This document shows positions 1 to 64,000 of a DNA stretch of 64,000 nt, one piece after another (positions within the stretch are counted from its first letter, which is position 1; the number at the start of each line of letters is the position of its first letter). This DNA is from Adineta ricciae (taxonomy: Eukaryota; Rotifera; Eurotatoria; Adinetida; Adinetidae). The stretch is from positions 310,001 to 374,000 of the forward strand of contig CAJNOJ010000007.1 in assembly GCA_905250025.1 (NCBI GenBank), written 5' to 3'. A model generated the notes under the pieces. That model saw nothing but the letters and a program-made list of their open reading frames with translations, did not search any database and was not told the origin of the DNA. Made by a program: the position numbers and the translations under genes.

Positions 1-101
1 GTCTTCACCTAAAGAAGAATTCTCGTTCTCTTCCATCCAAATTCCATTGATATCAAAAACAAACCTTCATTTGGATCTCGATCATCTGGCAGCGTAGTCA
101 T
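1..101 (-). CDS. RALBP1: RALBP1-like RhoGAP protein, 5' end only (left copy)
   Basis: This is the allelic copy of the gene that runs rightwards from 38188; only its first exon (65-101) and the first eight bases of exon 2 lie in the window, the rest being beyond position 1. The first residues read MTTLPDDRDPNEG as in the other copy. I start at this Met because an upstream in-frame extension to 203 differs at about five of 34 residues between the arms, whereas everything after MTT is identical, which suggests that the extension is 5' UTR. The 56-bp intron (9-64) has GT-AG ends. See the right-arm copy for function. Confidence 0.8.
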
Positions 102-612
102 AGTTGGCAAAAGTCTAATAGAATAAGTTCGTTGAAATGTATCACATAGTGTTACATTGCATTCCAAGTAAATACAAAATTTGTTATTCTTACCACTAGC
201 CAATCAAGTAAATGTCGCTAGTGTAGTTCAATGTTGGAGAGTTGCGTTTTATTTTTATATATTCAAATGAGTAGAAAAAGAATTTTTAAAATTAGTTTTC
301 CGAAATCAGAATTCTGGAAAAAAGGACAACATGGATGCATGAGCGAATCTTGATTGGTCCATATGTTATTGGTTGCTTGCTTGTTGTACTGCTTTTGATT
401 TCCATGTTTTTTTTTCGTAAAACCTGAACTTCATCGCTGAGAATTGACTCTTTCAGTCATTTAAATTAACACTTCGATTGAGGGAAAATTCCGAGTACGA
501 AGTCTCGAGATTGTCATTGACTGAGATCCATGAAGATTTTCTACGAAATTCGAACATAATATCTAATTTTATTTCTAGATTACATTTCTATTAGTTCTCT
601 TGCAACAACATA
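102..612. promoter_or_regulatory. Divergent intergenic region between RALBP1 and RPL27A (left)
   Basis: About 500 bp separate two divergently transcribed genes, so promoters for both must lie here. A pyrimidine-rich acceptor (ttttatttctag, AG at 577-578) stands 34 nt before the RPL27A start and is conserved in the other arm. It marks either a 5' UTR intron or a spliced-leader addition site. No other gene is visible. Confidence 0.6.
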
Positions 613-1146
613 ATGGCAGCACGTGGATCAGCACGTAATACTCGTTTGAATAAAAAACCCAAAAAGACCAAATTACGTGGTAGGTTAATTCATTCGCTAA
701 ATCCAATTAAGTGATCGTTTTCGAATTTTACCAAAGGTAACGTGTCCCATGGTCATGGTCGTATCGGTAAACATCGTAAGCATCCAGGTGGTCGTGGTAA
801 TGCTGGTGGTCTCCATCACCATCGTACACTCTTCGACAAATATCACCCGGGTTATTTTGGTAAAGTTGGTCAACGTGAATTTCACAAACTCAAAAACCGT
901 CGCTGGTGCCCAACCGTCAATCTTGACCGTCTCTGGTCATTGTTAAGTCAACGTACACAAGCAAAATACTCGGAAGGCGAAGCTGCCGTAACGCCTGTTA
1001 TCAATGTTGTCCGATCGGGCTATTTCAAGGTGTTAGGCAAAGGTGTTCTACCTAAACAACCACTTATCGTAAAGGCCAAATTCTTCTCAAGAACAGCCGA
1101 AGAAAAAATCAAAGCTGCCGGCGGTGCTTGTGTATTAGTTGCATGA
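613..1146 (+). CDS. RPL27A: 60S ribosomal protein L27a (uL15), left copy
   Basis: Component of the large cytoplasmic ribosomal subunit. Two exons, 613-679 and 737-1146, with a 57-bp GT-AG intron, encode about 158 residues against 148 in human. The family hallmark [15 protein letters not shown] follows the conserved NVSHGHG, and the C-terminus [16 protein letters not shown] is nearly identical to vertebrate RPL27A. The basic N-terminus ([17 protein letters not shown]) is slightly longer than usual. ATG 613 is chosen because it opens a short basic exon that splices in phase into the conserved domain; the open frame starting at 742 is only the second exon. Compared with the right copy, Ile replaces Val in GRIGKH and Thr replaces Ser in CPTVN, both conservative. 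Confidence 0.97.
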
Positions 1147-2052
1147 GACATTTCAATATCTTTTGTCTCGCAGAAAAGAAGGAAAAATTAAATAAATAAA
1201 TTATCATCATCGTTTTTCGTTTGGTATTTCAACACGAACTGCTTATCTCGTTCCTTTCCTCTTCGAATAGGAAAATCTTTTATTTAAATGAACACTCATC
1301 AGAGAACAAAGTATATGAACGTGAAGTGCTATCAATTAGCCATGAAATACAACTCTAGTAATCAACGTTCGTATCTGTTCTATGCGCATAGTTGAAGTAT
1401 AAACATTATTTGTGTGAACAAGTTAGTACAAAGCAGATAGACAAGCACATACATTTTCGAAATTCATTCATTCATTGGAGAATTTCTTCTACTATATGTA
1501 AGATTTTATTTCTTGTTTGGTTATATGAATACATGAAGAGAAGAAAAGACCACGACAGTTGATAATAATTGTTAATGTAGTTTTCATATCAAAAGAAAAC
1601 GAGAGAAAACAACAAGAATAAATCTCACTAATTTCAACTAAGAAGTTCTGCTTGCTCCTTGATATAGATCAAATCAATAACAAAACACGTATACATGTGT
1701 AAACGATCAACAACAAATGACTTTATCACACGAGTATTATATAAGAGAAGAAAATCAACTCACAAAGATAGAGACAGCAAGAGAGAGAGAGAAAGAAAGA
1801 AAGAGATACAAAAAACACCGATCTATGAGAAGAAGAGAATAAAATGGATTTTGGAAAGAAATACTTGGTCTATGGCAGAGAGGGATCAGTGTATGCAGTA
1901 GAAAATAAAAACTCGTTTACTATTTTTGACGAGAAAACCAAATATGTGCGTTCGAGCAAATCATATAGAGGACATTTAGACGCGTCCAAGCGTAGTACAA
2001 TGATATTTTAGTGATTATATTGTCCAGGTACTAGTTAGAAAATAACAACGAG
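1147..2052. other. Convergent 3' intergenic region (left)
   Basis: RPL27A and the ataxin-1-like gene end towards each other here, so this stretch holds both 3' UTRs. An aataaa-type signal occurs just after RPL27A (aattaaataaataaat near 1186-1201). A GA-rich tract lies at about 1765-1810. No further gene is visible; the 68-codon frame at 1695-1901 is low complexity. Confidence 0.6.
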
Positions 2053-3027
2053 CTACTCATTAGATATTTTGTGACGTTTATTTGATGTTGCCGTGGCAGA
2101 AGCCGACATTTGCCCGTTGATATACCTTCCGACCAAACACTTCGTGGGTGACAGTTGACTGTAATCTGGTTTATCACTTGCTTTTGTTGGCAGAACTTTT
2201 TGCTGTTCGGTCACAGCGATAATAATGTCACCACACTCTAATTGTCGACACTTTAAACCACATCGATGATATGTATGTTCAGGGGATATCGATGACCAGC
2301 ATGAATGCTGATGAACAAAAAATGGCATTTCGGGTTGCACTTGATAAGTTATCTGAAATTGAACGTGATTGAAGTGAAATAAAATGCCACTATTAAGCGT
2401 ACTGTTTTGTCAATTTCATCGATTGAAAAACGTAATTCTGTTTTACCAGTTGTTTTATCTATCGCCCCAATGTGTTCCACCCGTGCTAGAATGCTACATA
2501 AAAGAATGAATCGTTTTGTTTTTTCGAAGATTCTGAATACATTACCTTGAATATTGTTGATTTCGTTTAGCACTTGTCAGAAAATCGTTGGTCGTCAATT
2601 GTTGAATATTCTTCGGTTCACCTGAATCTAAATTAACTAATGTTTCGTGATGAAATTTATTTAGAAAGATTTCATCATCGATTTGTTGCTGTGAAGGTTT
2701 GGGTAATAAACGAGGACAATATTGATGAAATGATCCATTCCGTGGATGATAATCAGTCGGTGAATTATCTGACAATTGATCATTCGTCACTGTCGGCCCA
2801 AAAAATCGTTGATAATTCAAAGTACGAAGTAGATCGATGTAATTCAATGATGCTGCAGAGGCTGATGCAAGGTCAGGGTAGGAAAAATGATAATTCGAAT
2901 TAGATCGAGCTAGACTTTGTGCAGACACATGTTGATTCATAGCTAAATTGGGATTTGAACCACCACGAACAAATCCCGACGATGTTAATGGTATTTCACT
3001 CGTTGTGTGTGTTGTAGATGGATGCAT
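2053..3027 (-). CDS. ATXN1: Ataxin-1-like protein with AXH domain, left copy
   Basis: AXH-domain proteins (ataxin-1, ataxin-1-like/BOAT1) are nuclear transcriptional co-repressor partners; the AXH fold mediates dimerisation and binds Capicua and other factors. Three exons on the minus strand: 2546-3027, 2403-2493 and 2053-2352, with introns of about 50 nt. The AXH domain covers roughly residues 125-255: HHETLVNLDSGEPKNIQQL, then TTNDFLTSA, RVEHIG, MPFFVHQHSCWSSISPE (matching PFFVFGQGWSS.CPE of ataxin-1) and LECGDIIIAVT. The N-terminal ~120 residues are Ser/Asn-rich with no polyglutamine tract. At about 290 residues it is far shorter than human ataxin-1 (~815). The C-terminal tail ends SNKRHKISNE, with a KRHK that could serve as nuclear-localisation signal. 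Confidence 0.85.
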
Positions 3028-4219
3028 CTAGTTTGACTTATCTAATCACTCCGTATTGTTTGTTCCACGTACTATAAGAGAAGAAGAAAAAAAAAAGAAC
3101 TTGCTTTTTTCACTATAAAGAAGAGAGGGGCTTGAAAAACTACGTAATATACTCTACTCTCACTAGTTGATGGCTTCCTGTGCCGATTGACAGACGAATA
3201 GTCAACGAAAAACGGGATTCTCTCGAAGGAAAAGACAGGGGGAAAAAAGAGAATGAGAAGAAATAAAAGACATGCTTTGTAATATATTGATATATATATA
3301 TATCGATGACTCTTATAAAAAAAAAACGACCATATGCATACAAGAACATGCACGATCAACAAAGAACAAAATCTACTAGCATTTCATCATTTTCTTCACT
3401 TCACGTTGAATCATAGGTCTTAGTCATATCGAAGTTAAAATTTGGCAAACGTCGACTAGAAAAACAAATTTCTTCTCCCGCGACTATATGAGTTAGTAAA
3501 AAAGAAAATCGACCACTGTCAATTTTCTCTTTCTTATTGACTTAAGATCAATTGACTGACAAGAATATATTTAGCCTTTTACCCTCGATTCTATTCAGAA
3601 GAAAAATAAAAGTAAATAAAACTCAACTTCAGATTCATTTCACTCATTGTGCATATATGGACATCCACACACAGCATACGACTGTGTGTGTGTGTGTGCG
3701 TATATATATAATAATACTAACAGCATCAACATTATTTATCAATTCTCTAATCTTGCAACCCACTTACCTTAGCTTCTTTGACATTTGCTTGCTACTTGTA
3801 ATATTGACGATGGCAATTCGTAACTACAGAGAAAAAGAGGAAAAGGCCGCCGATGTCGTCGCCGTCGTTACAACTATCTACCCTCATATTTTCTTTTTTC
3901 CTCTTCTCTTTCTTATTTTTTTTTCTTGCCGTATTATTTAACGAAACCAGAGAAAGAACCGATGTACGCACACTTTCACCCACTATTTTTCTCTGCGTAC
4001 TGTAACGTATTCGCCCATTTGTAGTTTACAAACGCGCGTTGGTGCTAAGGGAGTGTGAATAAAAAGAAAGAGAAAAGGTAGTCAAAGAAAGGAAAACATC
4101 AGCTGCAAAACACATGAGAACAATAGTTGTCGATAAGAAGAGAGAAAAAACACTTTGCAAGATTTTATTCCAACGTAGAGAAAATACCACAAACAGAAAA
4201 AGATAAACGAAAAGATATT
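3028..4219. promoter_or_regulatory. Intergenic region between IFT88 3' end and ataxin-1-like 5' end (left region)
   Basis: On the minus strand IFT88 lies upstream and ataxin-1-like begins at 3027 going left, so this 1.2 kb contains the 5' flank of the ataxin-1-like gene and the IFT88 3' flank. It holds purine/pyrimidine-rich tracts, a TA run near 3290-3302 and a GT/TA microsatellite at about 3684-3710. Open frames at 3552-3941 lose frame in the other arm, so they are not coding. Confidence 0.5.
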
Positions 4220-7200
4220 TCAGTCAGGTAAAAGTTCAGCGGCGTCATCGTTGTCATCGAATAGAGCTTTATTTAATTCTTTTCGTCGTATAGCTGTTTT
4301 CGGCCGTCCATCGGCCATATCTTGAGGAAATTCATCAACAAACGGTTGAATCGAAGCTGGTTCTAAAGTTCAATACAGATATCGTTTTCTTGCCTGATCA
4401 ATGAAAAGCCTAGTTGTAATACCTGGGCGAGAGAAAACACCCTCCGTATTGCTCAGATCAATTGGTGTTCGTTTACGACCGCTCGATTGTCGAGTATCAT
4501 CACCTCTGAATTGAGAAACTAGGAGAAGAAACAATGAAGTTAGCAACAAAGCGTTCGTTGTCTTACCATCTTGATCAGCGTGAGAGACCTTTCGACCTTT
4601 GACAATTCCACGACTTTTATCTGCACTTGTTTGTCGCTATAGAGAAACATTCGCGCTTATCTGGTTAAGTTAGAATTTTTAAACGTACTTGAAGTTTGAT
4701 TTCTTTGATTTTATTCGCTTTTTTCAACTCCATTTCATAGTTTTCACGTTCAGGAAGACCAAGATCCGTTGAAATCTTCACCAAAAATTGTATGCCTAGA
4801 TGTTCATTAGCTAATTATATATCTCTTACGACGTCACTAACCCTTGATTAGAAAAAACAGTGTATCCTTATCAATTCTTCAGATAAAATAGAGAGAAGAC
4901 TAACGATATTTGCATATTTCAATTACTTTATCGTGAAGATCAAACATTTTCCTTTTTTTTAAAAACTATAATATAACATTCTTTACGATTGTCCAATATA
5001 TCAAACACTTTGCAGGGAAAAAGAAAAATTCCAGCTAATAATCAGAACGTTCTCACAATATCATATCGCGATCCTTCCGAGAATCTAATAGTAAATTCTA
5101 CTACCAGCCATGTTTCTCACCTTACTCGGCTAAGTAAAGCTAATTGCATCTTGTAAGATATAAAACTTCTTTCTAGGCACAGAGAACATAGATAATTATA
5201 AGAATATGTTATCACAATCATGTCAACACCATCTGGTACTTTTCCTGTCATTAAATTGAATACATTAACTACATTTGTTCGCACTATATTCGAAAAGCAA
5301 AATCTTCTTCGTCGTTGCAAAATATACATTACTTATTAAGCCTTTTGTCTCTAAAAATATGCAACTTTCTATCTACAGACATTCGTAATTATTATCCTAT
5401 GCGTGTTAGCCCACCGTTGACAGATGTTCTTCGTAACCTATCTATATATATCTGACTGAGTAATTTCTATTGAAATTCTTACAGTCGATGTCATCAGGAA
5501 AATGAATATGAATCCATTTATATTTCTCTAGAGCAGCTGTATAATCACCATGACGGCGATAACATGAAGCGACCATTAAATGCCATTTGATTTCTCCAGG
5601 CCTAGAATAAACTTGTTTTTCATTAACGAAAGTCATCAAAATTCTTCAATGTACTTGACTAATGCAGCTTGTGCACAGAATTCGACAGCTTTATCTGGAT
5701 ACTGTGTTTCCAGGTAATAAGATGCAAGCCATTCTAACGTTTCGATGTCACATGGATTATGTCGAAAAGCCTGAACAGAAAGAAGAAGTCAAGTTTTCAC
5801 TAAGTTCGATTTCAAAAAGAATTCATACGTCGAAATAGTACTGTAGCGCCTCTGATTTATCTCCTTGCATGTCTATAACTTCGCCGATTCGTCGGTGTAG
5901 ATGACCGTCGGTTCGATATTTACTTAGCGCTTGTAAATACCTTCAAAAGAAACACATTTGCACACGAATGAACCTTTGTTCAACAGACCAGCTTTTCGCA
6001 TGTTCGGAATCGTTCGTTTGTTGCAAAACTTCTCCCATAAGACAAAATACTTGAGCATTGGCCGGTTGAATGCTTTCGTACTTATGGAGAAGATCTTTAA
6101 CGCGTTGGTACTGATTTGATTTCTGCAATGTTAAAACTAAATATGGAAGAGAGCTTGTTATGTAAATAGCAACGATCATCGAAACATTACTGAGATTATG
6201 AAGAGCTTCTACAGAGCCGGCATCAATATTCAATGCTTCTTCATAATAATACCGTGCTTTGTCATAGTCCTCTTGAGCAAAGCAGCAATTGCCTTTATTC
6301 GTCAATGCTTTGAACAAAACAAAAAGAGCCCAGGTGAATGATAAAAAGACTAGCGTCACATACAAGCTGGATTGAATTTGTCAGTTTTTAAAGCTAAATC
6401 AGCATATTTGTGTGCATTATTCAGATCCTTTTCCTATAGTTGAAATAGTAGATCTCAAATACTATTTTACAGACTAAAACGCTTTAACTTACCAAAAAGT
6501 ACAAAAATGATAAATTCGTTGCCGCTAAGAACAAAACATTCATTCAATCAATTGCTGATCAACTATTTTCGTACATACCTGCACTGGCTAATTTTGCTTC
6601 AGCTTTTTCGAATTCTTTCAATGTTGAAATGGCCTGAAATAGTCATTTCTTTTCTTTATTCTCTTATTTCAATCTCGTTTTGCTTTACTTTGGCAAAATT
6701 GTTTTCTCGTAAATAAGCAATTGCTTTCTGGATCTCCAGACCACTTGCTAATTCGAGATAGGTCGAATTGCGTACTTGATCGATACACCATTCATAACCA
6801 CCAACGAAATCTCCATCGAAATTGTTGCCAACTATTTTCGCAGCGGTGACAATGACATGTTCAGCAAAGCGACGACTAAACAAAACCGAAGATAAAAACA
6901 TTAAACAGTCCAATACTCGTACCGTTTTCGTTCGAATTGCCTCAGCCGATCATCTCTTGTCGCTTCAAGAACCAGGTTGGCTTGTTTATTCTCTTTATCA
7001 ACCTAGATGAAAGCATTTACGCATATAAGCAGTCATTATTGGATTTGAATAATTACTGAAGGCTGGTAATCTTCATCTGAACTGAGAAAAGGTATTTTTA
7101 GAAGATCAGTAAACACTCGTCGAGTTTTATCACGTTGAGTCAATGCATGATAGCACAGCAGAAGATTTAAGCCGCTACGATAATTCGGGCGTTCTTGCAT

Positions 7201-8613
7201 AATCGATTCATATGCCTGAGCGGCTTCAGCATATTGACCCATGAGAATATGTGTCGCCGCTATATTCTCACGAATTTTAAACCTAAAATTGTACATTTGA
7301 CTGTAATGAACCGGAACTGAACAACAAATAACACTTTACTTCAAATCAGCATTTTGTTCGGGGATTTGATCGAGAGCCATGCGATACATTTTTAATGCTT
7401 TAGCATACTGTTTCGAATGTAGATATACATTTCCAATATTAATTCGCCTGTCCATGTCAAAAGATAGGGGATGTATTCGGTTCATTGGAAAAACAACAAG
7501 TTTGACTTACAATCGATGGGGAATAGGTAGGAGTTTGCTTTTTAACAACGTATTATAATGATTCAGTGCTTCGGAATTCATTCCACATTTAGTGTACATA
7601 TTGGCACAATGGAGAATAGTCTAAAAAATAAGTGAATACTGTAGATATATGTTGAGCTTAAGCGAAGTTCTAAAACAGGACGATCACAATCTCCACATTT
7701 ATAAATCGATACGTACAAAGCCAGCCAGACTCATATCTGCTTCGCCAAGGTTCTGCTCTTCACGATAACGTGTCAGACTCTTTTCACTTCGCATAGCTTC
7801 TTCCGCTTTTTCCAACGCCTAACAAAATATTTCTAAACATAGACAACAGATTCAAATATATTCCCTACCAATTTTGTATCATTCTTCTCATCAGCTAGAC
7901 AACTTTCTCCGACGAGATCAATAATTGCCTTCTCCATTTTTCTCACTTTATCTTCACTCCTGAAATATGCAAACCAATATCAACGATTATTTTAAAACTA
8001 AAAATACGCACGTTTCTTCTTTCTTTTCGAATACTGTCGGTCCCGATACGGTCGTGGCACCACTCAAACCACTAGCCATAAAACCTGCGCCTTGAACGGC
8101 AGTTGTTGGCCGTTTTTGACCTGCTGCACCTGTTTGAAGACGGCGAGATGCAGAGCCGGGCGGCGCACCCATCATACCGTTCTGCTGGGCTGCACGTGAT
8201 GCAGTTCCCAATCGTCCCGAAGATGTACCCGGTGGTGGAGCATTTTTCTGCCGACTGAAAACATTCTTCATTTTCGAAAAGAATCCACCCTGAAAGGTAT
8301 TCACATAGACTTTCAAATGTTCGAAAAAATATCATCTCACCTTTTGTGCCGCAGTACCAGGTTGACCAGTCTAAGAAAAATGCGAATATTCTATCGAATT
8401 AATTTTCAAACAGAGAAAAATTCTCTACCGGTGGAGCTCGTCGGCCATGGCTAGTCTTTAGTACTGCTTGTTGCAAATCGTTATCATATTTCAGACTCTT
8501 CAAAGAAAAGCGAATCGTCATGGTCCACTTATCATCAAGATTAGACTTACATCAGTATCTAGCAAAGGATTGTAGTCATTAAAGCCAGAGTACGAATCAG
8601 GTTTATCAGTCAT
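4220..8613 (-). CDS. IFT88: Intraflagellar transport protein 88 (TPR protein), left copy
   Basis: IFT88 is a core subunit of the IFT-B complex that moves cargo along ciliary microtubules and is needed to build cilia. Many short exons encode an N-terminus with SGFNDYNPLLDTD and LKTSHGRRAPP (human: SGYNDYNPI, VRTSHGRRPP), a disordered Gly/Ser/Arg linker, then about ten TPR repeats including YRMALDQIPEQNADLK, LTNKGNCCFAQEDYDKA and WHLMVASCYRRHGDYTAAL, and an acidic C-terminus ending AAELLPD. Introns are mostly about 50-60 nt; one of 687 bp (4796-5482) interrupts the last TPR region. ATG 8613 is chosen by homology and by the splice acceptor 10 nt upstream. The stop codon here is TGA, but TAA in the right copy. 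A FAM47E-like gene lies just upstream on the same strand. Confidence 0.93.
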
Positions 8614-8728
8614 CGTGATTATCTGAAAGAAAAATACCGTCGATATATTTCTTTTAATATTTTTTTTGCTTTATATATGGTTAATTTAAAGATAAAATAT
8701 CTATACATATATAGGATGTCTATGTTTT

Positions 8729-10846
8729 TTAAGATGCGTAGAGTCCTGTGCGGTTCATCTGACCTTCAGTCAGATGATTGCGACGATATTGTTCAACATC
8801 ACTTATTAACTAAACGAAAAGCGAAAGTTTGAACGACTGTATTCTTTAATTAATTATCTATAGTTTACTTTTGGCATTCGAGTGGCGTTTGTTTCCAAAA
8901 GGTAATCTCGGAAAGCATTCACACCGTGTAATGGAGCCAGACGAGAATTCTACAGTGAATAAAAACAATGCAGGACAATTTTAGCAAAATAATTCACTCT
9001 ATGCCTTACAATCTCTTCTTCGCGTTTACGAGATGTATCTTCTCGTTCAGCTCTAGTGGCTTTTGGGTCAATCAATTCCTCTGTTGTTAATTTACGATGC
9101 CAGAGAGTTTTTGGTAAATACCATGCGCCGTATCGATACTTTTGCGTATGTGGCCGTTGATTGATAAGTGCAGTGGTGATCTCTTTCGCCTTAGCACTAC
9201 CGGAACCCATACGCTATTGGTTCAACTGAATTAATTCATACTCTCAATAACTTCTGGTAAAACTTACCATTTCTGATAGAGTTCCTGTTGGTTGTTGTGG
9301 TTCGGCAATCATTGTGTCTTGTGTGCCATCTCGCAAGTCAACTGGAATCTAGTGAATATCACAACAGAGTCAGATATAGTAAAGATTTGTTCGACGAACT
9401 CGTGTCATTTCCACCACTTTGATTGGTACACTTAACGATGGTTTTGTGTCGTAAGCAGTAGAAAAGAGATTCCTGACTACAGCTGGATCAATATCTGTAT
9501 TTGTTTCTCCGCCTAAATCGTATAACCAGGCACAAAATTGTTCTGATACATGACGTAGTTTTGTTTCCTGTACGGAAAGGAGAATTGAGCGAAGAAAGAA
9601 CAACGAAACTTTTATTACCATAGCTGTAGCTGCTTGTTCATCTTGACTAGGACCTTTTGCACGCTGTTTTTGACGTTGCTTTTCAATATACCATCGGTAA
9701 GGATTCCGTTGTTTTCTATCGTATTCTTCAGCATTCCACTGATTACCAGCATCATCATAAACAACTCCATTGCGAGTAATTCTTGGTGGATTTGGTTTAT
9801 TCTCAGATAATTCCGGTAATTGCTTGCTAGAGTCAATGCGTGCTTTCGTAGCTAAATCATTGGATAACTCACTAATGCCTCTATCATTTACAAATATAGA
9901 TTAGATGGTCACATACAGAACGAGCTAAAGTTTGTATCTTACATTTTCTCTGTTTCTTGAGACGCATGTTCAAAACCACTCTTATCACTTTCAACCGTTT
10001 CAGCTTGCGTTAATCCCTCCATTCCTGACGATAGGAATGTGTCATTCTGTCCATCAACAGACGGAACTGGATCCTCCGCATCGTAACGTAATAGTTCCGC
10101 TTCAAACAATCTTGTCACACGATCGTATGTCTATCGAGATGGAACTTATCATACGCATCGCTGGTAACCACAATACATACTTCAGGTGTTAATACTTTAC
10201 TAAAATGTTCAAAGAAGGCGACTGGATGTTCCAATAAACTTGATATATAATGATCAATAGTTCGTCTTCGTTTTTCTGCAGCAGGTATTTCTCGACTGTA
10301 GTATTTCTGATGTGCACTGAGCCGCGATTGAGCGTTTACTACGCAAGATTTGACTCGGCGCGGCTCAGCTAGTAGTACTGGCCCAAGTCCTTTTTCGGGC
10401 TAAATGATTCAATGTTCAAACAATACTTGCTCAAAGTTCTCATTACCTGTAACATAATATCATCATGGCATGGGGGTAAACCATCGCGAAAATCATCGAG
10501 ACCATCCTTAACAAATTTCCAATTTTTCGTGTTGATATTGCTCGGATATTTCATCCGAATTCGTTCACGGTACCTATAGTGAATAAAAGCAAAGTTTTTC
10601 AATCGATACCATATCTCCGCATTAAATCGCATGCAAGAATTTAGCATAGCAAAAAGTAGCTAATTATATGCATAGAGAATCTATCTCACTTTTCGGAAGA
10701 AGCTGTTTTCCTAGATTTAATTTGACAATTTAGTTTCATAACAAAATAGGAAATATATGACGAAAAATATACCATGGTTGAAATTTCGGTGGCCGACGTC
10801 GATCATCGATAGTTGGTAGAAGAACATATTTCAAATCGTTACTCAT
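8729..10846 (-). CDS. FAM47E-like protein, left copy
   Basis: Multi-exon gene of roughly 500 residues. The N-terminal part contains NWKFVKDGLDDFRDGLPPC, which resembles the FAM47/FAM47E family signature (FVK.GLDDFR.G.PPC), followed by a basic segment (AEKRRRTIDHYISSLLEHP) and a C-terminal domain with FCAWLYDLGGE, FSTAYDTKPSLSVPIKVVE and IPVDLRDGTQDT. FAM47E is reported in mammals to promote histone arginine methylation by stabilising PRMT5; whether that applies here is unknown. The start ATG 10846 opens a short exon (SNDLKYVLLPTIDDRRRPP) that splices in phase into the conserved block. Its stop lies about 115 bp before the IFT88 start, hinting at a shared transcript. Assignment to the family rests on remembered motifs, not a search. 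Confidence 0.7.
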
Positions 10847-12543
10847 GCTGATGCACTCGATCGATCGATGCAATGAATTCTAACAAATTTGATCGAGAAC
10901 CATTAGAGTATCCTATGCAAGTTTTTGCTAGGGTAACCACCAATATCAGTTTCCAAATGAAACTTCCGGCGAAAACAAACTGATTTTCGCATTTAATTCT
11001 ACATTCAATTAGTACAATTGAAATATCAGTGAAAATACGTGAGCAAATTCGAGAATAGATGCCGCCAGTTACCACTACCATTAAGAAAAGTCATATATAT
11101 ATATATATATATGGTATTAAAATCTTTTCTGCATAAATTTTTATCAATCAGCGAACATCGGAAATAAATGAAAGGCCTATTTTTACCGAACAGCCCACCT
11201 ATCGCGATCATGATTTCAGTTCATTCTTCTCTATTGTTTATGAAATTGCTTCTGACCTACTATTGTGCTCTACTTTGAGTATCTCATTAACGTTTCAAGC
11301 CGAACTCAAGGTTGTTTTTCATCGAATTCTAAGTATAACATCTCTAATGCATTCTTATTTTAATCAAGATTGAAGTTTAAATCCGATTCCATTCAATTTG
11401 CCTGTATCCAATTAAAAACTTTTGCTATCCGAAAGGTCATCGTTTGCTTCGACTAGTTTTTCTTCCTATAAAGATCATTCATATACGATGCTGAGAAAGC
11501 AGAAATGGCACCTAATTACACCACTCAGCGTTCGTTACCGAATACAAATTTATTTGACAAAAGACTAATGTTAATGGCAACTGTCGGCCGATTTGTTAAG
11601 TGTCACATCATTATAATTTCAAATTAAATTTTCGTTTCATTTTACAATTTAATCTAACAATCGTTATCATTCATTTGTCACTCATCAAAAAACAATTTAC
11701 TAATTAATTCATACACAAAAACAAAATTTTCTCTTTTATTCATTCCTTATTTCAGATGTTATCTTTTCTCCGCACATCTTGTATCAAAACAACTAAACAA
11801 GAATGCTAATTGATCCAAGGTCCGTCACTTTCTCCCTGAGTTTCCACACCTATACAGTTCGCTTCCCTTCCTCCCTCTCTCTCTCTCTCTCTCAATTGAC
11901 ACAATCAGACATCTGTTTTTCTGAGATAAAATCTTTTTATTCATTTGTTTGCCGTTTTCTGCCTCTTCAATAAAAGAAAAACAACAGATCGATCGATATT
12001 CTTTTTTAGCAAAATGAAAAGAAACGAAAGTAAAAGGCATATGTAAAGAAAAACAGTTGACGATGAATAAAAAACCAGATAATGAATAAACTTCAAAGCA
12101 AAGAGAATCAAACGAAAGAAGAAGAAAAAGAGAGAAACGAGAACATGAATATTGAACATAAGAGAAGTGTACTGTGCACCGGGCGATCGCATATACACAC
12201 ACACGCACATACATATGACATATAGAAAACAAAGATTAGGAGAATGTGTAAAACCACTCATACACACACGCATACATAGAATGTACAAGAGCAAGAAAGA
12301 ACACACAGAAGAGGGTGTCGAACATCCCATGTAGAGAACTATGTATAAAAAACAATTAATAAATGAGATTCACTGTTATTTCTCTTGTTCTAATGCATAT
12401 GTTACAAAGAAAAAAGAAACTTCAACTGTCAACACACCTGACCGGACATAAAAAAAGAAGAGATCTACGAGAATACTGTTGATAATACTGTCTGCGAGAA
12501 AATTGAGTTGTTTAGAATCCAAAGCACCACGAATCACATTGTA
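10847..12543. other. Intergenic region between SoxD 3' end and FAM47E-like 5' end (left)
   Basis: About 1.7 kb that should hold the SoxD 3' UTR (right side) and the promoter of the FAM47E-like gene (left side). It includes a TA repeat near 11093-11111, a TC repeat at 11874-11894 and an AC-rich run near 12190-12210. Open frames of up to 135 codons are Tyr/Phe/Cys-rich translations of these repeats and are not preserved in frame between the arms. No gene is supported. Confidence 0.55.
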
Positions 12544-15500
12544 TTAGTCAGCAAAAACGAGCGCCTTCTGTGAGTTATCACTCCCATCGGAACTACATTC
12601 ATCGTCAACATCATCGACATTATCATCATCATCTTCTTTGATATCTAAACGATCAAATTAGTTCTCTGTAACACATGAAAAACAATAACGAAAAAATATT
12701 TACTTAGATATTCACCATTATCAGGTGACAGTTGATCATCGTATGGGCTATGTTTTCGTTGTTTCAATATTTGTTTGTATTCCGACCTTTAGGAACAGAA
12801 AAGAAAGCATTTGTTAATTTAACTATCTATCTAATTATCTATTAGCTGATGATAAGATCGAAACTTACCAACGCATTTTCTTACCGTCGATCACACAGGT
12901 TCGTTTCGGTCGGGGTCTAAACAAAAAAGAAATCGTCAACAAAAAAGTAGAAAAAGACGTACAATATCATACCGATAACGATAGTCAGGATACTTCTCCA
13001 TATGAACTTTACTTAAACGTGACTGTTCTTCGTAATACGGTTGTTTCTCTTCATTACTCATTGCTTTCCATCGGGCACCCAGGATTTTACTGATACTTGA
13101 ATTATGCATATCTGGACAAGCTTTTAATATCTTTCGTCGTTCTTCACGAGCCCAAACCATAAATGCATTCATAGGCCGTTTGATATGATCATTAGATGAT
13201 GATGAGGAAGATGTGGAAATCGATTCGTTATTTCCATTGTTATTTGGTACTAAGGATAGCGCATTCGACGGTGAATGATGATGGTGATGATGACTTCGAT
13301 CTTTTCGATTTGTTGAAACATGACGAGCTACAACGAGATGAATTGATCTGTCATATCGATCTTGATATTTCAACGAGAATCTCATTTGACAAGTGAATCG
13401 ATAGTCGATTAGCAATGAGTTCTCCCAACAATGATTATTCGATCAATACATTCGTTTCAAATCTCATTTAAACATCTGCATCTGTCGAAACATAGAACAT
13501 ATTTTATTTACTTTATCAATCTCTTTCTCTTTCGTCGTCTTTTTTAAATGAAGGCTTTAACATTATGTATTCATTAACCCATCTAACAAGGTTTCTTATT
13601 TAATTGCAAATAGATTTGATATTAAAACATATCAGACATCGATACATATTTCGATGAAAAATAATATTTATTCGTTACAATGCTTCACAAGAAAGACCAA
13701 TACGGTACATTAACCAATAACGTATGTAAAGTTTGTCTACGAGAGCGCTATTCTCATCATCATCATCATCATTATTAGTGGATATCAGAGCCTTGTATCT
13801 TTTCTTCTCTCCTTCTCTCATCCTTTCTTTCGTTTAAATATGTGTATAATCGACTCGGCTCGCTTTTTTTCTCTCTCTCTCTCCTTTCTTTCGTTTGTTT
13901 TTGTTCGGTGTCTTTTTTTCGTCGTATCATTACCAATCAACCCAATCGGAATGTGATTTGGTTGGACGATTTACATTTCTCTTTTTTTCGACCATGGAAG
14001 ACTCGTTTTCTAACGCACAAGTACACGCAACTCACCTAATGATGCTGATTCTTTGTCGGTAGACAAATCGCGATGATGGTGATTACTGTTGTTGTTGTTG
14101 TTGTTATTATTGTGATGGTTATTATTATTTGTAGTCACTGTTTCATGTAGCGTAGATGATAAATTAGAATGATGGGAGAGATGATTTGATGATTGCGGAA
14201 AACCATACATATTTAAACCTAATTAAAAAACAAATAAATTAGCATACATAGTTTTAATTATTAGTTAAGATTTACCTGCAACGAAAGGAGATGGCAATGA
14301 ACATCGCGAGGTACCATTGTCTCCATTTTTCACATTCTAAAATATCGATTTAGCTATCGAATTTCGAACGTGATAATCTACGTTTACGTACGATTGAATC
14401 ATTAAGTACTCCAGCAGCTGATAGTTTTAAATAATTTTGTATGTGGGTCATGTTTGGGACTAATAGAAAGTATTTTATAAAAACAAGATCGATTTTATCT
14501 GTCAAAGAAAAAGACGCTCACCTGAGAATGAAGGAAAGAATGGTTTTTCGTAAAACAAGGCTTGTGATGGGAAAAGTGCTGATGGTAATGATAATGTCGG
14601 TGTTGAAGGCGAAGGTGAGCTGACTGTTGTTGTGCTTGGACTCATATCATCACTGTTGGTTGATGCTAATCGAGTTTGTTGCCGTTTCTTTGGCTGGGAT
14701 AAATTCAATGGATGAGAATCGTCATATTCAAGGGTTGTTGTCAGAGAATTTCTCTCGTTATTATTACTTTCAAGTGTTTTTATTCTTTCACGTAAATGTT
14801 GTAAACTATCGATGAGACAATCAATAGTTAATAATAGATTTTCATCATTGTCTGCTTTTTTCTCTTCTAATAATGTTCGTATTGAATTGAAGATCATTGT
14901 AGCGTTGGTTTTCGTTGTGGTTGAAGATGAATTAGATGAAACTGTTGGGATTACAGGAACATTTTTCTCGAGTTTTATATTATTTGTTAACACTGAAGGT
15001 GATGGTATTGTCGCTGTTGTTGTAGATGGTCGAGAGATTTTCGATGATGGAATATTCTTACGACGTTTTCGTTGCGGTTGCTGTAGATTAGAAGGCGGTG
15101 TGACTTTAGTTTCCGTTTCCGGTTGAGATTCATTAGCAGTTGTTGGAGTGCATGATTGTTGTTCGGCTAAATTCGTATTATCGTTCGACTGTGACGTAGG
15201 TGTAATAGATTCGTCATGAATAATATTGGAGCCAGACCGATCACCATCTATCTCTTGTTGATGAGGCAAAGGTGAGCCATTAGTTGTATTGACATCTGTC
15301 AAAATTCAAATGATATGTTATTCGTGTAATTGCACTTATTCCGTTTTCGAAGATTACAGCAATAAAAAGAAAATAACTTACGTTCGTTATGTTCATCCGA
15401 TGGGGAATTGCTGTTCGAATAGATGTGATTTGACGATGTTCGATCGAGAAGTTGTTCAGTTTTAACAAATTTCGTTGGCGTTGGTGACGACACTATCGAC

Positions 15501-15580
15501 GATCTAGCATCAACACATAATGATGGTGTTGATGAAGATGTATCGAACTGATCAAAATTACACTTTCGTTTAAGTGACAT
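12544..15580 (-). CDS. SOXD: SoxD-family HMG-box transcription factor (SOX5/6/13-like), left copy
   Basis: SoxD proteins bind DNA by an HMG box and act as architectural co-factors in nuclear gene regulation. Eight or so exons run from 15580 to a TAA at 12544. The HMG box reads [60 protein letters not shown], followed by [15 protein letters not shown], which is diagnostic of SoxD. Upstream lies a leucine-rich coiled coil ([20 protein letters not shown] and on), the SoxD dimerisation region. [11 protein letters not shown] contains the CtBP-binding motif PLNLS known from SOX6. Asn- and His-rich tracts precede the box. The C-terminus is acidic after IKEE, a possible sumoylation site. The intron at 14275 has a normal GT donor; the right copy has GC. 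Confidence 0.92.
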
Positions 15581-18500
15581 GAGTTCGAATTATAATCTAG
15601 AAAAGACAAGCAACAAAATCATTTTTGATTGTCTCCTATCGAAAGGAGACTTGTTCAGTCGAACGAGGAAGAGAGAGAGAGAGAGACGTATATAACTAAT
15701 GTTCGGTATGTTGCTATTTATACGTCTATTCATGTTAACCATTGTATCAATGATTAACTACCGTCAATAAGAACGAATAAAATAGATAGAAAGCAAAACA
15801 AAAGAAGCGAAAAAGGACAAGACAATAGCTGCCTCATCGAATCAAGTTCATTGATCAAACTTAACTAGCAGAAAAGCGTGTCGATTGTTTAGCAAAGATT
15901 TGAATTCTAGACAAAGGAAAGACAAGCATAGATCTATAAAAGGAAAACAGGCATCTGCGCGCATTGTATTCATCTTCAGTCGTTTCTCAGTCATTTTTGG
16001 ACGCTGATTTTGCGACAGCAGTAAAAAACAAAAGAACAATGGAAAATGAGATGAGGGTGTAACAAGCGAGAAAATCTCTCTTACTCTTTTCTTTTCTACT
16101 CGATGTTAATCGGCGCATTCAAGTGTCATGTTGATCATCACCGACGGACTACTACCACTACAACAACAGTCACAGTAACACTACCCGCAACGATAATACT
16201 TACAACAATACAAAGGTTCAGTAATAGTTGCCATATATATATATATATATAATATATGCGTAATATGAAAGGGTGCATGCACATTTATATCAATCGATGG
16301 ATGAAAATGAATGAAACCTTACTATTGCTCCTTTTTTTCTTTTTCTTCTCAATTGAAATCGATAGATTTGAAGGTAAAGATTTGTTCGATTGCTCGGACG
16401 GATAATTTATAATACGTGAGAACCACTTTTATGAATATAAAAAACGAGTAGAAGAAAAGAGAAAAACCTTATGTATGTGTGTGTGTGTGTGTGTGTGTTC
16501 GTTTTGTCTCTGTTTCCTCTTAACTTATATTAAAGAGAATAAGTAGAAAAAGAAGACGAAGGAAGAAAGTGGCATTACATGGCATTATTATACCAAGCTA
16601 GAATCAGCAGGTGAAGACAGGAGACATAATAAAATGACGGTGTATATACATGTGTGCGTGAATATATAATAATAATTTAACATGATCATAATAGACATAA
16701 GAAAGAAAGTCCAAGAATAACAATCAAAAAGTAAAATAACGAAGCAAGGAAGAAAGACTGCGATCATATATCTATATTGAATATAGAAAATTGAATCATC
16801 ATCATCAACATTATCATCCGGGTTGTATATGAATCTATATGCGTGCGCTTTGATGATTGGCCTTGGTTGTTCGATACACAAGCATAATTGTGAAATGATT
16901 TCAATCTTTTCCTTCTCTTTCTAATTACCTGTGTCCACCATGTAGTTGACAGGAGGAAAAAAAGTCGATTTAGGACTATTATTGATCTCCTTCTTCTTCT
17001 GCTTCTTCTTTCTCTTTTTTCTCTCTTCTCTTCGAGTTACTTGACACAATACGAGGCCGATCAAGTGAAACAAATCTAGTGAAGCGAGTAAAGAAACAGA
17101 GGAACGAAAGACATAAAGAGAAACAGAGAGAAGGAAGGAGAGAATGGGACAGAAAGAGAAAATCTTCACACTTCTAATGCACACCTTTATTGAATATATA
17201 TATATTTCGTTATACAGAAGTGTTTGGCGTGTGTATATACATACTACGTAAGAATAATATTCTGTACATTTTAATACTCATTTGATATATATACACTTAT
17301 ACATACATTTATATATGGCACTGACAATGACTATTGATTATTTATACGGGAAATGAAACCGTATGTGAAACAACATCACTCGCCAAAGGACAGAATAAAG
17401 AAAGACTAGAAATAATAATAATAATAATAAAGTTGTTGCAATTATGTGCAGGTGTATGAGAAAGAGGAAAAAACGAGAGGAAAGAAAGAGAACAAATGAT
17501 CGAACACGATAAGTAATATGTATATGTATATGTCGTGTCGTTTTAGATATTCAATGAAGAAGAGCGTTTTTTCTTTATTCATTACCTGTCTGTCTATCCG
17601 AAAGAATGACAAGGCAACATAGTAAAACCTAATGGAGTGTGAAAGCTATGGAAAACGAATGAGATATGTCGTCTGCTTCTCAGTTATTTCTTCGGTGTGG
17701 AACGTCGGATGTTTGTTATATGTGCATAGTGTTCGTCTTTCATGTTAAACTACTCTCCCGGATTTGAGTTTTTACTCACATAATTGATATTGTCACACAC
17801 AAGCGCACCCTATTGTTTTACAACTAGTAATAGTCAAGTAATGGGTATATACGACTACGTCTCTTTTTGCATTTTGATTGATGAATTTATTCTTTTTCTG
17901 TCCCCCCCTCTCTCTCTCTTGTTCTCGCTCTGCCACTAATAATATGTTCAAACATATACATGTATGTACACACACACACACACACGTATATATATATTTA
18001 GAATATGAGAAAAAGAAAAGTTAAATGTAGGCAATAATTACGAATATAATATACATATACTATTTAATGTGAACATCTCGAGCCGCAAAGACATAAATCC
18101 TCTTGACATGATGACGCGACAATGGTTACTTACTTACTTCGTTATACAACGTCTTTTGTACTTGGCCCTTGCCTAACGAAATGAATGAATATATATGTGA
18201 CTGTCCGTTTGTTATTGTCAGCGAAAAATAATTTTGCATTTCTTTTTCTCTTTCTTGTGCTTTACTTTTGTTGTTGTTGTTGTTGTTGTTATTACTGCTG
18301 CTGTACGAATCGAACGTCAATAGAACGCACAAAGAAAAATTATTACCACTAATAGCAGTTATGCATGTAGAAGTGACGTCGGATACACCTAGGTACTGTG
18401 ATTATGTGTGTGAGTAGTCGTTCTTTCTCTCTCTCACTCTCATTCTCTCTTCCCTTTCTTTTCTATTAAGAATCTATTGTTCGAAGTATGTGTAGAGCGC

Positions 18501-18832
18501 ACTATACGACGATGACGCGCAAGAGTTATTCTTTACCGCTCCTGACACAATACACTCTTCTATTTTTCTCTCTGTCTCTCTTCCCTTTTTACGCTCGACT
18601 TCACATCATCATCTATATTCAATTGCACTGTACTATATGTATATACACATGCCGAACACAATACACATTATCGCTGCTTTATGCATCGCTTATATATATG
18701 TATATGTATATTGTATATACAAACTGATTTGATACATAAGACATACTCACTATTGATAAACTTCACTACTCACTCACTCACTCACTCACTAGCGCGCGCA
18801 CACATATAAAATCTCATCTTCAAGTGAAAATC
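15581..18832. promoter_or_regulatory. Long SoxD upstream region (left)
   Basis: More than 3.2 kb upstream of the SoxD start contain no gene I can support, unusual in a window where most intergenic gaps are 0.4-1.7 kb. It is AT-rich with microsatellites: GA at about 15670-15686, TA at 16233-16252, GT at about 16475-16498, AAT at 17411-17429, CA at 17971-17986, GTT at 18268-18288 and CACT near 18770-18790. It is mirrored in the other arm. Long open frames here (for example 16588-16881 and 16921-17184) do not keep their frame across the arms. Regulatory function is inferred from position only. Confidence 0.5.
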
Positions 18833-19496
18833 GCCTGACATACTATGATAATACGACTCGTATTGTTTCTTTCATCTTCTTTTCAACTTGAAGAAAGATA
18901 CCTTATTCTTCTTTTTCTTCTTCTTCTTCTACTTCTTCTTCTACTTCTTCGTCTATATCTACTTTTTCTTCTTTTCCGACTTAGCACAACACGAACAATA
19001 GAAAGACAACGATCTTCTCTTCGCCCGTCTGACGAACGATGGCATTATTAAATCTCTCTTGTCATCAGGTGTCATGGAGAGAGATACAAAGACGTTGCAA
19101 GAGGGCGACAGAGAGAGAGAGGGAGTGTGTGTGCAAAAGAAGGGAAGTAATTTTTACTGAAAAGACAAGCGGAATGAAAAAAGCCGTCACTACCATCGTT
19201 ACCGATTTTATTTATTCGCAACAATGAATAGACAACATATGTGCTGTTTTGCGGGTATATAGAACAATCAGTTTTAATCGGCCTTTACTACCATCATTTG
19301 TACATCGCTGCTTTTCTCTCCTCTCTTTTTTTCACTCATCGATAGTGAGTGTAAATGCATGACAGCTTCAAGGATATATATATATGGATGAGAATATGTC
19401 AATTGTCAAGTAACTTCTAATAAGGAATAAAAAGAGGAGAGAGAGAAAAAAAAACGAGAGGAGAACCAACATACCTGTCTTCTTGTCACAATAGCA
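18833..19496. other. Unique spacer at the palindrome centre
   Basis: This 664-bp stretch has no inverted counterpart. It contains a TTC-rich pyrimidine run (about 18905-18975), GA-rich tracts at about 19110-19125 and 19435-19460, and a short TA repeat near 19375-19385. Short open frames of 60-70 codons are low-complexity and unlike anything I recognise. I see no gene, transposon end or target-site duplication. It may be the loop of a real palindrome, sequence unique to one haplotype, or the joint of a mis-assembly. Confidence 0.85.
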
Positions 19497-22400
19497 GATT
19501 TTCACTTGAAGATGAGATTTTATATGTGTGCTCGCGCGCTAGTGAGTGAGTGAGTGAGTAGTGAAGTTTATCAATAGTGAGTATGTCTTATGTATCAAAT
19601 CAGTTTGTATATACAATATACATATACATATATATAAGCGATGCATAAAGCAGCGATAATGTGTATTGTGTTCGGCATGTGTATATACATATAGTACAGT
19701 GCAATTGAATATAGATGATGATGTGAAGTCGAGCGTAAAAAGGGAAGAGAGACAGAGAGAAAAATAGAAGAGTGTATTGTGTCAGGAGCGGTAAAGAATA
19801 ACTCTTGCGCGTCATCGTCGTATAGTGCGCTCTACACATACTTCGAACAATAGATTCTTAATAGAAAAGAAAGGGAAGAGAGAATGAGAGTGAGAGAGAG
19901 AGAAAGAACGACTACTCACACACATAATCACAGTACCTAGGTGTATCCGACGTCACTTCTACATGCATAACTGCTATTAGTGGTAATAATTTTTCTTTGT
20001 GCGTTCTATTCATGTTCGATTCGTACAGCAGTAATAACAACAACAACAACAACAACAAAAGTAAAGCACAAGAAAGAGAAAAAGAAATGCAAAATTATTT
20101 TTCACTGACAATAACAAACGGACAGTCACATATATATTCATTCATTTCGTTAGGCAAGGGCCAAGTACAAAAGACGTTGTATAACCAAGTAAGTAAGTAA
20201 CCATTGTCGCGTCATCATGTCAAGAGGATTTATGTCTTTGTGGCTCGAGATGTTCGCATTAAATAGTATATGTATATTATATTCGTAATTATTGCCTACA
20301 TTTAACTTTTCTTTTTCTCATATTCTAAATATATATATATATATATACGTGTGTGTGTGTACATACATGTATATGTTTGAACATATTATTAGTGGCAGAA
20401 CGAGAACGAGAGAGAGACAGAAAAAGAATGAATTCATCAATCAAAATGCAAAAAGAGACGTAGTCGTATATACCCATTACTTGACTATTACTAGTTGTAA
20501 AACAATAGGGTGCGCTTGTGTGTGACAATATCAATTATGTGAGTAAAATCTCAAATCCGGGGGAGTAGTTTAACATGAAAGACGAACACTATGCATACAT
20601 AACAAACATCCGACGTTTCACATCGAAGAAATAACTGAGAAGCAGATGACATATCTCATTCGTTTTCCATAGCTTTCACACTCCATTAGGTTTTACTATG
20701 TTGCCTTGTCATTCTTTCGGATAGACAGACAGGTAATGAATAAAGAAAAAACGCTCTTCTTCATTGAATATCTAAAACGACACGACATATACATATACAT
20801 ATTACTTATCGTGTTCGATCATTTGTTCTCTTTCTTTTCTCTCGTTTTTTCCTCTTTCTCGTACACCTACACATAATTGCAACAACTTTATTATTATTAT
20901 TATTATTATTTCTAGTCTTTCTTTCTTTATTCTGTCCTTTGGCGAGTGATGTTGTTTCACATACGGTTTCATTTCGCGTATAAATAATCAATAGTCATTG
21001 TCAGTGCCATATATAAATGTATGTATAACTGTATATATACATATATACCGAATTAGTATTAAAATGTACAGAATATTATTCTTACGTAGTATGTATATAC
21101 ACATGCCAAACACTTCTGTATAACGAAATATATATTCAATAAAGGTGTGCATTAGAAGTGTGAAGATTTTCTCTTTCTGTCCCATTCTCTCCTTCCTTCT
21201 CCTTCTTTCTCTCTATGTCTTTCGTTTCTCTGTTCCTTTACTCGCTTCACTAGATTTGTTTCACTTGATCGGCCTCGTATTGTGTCAAGCAACTCGAAGA
21301 GAAGAGAGAAAAAAGAGAAAGAAGAAGAAGAAGGAGATCAATAATAGTCCTAAATCGACTTTTTTCCTCCTGTCAACTACATGGTGGACACAGGTAATTA
21401 GAAAGAGAAGGAAAAGATTGAAATCGTTTCACAATTATGCTTGTGTATCGAACAACCAAGGCCAATCATCAAAGCGCACGCATATAGATTCATATACAAC
21501 CCGGATGATAATGTTGATGATGATGATTCAATTTTCTATATTCAATATAGATATATGATCGCAGTCTTTCTTCCTTGCTTCGTTATTTTACTTTTTGATT
21601 GTTATTCTTGGACTTTCTTTCTTATGTCTATTATGATCATGTTAAATTATTATTATATATTCACGCATACATATATATATATATACCGTCATTTTATTAT
21701 GTCTGTTGTCTTCACCTGCTGATTCTAGCTTGGTATAATAATGCCATGTAATGCCACTTTCTTCCTTCGTCTTCTTTTTCTATTTATTCTCTTTAATATA
21801 AGTTAAGAGGAAACAGAGACAAAACGAACACACACACACACACATAGGGTTTTTCTCTTTTCTTCTGCTCGTTTTTTATATTCATAAAAGTGGTTCTCAC
21901 GTATTATAAATTATCCGTCCGAGCAATCGAACAAATCTTTACCTTCAAATCTATCGATTTCAATTGAGAAGAAAAAGAAAAAAGGAGCAATAGTAAGGTT
22001 TCATTCATTTTCATCCATCGATTGATATAAATGGGCATGCACCCTTTCATATTACACATATATTATATATATATATATATGGCAACTATTACTGAACCTT
22101 TGTATTGTTGTAAGTATTATCGTTGCGGATAGTGTTACTGTGGCTGTTATTGTAGTGGTAGTAGTCCGTCGGTGATGATCAACATGACACTTGAATGCGC
22201 CGATTAACATCGAATAGAAAAGAAAAGAGTAAGAGAGATTTTCTCGCTTGTTACTCCCTCATCTCATTTTCCATTGTTCTTTTGTTTTTTACTGCTGTCG
22301 CAGAATCAGCGTCCGAAAATGACAGAGAAACGACTGAAGATGAATACAACGCGCGCAGATGCCTGTTTTCCTTTTATAGGTCTATGCTTGTCTTTCCTTT

Positions 22401-22724
22401 GTCTACAATTCAAATCTTTGCTAAACAATCGACACGCTTTTCTCTTAGTTAAGTTTGATCAATGAACTTGATTCGATGAGGCAGCTATTGTCTTGTTCTT
22501 CTTCGCTTCTTTTGTTTTGCTTTCTATCTATTTTATTCGTTCTTATTGACGGTAGTTAATCATTGATATAATGGTTAACATGAATAGACGTATAAATAGC
22601 AACATACCGAACATTGGTAATATATGTCTCTCTCTCTCTCGTTCGACTGAACAAGTCTTCTTTCGATAGGAGACAATCAAAAATGATTTTGTTGCTTGTC
22701 TTTTCTAGATTATAATTCGAACTC
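19497..22724. promoter_or_regulatory. Long SoxD upstream region (right)
   Basis: Mirror copy of 15581-18832, upstream of the right SoxD gene. Its first ~520 bp are identical to the other arm except for microsatellite-scale indels; farther out, substitutions appear. A splice acceptor (ttttctag, AG 22707-22708) lies 16 nt before the SoxD start. No coding gene is supported. Confidence 0.5.
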
Positions 22725-25700
22725 ATGTCACTTAAACGAAAGTGTAATTTTGATCAGTTCGATACATCTTCATCAACGCCATCAATATGTGTTGATGCTA
22801 GATCGTCGATAGTTTCGTCACCAACGCCAACGAAATTTGTTAAAACCGAACAACTTCTCGATCGAACATCGTCAAATCACATTTATTCGAACAGCAATTC
22901 CCCATCGGATGAACATAACGAACGTAAGTCATCTTCTTTTCATTGCTAGAATTCTCGAAAAAGGAATAAGTGCAATTACACGAATAACATATCATTCGAA
23001 TTTTGACAGATGTCAATACAAGTAATGGCTCACCTTTACCTCATCAACAAGAGATAGATGGTGATCGACCTGGCTCCAATATTCCTCATGACGAATCTAT
23101 TACACCTACGTCACAATCGAACGATAATACGAATTTACCCGAACAACAATCACACACTCCAACACCTGCTAATGAATCTCAATCCGAAACTAAAGTTACA
23201 CCACCTTCTAATCCACAGCAACCGCAACGAAAACGTCGTAAGAATATTCCATCATCGAAAATCTCTCGACCATCTACAACAACAGCAACAGTACTACCAT
23301 CATCAGTATTAACAAATAATATAAAACTCGAGAAAAATGTTCCTGTAATCCCAACAGTTTCATCGAACTCATCTTCAACCACAACGAAAACCAATGCTGC
23401 AATGATCTTCAATTCAATACGAACATTATTAGAAGAGAAAAAAGCAGACAATGATGAAAATCTATTATTAACTATTGATTGTCTCATCGATAGTTTACAA
23501 CATTTACGTGAAAGAATAAAAACACTTGAAAGTAATAATAACGAGAGAAATTCTCTGACAACAACCCTTGAATATGACGATTCTCATCCATTGAATTTAT
23601 CCCAGCCAAAGAAACGGCAACAAACTCGATTAGCATCAACCAACAGTGATGATATGAGTCCAAGCACAACAACAGTCAGCTCACCTTCGCCTTCAACACC
23701 GACATTATCATTACCATCAGCACTTTTCCCATCACAAGCCTTGTTTTACGAAAAACCATTCTTTCCTTCATTCTCAGGTGAGCGTCTTTTTCTTTGACAG
23801 ATAAAATCGATCTTGTTTTTATATAAAATACCTTCTATTAGTCCCAAACATGACTCACATACAAAATTATTTAAAACTATCAGCTGCTGGAGTACTTAAT
23901 GATTCAATCGTACGTAAATATAGATTATCACGTTCGAAATTCGATAGCTAAATCGATATTTTAGAATGTGAAAAATGGAGAAAATGGTAACTCGCGATGT
24001 TCATTGCCATCTCCTTTCGTTGCAGGCAAATCTTAACTAATAATTAAAACTATGTATGCCAATTTATTTGTTTTTAATTAGGTTTAAATATGTATGGTTT
24101 TCCGCCATCATCAAATCATCTCTCTCATCATTCTAATTTATCATCTACACTGCATGAAACAGTGACTACAAATAATAATAACCATCACAATAATAATAAC
24201 AACAACAACAACAACAACAGTAATCACCATCATCGCGATTTGTCTACCGACAAAGAATCAGCATCATTAGGTGAGTTGTGCGTACTTGTGTGTTAGAAAA
24301 AGAGTCTTCCATGGTCGAAAAAAAGAGAAATGTAAATCGTCCAACCAAATCACATTCCGATTGGGTTGATTGGTAATGATACGACGAAAAAAAGACACCG
24401 AACAAAAACAAACGAAAGAAAGAAAGGAGAGGAAAAAAAGCGAGCCGAGTCGATTATACACATATTTAAATGAAAGAAAGGATGAGAGAAGGAGAGAAGA
24501 AAAGATACAAGGCTCTGATATCCACTAATAATGATGATGATGAGAATAGCGCTCTCGTAGACAAACTTTACATACGTTATGGGTTAATGTATCGCATTGG
24601 TCTTTCTTGTGAAGCATTGTAACGAATAAATATTATTTTTCACCGAACTATGTATCGATGTCTAATATGCTTTAATATCAAATCTATTTGCAATTAAATA
24701 AGAAACCTTGTTAGATGGGTTAATGAATACATAATGTTAAAGCCTTGATTTAAAAAAGACGACGAAAGAGAATGAGATTGATAAAGTAAATAAAATATGT
24801 TCTATGTTTCGACAGATGCAGATGTTTAAATGAGATTTGAAACGAATGTATTGATCGAATAATCATTGTTGGGAGAACTCATTACTAATCGACTATCGAT
24901 TCACTTGTCAAATGATATTCTCATTGAAATATCTAGATCGATATGACAGATTAATTCGTCTCGTTGTAGCTCGTCATGTTTCAACAAATCGAAAAGATCG
25001 AAGTCATCATCACCATCATCATTCACCGTCGAATGCTCTATCCTTAGTACCAAATAACAATGGAAATAACGAATCGATTTCAACATCGTCATCATCCTCT
25101 TCTAATGATCATATCAAACGGCCTATGAATGCATTTATGGTTTGGGCTCGAGAAGAACGGCGAAAGATATTAAAAGCTTGTCCAGATATGCATAATTCAA
25201 GTATCAGTAAAATCCTGGGTGCTCGATGGAAAGCAATGAGTAATGAAGAGAAACAACCGTATTACGAAGAACAGTCACGTTTAAGTAAAGTTCATATGGA
25301 GAAGTATCCTGACTATCGTTATCGGTATGATATTGTTCGTCTTTTTCTACTTTTTGTTGACAATTTCTTTTTTTGTTTAGACCCCGACCGAAACGAACCT
25401 GTGTGATCGACGGTAAGAAAATGCGTTGGTAAGTTTCGATCTTATCATCAGCTAATAGATAATTAGATAGATAGTTAAATTAACAAATGCTTTCTTTTCT
25501 CTTCCTAAAGGTCGGAATACAAACAAATATTGAAACAACGAAAACACAGCCCATACGATGATCAACTGTCACCTGATAATGGTGAATATCTAAGTAAATA
25601 TTTTTTCGTTGTTGTTTTTCATATGTTACAGAGAACTAATTCGATCGTTTAGATATCAAAGAAGAAGATGACGATGATAATGTCGATGATGTTGACGATG

Positions 25701-25756
25701 AATGTAGTTCCGATGGAAGTGACAACTCACAGAAGGCGCTCGTTTTTGCTGACTAG
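22725..25756 (+). CDS. SOXD: SoxD-family HMG-box transcription factor, right copy
   Basis: Allelic copy of 12544-15580 with the same domain order: Ser/Thr-rich N-terminus, coiled coil, PLNLS CtBP motif, Asn/His tracts, SoxD HMG box and acidic tail. Exons that I can place are 22725-22923, 23010-23777, a short one beginning at the TCCCAAACATGAC near 23842, another ending at 24025, 24082-24270, 24970-25325 (HMG box), and two or three short ones to the TAG at 25756. The HMG box is identical in amino acids to the left copy. Differences include Ile for Leu in exon 1, two extra Asn in the Asn tract, a two-codon deletion near QSETK, a GC rather than GT donor at 24026-24027, and TAG instead of TAA as stop. 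Confidence 0.92.
24026..24027 (+). other. SOXD: GC splice donor in right SoxD copy
   Basis: The exon ends CCTTTCGTTGCAG and the intron starts GCAAATC, whereas the left copy has GTAAATC at the same site (complement ending at 14275). GC-AG introns are a known functional minor class, so splicing is probably preserved. Confidence 0.85.
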
Positions 25757-27449
25757 TACAATGTGATTCGTGGTGCTTTGGATTCTAAACAACTCAAGTT
25801 TCTCGTAGACAGTATTATCAACAGTATTCTCATCTATCTCTTTTTTTGTGTCCGGTCAGGTGTGTTGACAGTTGAAGTTTCTTTTTTTCTTTGTAACATA
25901 TGCATTAGAACAAGAGAAATAACAGTGAATCTCATTTATCAATTGTTTTTTTGTTTTTCTTTTTTTTTTCTATACATAGTTCTCTACATGGGATGTTCGA
26001 CACCCTCTTCTGTGTGTTCTTTCTTGCTCTTGTACATTCTATGTATGCGTGTGTGTACGAGTGGTTTTACACATTCACTTAATCTCTGTTTTCTATATGT
26101 CATATGTATGTGCGTGTGTGTATACTATGCGATCGCCCGGTGCACAGTACACTTCTCTTATGTTCAATATTCATATTCTCGTTTCTCTCGTTTTCTTCTT
26201 CTTTCGTTTGATTCTCTTTGCTTTGAAGTTTATTCATTATTTCGTTTTTTTATTCATCGTCAACTGTTTTTCTTTACATATGCCTTTTACTTTCGTTTCT
26301 TTTCATTTTGCTAAAAAAGTATATCGATCGATCTGTTGTTTTTCTTTTATTAAAGAGGCAGAAAACGGCAAACAAATGAATAAAAAGATTTTATCTCGGA
26401 AAAACAGATGTCTGATTTTGTCAATTGAGAGAGAGAGAGAGAAGCGAACTGTATAGGTGTGGAAACTCAGGGAGAAAGTGACGGACCTTGGATCAATTAG
26501 CATTCTTGTTTGGTTGTTTTGATACAAGATGTGCGGAGAACAGATAACATCTGAAATAAGAAATGAATAAAGGAGAAAATTTTGTTTTTGTGTATGAATT
26601 AATTAGTAAATTGTTTTTTGATGAGTGACAAATGAATGCTAACGATTGTTAGATTAAATTGTAAAATGAAACGAAAATTTAATTTGAAATTATAATGATG
26701 TGACACTTAACCAATCGGTCGACAGTTGCCGTTGACATTAGTCTTTTGTCAAATAAATTTGTATTCGGTAACGAACGCTGAGTGGTGTAATTAGGTGTCA
26801 TTTCTGCTTTTCTCAGCATCGTATATGGATGATCTTTATGAGGAGAAAAACCAGTCGAAGCAAACGATGACCTTTCGGATAACAAAAGTTTTTAATTAGA
26901 TGCTAACAAATTGAATAGAATCGGATTTAAACTTCAATCTAGATTAAAATAAGAATGCATTAGAGATGTTATACTTAGAATTTGATGAAAAAACAACCTT
27001 GAGTTCGATTTGAAACGTTAATGAGATACTCAAAGAAGAGCACAATAGTAGGTCAGAAGCAATTTCGTAAACAATATAGAAGAATGAACTGAAATCATGA
27101 TCACGATAGGTGGGCTGTTTGGTAAAAATAGGCCTTTCATTCATTTCCGATGTTCGCTGATTAATAACAATTTACACAGAAGAGATTTTAATAGCATATA
27201 TGTGACTTTTCATAATGGCAATGATAACTGGCGACATCTATTCTCGATTTCGTTCACGTATTTTCACTGATATCTCAATTGTATTAATTGAATGTAGAAT
27301 TACTTGTGAAAATCAGTTTGTTTTAGTCGGAAGTTTTATTTCCAAATTGATATTGGTGGTTGCCCTAGTAAAAACTTGCATGGGATACTTTAATGGTTTT
27401 CAATCAAATTTGTTAGAATTCATTGCATCGATCGATCGAGTGCATCAGC
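25757..27449. other. Intergenic region between SoxD 3' end and FAM47E-like 5' end (right)
   Basis: Mirror copy of 10847-12543: SoxD 3' flank and promoter side of the FAM47E-like gene. It contains GT-rich and GA-rich microsatellites (about 26045-26058, 26426-26442). Open frames here are repeat translations and differ in frame from the other arm. No gene is supported. Confidence 0.55.
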
Positions 27450-29576
27450 ATGAGTAACGATTTGAAATATGTTCTTCTACCAACTATCGATGATCGACGT
27501 CGGCCACCGAAATTTCAACCATGGTATATTTTTCTTCATATATTTCCTATTTTGTTATGAAACTAAATTGTCAAATTAAATCTAGGAAAACAGCTTCTTC
27601 CGAAAAGTGAGATAGATTCTATATGTATATAATTAGCTACTCTTTGCTATGCTAAATCCTTGCATGGGATTCAATGCGGAGATATGATATCGATTAAAAA
27701 CTTTCCTTTTATTCACTATAGGTACCGTGAACGAATTCGGATGAAATACCCGAGCAATATCAACACGAAAAATTGGAAATTTGTTAAGGATGGTCTGGAT
27801 GATTTTCGCGATGGTTTGCCCCCGTGTCATGATGATATTATGTTACAAGTAATGAGACCTTTGAACAAGTATTCTTTGATCATTGAATCCTTTAGCCCGA
27901 AAAAGGACTTGGACCAGTACTACTAGCTGAACCGCGCCGAGTAAAGTCTTGCGTAGTAAACGCTCAATCGCGACTCAGCGCACATCAGAAATACTACAGT
28001 CGAGAAATACCTGCAGCAGAAAAACGAAGACGAACTATTGATCATTATATATCAAGTCTATTGGAACATCCAGTCGCCTTCTTTGATCATTTTAGTAAAG
28101 TATTAACACCTGAGGTATGTATTGTGGTTACCAATGATGTGTATGATTAGTTCAATTTCGATAGACATACGATCGAGTGACAAGATTGTTTGAAGCGGAA
28201 CTATTACGTTACGATGCGGATGATCCAATTCCGTCTGTTGATGGACAGAATGACACATTCCTATCGTCAGGAATGGAAGGATTAACGCAAGTTGAAATGG
28301 CTGAAAGTGATAAGAGTGGTTTTGAACATGTGTCTCAAGAAGCCGAGAACACGTAAGATACAAACTTTAGCTCGTGCTGTATGTGACCATCTACTCCATA
28401 TTTGTAAATAATAGAGGCATTAGTGAGTTATCCAATGATTTAGCTACGAAAGCACGCATTGACTCTAGAAATCAATTACCGGAATTATCTGAGAATAAAC
28501 CAAGTCCACCAAGAATCACTCGCAATGGAGTTGTTTATGATGATGCTGGTAATCAGTGGAATGCTGAAGAATACTATAGAAAACAACAGAATCCTTACCG
28601 ATGGTACATTGAAAAACAACGTCAAAAACAGCGTGCAAAAGGTCCTAGTCAAGATGAACAAGCAGCCATAGCTATGGTAATACAATTTTCATTGTTATTT
28701 CTTCGCTCAATTCTCCCTTCTGTACAGGAAACAAAATTACGTCATGTATCAGAACAATTTTGTACTTGGTTATACGATTTAGGCGGAGAAACAAATACAG
28801 ATATTGATCCAGCTGTAGTCAGGAATCTCTTTTCGACTGCTTACGACACAAAGCCATCGTTAAGTGTACCAATCAAAGTGGTGGAAATGACACGAGTTCG
28901 TCGAAAAAGTCTTCACTATATCTGACTCTCTCGTGATATTTATTAGATTCCAGTTGACTTGCGAGATGGTACACAAGATACAATGATCGCCGAACCACAA
29001 CAAGCAACAGGAACTCTATCAGAAATGGTAAGTTTCACAAGAAATTATTGATAGTGTGAATCAATTCGATTGAACCAATAGCGTATGGGTTCCGGTAGTG
29101 CTAAGGCGAAAGAGATCACAACTGCACTTATCAATCAACGACCACGTACGCAAAAATATCGATACGGTGCATGGTATTTACCAAAAACTCTCTGGCATCG
29201 TAAATTAACAACAGAGGAATTGATTGATCCAAAGGCCACTAGAGCTGAACGAGAAGATACATCTCGCAAACGCGAGGAAGAGATTGTAAGATATAGAATG
29301 AATTATTTCGCTGAAATTATTCTGAATTCGTTTCATTCGCTGTAGAATTCTCGGCTGGCTCCATTACACGGTGTGAATGCTTTCCGAGATTACCTTTTGG
29401 AAACAAACGCCGCTCGAATGCCAAAAGTAAACGATATACAATTAATTAAAGAATACAGTCCTTCAGACTTTCGCTTTTCATTTAGCTAATAAGTGATGTT
29501 GAACAATATCGTCGCAATCATCTAGCTGAAGGTCAAACAAATCGCACAGGACTCTACGCATCTTAAAAACACAGAC
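27450..29576 (+). CDS. FAM47E-like protein, right copy
   Basis: Allelic copy of 8729-10846. The first exon begins at ATG 27450; the second is very short (about 22 nt, GAAAACAGCTTCTTCCGAAA); the third carries FVKDGLDDFRDGLPPC. Later exons read EPRRVKSCVVNAQSRL, then LLEHPVAFFDHFSKVLTPE, a Gln/Arg-rich segment (YRWYIEKQRQKQRAKGP), WLYDLGGETNTDID, DTKPSLSVPIKVVEMTR, and finish with ISDVEQYRRNHLAEGQTN before TAA at 29574-29576. All introns seen are about 50-70 nt except the one before the third exon (~120 nt). The downstream IFT88 start is 104 bp away on the same strand. Family call is by motif memory and is moderate. Confidence 0.7.
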
Positions 29577-29680
29577 ATCCTATATATGTATAGATATTTT
29601 ATCTTTAAATTAACCATATATAAATCAAAAAAAAAATTAAAAGAAATATATCGACGCTATTTTGCTTTCAGATAATCATT
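29577..29680 (+). promoter_or_regulatory. Short gap with splice acceptor between FAM47E-like and IFT88 (possible operon junction)
   Basis: Only 104 bp lie between the FAM47E-like stop and the IFT88 start. The gap ends in tattttgctttcag (AG 29670-29671), a good acceptor with no preceding donor in the gap. The left arm has the same arrangement (acceptor complement at 8623-8624). This is what a trans-splicing site between two operon genes would look like. Confidence 0.55.
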
Positions 29681-32600
29681 ATGACTGATAAACCTGATTC
29701 ATACTCTGGTTTTAATGACTACAATCCTTTGCTAGATACTGATGTAAGTCTAATCTTGATGATAAGGGGACCATAACGATTCGCTTTTCTTTGAAGAGTC
29801 TGAAATATGATAATGATTTGCAACAAGCAGTGCTAAAGACTAGTCATGGCCGACGAGCTCCGCCGGTAAAGAACTGTTTTTTCTTTATTTGAGAATTAAT
29901 TTGATAGAATATTCGCATTTTTCTTAGACTGGTCAACCTGGTACTGCGACACAAAAGGTAAGATGGTATTTTTTCGAACATTTGAAAGTCTATGTGAATA
30001 ACTTTCAGGGTGGATTCTTCTCGAAAATGAAGAATGTTTTCAGTCGGCAGAAAAATGTTCCACCACCGGGTACATCTTCGGGACGATTGGGAACTGCATC
30101 ACGTGCAGCCCAGCAGAATGGTATGATGGGTGCTCCACCCGGCTCAGCATCTCGCCGTCTTCAAACAGGTTCAGCAGGTCAAAAACGGCCAACAACTGCT
30201 GTTCAAGGCGCAGGATTTATGGCTAGTGGTTTGAGCGGTGCCACGACCGTATCGGGACCTACAGTATTCGAGAAGAAAGAAGAAACGTGCGTATTCTTAG
30301 TTTCAAAATAAGCACATCGTTGATATTTGTTTGCGTATTTCAGGACTGAAGATAAAGTGAGAAAAATGGAGAAGGCAATTATTGATCTTGTCGGAGAAAG
30401 TTGTCTCGCTAATGAAAAGAACGATACGAAATTGGTAGGGAATACGTTTGGATTTGTTGTCTATGTTAAGAAATATTTTGTTAGGCGTTGGAAAAAGCAG
30501 AAGAAGCTATGCGAAGTGAAAAGAGTCTGACACGTTATCGCGAAGAGCAAAATCTTGGCGAAGCAGATATGAGTCTGGCTGGCTTTGTACGTATCGATTT
30601 AGAAGTGTGGAGATTGTGGTCGTTCTGTTTTAGAACTTCGCTTAGGCTCAACATATATCCACAGTATTCACTTATTTTTTTAGACTATTCTCCATTGTGC
30701 TAATATGTACACTAAATGTGGAATGAATTCCGAAGCACTGAATCATTATAATACATTGTTAAAAAGCAAGCTCCTTCCTATTTCAAGTCGATTGTAAGTC
30801 AAACTTGTTGTTTTTCGAATGAACTGAATACATTACCTACCTTTTAACATGGATAGGCGAATCAATATTGGAAATGTATATCTACATTCAAAACAGTATG
30901 CTAAAGCATTGAAAATGTATCGCATGGCTCTCGATCAAATTCCCGAACAGAATGCTGATTTGAAGTAAAGCGTTATTTGTTGTTCAGTTCCGATTCATTA
31001 TAGTCAAATGTACAATTATAGATTTAAAATTCGTGAAAATATCGCGGCGACACATATCCTCATGGGTCAATATGCTGAAGCCGCTCAGGCATATGAATCG
31101 ATTATGCAAGAACGCCCTAATTATCGTAGCGGCTTAAATCTTCTGCTCTGTTATCATGCATTGAGTCAACGTGAGAAAACTCGACGAGTGTTTACTGATC
31201 TTCTAAAAATACCTTTTCTCAGCTCGGATGAAGATTATCAGCCTTCAGTAATTACCTAAATCCGACAATGATTGCTTATATGTGTAAATGCATTGATTTA
31301 GGTTGATAAAGAGGATAAACAAGCCAACCTGGTTCTTGAAGCGACAAGAGATGATCGGTTGAGGCAATTCGAACGAAAACGGTACGAATGTTGGGTTGCT
31401 TAATGTTTTTATCTTCAGTTTTGTTTAGTCGTCGCTTTGCTGAACATGTCATTGTCACCGCTGCGAAGATAGTTGGCAATAATTCCGATGGAGATTTCGT
31501 TGGTGGTTATGAATGGTGCATCGATCAAGTACGCAATTCGACCTATCTCGAATTAGCAAGTGGTCTGGAGATTCAGAAAGCAATTGCTTACTTACGAGAA
31601 AATAATTTTGCCAAAGTAAAGTAAAACGAGATTGAAATAAGAGAATAAAGAAGAGAAATGACTATTTCAGGCCATTTCAACATTGAAAGAATTCGAAAAA
31701 GCTGAAGCAAAATTAGCCAGTGCAGGTATGTACGAAAATAGTTGATCAACAATTAATTGGATGAATATTTTCTTCTTAGCGGCAACAAATTTATCATTTC
31801 TGTACTTTTTGGTAAGTGGAATCATTTTTTCAATATTAAATATTATTTGAAATATACTATTTCAACTACAGGAAAAGGATCTGAATAATGCACATAAATA
31901 TGCTGATTTAGCTTTAAAAACTGACAAATTCAATCCAGCTTGTATGTAACGCTAGTCTACTATCATTGACCTGTTTTTGTTTTGTTTTGTTCAAAGCATT
32001 GACGAATAAAGGCAATTGTTGCTTTGCTCAAGAGGATTATGACAAAGCACAATATTATTACGAAGAAGCGTTAAACATTGATGCCGGCTCTGTAGAAGCT
32101 CTTCACAATCTCAGTAATGTTACGATGATCTTTGCTATTTGTATAACAAGCTTTCTTCCATATTTAGTTTTAACATTGCAGAAATCCAATCAATATCAAC
32201 GCGTTAAAGATCTTCTCCATAAGTACGAAAGCATTCAACCGGCCAATGCTCAAGTATTTTGTCTTATGGGAGAAGTTTTGCAACAAACGAACGATACCGA
32301 ACATGCGAAAAGCTGGTCTGTTGAACAAAGGTTCATTCATGTACGAATGTGTTTCTTTTGAAGGTATTTACAAGCGCTAAGTAAATATCGAACCGACGGT
32401 CATCTACATCGACGAATCGGCGAAGTTGTAGACATGCAAGGAGATAAATCAGAGGCGCTACAGTACTATTTCGATGTATGAATTCTTTTTGAAATCGAAC
32501 TTAGTAAAAAACTTTACTTTTTCTTTATGTTAAGGCTTTTCGACATAATCCATGTGACATCGAAACGTTAGAATGGCTTGCATCTTATTACCTGGAAACA

Positions 32601-34080
32601 CAGTATCCAGATAAAGCTGTCGAATTCTGTGCACAAGCTGCATTAGTCAAGTACATCGAAAGAATTTCGACGACTTACGTTAATGAAAAACAAGTTTATT
32701 TATTCTAGGCCCGGAGAAATCAAATGGCATTTAATGGTCGCTTCATGTTATCGTCGTAGTGGTGATTATACAGCTGCTCTTGAGAAATATAAATGGATTC
32801 ATATTCATTTTCCTGATGACATCGATTGTAAGAATTTCAATACAAATTACTCAGTCAGATATACATGTATAGATAGATAGATAGATAGACAGGTTACGAA
32901 GAACATCTATCAATGGCGGGGTAACACGCATAGGATAATAATTGCATATTTTTAGAAAGAAAAGACTTAATAAGTAATGTATATTATGACGGAGAAGATT
33001 TTCATTTTTGAATATAATGCGAACAAATGTAGTTAATGTATGCAATTTAATGACAGGAAAAGTACCAGATGGTGTTGACATGATTGTGATAACATATTCT
33101 TATAGTTATTTATGTTCTCTGTGCCTAGAAAGAAGTTTTATATCTCACAAGATGCAATTAGCTTTACTTAGCCGAGTAAGGTGAGAGACATGTCTGGTGG
33201 TACAATTTATTATTAGATTTTCCTAAAGATGGCGATATGATATCGTGAGAATGTTCTCATTACTAGCTGGAATTTTTCTTTTTCCCTGCAAAGTGTTTGA
33301 TATATTCGACAATCTTGAAGAATGTTATATTATAGTTTTAAAAAAAGGAAAATGTTGGATCTTCGTGATAAAGTAATTGAAATATGAAAATATGATTCAT
33401 CTTCTCTCTATTTTATCTGCAGAATTGATAAGGATACACTGTTTTTTTCTAATCGAGGGTTAGTGACGTCGTAAGAGATATATAATTAGCTAATGATCAT
33501 CTAGGTATACAATTTTTGGTGAAGATTTCCACGGATCTTGGTCTTCCTGAACGTGAAAACTACGAAATGGAGTTGAAAAAAGCGAATAAAATCAAGGAAA
33601 TCAAACTTCAAGTACGTTTAAAAGTTCTAACTTAACCAGATAAGAGCGAATGTTTCTCTATAGCGACAAACAAGCGCAAGTAAAAGTCGTGGAATTGTCA
33701 ACGGTCGAAAGGTCTCTCACGCTGATCAAGATGGTAAGACAACGAACGCTTTGTTGCTAACTTCATTGTTTCTTCTCCTAGTTTCTCAATTCAAAGGCGA
33801 TGATACTCGACAATTGAGTGGTCGTAAACGAACACCAATTGATCTGAGCAATACGGAGGGTGTTTTCTCCCATCCAGGTATTACAACTAGGCTTTTCATT
33901 GATCAGGCAAGAAAACGATATCTGTATTAAACTTTAGAACCAGCTTCGATTCAACCGTTTGTTGATCAATTTCCTCAAGATATGGCCGATGGACGACCGA
34001 AAACAGCTATACGACGAAAAGAATTAAACAAAGCTTTATTCGATGACAACGAGGACGCTGCTGAACTTTTACCTGACTAA
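29681..34080 (+). CDS. IFT88: Intraflagellar transport protein 88, right copy
   Basis: Allelic copy of 4220-8613, intact. The N-terminal exon reads MTDKPDSYSGFNDYNPLLDT. The Gly/Ser/Arg-rich segment (TSSGRLGTASRAAQQNG) corresponds to the disordered N-terminal region of IFT88. TPR repeats follow from about 30690 (LHCANMYTKCGMNSEALNHY) to 32827 (YKWIHIHFPDDID). A 677-bp intron (32828-33504) separates the last TPR from FLVKISTDLGLPEREN, which matches the human RFLVRLCTDLGLKD. The tail contains RGIVNGRKVSHADQ and RPKTAIRRKELN (human: RPKTAAKKR) and ends AAELLPD with TAA. Protein length is close to the human protein. Differences from the left copy are scattered conservative replacements. Confidence 0.94.
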
Positions 34081-35279
34081 AATATCTTTTCGTTTATCTT
34101 TTTCTGTTTGTGGTATTTCTCTACGTTGGAATAAAATCTTGCAAAGTGTTTTTTTCTCTCATCTTATCGACAACTATTGTTCTCATGTGTTTTGCAGCTG
34201 ATGTTTTCCTTTCTTTGACTACCTTTTCTCTTTCTTTTTTTCACACTCCCTTAGCACCAACGCGCATTTGTAAACTACAAATGGGCGAATACATTACAGT
34301 ACGCAGAGAAAAATAAGGGGTGAAAGTGTGCGTACATCGGTTCTTTTTCTGGTTTCGTTAAATAATACGGCAAGAAAAAAAAATAAGAAAGAGGAGAGGA
34401 AAAAAGAAAATATGAGGGTAGATAGTTGTAACGACGACGACGACATCGGCGGCCTTTTCCTCTTTTTCTCTGTAGTTACGAATTGCCATCGTCAGTATTA
34501 CAAGTAGCAAGCAAATGTCAAAGAAGCTAAGGTAAGTGGGTTGCAAGATTAGAGAATTGATAAATAATGTTGATGCTGTTAGTATTATTTTATATATATA
34601 TATAAGCACACATACACACACACAGTCGTATGCATGTGTGGATGTCCATATATGCATATTGAATGAAATGAATCTGAAGTTGAGTTTCATTTACTTTTAT
34701 TTTTCTTCTGAATAGAATCAAGGGTAAAAAGCTAAATATATTCTTGTCAGTCAATTGATCTTAAGTCAATAAGAAAGAGAAAATTGACAGTGGTCGATTT
34801 TCTTTTTTACTAACTCATATATTCGCGGGATAAGAAATTTGTTTTTCTAGTCGATGCTTGCCAAATTTTAACTATGATATGACTAAGACTTGTGATTCAA
34901 CATGAAGTCGAATAATGACGAAATGCTAGTAGATTCTGTTCTTTGTTGATCGTGCATGTTTTTATATGCATATGCTCGTTTTTTTCATGAGAGTCATCGA
35001 TATATATATATATATATATCAATAGAGTACAAAGCATGTCTTTTATTCCTTCTCATTCTCTTTTTTCCCCTGTCTTTTCCTTCGAGAAAATCCTGTTTTT
35101 CGTTGACTATCTGTCTGTCAATCGGCACAGGAAACCATCAACTAGTGAGAGCAGAGTATATTACGTAGTATTTCAAGCCCTTCCCTTCTTTCTAGTGAAA
35201 AAAGCAAGTTCTTTTTTTTTCTTCTTTTCTTATAGTACGTGGAACAAACAATACGAAGTGATTAGATAAGTCAAACTAG
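34081..35279. promoter_or_regulatory. Intergenic region between IFT88 and ataxin-1-like (right)
   Basis: Mirror of 3028-4219. IFT88 3' flank followed by the 5' flank of the ataxin-1-like gene. An acceptor-like ttcttttcttatag (AG 35234-35235) and a second AG directly at 35278-35279 precede the ATG at 35280. Microsatellites TA and CA lie near 34592-34624 and TA near 35001-35019. No gene is supported. Confidence 0.5.
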
Positions 35280-36254
35280 ATGCATCCATCTACAACAATC
35301 ACAACTAGTGAAATGCCATTAACATCGTCGGGATTTGTTCGCGGTGGTTCGAATCCCAATTTAGCTATGAATCAACATGTCGCTGCACAAAGTCTAGCTC
35401 GATCTAGTTCGAATTATCATTTTTCCTATCCTGACCTTGCATCAGCCTCTGCAGCATCATTGAATTACATTGATCTACTTCGTACTTTGAATTATCAACG
35501 ATTTTTTGGGCCAACAGTGACGAATGATCAATTGTCAGATAATTCACCGACTGATTATCATCCACGGAATGGATCATTTCATCAATATTGTCCTCGTTTA
35601 TTACCCAAACCTTCGCATCAACAAATCGATGATGAAATCTTTCTAAATAAATTTCATCATGAAACAATAGTTAATTTAGATTCAGGTGAACCGAAGAATA
35701 TTCAACAATTGACGACCAACGATTTTCTAACAAGTGCTAAACGAAATCAACAATACTCAAGGTAATCTATTCAGAATCCTCAGAAAAAAACAACGACTCA
35801 TTCTTTTATGTAGTATTCTAGCACGGGTGGAACACATCGGCACGATAGATAAAACAACTGGTAAAACAGAATTACGTTTTTCAATCGATGAAATTGACAA
35901 AACAGTACGTCTAATGACTACATTTTATTTCACTTCAATGTCGTTCAATTTCAGATAACTTATCATGTGCTACCCGAAATGCCGTTTTTTGTTCACCAAC
36001 ATTCGTGCTGGTCATCGATATCTCCTGAACATACATATCATCGATGTGGTTTAAAGTGTCGACAATTAGAATGTGGTGATATTATTATCGCTGTGACCGA
36101 ACAGCAAAAAGTTTCGCCAACAAAAATAAGTGATAAACCAGATTACAGTCAATTGTCACCCACGAAGTGTTTGGTCGGAAGGTATATCAACGGACAAATG
36201 TCGGCTTCTGCCACAGCAACATCAAATAAACGTCACAAAATATCTAATGAATAG
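35280..36254 (+). CDS. ATXN1: Ataxin-1-like protein with AXH domain, right copy
   Basis: Allelic copy of 2053-3027. Exons 35280-35761, 35814-35904 and 35955-36254, with 52-bp and 50-bp introns that keep phase. The AXH domain is retained (LVNLDSGEPKN equivalent IVNLDSGEPKN, TTNDFLTSAKRN, GKTELRFSIDEIDKT, MPFFVHQHSCWSSISPE, CGDIIIAVTEQQK). Replacements relative to the left copy are mostly in the disordered N-terminus (TITTSEMPL versus THTTSEIPL) and near the end (KVSPTKISDKP versus KVLPTKASDKP), which fits relaxed constraint outside the AXH fold. Stop TAG at 36252-36254. No polyglutamine tract and no second conserved domain are visible. Confidence 0.85.
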
Positions 36255-37143
36255 CTCGTTGTTGTTTTCTAACTAGTACTTGGACAATCTAATCGCTAAA
36301 ATGTCATTGTACTACGCTTGGACGCGTCTAAATGTCCTCTATATGATTTGCTCGAACGCACATATTTGTTTTTCTCGTCAAGAATAGTAAACGAGTTTTT
36401 ATTTTCTATTACATACACTGATCCCTCTCTGCCATAGACCAAGTATTTCGTTCCAAAATCCATTTTATTCTCCTCTTCTCATAGATCGGTGTGTTTTTTT
36501 TTGTATCTCGCTGTCTCTATCTTTGTGAGTTGATTTTCTTCTCTTATATAATACTCGTGTGATAAAGTCATTTGTTGTTGATTGTTTACACATGTATACG
36601 TGTTTTGTTATTGATTTGAACTATATCAAGGAGCAAGCAGAACTTTTTAGTTGAAATCAGTGAGATTTATTCTTGTTGTTTTCTCTCGTTTTCTTTTGAT
36701 ATGAAAACTACATTAACAATTATTATCAATTGTCGTGGTCTTTTCTTCTCTTCATGTATTCATATAACCAAACAAGAAATAAAATCTTACATATAGTAAA
36801 AGAAATTCTCCAATGAATGAATGAATGAATTTCGAAATGTATGTACATGTCTTTATGCTTTGGACTCACTTGTTATTACAAGTAATTTTATACTTCAACT
36901 ATGCGTACAGAACGAATATGAACGTTGATGATTAGAGTTGTATTTCATGGCTAATGGATAGCACTTCACGTTCATTTACTTTGTTCTCTGATGAGTGTTC
37001 ATTTAAATAAAAGATTTTCCTATTCGAAGAGGAAAGGAACGAGATAAGTAGTTCGTGTTGAAATACCAAACGAAAAACGATGATGATAATTTATTTATTT
37101 AATTTTTCCTTCTTTTTTGTGAGACAAAAGATAGTGAAATGTC
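36255..37143. other. Convergent 3' intergenic region (right)
   Basis: Mirror of 1147-2052: 3' flanks of the ataxin-1-like and RPL27A genes, about 0.9 kb, AT-rich, with a GAAT repeat at about 36811-36832. No gene seen. Confidence 0.6.
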
Positions 37144-37677
37144 TCATGCGACTAATACACAAGCACCGCCGGCAGCTTTGATTTTTTCTTCGGCTGTTCT
37201 TGAGAAGAATTTAGCCTTTACGATAAGTGGTTGTTTAGGTAGAACACCTTTGCCTAACACCTTGAAATAGCCCGATCGGACAACATTGATAACAGGTGTT
37301 ACGGCAGCTTCGCCTTCCGAGTATTTAGCTTGTGTACGTTGACTTAACAATGACCAGAGACGGTCAAGATTGACGGATGGGCACCAACGACGGTTTTTGA
37401 GTTTGTGAAATTCACGTTGACCAACTTTACCAAAATAACCTGGATGGTATTTGTCGAAGAGGGTACGATGGTGATGAAGACCACCAGCATTACCACGACC
37501 ACCCGGATGCTTACGATGTTTACCGACACGACCATGACCATGGGACACGTTACCTTTGGAGAAATTCGAAAACGATCACTTGATTGGATTTAACAAATGA
37601 ATGAACTTACCACGTAATTTGGTCTTTTTGGGTTTTTTATTCAAACGAGTATTACGTGCTGATCCACGTGCTGCCAT
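37144..37677 (-). CDS. RPL27A: 60S ribosomal protein L27a (uL15), right copy
   Basis: Allelic copy of 613-1146, on the minus strand: exon 1 37611-37677 and exon 2 37144-37553 with a 57-bp intron. Encodes the full family hallmark ([53 protein letters not shown]). Both copies appear functional; apart from Val for Ile and Ser for Thr the proteins are the same, so nearly all nucleotide differences are synonymous. A conserved acceptor-like tatttctag stands about 35 nt upstream of the start. Confidence 0.97.
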
Positions 37678-38187
37678 TATGTTGTTGCAAGAGAACTAAT
37701 AGAAATGTAATCTAGAAATACAATTAGATTTTATGTTCGAATTTCGTAGAAAATTTTCGTGTATCTCGATCAATGACAATCTCGAGATTTTGTACTCGAA
37801 ATTTTCTCTCAATCGAATTGTTAATTTAAATGACTGAAAGGGTCAATTTTTAGCGATGAAGTTTAGGTTTTACAAAAAAAAACATGGAAATCAAAAGCAG
37901 TACAACAAGCAAGCAACCAATACCGTATGGGCCAATCAAGATTCGCTCATGCATCCATGTTGTCCTTTTTTTTGAATTCTGATTTCGAAAAACTAATTAT
38001 ACAAAATTCTTTTTCTATTCATTTGTATATATAAAAATAAAACTCAACTCTCCAACATTGAACTACACTAGCGACATTTATTTGATTGGTTAGTGGTAAG
38101 AATAACAAATTTGGTATTTACTTGGAATGTAATGTAACACTATGTGATACATTTCAACAAACTTATTCTATTAGACTTTTGTCAACT
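37678..38187. promoter_or_regulatory. Divergent intergenic region between RPL27A and RALBP1 (right)
   Basis: Mirror of 102-612, about 0.5 kb between divergent genes. Acceptor-like sites stand before both starts: tatttctag on the minus strand for RPL27A and tattctattag (AG 38173-38174) for RALBP1. No other gene seen. Confidence 0.6.
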
Positions 38188-40692
38188 ATGACTACGCTGC
38201 CAGATGACCGAGACCCAAATGAAGGTTTGTTTTTGATATCAATGGAATTGGTTGGAAGAGAAAGAGAATTCTTCTTTAGGTGAAGACGAACGCGATCGTA
38301 AACGAAAATTATTTTCAACAAAATCGAACGCTTCGAAAGAGAAAAGTAGTACATTATTGATTGGTGCTGAAGCAAGTGAAGAAGCATTAACAACTGCGCA
38401 GGACTTCAAAAGTTTGCTAAGACCAAAGAAAAAGAATGGCTTTAAATTAATAAAAACAAAAACGAAAGTTTCATCCGAACAAAAAGAAAGACGGACAAGT
38501 AGCGTGTGAAATGAGTAATAATACAAAATCCAATTCATCTTCGTTTAGGTTTGAAAGATGAAAAACGAAAATCGAAGGCAAATCGTGATAGTATTGCAAG
38601 TACAGCAGGTTTGTTTTACTGCTTTACGGATCGTAGAGTACTTACTGAGTTTTCGTTTAGCTTTAGTCGAACAACTTCGTCTAATACTTGGTCTGTCATT
38701 AGATGAAGCGATTAAGCACAATCCTCTCCAAAATGATGATCTTGCAGTACCACGTTTCCTTGTTGATTGTATTCATATTATTGAACAAGGTATTTCGTTG
38801 ATTTCATTTTGATTAGAATAGTCTGTTGTTCCGATTTTTTTTGAAAAGGTCACGGGCAGGATAATGTGTATCGGCAAGAACCAGTAAAAATCAAACAACC
38901 GGCTGATCTTGAAAACGCTTTAAAACAACCGTTAACACCTGCATTTGCTGTCAGTTTACTAAAACGTTTTCTCAAAGAACTACCTGAACAATTGATTCCT
39001 CCTGAACAAAGCAGTGGGATATTTAAAATAATAAATGATCCAAGTAAGATTTGCATTTCACTTCGAATTTCCTTCAATATCTTTTCATTTTGTTTTTCTT
39101 TAGGTGCTGATGCAACGCGATTCGCTGAAATTCGTAATCTCATTCAGAAGATCTCGAAGCCTAATCGAGATACGATTCGTTTATTATTTCTTCATCTTCA
39201 CGATATTATTCATCGATTTAATACGATGTCACCATCGCAAACACCGTCGTCGAAAAACAGTGACTCATCTTCTATACCTGTTACAATAGCTGCATTGATC
39301 AAGAGTAAAGAACGTACTGTTAAATATCTCATTCAACATGCAACGGATATTTTCGAACGCCCACGAACCTCATCGACATCACGGTATGTTCAATAGAAAA
39401 CTTTTCTTTTCGTAGTAAAACAAAGATTTGATTTATTTTATGCAGAGTTTCATTAATAAAGAATGTTTCACGTTCTTCCCTTCATTCGGAAACGATTGAG
39501 TAAGTAACTTGATGAAAGAAGAATATTGCGTTGTTTACAAATCGTCTTGTAGAGAATTAGAGGCTGAATTAAACAAACAAGAAGCATTACTGAATAGAAT
39601 GCATGAAGAAATGCAACAATCACAGCCAGTCTCATCAACGTACGGGACAACGACACCAACTAATGTAGATAAAGATAAAGAAGAACAATTATGGGCTCAA
39701 CAACGGCTTGTCACAGCATTGAAACGCAAGGTAATTGAAATATTTCCCGAACATGAGTATCATTCTTCTTATTCAAATTCAGATCAAACAAGAAACTCGT
39801 CGGTTGCAACAAAATCGTCTCTCATCCTTTCTTGAACATTCAGCATCAACCACGGCTTGTGCATCCGTTTCTCAATCGAGTAAAATCTTTTTTTTTTCGT
39901 TCTACAAGAAAAACAACTCAAACATATGTATCGATCTTCTTTAGCACCATCGCATCAACCAGAAGTCATCTTAATCGTTAATAAACGCGATGAGGCATCC
40001 AAACACCAACAAACGCCGAGTACAGCGGATGAAACAACGAAAACTACACCTGGTCCGATAAGCCCAAAGCCTGTCCGACAACGTGAACGAAGCGGTGTGG
40101 AAACCGATGATGATGATCTTCTTGCTCAGATACAACGAGCCATGGACGGTACTCCTGGTGTATCTGAAGAAGAATTATTGAAAGAAAAAATCATTGAAGC
40201 ACGTCTTTTAGCTCGATGTAAGCATTCTTTCCTTATGTTTCGTCATTCACGTTCGAATCTTCTAGTGAAAACAATATACAACTCATTTATGAATGAAAAA
40301 GAAAACTTAGCTAAACTAGAACAACAAATGAATGAAAAGCCACTAGATCTATCAAATATAACTCCAGTAATGACAACAACAAGCGCGGATCATGAAACAT
40401 CATCAAGTCAAACTGTAGATATTCTACAAGAACTATTAAATACAATCAAACTAAATAATCAACTAGAGGTATGAGATCGAAGTTGACAGAATAATAGTTC
40501 ATTGCAATATTTCCTTTATTTTAGACAAAAATCGAAGCGATTAAACGTAATATTGAAAATGAAAATGAACGTATTGAAGAATTATGCGTTGACTTACGTT
40601 TCGGAAGATTATCGAGTAAAATTCATCTTCATACCAACACGAATTCGGTCCACTCGCCGGCAAATCCACTTGTTCAAGTGACTAAACTCTGA
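38188..40692 (+). CDS. RALBP1: RALBP1 (RLIP76)-like RhoGAP protein
   Basis: RalBP1 is an effector of Ral GTPases with a RhoGAP domain for Rac/Cdc42 and a role in endocytosis. About eleven exons with ~50-60-nt introns; early ones are 38188-38224, 38280-38498, 38549-38608, 38661-38790 and 38849-39041. Order: Lys-rich N-terminus (RRPKKKNGFKL-type, as in human), RhoGAP domain from about 38700 (VPRFLVDCIHIIEQG, DNVYRQEP, LLKRFLKELPEQLIP), then a coiled coil with LWAQQRLVTALKRK, closely matching human RLWEVQRILTALKRK, the Ral-binding region. The arginine finger in VYRQEP is kept; the later RhoGAP Asn-x(5)-P motif is not recognisable. Two further coiled-coil exons end at TGA 40690-40692. The first bases belong to the inverted repeat, whose left copy is cut by the window. 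Confidence 0.88.
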
Positions 40693-41070
40693 TCTAACTA
40701 ACTTATCTCCAACGTTTGAGAAAATAGTAACTAGCATCATGCAAAACGCGCACACATGCCAAATATCTCGTATGAAAATCCAATTTTGTTTTGTGTCTTC
40801 TTTTGTTCCACTATGAAAGTTTATTTTTCATGCGTATATGTAACTTTGTATAGAAACAAGACTAGCACAATGAAGAAACATAAAGAGTCGTTGTTTTGTT
40901 TTTCGCTTGTTGATCGGCCTTCCTTATTTATATATAAATAGATTCTACATATACTTATGTTTAGCGTGAAGATGTACTTTTGCGTTTGTTTTCCTGATTT
41001 TTGGCCAAAACCCAAATAAATATCAAAATATTTCTCTCCTAAGTACATATATATATATATCATATTGTAG

Positions 41071-41770
41071 ATGTTTCTATCGACTATGAATCGTGTTCGT
41101 CTTTCGAATTTGCTAACAAGTCAGAAGACTCTCAATTTCTTACGATATGCAAATGTGAACACATCATCACAGACGAAGGATGAAAAGAAACTTAGTGATA
41201 TTTTGAAGAGTCGCTTTCCAAACGCACGCCTTGTTGATGTAAAAGATACTTCATGTAAATATCCAATTGATTTTCTTTCTAATCATTGTTTTACAACTGA
41301 TTCTAAGAGAATAATCAGTCTGTCAACAGTCGGACTCATGTATCTCGGAAAAAATTTCTTCTGGTTATCAGCTGAGAGAGTGAGAAAACAACCTTCGCTG
41401 ATTTCTAAATCACTGCCTATGTCAACAGACAATTAACTACGTCTGATGCATTGTTCGATCGACAGCTAAAGATGATTATGATTGTCGTCCAAACTGACAG
41501 AGATCAAATTTGGAATATATTAATAAATAAAATAAATTTAACATACAATCAAGCGTAATAATAAAAAACGAATGATGCGAATTTCTTTTTTCTTTTTTAG
41601 CTGGCTGTGGCGCAAGTTATGAAATTGTTGTTGTCGCCGATGAGTTTGCCAAAATGCGCACTGTGAATCAACATCGTTTAGTGTCCGATGCAATCAGCAA
41701 ACAATTACCTAATATTCACGCCATTCGAATATTTACTGGTACAAACGAAAAAGAATTTCTGGATTCTTGA
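41071..41770 (+). CDS. BOLA3: BolA-like protein 3, mitochondrial Fe-S cluster maturation factor
   Basis: BOLA3 works with GLRX5 and NFU1 in late mitochondrial iron-sulfur cluster delivery, for example to lipoate synthase. Two exons, 41071-41254 and 41601-41770, joined in phase across a 346-bp intron give about 117 residues, the family length. The N-terminus (MFLSTMNRVRLSNLLTSQ) is basic and hydroxylated, without acidic residues, as for a mitochondrial targeting peptide. The BolA domain follows: KLSDILKSRFPNARLVDVKD, GCGASYEIVVVADEF, RTVNQHRLVSDAISKQLP and HAIRIFTG, matching human GGCGAMYEI, KRTVQQHQMVNQAL and LRIFT, including the conserved Cys and the C-terminal His (QHR). A YAG sits directly before the ATG. 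The 3' end converges on the next gene with about 80 bp between the stops. Confidence 0.93.
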
Positions 41771-41849
41771 TAGACAGATGTTTGTGCTTTGCCGTATTAG
41801 ATTAGCGAATAAAAAAAAACGCTCCAAAAGCTTTCGTTGCTTTTAATCA

Positions 41850-42657
41850 TCATAATACATGTTCATAGTAGGTTCTTGTCATTGGATATTTATGCACATC
41901 TTTGTACGGTGGTGGTTCGTAGCATTGTTCATAGATGTGATTCGATGTTCGATCGTATTCGGGCGATCGATGAGGAGTTGGTAAATACGGAGGTGGTGGT
42001 GCTGTGGGAAGATGCAATCTCTAGAGAAGAGGAAAAGGCATCTAATCTTGAGTAATAAATTTGTTTGGAAAAAAAGGTATACTTTAGGAGTAAATCTGCT
42101 TATTCGCTGCCGTTGTGTACGAATACAATATTTGATTAGTATCGTAATACCGGTAGCGACAAGAAGAATAACAATTGTAGCTATTGCAACAGCTGAGAAA
42201 AGACAAAGAATCATTTAAACATGTCAAATTGGCAAGCGATTTTCTTTACCAATGTAGAAATTAACATCCGTGAGAAATCGATAAGGTGAATAGTTATCAT
42301 CTATGAGTGCAGACAAATTTCGCTTTTATTCTTCGTTCGATTCAATTATTCTTACAAGTTTGTTGAAGACGAAGGCACGCACGACGATCTTGTATGACCT
42401 GACATGGTACGTAATGAAGTGCTTTACATGCTAAATCACAGCGCAATTCATCTTCAGATGAGCATGAATAGAGATTGTCGATACAAAGTTCTATTTGAAG
42501 AAAAGTAAAAGAATAAATATGTAATTAGTTCAAACTTACTACAAAATTGGCCTTCTTCATCAGAACGATCTTGACAATCAAATATTCCATCACAAAATTG
42601 CGACCAACGTAATGTTCGATTTCCTCGGTCACATGTCGGCTGAAGCGATGGGTTCAT
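41850..42657 (-). CDS. Small LDLR class A / single-pass membrane protein with PPxY tail (LDLRAD3/4-like)
   Basis: About five exons on the minus strand. The first visible one (to 42657) has an LDL-receptor class A repeat, TCDRGNRTLRWSQFCDG, FDCQDRSDEEGQFC, with the Ca-binding DxxDCxDxSDE acidic pattern. It lacks Cys1 and Cys3, which normally pair. A second Cys-rich exon (LCIDNLYSCSSEDELRCDLA) follows, then a membrane segment (AIATIVILLVATGITILIK) and a basic stop-transfer. The cytoplasmic tail carries two PPxY motifs (PPPPYLPTP, EPPPYKD), ligands of WW domains in Nedd4-family ubiquitin ligases, as in vertebrate LDLRAD3 and LDLRAD4/PMEPA1. No signal peptide is seen at the chosen ATG, so a 5' exon is probably missing or lies farther right. 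Topology and partner are inferred. Confidence 0.7.
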
Positions 42658-44736
42658 CAGTGCTAATCTCTTTCTTCCGTATTCAATAGAACATCTAAAG
42701 AATCAACTAATACATACTTATTTTTCTTCTTGTTCCCTCTTTCTCTCTTCGTCATCGTTCTTTTTTTTGTGTTTCTTCTAACATAATTCATCTGTTTTTT
42801 TTCTTTTGTCCTGATGTAATTGAGATGCTAGAGGAAGAACAAGCCGAAATGATTTTCCCCTTTCTATTCTTTGTCGTTGGCCGATTTTTCTCCTCGTTCT
42901 TATTTGATTAGAAGAATAAGAATATTAGTATAAACTAAATAGCATCAGACTACATACTGCTTTGTTACTGTACAACGGAGATAATGATCTTATTCGCGTC
43001 CTGTTCTATCCAAAGCCATAGATTTTCTTATATGATCGAGAAAAAAAGACAAATTATTGCCATTAATATACAACCTAACGTTCGTTTTCTTCTATTTCTC
43101 GTGTAATCAAGACGTATGTCGGCTGTTACACATATATATTACTATGGCCAACGATAAATAGTACGTTTCTCTGTTTATATGACGCTGATGATGATGAGTG
43201 AACTTCTGTCAAAATGTCATGTTGCATCATTTTTTCCTTCTATCTACTCATATGGCGTTCAATTAGGTTGTTCATCGGTTGGTTTCGATTTCATTTGCTT
43301 GAATGAATAAGCCCAGTCCTGATTTATATTAGCAAAGATGCTCTATTCCTCTCTTGTTCCTTGTCTAATCTGTTTGACTAACAAAAGACAATAGACGAGG
43401 CAACCAATTTCTTGTAATTGTTTGTCGACAGACACAATGGAACGATGAACGACTCTAACACATCGAAAAATTCGGAAAAGCAAAAGAGAAAGAAAACTAC
43501 CAATACTTACGCACACACATATATATATATTATTTTTTTCTAGTATGCTCTCATGGGCTCATATCGAGAAGATTAGATGATACTTGTCTTTTTAGAGACC
43601 TTGTATGCACATATGCCCTTCGCTAGTGAAACAGCTTATAGTCAGGGAAAAGAGAGAGAGAGAGACACACACAGAAGGAGAAAAACAGTCAGAATAGATG
43701 ATCATAGTAGCAAATTTCCTGTGCGTGCATGTGCACTGATGCAATCAAGAAAACGATGAAGAGAAAGAGTGAGAGATAGACCAGCAAAGCTCTGAAAAAG
43801 GAGAAAAAAATGATGATAGCTTCAGGCGTTTTCTTTACCTTCTTATCTATCATATTGAATGAACGGTTATATACTTGAAATCAAGTGACACTCACTTTAC
43901 TAGTAACCTATGCACATCAACACTTCATGCGACAGCCTATAGGAAGAAAGATGAAAGACAAGACTAGCTATTATTCATTTGNTACTAATTTATGTCACTC
44001 AAATTTGCGCGTGCACAATGACAATCTATGCAACCTTTGGCCACACATACATAACCATCATTCGATATATCTGTGCGCACTCATTAGCTGTCTGTCAATG
44101 AGTGACATAATGGGTAACGGAAAGCCAACAAGCGAAGGAGAGAAAGTCTGATAGGAAAAAAGTGTTGTTCTTATCGCGGGACATTTTATGCATGATGGTC
44201 GACGGATGGAACAAAGGCGATCGCATTTCTTCTCTCAATTAGATCTGTGTGTCTGTAAGCGACCTAATCTGTCTACCCCTAGTGAATGAGAAGAGGGAGA
44301 GAGAGAGAGAAAAGATAAAACAATAACAACAACAACAGCAGCAGCACTGAGCAAAGGCATGTACTGCTGATCAAGGGAGAATAGATTCGATATCTCTTGT
44401 AGCCTGCAACAATTTCGCTTATGATGATTCCGATTGAATTATGACAACGACATTCCCTATTCAATCAAAGATATAACACTTTCTATTTTCTTTTTGATCG
44501 ATTATTCATTGGAAATATCTTGAGATGTATTCATCTATCCTATCCTCGTGGTGATATGCTTTGATAATATCTTGAGAATATTAGAAATCACTTTTATTAT
44601 CGGGATCACATATCTATGTATATATATATATATATTTTTCCACTGAACTAAGAATGAAGAATAAAATATATAAGTGTTTTTCTTTGATAAGATAAGAAAA
44701 ATAAAGTAATTTATACAAAGAAAAGTAAAACGAGAT
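42658..44736. other. Gene-poor 2-kb stretch containing an undetermined base
   Basis: No gene is supported. The stretch is pyrimidine- and AT-rich with short TA (about 43522-43532) and GA (43651-43663, 44297-44310) runs. Base 43982 is N, the same kind of single-base gap as at 58585, so sequence may be missing. The start of the LDLRA gene (its signal peptide exon) would be expected in the left part. The 88-codon frame at 43885-44151 spans the N and has no recognisable motif. Confidence 0.6.
43982..43982. other. Undetermined base in a gene-poor stretch
   Basis: Single N in gntactaat. Its context gives no gene to test, but by analogy with 58585 it may mark an assembly join. Confidence 0.7.
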
Positions 44737-47700
44737 TTAACTCGTCATTTTTTGTGGTGAGATGATGGTTAATGAATCTCTTCGTTGGGAACGAAACGAC
44801 TTTCCAGGTAAAAGTTCATTTGTTGTTCGTGATTGAGAATGTTTTGCTAGTATCGATCGAGATTCATCTTCGAATAGAGGTACGACAACAACTGGAGTTA
44901 AATTCGCTTGTTCGAATTTCATTTTCACTTCTCGTGATGTTTGACGAACGGAACGTGGACGTAAATCAACTGAAGATCGTTGATTTTTTTGACCATACGT
45001 GAACGTCGTTCTCGATGATCGAACACGATTTGTTGAATTATTACTCAGACTTGCTAACATCACATTACTATTGCCTAAATCACTTGCCGATCGACAGGAG
45101 CTTATCGGACATGATACGTAACCATGTTTACAGCGTTGTTGATCGCGATTGTTGAGTGACCCAGAAGTTGCTGATAGTTGTCGTGATGACAGCGCTTGAG
45201 CTGAGATTGATGAAACCACACGTTTATATAGATGATAGTTTTGGCCGGGTGCACAATTTCCAAGACATGTAATACGTTTGCATTCATTACAACGTAATTC
45301 ACGTTTGAGTTCATTCAATTCTCGACTATCTTTGTCAGTATTATTATTGTTATTGGTTTTATTTGGAAAATTTCCAGATAAATTTGTTGAACTTGCATCA
45401 AAAGCAGTGCTCTTCATTAGACGATTGTATGCAATTAGATTTTGACGTCGACGTTGTTCTCCTTTAATTGTATTTGTTTGTAATCTTAATTTTTAGAAAT
45501 ATGTATCTAAGTCTGATATCGACAAGAGAAAAAGCTATTTTACCTGGCTAGTTTAACACATTTCTCGAAAACAGCTTTGATATTTGGATTTGGGTCCGGT
45601 TTAATCTTAGTATCACGATACAGATCTCGTAAATTTGGTTCGATGTTCACATTATTCGATTGATATTGTGATTGGGCGGCAATCACTTGGTCGTATTCTT
45701 CCGTGAATGGATTTGGATAATCGTAGACATCTGTAGATGCATCAGGTGTTATATCGAAAGAATATTCATCGATATTCTTTTCACGTTCGAGAATATCTTC
45801 ATCGTCTTCGCGTTCAGTTGGAGGTCGATCATTTTCTTCGACATCATCATCCGGAGATTGAATATTCGGTAAATCATCAACAGCTTCGACCTGCTCGTCG
45901 TTTACAGTCTGTTGAAAGCTAGGAAGACTGTCAATCTGAATAAAGCAGCAACCGAATAAGCAAAAAAGACACGAGGAAAAATCGATCTCTTACCCTGTTG
46001 TCCTCTTGATCACTTTCAGTTCTTTCGAACGAGTCTCGTTTGACAACAGTAGTTTCACTCAATCGACTACGATTGGATGTATCAAGAAAACTATCGCGAC
46101 TGGTATTCAACTGTTCAAGACTATTCTCATTCGTATTCAGACATAGTTGATGAACGAAATGGCCATCACTTTTAAGAAGTGATGGTTTCAGACTACCGGG
46201 AAGAGGTTGAAATGTCGAATCCGATAGATTCTCAAAATTTCCCGAGGCTTCTGCTAAACGTGGAATTCGATATGGTACTGCTGTTACGGGAGAAGAAGAT
46301 GCTGGCCCTGGTACTGATGCGCGAGGTGCAACGATTAGTTTCACTCGAGCCGCACTAATTCGCCGAGATCGTTTTTCAGTAGCTACAGGTGCTGTTGTTG
46401 GTCTACTCGTTTCTGGAAGACTTATCGCAGATACTTTCCGATCAGTTGACGAGGTTGGTAGTCGATTTCTACAAGAAGAAAAGCTGAATGGTTCTATCTA
46501 CATCAGTGATTTACCCTATAATATTTGATTTGCCTGTGCTTGGTCGAAGTGTATTGTTCGATGAACGCTGATGCCAACGTGAGGAAAAGATTTCGTTTGT
46601 TTCGTATGCAGCTGGTTGTTTTTCTCCACGTGATATTCCTCGAGCTAACTGAAACAAAGACATGAATCGATAAAAATTTTGTAACGCTTTGATCTGCTTG
46701 TTTTAAACATAAAGGTCTTCAAGATTTGGAAATAAACACGCTTCAGGCTTCCTTTCATTCGAATTTCATTTTCGAAATCAAAAACAAAATTTTGTTTGCT
46801 TTTCAGAACACATAAAACTTCACATTCGAATCTTTACCTTTCGTTTTCCTTTGAAAAATATTCATTTCAAATCGTCATCGGTACACATACAAAAATACCG
46901 TTCAAAATCATCGCTGATTTATTCAATGGTTCGAAAAAGAAAACTTACAGCGGTCATGTAATCTTTGTTATCTCGAGTGATACGTGAAGTTTGGGGTCGC
47001 CAACTAGTTGTTTTCTATAAAAGAAAAGAAGGCGATGAATTAGAGATTAAAAAACATCATCATTTGTTGATTTTAAACACACATAGACACACCTTAGAAA
47101 GTGTTCCGACGTCTCCAGGATAGTAGGACCAAAATGAGTCTGGTTGAGGTCGTACACGTTGTCCCTGGACTCCGAGTGTCTCTGTAGGTGGAACATTGAC
47201 AGCGCAGAGGAGACCAGACTGCTGCATACTTATATAAATATGTGTTCGACGCGTTTGACCGTCGATCATCTTTTTCTGTCTACTTCAACAGAGTCTTCTT
47301 ATGGTGACAAACATATTTCTATTACGAATGAAACTCGTTCTGTTAAACAAACAGAATAAATTCTCTCGTAGTCGAACTGAAAAACGCTTTGTTCGCTTTT
47401 CGATCGAACTTTCCTTTCTCTCTCTCTCTCTCTCTCAGTTTCTACACGCGGGAGAATTCTTCTACTAAACTACACATTTGACCGCGCTCTCTGTGGATGA
47501 CTAAAAAATGTGTCAATAAAATAAAATTTTCATCTTTTATAAACATTTTCTCAGATGAAACGATGAAAAAAATCCGAAGTGGAAAAGAAGAAAAGAACAA
47601 CAATCATAGTAACCGTTTGTTACATAAACGAAGTTTTTCTTTCACTTACAATGCTTAAAATGGACAAATCATTGTTATTATTATTGTTAATCGACACTAA

Positions 47701-47946
47701 AGACTGTACAGGAGTTAAAATAACGAATGTGGGTGCACGTCGTAAATCAACAACGGGAGTCGCTGAGCGCGTCGTTGGCCGAGAAAGTTGAGTTAGTTTA
47801 TTGGTATATTCATTACTACAAAGAAGAAAATTATGATCCATCCCTGGATGAAGACGTTGATCTTCTTTGAGTTTGTTCTGACGCGTAGGATAAAGAGATT
47901 GAATATACAACATTGTTCTTGTTTCCCGACCTTGCTCTAATTTCAA
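44737..47946 (-). CDS. Unrecognised large, mostly disordered protein with Cys-pair motifs
   Basis: I do not recognise this protein. About seven exons on the minus strand read in phase with short introns: an N-terminal exon ending in an Asn tract (47650-47946; first in-frame ATG near 47901), one with VNVPPTETLGVQGQ and DSFWSYYPGDVGTLSK (to 47097), one with TTSWRPQTSRITRDNKDYMT, one with ARGISRGEKQPA, a long Ser/Pro/Thr-rich exon (to about 45993), an acidic exon (DDDVEEND, DYPNPFTEEYDQV), and a C-terminal exon with CNECKRITCLGNC and CKHGYVSCPISSC. The last two could bind zinc. The exact first exon is unsure. The aromatic WSYYPGD plus WRPQTSR block looks the most conserved part and would be the best search seed. 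No membrane segment or signal peptide. Confidence 0.55.
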
Positions 47947-48361
47947 ATGGCCCTTTATGATTTAAAGTGCGCTGCGCTATATGATTATAACTGGAGAAGA
48001 AAAAAACAGAAGAACGAAGTTATCGGAACAAATTGATCATGCAACTCTTAACGATATAAATATATGAATGACGTATTGAATCGAAAGAAAATACTCAGAT
48101 TTCTCTCTCTTTTCCTGTATTGTCATGTCGTGTTTGCCTTGAAATTCATATAATCACTACTCTCGGTCGACTCTATCGAATTCATCATCGGCAAGAAAAA
48201 GTAAAAAAACAAAGAAAATTTAGAAGGAAAGAAAGCGATAACTTTTTAAGTAGTACTAAGTGCTATTACTGCTTTGTTTGTTACTATTAATATTAAATGA
48301 CAATAAAAGATAAATCAAAATAATTGATATTCAAAAATCTAAACTCAACAATCTTTTCACA
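47947..48361. other. Intergenic AT-rich stretch
   Basis: About 0.4 kb between two minus-strand genes. It should contain the 5' flank of the 44737-47946 gene and the 3' flank of the 72-codon ORF. Nothing else recognised. Confidence 0.5.
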
Positions 48362-48580
48362 TCATTCAATCTTGTTTTCCTCGTCGATTGCCATTCGTTT
48401 GTAGAACGTATTTGCTTCACAAGACCAATCGCTAGAAATTTCAAACACATTGGCTTGGCCCATATACAATTCGAAGACTTTATCCGTCAGACACTTATTA
48501 ACTAAAAGATACTCAGGGATATGTAAAAGTGGATTTAGTTCGCGGTGATACGCTGAAGCTAGCATACATTCAGTCACCAT
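48362..48580 (-). CDS. 72-aa ORF of unknown function
   Basis: Unrecognised. The frame has ordinary, non-repetitive composition (RELNPLLHIPEYLLVNKCL, FELYMGQANVFEISSD), unlike the repeat-derived frames of the neighbouring non-coding DNA. A splice-acceptor-like tttcgtag ends exactly at its ATG (complement of 48581-48582), as seen for BOLA3 and PEX5. An upstream in-frame segment (NILSILKKTFM) separated by a possible short intron (gtcagt...tcgtag) suggests that the gene may be longer. It may also be the surviving 3' exon of a larger gene. No signal peptide or membrane segment. Confidence 0.4.
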   Translation of the reverse strand: MVTECMLASAYHRELNPLLHIPEYLLVNKCLTDKVFELYMGQANVFEISSDWSCEANTFYKRMAIDEENKIE

Positions 48581-51572
48581 CTACGAAACCATCGTACATC
48601 ACATCACGTCGAAATACTGACCATAAACGTTTTCTTAAGGATCGAGAGAATGTTAGAAACTAGGTGCGCGGGAAACGAAAAAAAAACAAGGAGACGATCG
48701 ATTCTTAATCAGATTGATCATGAAATAAATACAAGAACTTTTGTTGTGTTTGTTTTTCAAAGAAACGTAAAATTATCCAATGTAAATGTTTCTTTTTTTC
48801 GCCTAAAAACACACGTCCAGACGTTGAACACAATTGTTCACATTAGAGCGTTTAAAAAATACATGATGACATATTGCCTGTAAAAGTCATAATGAATATC
48901 GATCTGTTCAGAGATAATTTTATGGATATCAACAACATGATAGTAAACATCGTCGTGTATATCTAACGCTGCGTTTCATGCATAATGAAATTCTTCACTG
49001 AGATATTCAATGGTTTGTTGCATACGAAAAATCACAATGACTTGTAATAATCAGCAAATATGTATCAATTTATCCTGAATCGATTTATATACATATAAAT
49101 TAATGAGTATGATTGAAAAAAAAAGTAAATTTATGCAAACTCTTTTCGAAAATGTTTGTTTTTCTTCTAAAAAATGTGAAATCACTATTTGATGAAAAGG
49201 AATAATTTAATCTTATTCACTGTCTGAAGAGGTCTTTGTCTTTGTCGATGATCTGGCGACCAGAAGAGGGATAATGTGGAATTTTACCGTAAGATGAAAT
49301 ATTTATCGTTTATCGGAGTTTCTTCGTCTGCCACACTGCTCTATTTCATTTCATTATCCGTGATTCTACAAAGTATAACTTCCTTTTCTTTTTCTGTTGG
49401 TTAGTTCCTCTTGTTATAAGATATCGATGTGATCTCTGTATCTGTGCGTAAAAATACTATTGTGTAGTTATTTTCTTCACTTTTCTTTTCTATACTCATT
49501 CTTTTCCCATTGATTCTTTAAAAGTAAAAATGAAGATGATAATGGATCGCGTATACTTCATGAATCTTAACAAGGAACATTCTTCAAGTTGTCTCGCACA
49601 AAATGCAATGCAATCCATAATAAATGCATCTACTACACATACAAATCGTCTAGCACCTCTGTCGAACTATTGAAGAATCGTAATCAAAGACATTGATTCG
49701 AAACAAGAGATAAATACAGTCTTACAGCCAGATTTATTTGGTATTGCTTGCGAAAATTTGTGAGAGCTATACATTATTCATATACACAACACGCAACTCC
49801 TGAGGACAACAACGATAAGATGATATTTTTTCAGTGCCATCTTCACGTGTTACTAAGAAAGAAATACTGTGCTATTTTTGCACATTCTATTTTTGGTCAG
49901 GAAACAGCTGGTACTGACAGTATGGGCAAGAAAAATGACTTCGTCTTGTTTTTCAATTTTTCTCGTATGCGAAACTCAACAATGGCTTCATACACGATAG
50001 ATCATCTAATCTTTTTTCATCTTCTTTTGTCCTGCATCCTCTCTGTGCTAATGATGGTCACTATTGAGTAATAACGATTATTTCGATAAAGTAACCGTGT
50101 GATTTCACCGTTTCGAATGGATTACTTGGCGAAACGTAGAATACTACGCTGTGAACCCCTCACATGAGTTTGAGTACATATGTTGAGAAAAATCGATACG
50201 AAATAGAAACAATCGTTGTTTTGTAAACAATTCCGTTCGCTTTACAATATGAACTAACATGAAAAGAATATTTTGAAAATTTGTGATTTTCTAGAAGTCT
50301 GGTCATTCAGAAGAATGGAGCTCTCGAAAATCAGAACAACTGTGGAGACTATGCTTTTCAGGTTCAGCATGATCGATTACCTCCTATGGATGAAGTTTCA
50401 GCTCGAAAGCGATTTTAAAGTTGGTGATTCTCTGTCGTAAGTGAGCTTAAAACTACATCAAATATACGCAAATGAAGAAAACTGACAATATATTGGTGAA
50501 AGACGATTTGTACCGATCAGATAGGGCGTAGAAAAGTAAAAATACAATATATACCAGAGATTTTACTGAACAATATCGAATGTTAAGATTTTGAAAGTAA
50601 ACAATGCTGAAAACAGTATAATTTAAAAGTATAAATCTTTCTTACCCTAGCCCTAACACCATCATGTACATTGCCACGATTGTTGACGTCTGCATAGTTA
50701 TGTTTTATTTCATATACACGCCTTAAATCCCATGTATATATAAATAATTCTACCATTACTTTCTTCGACTGTCTGTTGTATATCTTAATTGATGGTGAAA
50801 ATCGAATATACATTTTATATCGATTCGCAAATCTGTTCTTCCTGGGCATAGAAATCTACTGTTTACTCGTACATAGCGAGTTTTAGGTATTTCTCACGAT
50901 ATACATCATTCATACTTTCTGAGCAGTTTCTTGCATTAATTACCTCATTCTCAATGTACACCGTTCGCTATAGTAAATGGATTAAATAGTGAACAGATAA
51001 ATATGCATTGGAATCGTTACTTTTCTTTATAGTTTGAAATACTGTTAATACTCAATGACAATAGAAGATAAATCAACAGAACTGAAGTTCAAAAATATAA
51101 ACTCAGCGATCTTTTTACCGGCTCGAGCAAGTTAAATGTATTTGTACTTGGCAAAGTATCACACACACGCACATTAGTCTTGTGCTTGAACTTTCCCTAA
51201 TCGGTCGATTACATAGTACATATTTTCACAGTTCAAAACATAATTACCTTTCTCATGGCATCCAACAGAATCAGAGACACAAAAAAGCAATCAGTAGGCT
51301 TTATGAAAACAAAAAACCTCGTTAAAATGTCATTTCAAATAACTATGAAGGAACGACATTGTCATCTATCAGTCCTTGTATTTCACAATTAATTACTAAA
51401 CACTCCTATTTGTCAACGTATGTATATACAGATATTGATAGGATGAATATGGAATTAGATGGGAGGAGAGAAAAAGCAGCGTGTCTGAATATTTATCTAT
51501 ATATTTATTTTATCAAAAAAAAATGAACAATTTCATACATTAAAAAAACAAACTTCTTTTTTTTGAGTAGCT
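48581..51572. other. Three-kilobase stretch without a recognised gene
   Basis: Longest empty interval in the single-copy part. It is AT-rich, has few simple repeats, and its open frames (49748-50071, 50583-50849) show no motif or splice structure that I can support. An approximate duplicate is present: the text around 48270-48330 (tattaatattaaatgacaataaaagataaatcaa) resembles 51045-51080 (tgttaatactcaatgacaatagaagataaatcaa), both downstream of minus-strand genes, so the duplication that made local paralogues may have included flanking DNA. Confidence 0.5.
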
Positions 51573-52223
51573 CTAATTCTTACTCAAAGATTGAGTAAAT
51601 TTAAGTAATGATTCTCGTGAAAAATGTCGCTTTGGCAAGGCACTACCAAAGCCACTATCACATGATTTTTTCTTCTCATTTTCTTTTTCTTCTTCATCGT
51701 CTGAATAATCATCGAAATCGGAATCAAAATAATTTCCATAGGAAATCGAAAGGTCTTGAGTATTGCTATCTTCATCATCACTAACCGTAGATTTTAACGA
51801 AATATCATAGTTCGTATAATAATCTTGCCGTTGACAAAAAGATTTTAATAACCGACTCGATTTATCATCATCACCATACAGTGACGGATAAACTTCGTTA
51901 TGTGGTCTTAACATTGAACGATTAAACGAACCATGGATGGAATTAATCGTCGAAAGTGCTCGATCAATTTCTTCTTGCTCACTTTCTAATGTACGTTTTT
52001 GTTGCATAACATTTCTCCACGTAATTTTCGATGTCAAAGGTACTAAAGCTTTACTAACAGATTGTTCTTCTCGTTCTTGAAGATAAGCTTCTGTTCGATA
52101 TGTAAACTCATCATTAGCCGGAGAAACATTTCGAGATAAATTACACGGTGATGTCATATTCATCGGAGGAGTTTGGGGTTCATTAAATGAATTTCGACGA
52201 CTAGAAGTTAACATAAATGCCAT
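51573..52223 (-). CDS. Unrecognised acidic disordered protein, paralogue A
   Basis: Single-exon protein of 216 residues, unknown family. It shares a clear block order with the gene at 56801-57445: YRTEAYLQEREEQS, TWRNVMQQKRTLESEQEEID followed by RALSTINSIHGSFNRS, then YPSLYGDDDKS, a Ser/Asp/Glu-rich acidic stretch, and KKKSCDSGFGSALPKRHFSR. The DSGFGS fits the DSGxxS consensus of beta-TrCP phosphodegrons. The middle block (QQKRTL to FNRS) is strongly helical and probably the functional core. No signal peptide, membrane segment or known domain. It lies just downstream of the transglutaminase-like gene on the same strand. ATG 52223 is the first in a long open frame. Confidence 0.75.
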   Translation of the reverse strand: MAFMLTSSRRNSFNEPQTPPMNMTSPCNLSRNVSPANDEFTYRTEAYLQEREEQSVSKALVPLTSKITWRNVMQQKRTLESEQEEIDRALSTINSIHGSFNRSMLRPHNEVYPSLYGDDDKSSRLLKSFCQRQDYYTNYDISLKSTVSDDEDSNTQDLSISYGNYFDSDFDDYSDDEEEKENEKKKSCDSGFGSALPKRHFSRESLLKFTQSLSKN

Positions 52224-53109
52224 GTGAAGAGAGAGTATTTGCAGAAGAAGAAGAAGAATTAATCACTAAAGATGAGAAGAGTTTTTTTTTCGATATTAGT
52301 CGTCACGTTCTATGTACATCAACTATTTGTATCTGTCTTTTCTTTTACCTTTAAATAACGATTGCGTATGATCGTTACACATGAGAACACTCGCAAACCA
52401 TTCTTTTTCTAATGATTGACGAAGACAAGAAGTGACAAAAAAAAAGAATGTACAAGGGCAATGACGCAAAATGATGAGAAATATTTCAAATCAAAAACAC
52501 TACCATTAAAAAGTTAATTATTACTAACACTCGAAATTGATCAATTAAACTGTCATTTAACAATGGAATGTTGTTGAAAATGCTTAGTAATTAACTATAG
52601 TAGACGTACAATGAAGCCCACATGGTAACACTTCGAAGTTATCGATGATAAATTTCGATCGCTTGAAAATGTACAACTTTTTCTTCCTATTCAATTGAAA
52701 ATTGAACACAATAGGAAAATAATATTTTCAAAGAAGGAATCGATTCAACCTTTTATGAAGGTTTAATACACATGTTCGAGAGTATAGTTGTCAAAGATTG
52801 TTTTTACGTAATATGAAGGACCATAACAACAGCTAATCTAGAAATCAAAGGAAAAAAAGTTCGTCTGACAGGGATTGATCGACGATATGGCGACATGCTA
52901 TCCAGACAGAGTCTGATCATTACAAAGATGACTTTGAAAAATCGAAGAACAATGTCTGCTTTTGTAGTCAGTAGAAAAATACTTATTCAGTCTGTTTTAT
53001 TTGAAAAAATAAAATAAAATTGTCATTATTATACTGATTCTGTCTGTCAATAAATAAAAAAGCAATCGAGTCCGAGAGAAAAATGAAAATTGTTCATATT
53101 CCATTGAAA
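52224..53109. other. Intergenic region between transglutaminase-like gene and paralogue A
   Basis: About 0.9 kb: 3' flank of the transglutaminase-like gene and 5' flank of paralogue A, with a TTC-rich run just upstream of the paralogue start (52240-52260, complement). A polyadenylation-type aataaaataaaat lies near 53008-53022 in this strand; no gene seen. Confidence 0.5.
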
Positions 53110-56100
53110 TTATTGATTGTCGGCATTGTCTGCCGGTCGACGATCATTGGATATATCCAGACTATCAACCGATACTCGATCTTTATCGATATGAGGACGT
53201 GTTGGTATTTCCTCTATTTTATCGTCCTTATGTTCGGTTTCAGTTGGTGTAGGCTCTGTTCTTGTTTGCGTTGGACCTTCGGTTGGATGATTCATGAGAC
53301 TTGCGTCATCCATAGATGTGGACATCGGTGCTGTATCATTTGTTTTTTGATCGTCTTGATCTCGCGATGTGTCTTGATTATCCGTGCTTTCGGAGAGAGC
53401 TGGAGTGTCTTCTTTTTCAGATTTTTGATCATCCTTTGCTGGTACTTCAGGTTTCTCAGATGATTTATCTTGCTTCGCGGATGGTTCCTCTGATTTTACA
53501 GGTGTGTTAGCTAGTTGTGATGATTCTTCAATTTCTTTGGATGGCTCTTCTGATTTGTTGACTTCTTTAGGTGGCTCCTCTGGTTTTTCAGCATCTTTCG
53601 GTGACTCTTCTACATTTTGTTCATGTGGCTTTTCTTCGTTCTTCGAGGGTTCTTCAGTTACTTTAGATGGTTCATCTGTTTTCTGAGATAGACCATTTTC
53701 TTGTTCCGTTGTTTGAGTAGATTTTCTCGTAGATTCTGTCGATTGCTCGGTAGTTGCTTCAGTAGTTTTATCAGATGATTCACTTCGTTCTTTCGATACC
53801 TCTTCAAGTTGTTCTGTTGCCTCATCAATTTTTTCTTGTGATAGAGTAGGCTTGTCTGAGGTTTCTTCTGTTTTATCCTGTGTTTGATCTGATTTTTCTG
53901 TCGCTGTATCCGATTTCAGCAGTGATTCAATTGATTTCTTGCGCGTTTCTTCTGCTTTTTTGACTGGATCACGAGTTATTTCGATAGGAACCGATTGTGT
54001 CGACGAACAAAGACAATCAGCAATGAATGTCACGTAGAAACGACTGACTCCGACACGTGTCGGATGAAGTCGAACTCGTAAAACCGTCGATTCTTTAGGT
54101 GCAAATGATCGACTGGTAGAGAGCAAACAGTTAGTTTCCGTTTTTTCATACTCTCAGAAGAACTTACTTGACACGCATAACTTGATTGAGACCTAAACCA
54201 TCAATATAAACACGTCCGTTATTCAATGGACGTGAAAGTGTATTAGTAACATAGATCTTCATCAAGACTGGTTTGCCAATTTCAACCACATCTTCATTGA
54301 TCGTCTAAAGAAAGAAAGAAAGAAGATGCCAATACAACTTCGACGTATTCAAATATCTGACTAACTGGTTTAATAACGTCGTCTTTTATGAAAATAACAT
54401 TATTATCCCGTGTAAATATTTGACCAGTTTCTTTAATTTTCGAGTAAATAAAATATTTTATAACAATATTATCTTGCGGGCCGTATTTCATATATTGTTG
54501 TGGAAGAAGTTTAAACTGAACAAGTTTATCTAGACATGCAATAGGAAATCGTTCGTAAAACACTAAACGAAAACTAAGTTGAGAGAATCTTGACGAACCT
54601 TTGCCTGGTTCAAGGACTATTGTTTGGATCGGTTGATCAATGCAAGTACCTGATTTTGGACCAGCACCACTTGCAATACATATGGTCAGTGCTGTTGCAA
54701 TTGTACGTGATTCATTTGATTTGTTATGCACATTTATATCTAATTTAACAACTTCTCCGAACTATACAAACCGAAAGAAAATGTCTTTGTTATGTGAAAG
54801 AAAACAAATCTCACTCGATTTTCTTCAGATAGAAGAATCTCATAATTGACATCGTTTCTTAATCGATTGTTTAGAGTATCCCTCTCTTCAGGTGGTTCAG
54901 CTGGATTTTTATAACGATCAGTTATGTCTTCAGGTTCAAATTCATTAGTCAATGAACGAGTAATCACTTTTGTGCCAATGGGATTTTCTTCGACATCTAA
55001 TTTAAAGCAAGTCGATTGAAATTCATTTCAATCTAAGTAGACATCATACCTGATAGTTCCATATATCCATCTGGATAGACAACCCAATGTGATTTATGTC
55101 CGTTAACTGATGAAAAGATATATGGTGAATCCCATCGATAACCTAATTCACCTTTTTTCACAGTTGAAACCGGGCATGGACCCGTCCGACGTATTCCTTG
55201 GAAGAGATGTCAGTTTTAAATAGAGAAACTTTTTATTTAATCGATTCTACCTACCATCACACATAGGTACTGGTGTCGAATCAACAATTTGCCAATCTTG
55301 TTCATTATTCGGTAAATCCGATCGACGCATCCAACACTCATTCCAAACGCGAGCAGAACTAAACGAAACATTCTTCAATGAATCTCTTTTTCGAAAACTA
55401 AAGTAAATACCAAATAGTATCTGCATTCAGTTTTTGCAAAGGCCGCTGTTTTGTATCCCAATGTACATCATTGTTTGCTGTGCCATCCGTGCGACACGCT
55501 GAGTTATAAACCGTGACAACACGACACGGAATACCTAACGCTCGACTCAAAGTACAAAGTATAGCTGCATGTTGCCAGTTTGTTCCGCTTCCACCATGTA
55601 CTGATCGACAATGTGCACCAAGATAATGTTTTAATATTGCTGTACTGCTTGTTAACCCATTTTTCTCCGGCGTGACAGGTCGAACATTAAACGCCGATGA
55701 AAATATACCATTATTAGCTCCTGGATTCGAACAAATTTTCGATGCTAGAATACGAAGAATAATCGATGGGTCGACACGATTTTGCGGTGGTAATTGTGCG
55801 TTGTCAAGCAACGTCAATGCTGTATGTAAAGCCGATCGTTCGAATTGACCGAAGTACCACGGAGTGGGCTGATATTTATCGGATGAACCGAGAAAGATCT
55901 GGCCATGTTCATTCAGAACATATTCAGCTATTTGCTCAGGTGACGACAGTGCACAAGCATCTTCTTTGTTCCACGGATTAAAAAGAAAATAGATGTCCAC
56001 TTCAAAGATGAACAATTGTAAATCTTGTTTATCAATGGGTCCCTGTTCCTCTTTTTGTAATGGGCGAACTTCAAGTAATAACTAGAAAACGCCCAAATGA

Positions 56101-57964
56101 ATTCAGTCGTCATCGATCGGTTGCAACTTACCGTATATTTTCCAATAATAGCATCGGAAGGTGATTCAACTTGAAGTGATATACGGTTATTTTTCTTTTT
56201 ATCTTCTTCACCATCGGTGGGAATCTTCTTCGCCGACCAGCCATTACCGTTCGGTGGTCCATCTGCCAAAAGTCTGATTTGTGTTCGTTTCGATATCATC
56301 GACCGAGCACCTAGGAGAAAGAAGAAGAAGAAGAAGAAAGATATACGTGTTTGCTCTTTTCCCAACAGATAAACTGTACCTATAGCCAAACGAACATAGA
56401 CTTGATATTGTTCCGCTTCGAAATCTCGATTGAATGTTACCGTAAATGAGAATGGCTGCCCTCGTCGTAAAACAAGTCCAGGAATATCGTAATGACTGGT
56501 GTAATGCTCATCCATATTCTTCTTCGTGTGTATGTCAACATCAATAGGGATCAATCGTGATGCTAGAATGATAAATAAATGCGATTGTTGAGTTTCCTTT
56601 TTCTTAAGTGATCTATTTGAAAAAAGATTCGCGTCGTCTCTCTCGTTGCTCTTCTGTCTCTTTCGATAAAACGAGAAAATCGGACAAACGTAAATATGTG
56701 CGTATATGTTAGTAGTTGAAATAAATTTTAACGTGCAATGCTAGAACATCACATCGGATGTATATATATTATATACAATTTTTCAAAAAACAAGATGAGT
56801 TTAAAAAAGAGATTTGCTTGTGCGATTTAAATTTTGAGAAATCATAATGAGCGACTCTCGGGGAAAACGTCGGCGTGGCATAACACTTCCATAACCACTA
56901 TCATAAGACTTTTTCTTCTCATCATCATCAGCGTCATTTTCACTTGAGTCAGCGTCAGAATCGGTATCTTGACAGAATCCAAATGAATTCAATGTTTCTT
57001 GCGTGTGATCATGTTTCTCATCTTGCATGTAATGATGTTGACTTTGACAAAATGTTTGCATTAAGTGTGTGGATTTATCATCATCGCCATAGAGTGACGA
57101 ATAGGCTTGATTGTAAGGAATAAATAATGAACGATTGAATGATCCGTGAATGGAATCAATCGTTGAAAGTGCTCGATCGATTTCTTCTTGATCACTGTCT
57201 AATGTTCGCTTTTGTTGTACAACATTCTTCCATGTTGTTTTCGAGGAATTCAATAAAACGGTTTGATCGTTGCTTTGCTTTTCCCGGTGTTGAAGGTAAT
57301 CTTCTGTTCGGTAGGTATAATCAGTGTTTGGCTTGGCAACGATGCCAGTTTTATCGATGTGAACAACTAATGAAGGGACAGATAAGTGGTTTTCAAACAA
57401 AGAATGTTTCATGTGTGAACGTCGTGAAGAACTGATCTGAGCCATATCATATGATCTGTGTCAAGGGCTTGAATTTCTATTCTTTATTATATAGGTTCCT
57501 ATTCATTTGTTTCATGCGCATCGCTAGCCCTTTCAACGACACAATATCGTTCACATTTACCCCTACACTCAAATGAGAACGATTGATCGTTACACATGAC
57601 AACGTTCATAAACTATTCATTTTTGACAACGAGTCGTAAAAAGACAAGCGAGTAAAAACGAGTCGAGAAAAAAAAGATGTAAAAATGAAGCAATATTCTT
57701 GTTTAGTAGGTTGATTATATAAAAAAAAGAAAAGGAGAAACTGTTTTTATTTACCTAATTCGGATGAGATCGACGGTCGTTTCAAGAAGAATGGTCTGAA
57801 AGTACAAGGCAAAAAACTACAATGTCAATTGCTTCGGTGTATCATTACGTTGATGTCGCTTCGTGATCTTTGCGAGGTTTTAAAGGTGAAATGTTCGCTG
57901 TTGTCTGTTGCTTATTCATCGGAGTTGGACGTTGGAAACTACCTGTCGGTGTACGTAATGCCAT
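53110..57964 (-). CDS. Transglutaminase-like protein with substituted catalytic residues and long acidic tail
   Basis: Transglutaminases cross-link Gln to Lys through a Cys-His-Asp triad. The domain order fits the family: N-terminal beta-sandwich (YTSHYDIPGLVLRRGQPFSF), core domain (PWNKEDACALSSPEQIAEYV matching human PWC..D.VYL; RALGIPCRVVT; VWNECWMRRSDL; DWQIVDSTP), and two C-terminal beta-barrels (about 54290-55020 and 54070-54300). But the Cys motif YGQCWVFA reads SGTNWQHAA, and the His motif FHVWNE reads SARVWNE, so two of three catalytic residues are gone; the Asp is kept. After the last barrel comes an Asp/Glu/Lys/Ser/Thr-rich tail of about 270 residues ending NADNQ. The two first exons (57849-57964, 57755-57795) are joined by phase to 56562 across a 1.19-kb intron; this link is inferred. 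Confidence 0.82.
56801..57445 (-). CDS. Unrecognised acidic disordered protein, paralogue B (inside a transglutaminase intron)
   Basis: Single-exon, 214 residues, paralogue of 51573-52223. Shared blocks: YTYRTEDYLQHREKQS, TWKNVVQQKRTLDSDQEEID, RALSTIDSIHGSFNRS, YSSLYGDDDKS, an Asp/Ser-rich acidic stretch (DTDSDADSSENDADDDE), and KKKSYDSGYGSVMPRRRFPR. The DSGYGS again fits the DSGxxS degron consensus. The N-terminal 35 residues are unlike paralogue A. On the exon model for the transglutaminase-like gene it lies wholly within that gene's 56563-57754 intron, on the same strand. If the two first exons belong to another gene, it is simply the upstream neighbour. Function unknown. Confidence 0.75.
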   Translation of the reverse strand: MAQISSSRRSHMKHSLFENHLSVPSLVVHIDKTGIVAKPNTDYTYRTEDYLQHREKQSNDQTVLLNSSKTTWKNVVQQKRTLDSDQEEIDRALSTIDSIHGSFNRSLFIPYNQAYSSLYGDDDKSTHLMQTFCQSQHHYMQDEKHDHTQETLNSFGFCQDTDSDADSSENDADDDEKKKSYDSGYGSVMPRRRFPRESLIMISQNLNRTSKSLF

Positions 57965-58584
57965 TTTGTATGAGAAATACTAGAAAGAGTGTAAAGAAAG
58001 ATAAACTATCTTTCTTTAGGTGTTTTATTTTTGATAAATAGCTAAAATGGTTATTTATATGTGTTTTTCTGTGATTTGTAAATATGTGGTTCGGTTTTCG
58101 AAAATGAATGAGTGGCGATATTAATTAGACGAAAATGTTTCTGAGTGTGTTTACATTTCTCCCTTTTTTTATCATTTGTTGTTTTTTGACCTTCAGTTAT
58201 GTCTAATAATCAAAAGTTTTAATAGGCAAGCAAAACGAAAGACACAGTTATTAACATCGATGTACATGGACTTTTTCTTCTCTTGTTCTCGCTACGAATT
58301 ATATTTGATTTTTATTGATTTTAATGAAATAGACCTTGTCAAATGATTTCTTCTTCGTCATCAATTTAATGAGAATTAATTTGAAAAGAAAAAAAAAACG
58401 AATAAGAAGAGAACTTTTATTTGTATTCTTTGCAAATAGGAGCAATTTGTAGATCAAGAAAGTAACAGACACCGATCAATATCAGCTAGGTGATGGAGTG
58501 AACCGATTGCATTGATTCTACCATGACGATTGTTTTAATAGTGATGCTTATCATTTTATATCCGTACCGTAATCATATTTTCAT
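57965..58584. other. Stretch between transglutaminase-like 5' end and the PEX5 break
   Basis: About 0.6 kb. An acceptor-like ctttctag stands 15 nt before the transglutaminase start (complement of 57980-57981). The rest is AT-rich without coding signal. The missing PEX5 C-terminus (last TPR and C-terminal helices) is not here in any frame that I could find. Confidence 0.55.
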
Positions 58585-58585
58585 N
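58585..58585. other. Undetermined base inside PEX5
   Basis: Single N. PEX5 homology runs up to LSPGFVRA immediately before it and stops after it, so this is probably a contig join or collapsed gap rather than a plain unread base. Confidence 0.7.
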
Positions 58586-61500
58586 AGCGCGCACAAAACC
58601 GGGTGACAATGTTAATGCATGATAATAGGCATCAACTGCTTTTTCACTTTGACCACCATTTGCTAATGCTGCACCCAACTTATTCCATAATAGAGCATCC
58701 TAAAACATAATCACGTCGTTAACATGCGTTTTCTCCTCATTTCACCATCTGTCAACTTCATTAGATATCAAGAACGATAATATGCACTACTCTTTTCTCG
58801 ACGAACCTATTTCCGTTTTTACATACCTACTGCGCATGAAAGCTTCCTTTCTTATTAATTTACAATCAAATTAGTCCACAGAAACTTTCTTTGATTGAAT
58901 AGCCTTTTCGTTTACCACTCAGTTTTCTACTTACATTGGGTTTAGCGAGAACGGCCGTATTGAAACATTCAGCTGCTTTATCATAATCGCCAGGTAAATG
59001 AAACAATACACCGAGACATACCTAAAACAAAAAAACCTCATGTTTCTCCCTGAAAAATACACACTCTCTCGTCGTTACTTGAAGATCAGAATCAATATCA
59101 CTTGGACTACTTGATAATGAAACTGCTTGTAAAAAAAGCTCTTGCAATTCTTCGAATGCCAATCTAAAAATATCAAAGAAGAGAATCGATCTTTGCCAAA
59201 AGTCATTTGATAGTAAAAACATACTCATCGAGCAACCTGGGTTCCTCCACTGCTGCTTGTGGTCGACGATTTGACAAAAGATGAGAATATTTATCATTGT
59301 TTTCTAACCATTTTCGTAAAGAATCTAACGCTTCATTTGTCAACAATTCATTAGCGTAGCATGACGCTAATGTTAAATATGCTTGTAAATTTTTTGGATC
59401 GAGTTCTACACATCTACGAAACAAACAGCCCGTGTTTATTAAAACTTCATTGACAAGTTTCATTTTACTTTTTTAATGCGCATATAGCAGGTCCATCCTG
59501 TTCATTTTCACTTTGAGTTATGCCGAGATACAGCCATGCCTAGAAGAACGATACAATGTCAATGGAAACTTTGCAATATGAACAGTGATAGATCAGTACG
59601 AATTGTATGTTGAATTAAGCTTTTTTTCAATTTCACACTTTCGCTAGAGATGAAACGCATTCCGTCTAATTATCGGTCTTATCTATCGGATGATTTGACT
59701 TTGTTATCTGTTAGTTTTGCATATGATAAACAAATATACAAACAACGATGTTTCTTCTCTTCGTTTGAACTCTACTGTATAGAGGAGAAAATATGTCAAT
59801 AAGATAGTGATTATACAAGACCATCCTATTCTGCTGACAAAGCTGTGAATTTCTCTCGTTCTTCGGGTTATATGCGGAATAACATGAAACACTCGAATAA
59901 AAACTCTATTAACTGTTCTTTCGTGTGATCATGAATGAGAAAATCTAATTAATAAGAAAAATATTGATGTTTTGATTTGTTATCCTTACATCAACATGGT
60001 CGGCTTGCTTTTGGACGGCAGCTTCAAATAATAGAACAGCATTGACGATATCATGAGCTTGTAAACGTTTAAGACCTTCTTCGAAAGGATTTGAATGATC
60101 GAGAAATGGATTAGTTTTTGCAAATTTATATTCTGAATAGTTATCGCCATTATCCATCAAATGACGAAGCCAAGATTGTGAACGTGGAATTGGACTAGAA
60201 GAATTCGAAGAAAATGTCTTCGATTCACATCATCAAGCGAACGTACTCATCTAGCGAGGATAGACTGACAGGATCGGCTGTCCAGTCTGGTTGCCACTGA
60301 TTTTCATTCGATAGTTCATTAGAGAACTCATTAATCCATTTGTCTACTGTTGCATCCTAAATGAATGAAGATGTATAGTGGAAAAAATTGACTTGAGTTT
60401 TTCGTACTTTCGCGTCGCGTGTAGCCTCTTGCTTCTTGGCATCGACGGTGGATTTTTCTCCATTACCGCCAGCTACATGTTCAACGAAACTTTTAAACTA
60501 AACGAAAACGAGAAAGAATCAAGACGCTGATCTATGAATTAAATCTTAATTTTACTTCTGTATCGGCTGCAAATTGCGTTTCTTGTAGTAACGAGAGAAT
60601 GTTTTGTGCAGCTTTGACAGTATCATTGTCAAATCCAGCATCAATTGCAGATGGTTGTTGATCAAGAAAAATAGGATTCGAATTCAATGGAAAGGATGCC
60701 GATGGAGGTCTAAAAAAAGCATTCGTAATCAGGGCCATGCTGACCAATTTTATTTCGATCACTATGTCACCGTCACTCTGACACACATTTTCTGTCGGAG
60801 CAGATGAACTAGGCTTTTGATTATTTGAATAATATATCTGAATGAATAATCATGTACTTTCGAAGGACGATTTATCGATGACTGAAGGTCATATTGTATA
60901 TTACAAACTCACAAACACCTATCCTCGCCTTCCTTCTGCGAAAATCTGAATTCTCATGGACATAAACAGATTACATGCGGCTTTCTCTAATACGGTCTAC
61001 TATTGACTGATTAGTTTTTCATATCTTACATATAAGTTTGTTCATTCCATGGCATCCATTGTGAATGTTGTTGTTGTTGCTGCTGAAGATGAAAATCATT
61101 CATAATTTGTGGCGGTGCTTGCATATGTTGATTCGGTGGTGGATGAATAACTGATGATGAAAAATTATTATTAATTTTTGGTACATTAGTTGCATGAGAT
61201 GAAAAGTCATTAGTAAATGAATCAAGAAATTGTGTTGTCCATTCATATTCTAGGAAAATGAAACCAAAAGAGCGAATTGAGTTTTCTTACGAGAAGAAAA
61301 ACTTCACAATCAAGATGTTCTTACCATGTTTATTCGTATTATCGAGAGCATCATCAGCTAAACGTAAACCGGTTAAAAGGCCTTCAAGATGAAACGTATT
61401 TGGTGCAGCAATCGGCCGATGATATTCGTTAACAAGTTCATCAATTGTTGCATTACTACCGCCAGTTAGATTCGCACTCTACAACAACGAAAAAAACAAC

Positions 61501-61739
61501 ACATCAGGATTAGTATCGATAACAACAACAACAAAAGAAGATAGTCATACAGTAAAATTATTTGTTGCTGGCTTAATGAGACCATCCTAAATGTAAAGGT
61601 AATGAATCACCGAGAGATTTGCACTGAAATGACTTACTTGGGTAACAAGTGTATTATCACGTGTATAGAATTGGCTTAATTTAATCAACGGGTTTGTTGT
61701 GCCACATTCGGCATCAAGGAGAGGTTTGAGTGCAGCCAT
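58586..61739 (-). CDS. PEX5: Peroxisomal targeting signal 1 receptor PEX5, C-terminus missing
   Basis: PEX5 binds PTS1 cargo in the cytosol by its TPR domain, docks at the peroxisome, and is recycled by ubiquitination of an N-terminal Cys. The first exon reads [20 protein letters not shown], with that Cys at residue 12 (human Cys11 in ECGGANPLMK). WxxxF motifs for PEX14 include WTTQF (about 61240) and WINEF (about 60330). TPRs start at [20 protein letters not shown] and continue through [57 protein letters not shown] and [20 protein letters not shown]. The frame ends at LSPGFVRA, where human has YIRSRYNLGISCINLG; the final TPR and C-terminal helices, which carry PTS1-contacting Asn residues, are absent. 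The ATG is directly preceded by a YAG acceptor. Confidence 0.92.
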
Positions 61740-62858
61740 CTATGAATTGTGGGATGAAAGGATAAGAATAAAAAATGCGAATCTAGAAATGTACGCGAGT
61801 GAGAAGAAAAAATAACAATGAAGACATCAACGTATAATCATCTGTATCTTTCGATATGACTAAGTGAGTTCGTCGCGTTGGCACAAGTCCAATTTCAACG
61901 TTGTCGTTTTCCTCCGTCTTTTTTTTTCTTCTTCTTGTTCTCCTTGAAACAACTGGGTAAATAATGGTTAGCCAATCAGATTCGTTGCAGTCATCTGGAG
62001 CGACAAACAAAGGGGAAAATAAATGGAGTTTTGTCAAAAAAATCCAATAATAAACTGTTGAGCAGGGAAAATGTAAAGTTTTAAGGAAAAATTGAAAATC
62101 TTTCTAAGAAAAATTCTTTCGATATTTTTCTCAAGAAAAATTTTTGTGTCTCTTCTTTCTACCATTTTTGTTTTTGCTCGCTGTCTCTGAAGAAATAAAC
62201 ATAAACGGTGTGTGTATGTTTGTTTGTTTCGATGTGCATACGGCGCTCAACCAACGGTTTCCAAGCGTATTGTGTGCACATTCGATTCTTTCGTTTTTTT
62301 TTCTTCTGTGTTGCGTTGTACTCGTATGCACATATATTCATACGTGTGTGTATATAACTGAAAGTGCACGAGGGCTAACAAAAAGGCAGAATGTGAAGAA
62401 GAAATCGAATATATCGACTACTAAACCAAGGTTTCTTTCGCTCTGCGCATGTATCTGTCTTTCCCTCTTTGCCCTATCTCGCCTGACTTCGTCGTCATCA
62501 TCATTTGTATGTTATACAAAAAGTAAAATCGATATGTAATCTTACTTTGAATGTTTTAACAAACAAGTCGGTTTCTTCACAGATCTTCATAGAAATAGAG
62601 CAGATGAAAACGTGCTACACGAATTGATTTCTTCACAAGTTGAGCATATTTATTAGACATAGACTTCTACTCAGTTAGTTAGTTATTTTTTTCTTCTTTC
62701 GTTGCTATACAAATATTAGATGCACAGTTCAAGACATAGATTTTGTTTGAAAGTTATTTGTACAATCAAAAATATTCTTCTTAGTTTGTGTTTGTTTCAG
62801 ATTTTGAGTGAGTAAGGGTGTAAGTTGGCCATCCTCCCACGATTAACGACGGAACATC
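61740..62858. promoter_or_regulatory. Divergent intergenic region between PEX5 and the CELF-like gene
   Basis: About 1.1 kb between two divergently transcribed genes. It has an acceptor at the PEX5 start and a strong acceptor tttgtttcag (AG 62799-62800) 58 nt before the CELF-like start. Open frames such as 62144-62539 are Cys/Phe/Leu-rich translations of pyrimidine tracts and are not supported. Confidence 0.55.
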
Positions 62859-63993
62859 ATGTCCGCAATGACGGTCACAAGCGGTGGCGTTAGCGGCAAT
62901 ACTAATAATAATGGTGGAGGCGGTGAACCCACAGATGGTTTTACTTTATTTCACAGTCGACCACCAGTTTGGCCTACATCAAATCAATCCTTACTTGATC
63001 ATCAGTGGAATGAATCGATATTTTCACCCGCTCATCAGCAACAGCAGCAGCATCGTTCATGGCCGTCCGAGCCATTCGGTAGTGATATCGGCGGTGATGA
63101 ATTACCATATCCAAGGCAAACATCAAGTCATAATAATAGTGATTTCAGTCCGCTACCATCATCACCGGCAACTTTATTAAATGGTAATCATTTCGGTCAA
63201 GCAGGACGTTTTCAATTTCCAAATGATTCGACATCCTCACCATATGGTCCTCAACAATTACCATCGATGTCATCGTGTTTTAGTGATTCATTGTATGATC
63301 CATCACCATCATCCGTACTATTTTCCAATGACATAGATCGCCGTAATAATTCTCTATTAGACTCGCGTCAACAACAACAGCAACATCAACAACAATCATC
63401 ATCGTTAGATAATCAAATGATTCCAAGAGATTCGAAATTAACATTAGATCAAATGGTTGGACATTTCGCTGATCTACAATTACAACCACCATCAATGCCA
63501 CCCCCCTCATCAGCTTACCCATCTTATCAAAATCCATTTCTACCTCCATCAAATGATCAACAACAACAACAACAACAACAACAAATTCTATCACCATTTT
63601 ATTATCAACAATCATCGCCATCGAACCAACAACTACCTTCATCAATGATGAATTCACGGTTACCACCACCACCTCCATTCGGTAATCATCTATATGTGAA
63701 CTCACCATCATCTCCACATACTCAATATTCACTGACACAACAACAACCAAATGGACCGTTATCAACGGCCGCATCGAACATGTTTAACGATCGGTTCGAA
63801 CGTAACGATGGTTGTCTACCTTTTTCAAACAATTCATCATATTTATCGGCAATGCGCTTTTCACCCAATCCAGCTTATCGCACAACCAAAAGTGGCAAAC
63901 AACAGATCGGTCCTGAAAATTCCAACTTATTCATTTGTCATTTACCACAAGAGACAAATGATCAATCATTGATGAATTTATTTTCTCAATTTG
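62859..63993 (+). CDS. CELF-type RNA-binding protein, 5' part (first coding exon)
   Basis: One long open exon of about 378 codons from ATG 62859 to the donor gtaagt at 63994; the gene continues beyond the window. Residues 1-350 are Gln/Ser/Pro/Asn-rich with no RRM, including Q runs near 63375 and 63560-63580. At about residue 350 begins an RRM: GKQQIGPENSNLFICHLPQE followed by SLMNLFSQFG, very close to CELF/Bruno RRM3 (GPEGANLFIYHLPQEF...). CELF proteins regulate splicing, translation and mRNA decay through GU-rich sites. Typical CELFs have two RRMs before this point; here they are replaced by the disordered region. Other single-RRM proteins remain possible because only the first third of the RRM is visible. 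Confidence 0.75.
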
Positions 63994-64000
63994 GTAAGTT

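What the first reader, a model, noticed from the sequence alone, without database searches (positions are those of the whole stretch)
1..38287. Giant palindrome placing two allele-like copies of a six-gene block on one molecule
Seen: 18.8-kb arms in inverted orientation, same gene order, all shared genes intact, about 4% divergence in a counted ~210-base stretch of RPL27A exon 2, and a 664-bp loop. Established: such allelic palindromes were reported in the first Adineta vaga genome and taken as incompatible with homologous pairing in meiosis; a later chromosome-level assembly did not support that layout. Inference: either a genuine chromosomal palindrome or two haplotypes joined head to head in assembly. 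The left arm is cut at position 1, so the true arm may be longer.
Basis: partly seen in the sequence, partly recalled or inferred. Interest (0 to 1): 0.9.

Follow-up and report, generated by a model that had tools for sequence, protein, structure and literature searches.

The report
Assembly-made palindrome of two alleles
A 49-kilobase mirror-image DNA block in a bdelloid rotifer contig is most likely two versions of one ordinary gene block joined head to head by an assembly error, not a real chromosome palindrome.

Summary
The palindrome is in the sequence. With flanks fetched, the arms are 24.5 kb: window -5688..18832 and 43981..19497, 94.1% identical, loop 664 bp. I judge it an assembly artefact: a short-loop fold-back junction joining two haplotypes. 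The right arm's outer end lies directly beside a single N (43982). The homoeologous contig C19 holds one block, in left-arm orientation, between matches to the left flank and to the post-N sequence, so the inverted right arm is extra. The same assembly has exact fold-backs of like geometry: 106 bp against an N on C19, and 104 and 103 bp at 2 of 18 readable contig starts; 926 overlapping interior windows gave none outside the two known fold-backs. Arm divergence, 4.7%, is about that printed for A. ricciae alleles. The probable source assembly, inferred, came from whole-genome-amplified DNA, a process known for inverted chimeras. Against this: there are no reads to test it, and why the post-N contig was put behind the right arm is unexplained. 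A real inverted duplication keeps about 8%.

The parts
1..18832 (+). left arm (allele-like copy 1); continues outside the window to -5688 (C7:304312)
18833..19496 (.). 664-bp loop, probably the true sequence beyond the block's distal end
   Evidence: full-length match only at C7; last block match to loop end 1968 bp, against 2214 bp between the corresponding anchors on C19
19496..19497 (.). proposed fold-back (chimeric) junction
   Evidence: inferred from the geometry and from the exact fold-backs elsewhere in the assembly
19497..43981 (-). right arm (allele-like copy 2, inverted); extra relative to homoeolog C19
43982..43982 (.). single N directly outside the right arm; probable scaffold join
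43983..44337 (+). start of the post-N sequence, matching C19:460602-460940, that is, beyond the block's distal end
715..1143 (+). RPL27A exon frame, left arm
   Evidence: PF00828, E 2.1e-16
37147..37575 (-). RPL27A exon frame, right arm, 97.9% identical protein
58585..58585 (.). second single N; no fold-back comparable to the others found within 3 kb on either side

Best explanation
The window shows one ordinary heterozygous locus. The true order is probably left flank - block - loop - post-N sequence, on both homologues. A fold-back (inverted chimeric) junction about 0.7 kb beyond the block let the assembler run out along one haplotype, through the loop, and back along the other haplotype in reverse. 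That contig was then joined across a single N to the sequence that really follows the loop. Shown: the arms, the N at the arm's end, the single block on C19, and exact fold-backs at other contig ends. Inferred: that the junction is a DNA-amplification chimera, that the arms are alleles A and B, and the species and assembly (Adineta ricciae ARIC003).
For: Right arm ends at base 43981, next to an N; 3 N in the 244 kb of C7 and C19 read. C19 is collinear with C7 on both sides and has one block; C7's post-N sequence matches C19 beyond the block's distal end, not its proximal end. Fold-backs of the same form: C19:458437-458542 is a 106-bp, 100% inverted copy of C19:457533-457638 against the N at 458543, loop 798 bp; contigs C16 and C17 begin at base 1 with exact inverted copies of 104 and 103 bp, loops 2190 and 1285 bp, 2 of 18 readable starts; of 926 interior control windows (overlapping, both orientations, those with N left out) 4 scored, all inside the two known fold-backs. 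Over the whole arm the genome search lists two copies, both on C7, besides C19 pieces and short matches, while 4.25 kb of left flank and 4 kb of post-N sequence list one copy besides C19 (one further 37-bp match), as expected if the second haplotype was collapsed or removed except where fused into a contig. Arm divergence 4.72%; printed: A. ricciae heterozygosity 5.5% (PMC7953838, passages), and about 4% in Diploscapter 'thus similar to A. ricciae' (PMC5916493, section 9). No palindromes were found in the 2018 A. ricciae assembly. ARIC003: 135.6 Mb, GC 35.5%, DNA whole-genome amplified (PMC7943196, passages). Inverted types averaged 91% of single-end chimeras in two amplified human samples (PMC6515389, passages).
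Against: No reads or coverage could be examined. No N lies at the loop. Exact identity next to the loop is only 35 bp, then small differences, then 361 bp exact, so it is not a plain exact fold-back like the other three; and the longest exact run, 424 bp, lies away from the loop (14476-14899). Short-insert links would not place the post-N contig behind an arm end 24.5 kb from the loop; a longer-range or reference-guided join must be assumed. How ARIC003 was scaffolded is not stated in the section read, and the identity of the assembly is inferred. The N at 58585 has no such fold-back. 16 of 18 readable contig starts have none. Lower divergence near the loop could also come from gene conversion in a real palindrome. 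Single-copy flanks and a two-copy block also fit a real duplication in a collapsed assembly.
Confidence: 0.85

Rival explanations
1. A genuine inverted duplication on one homologue: an inverted copy of the block, perhaps templated on the other homologue during break repair, was inserted between the loop and the post-N sequence; the other homologue keeps a single block.
For: The order flank - block - loop - inverted block - post-N is also what an insertion at that point would give. Lower divergence towards the loop (2.82% against 5.69%) fits gene conversion. Two copies of the block and one of each flank fit it too. It explains why the post-N contig follows the right arm without special assumptions about scaffolding.
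Against: The outer breakpoint would have to coincide with an N join. Exact fold-backs occur at other contig ends of this assembly. No palindromes were found in the 2018 A. ricciae assembly.
Confidence: 0.08
2. An ancient allelic palindrome of the Adineta vaga 2013 type, with homologous copies residing on one chromosome as a stable architecture incompatible with meiotic pairing.
For: Gene order and orientation match the form g1A g2A g3A ... g3B g2B g1B described in PMC5916493 section 9.
Against: The homoeolog has no palindrome of this kind. What follows the right arm is the block's distal neighbour, not the allele of the left flank. A later A. vaga assembly found only a single palindrome (PMC7749112, passage) and the 2018 A. 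ricciae assembly none.
Confidence: 0.03
3. Purely a scaffolding or gap-filling error: a separate haplotig of the second allele was inserted by a scaffolder, without any chimeric molecule.
For: The single N at the outer end and misplacement relative to C19. PMC5916493 section 9 and a PMC7953838 passage warn that scaffolding errors can make false breaks or palindromes.
Against: No N at the loop junction, and exact fold-backs with loops of 0.8-2.2 kb at other contig ends point to fold-back molecules.
Confidence: 0.04

Closest known systems
Allelic palindromes of the first Adineta vaga assembly (Flot et al. 2013, as described in PMC5916493 section 9)
   Same: Collinear homologous gene blocks in inverted order on one scaffold.
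   Different: Here the outer end of one arm is beside an N and the homoeolog shows a single block. A later A. vaga assembly reports only a single palindrome (PMC7749112 passage).
Inverted chimeras of whole-genome (multiple displacement) amplification (PMC6515389 and PMC13265396, passages)
   Same: Inverted copy of nearby sequence across a short loop; exact fold-backs at contig ends of this assembly.
   Different: Here the return path follows the other haplotype, so the arms differ by 4.7% and extend to 24.5 kb.
Gene-converting palindromes of primate Y chromosomes (PMC7953838 passage; arm layout recalled)
   Same: Large inverted arms around a spacer; lower divergence near the spacer here would fit gene conversion.
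   Different: Arms there evolve in concert (same passage); here they differ at about the level printed for A. ricciae alleles.

Membership tests
Bdelloid allelic palindrome (g1A g2A g3A ... g3B g2B g1B) | inverted collinear homologous copies on one scaffold | tested here: met
Bdelloid allelic palindrome (g1A g2A g3A ... g3B g2B g1B) | divergence between arms at the allelic level | tested here: met
   4.72% against 5.5% heterozygosity and about 4% in print
Bdelloid allelic palindrome (g1A g2A g3A ... g3B g2B g1B) | arms physically linked on one chromosome | not testable with these tools
   no reads or Hi-C; the N at the arm end and the single block on C19 speak against it
Fold-back (inverted) amplification chimera carried into an assembly | inverted copy of nearby sequence across a short loop | tested here: met
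   664-bp loop; sister cases with loops of 798, 1285 and 2190 bp
Fold-back (inverted) amplification chimera carried into an assembly | exact identity at the fold-back | tested here: inconclusive
   35 bp exact next to the loop, then small differences, then 361 bp exact; the three sister cases are exact over 103-106 bp
Fold-back (inverted) amplification chimera carried into an assembly | junction absent from unamplified DNA | not testable with these tools
   no reads available

The most novel reading that the evidence does not exclude
A real inter-homologue inverted duplication: during break repair one homologue copied 24.5 kb of the other in inverted orientation next to its own copy, putting both alleles on one chromosome, with later gene conversion near the loop.
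Probability: 0.08. Interest if true: 0.7.

Novelty: not a real feature. Interest (0 to 1): 0.15.

Why it matters
Allelic palindromes were used as evidence of ameiotic evolution in bdelloids. This case shows concretely how one could be made: a short-loop fold-back junction in a heterozygous genome, with the outer arm end beside a scaffold N. It also suggests a cheap screen for such palindromes: check for an N at the outer arm end, for exact inverted copies at contig ends, and for the order in the homoeologous copy.

Tried and rejected
A real palindrome whose arm ends are biological boundaries: rejected as the best reading because the right arm ends beside an N. A transposon or other repeated loop: the loop's only full-length match in the genome is at C7; its 5 other rows are matches of 39-65 bp in its CTT-like low-complexity part. 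Telomeric repeats in the loop: none seen on reading the sequence, no search made. A third allelic copy elsewhere: searches covering the whole left arm list the two C7 copies, C19 pieces and otherwise only matches of 33-219 bp. (10-kb queries) did not list even the query's own place, so I repeated those stretches in shorter pieces (47983-53982 was not repeated). A simple bubble closing at the arm ends: exact identity is only 52 bp at the outer end and 35 bp at the loop, so the exact stopping points are unexplained. The protein search confirmed RPL27A (P0006, 91% identical, named Rotaria sordida) but no name shown among the 120 listed rows (names cut short) reads Adineta ricciae. Literature searches did not turn up, in what I read, a statement on single-N joins or on how ARIC003 was scaffolded; that SSPACE and GapCloser can leave single N is recalled only.

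Full report
What is there. The window is C7:310001-374000 of a genome held as 130.46 Mb in 1033 contigs. Self-comparison shows one large inverted repeat. With flanks added, its arms are -5688..18832 and 43981..19497 in window coordinates, 24.5 kb each, 94.14% identical in BLASTN, around a 664-bp loop. MAFFT gives 23198 matches, 1150 mismatches and 310 gap columns, 4.72% substitutions. Divergence is 0.6% in the 500 bp next to the loop, 2.82% over the nearest 7.5 kb, 5.69% in the middle and 1.21% in the outermost 500 bp. The longest exact run, 424 bp, lies at 14476-14899; the one nearest the loop, beyond a 35-bp exact end piece, is 361 bp.

The right arm stops beside a scaffold mark. The window has two N, at 43982 and 58585. 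The arm match ends at 43981, directly before the first. Three N occur in the 244 kb of C7 and C19 then read.

The homoeologous contig shows the ordinary order. C19 aligns with C7 at about 63-86% in conserved pieces, in the same orientation, from C7:281808 to C7:382128, apart from the right arm and from small reverse matches that come from C19's own fold-back. The left flank and left arm match C19:415563-458315 (+). The post-N sequence matches from C19:460602 (+). The right arm matches the same C19 block as the left arm, in reverse. So C19 reads flank - one block - post-N, and the right arm is an inverted extra. The C7 distance from the last block match to the loop end is 1968 bp; the corresponding C19 anchors are 2214 bp apart, N and fold-back tail included. 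This suggests, without proving it, that the post-N sequence belongs almost directly after the loop.

Copy number. Searches of the genome with pieces that cover the whole left arm list two copies, both on C7, then C19 pieces and matches of 33-219 bp. The 4.25 kb of left flank and the 4 kb of post-N sequence searched list one copy and C19 (one search also one 37-bp match). Two 10-kb queries failed to list their own place and were not used for this. The search scores only the best candidates, so these are statements about its lists.

Fold-backs recur in this assembly. Just before the N at C19:458543, bases 458437-458542 are a 100% inverted copy of 457533-457638 across a 798-bp loop. I then read the first 2500 bases of contigs C1-C20. 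Two of the 20 begin with N and gave no test; of the other 18, C16 and C17 begin at base 1 with exact inverted copies of 104 and 103 bp across loops of 2190 and 1285 bp, and 16 have none. Of 926 interior control windows (overlapping, both orientations, those with N left out), 4 had an exact inverted repeat of 25 bp or more near the end; by position three lie in this palindrome and one is the C19 fold-back. Of the three N sites, only C19 shows an exact fold-back against the N; C7:353982 is the palindrome's own end, and C7:368585 has none. The near-constant length of 103-106 bp looks like an assembler setting (inference).

Which genome. Window base counts give 35.6% G+C. PMC7943196 (passages) lists A. 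ricciae ARIC003 at 135.6 Mb, 4302 scaffolds, GC 35.5%. The 2018 A. ricciae assembly has 174.5 Mb and a longest scaffold of 1675.3 kb (PMC5916493 passages), whereas C1 here is 1697 kb. ARIC003, with short scaffolds left out, is therefore my inference. Its DNA came from about 200 animals and was whole-genome amplified (passage). PMC6515389 (passages) reports that inverted chimeras averaged 91% of single-end chimeras in two amplified samples; PMC13265396 (passages) reports pervasive palindromic reads after amplification of tardigrade DNA.

Mechanism, as inferred. A fold-back molecule links the loop's end to the block on the opposite strand. Near the loop the haplotypes are almost identical, so the path can leave on the other allele and run back through it for 24.5 kb. 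The second allele then survives removal of redundant haplotypes because it sits inside a long contig. How the post-N contig came to be placed behind the right arm's outer end is the weak point: a long-range or reference-guided join would do it, but I found no statement of the method for ARIC003 (section 17 read).

Contents of the block. Frames with Pfam matches in the left arm: RPL27A (715-1143 +), an AXH module (2056-2409 -), TPR repeats (5946-6380 -) and an HMG box (12939-13442 -); 5 of the 9 block frames tested had no family at E 0.01. The stop-to-stop frames include intron sequence, so they do not establish intact genes.

Against known work. PMC5916493 (section 9) counted 23 palindromes in the 2013 A. 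vaga assembly and none in A. ricciae, and noted that many collinearity breaks span scaffold gaps. PMC7749112 (passage) found only one palindrome in a later A. vaga assembly. PMC7953838 (passages) found none in three other bdelloids and warned of false palindromes from scaffolding. The present case fits that warning.

Verdict. Observation confirmed with corrected bounds; biological reading not supported. Artefact with fold-back 0.85, pure scaffolding error 0.04, genuine inverted duplication 0.08, stable allelic palindrome 0.03.

Noticed in passing
window 51576-57460 (-): Two tandem gene copies alike at about 74% (51817-52110 against 57030-57323); a frame between them, 55401-56081, matches Transglut_core.
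   Followed up: partly
C7:301417-301975 (window -8583 to -8025), left of the window: A 132-bp tandem repeat with copies 89-93% alike, inside a long frame that reads like repeated cysteine-rich EGF-type modules (label from inspection, no family search).
   Followed up: no
C7:328833-353982 and C19:458315-460602: Both homoeologs have an N and a fold-back tied to the same intergenic stretch beyond the block, with CTT/poly-T low complexity; a local property may hamper amplification or assembly there.
   Followed up: partly
starts of contigs C16 and C17 (L050, L051): Exact inverted copies of 104 and 103 bp at base 1 of the contigs, likely fold-back artefacts.
   Followed up: yes
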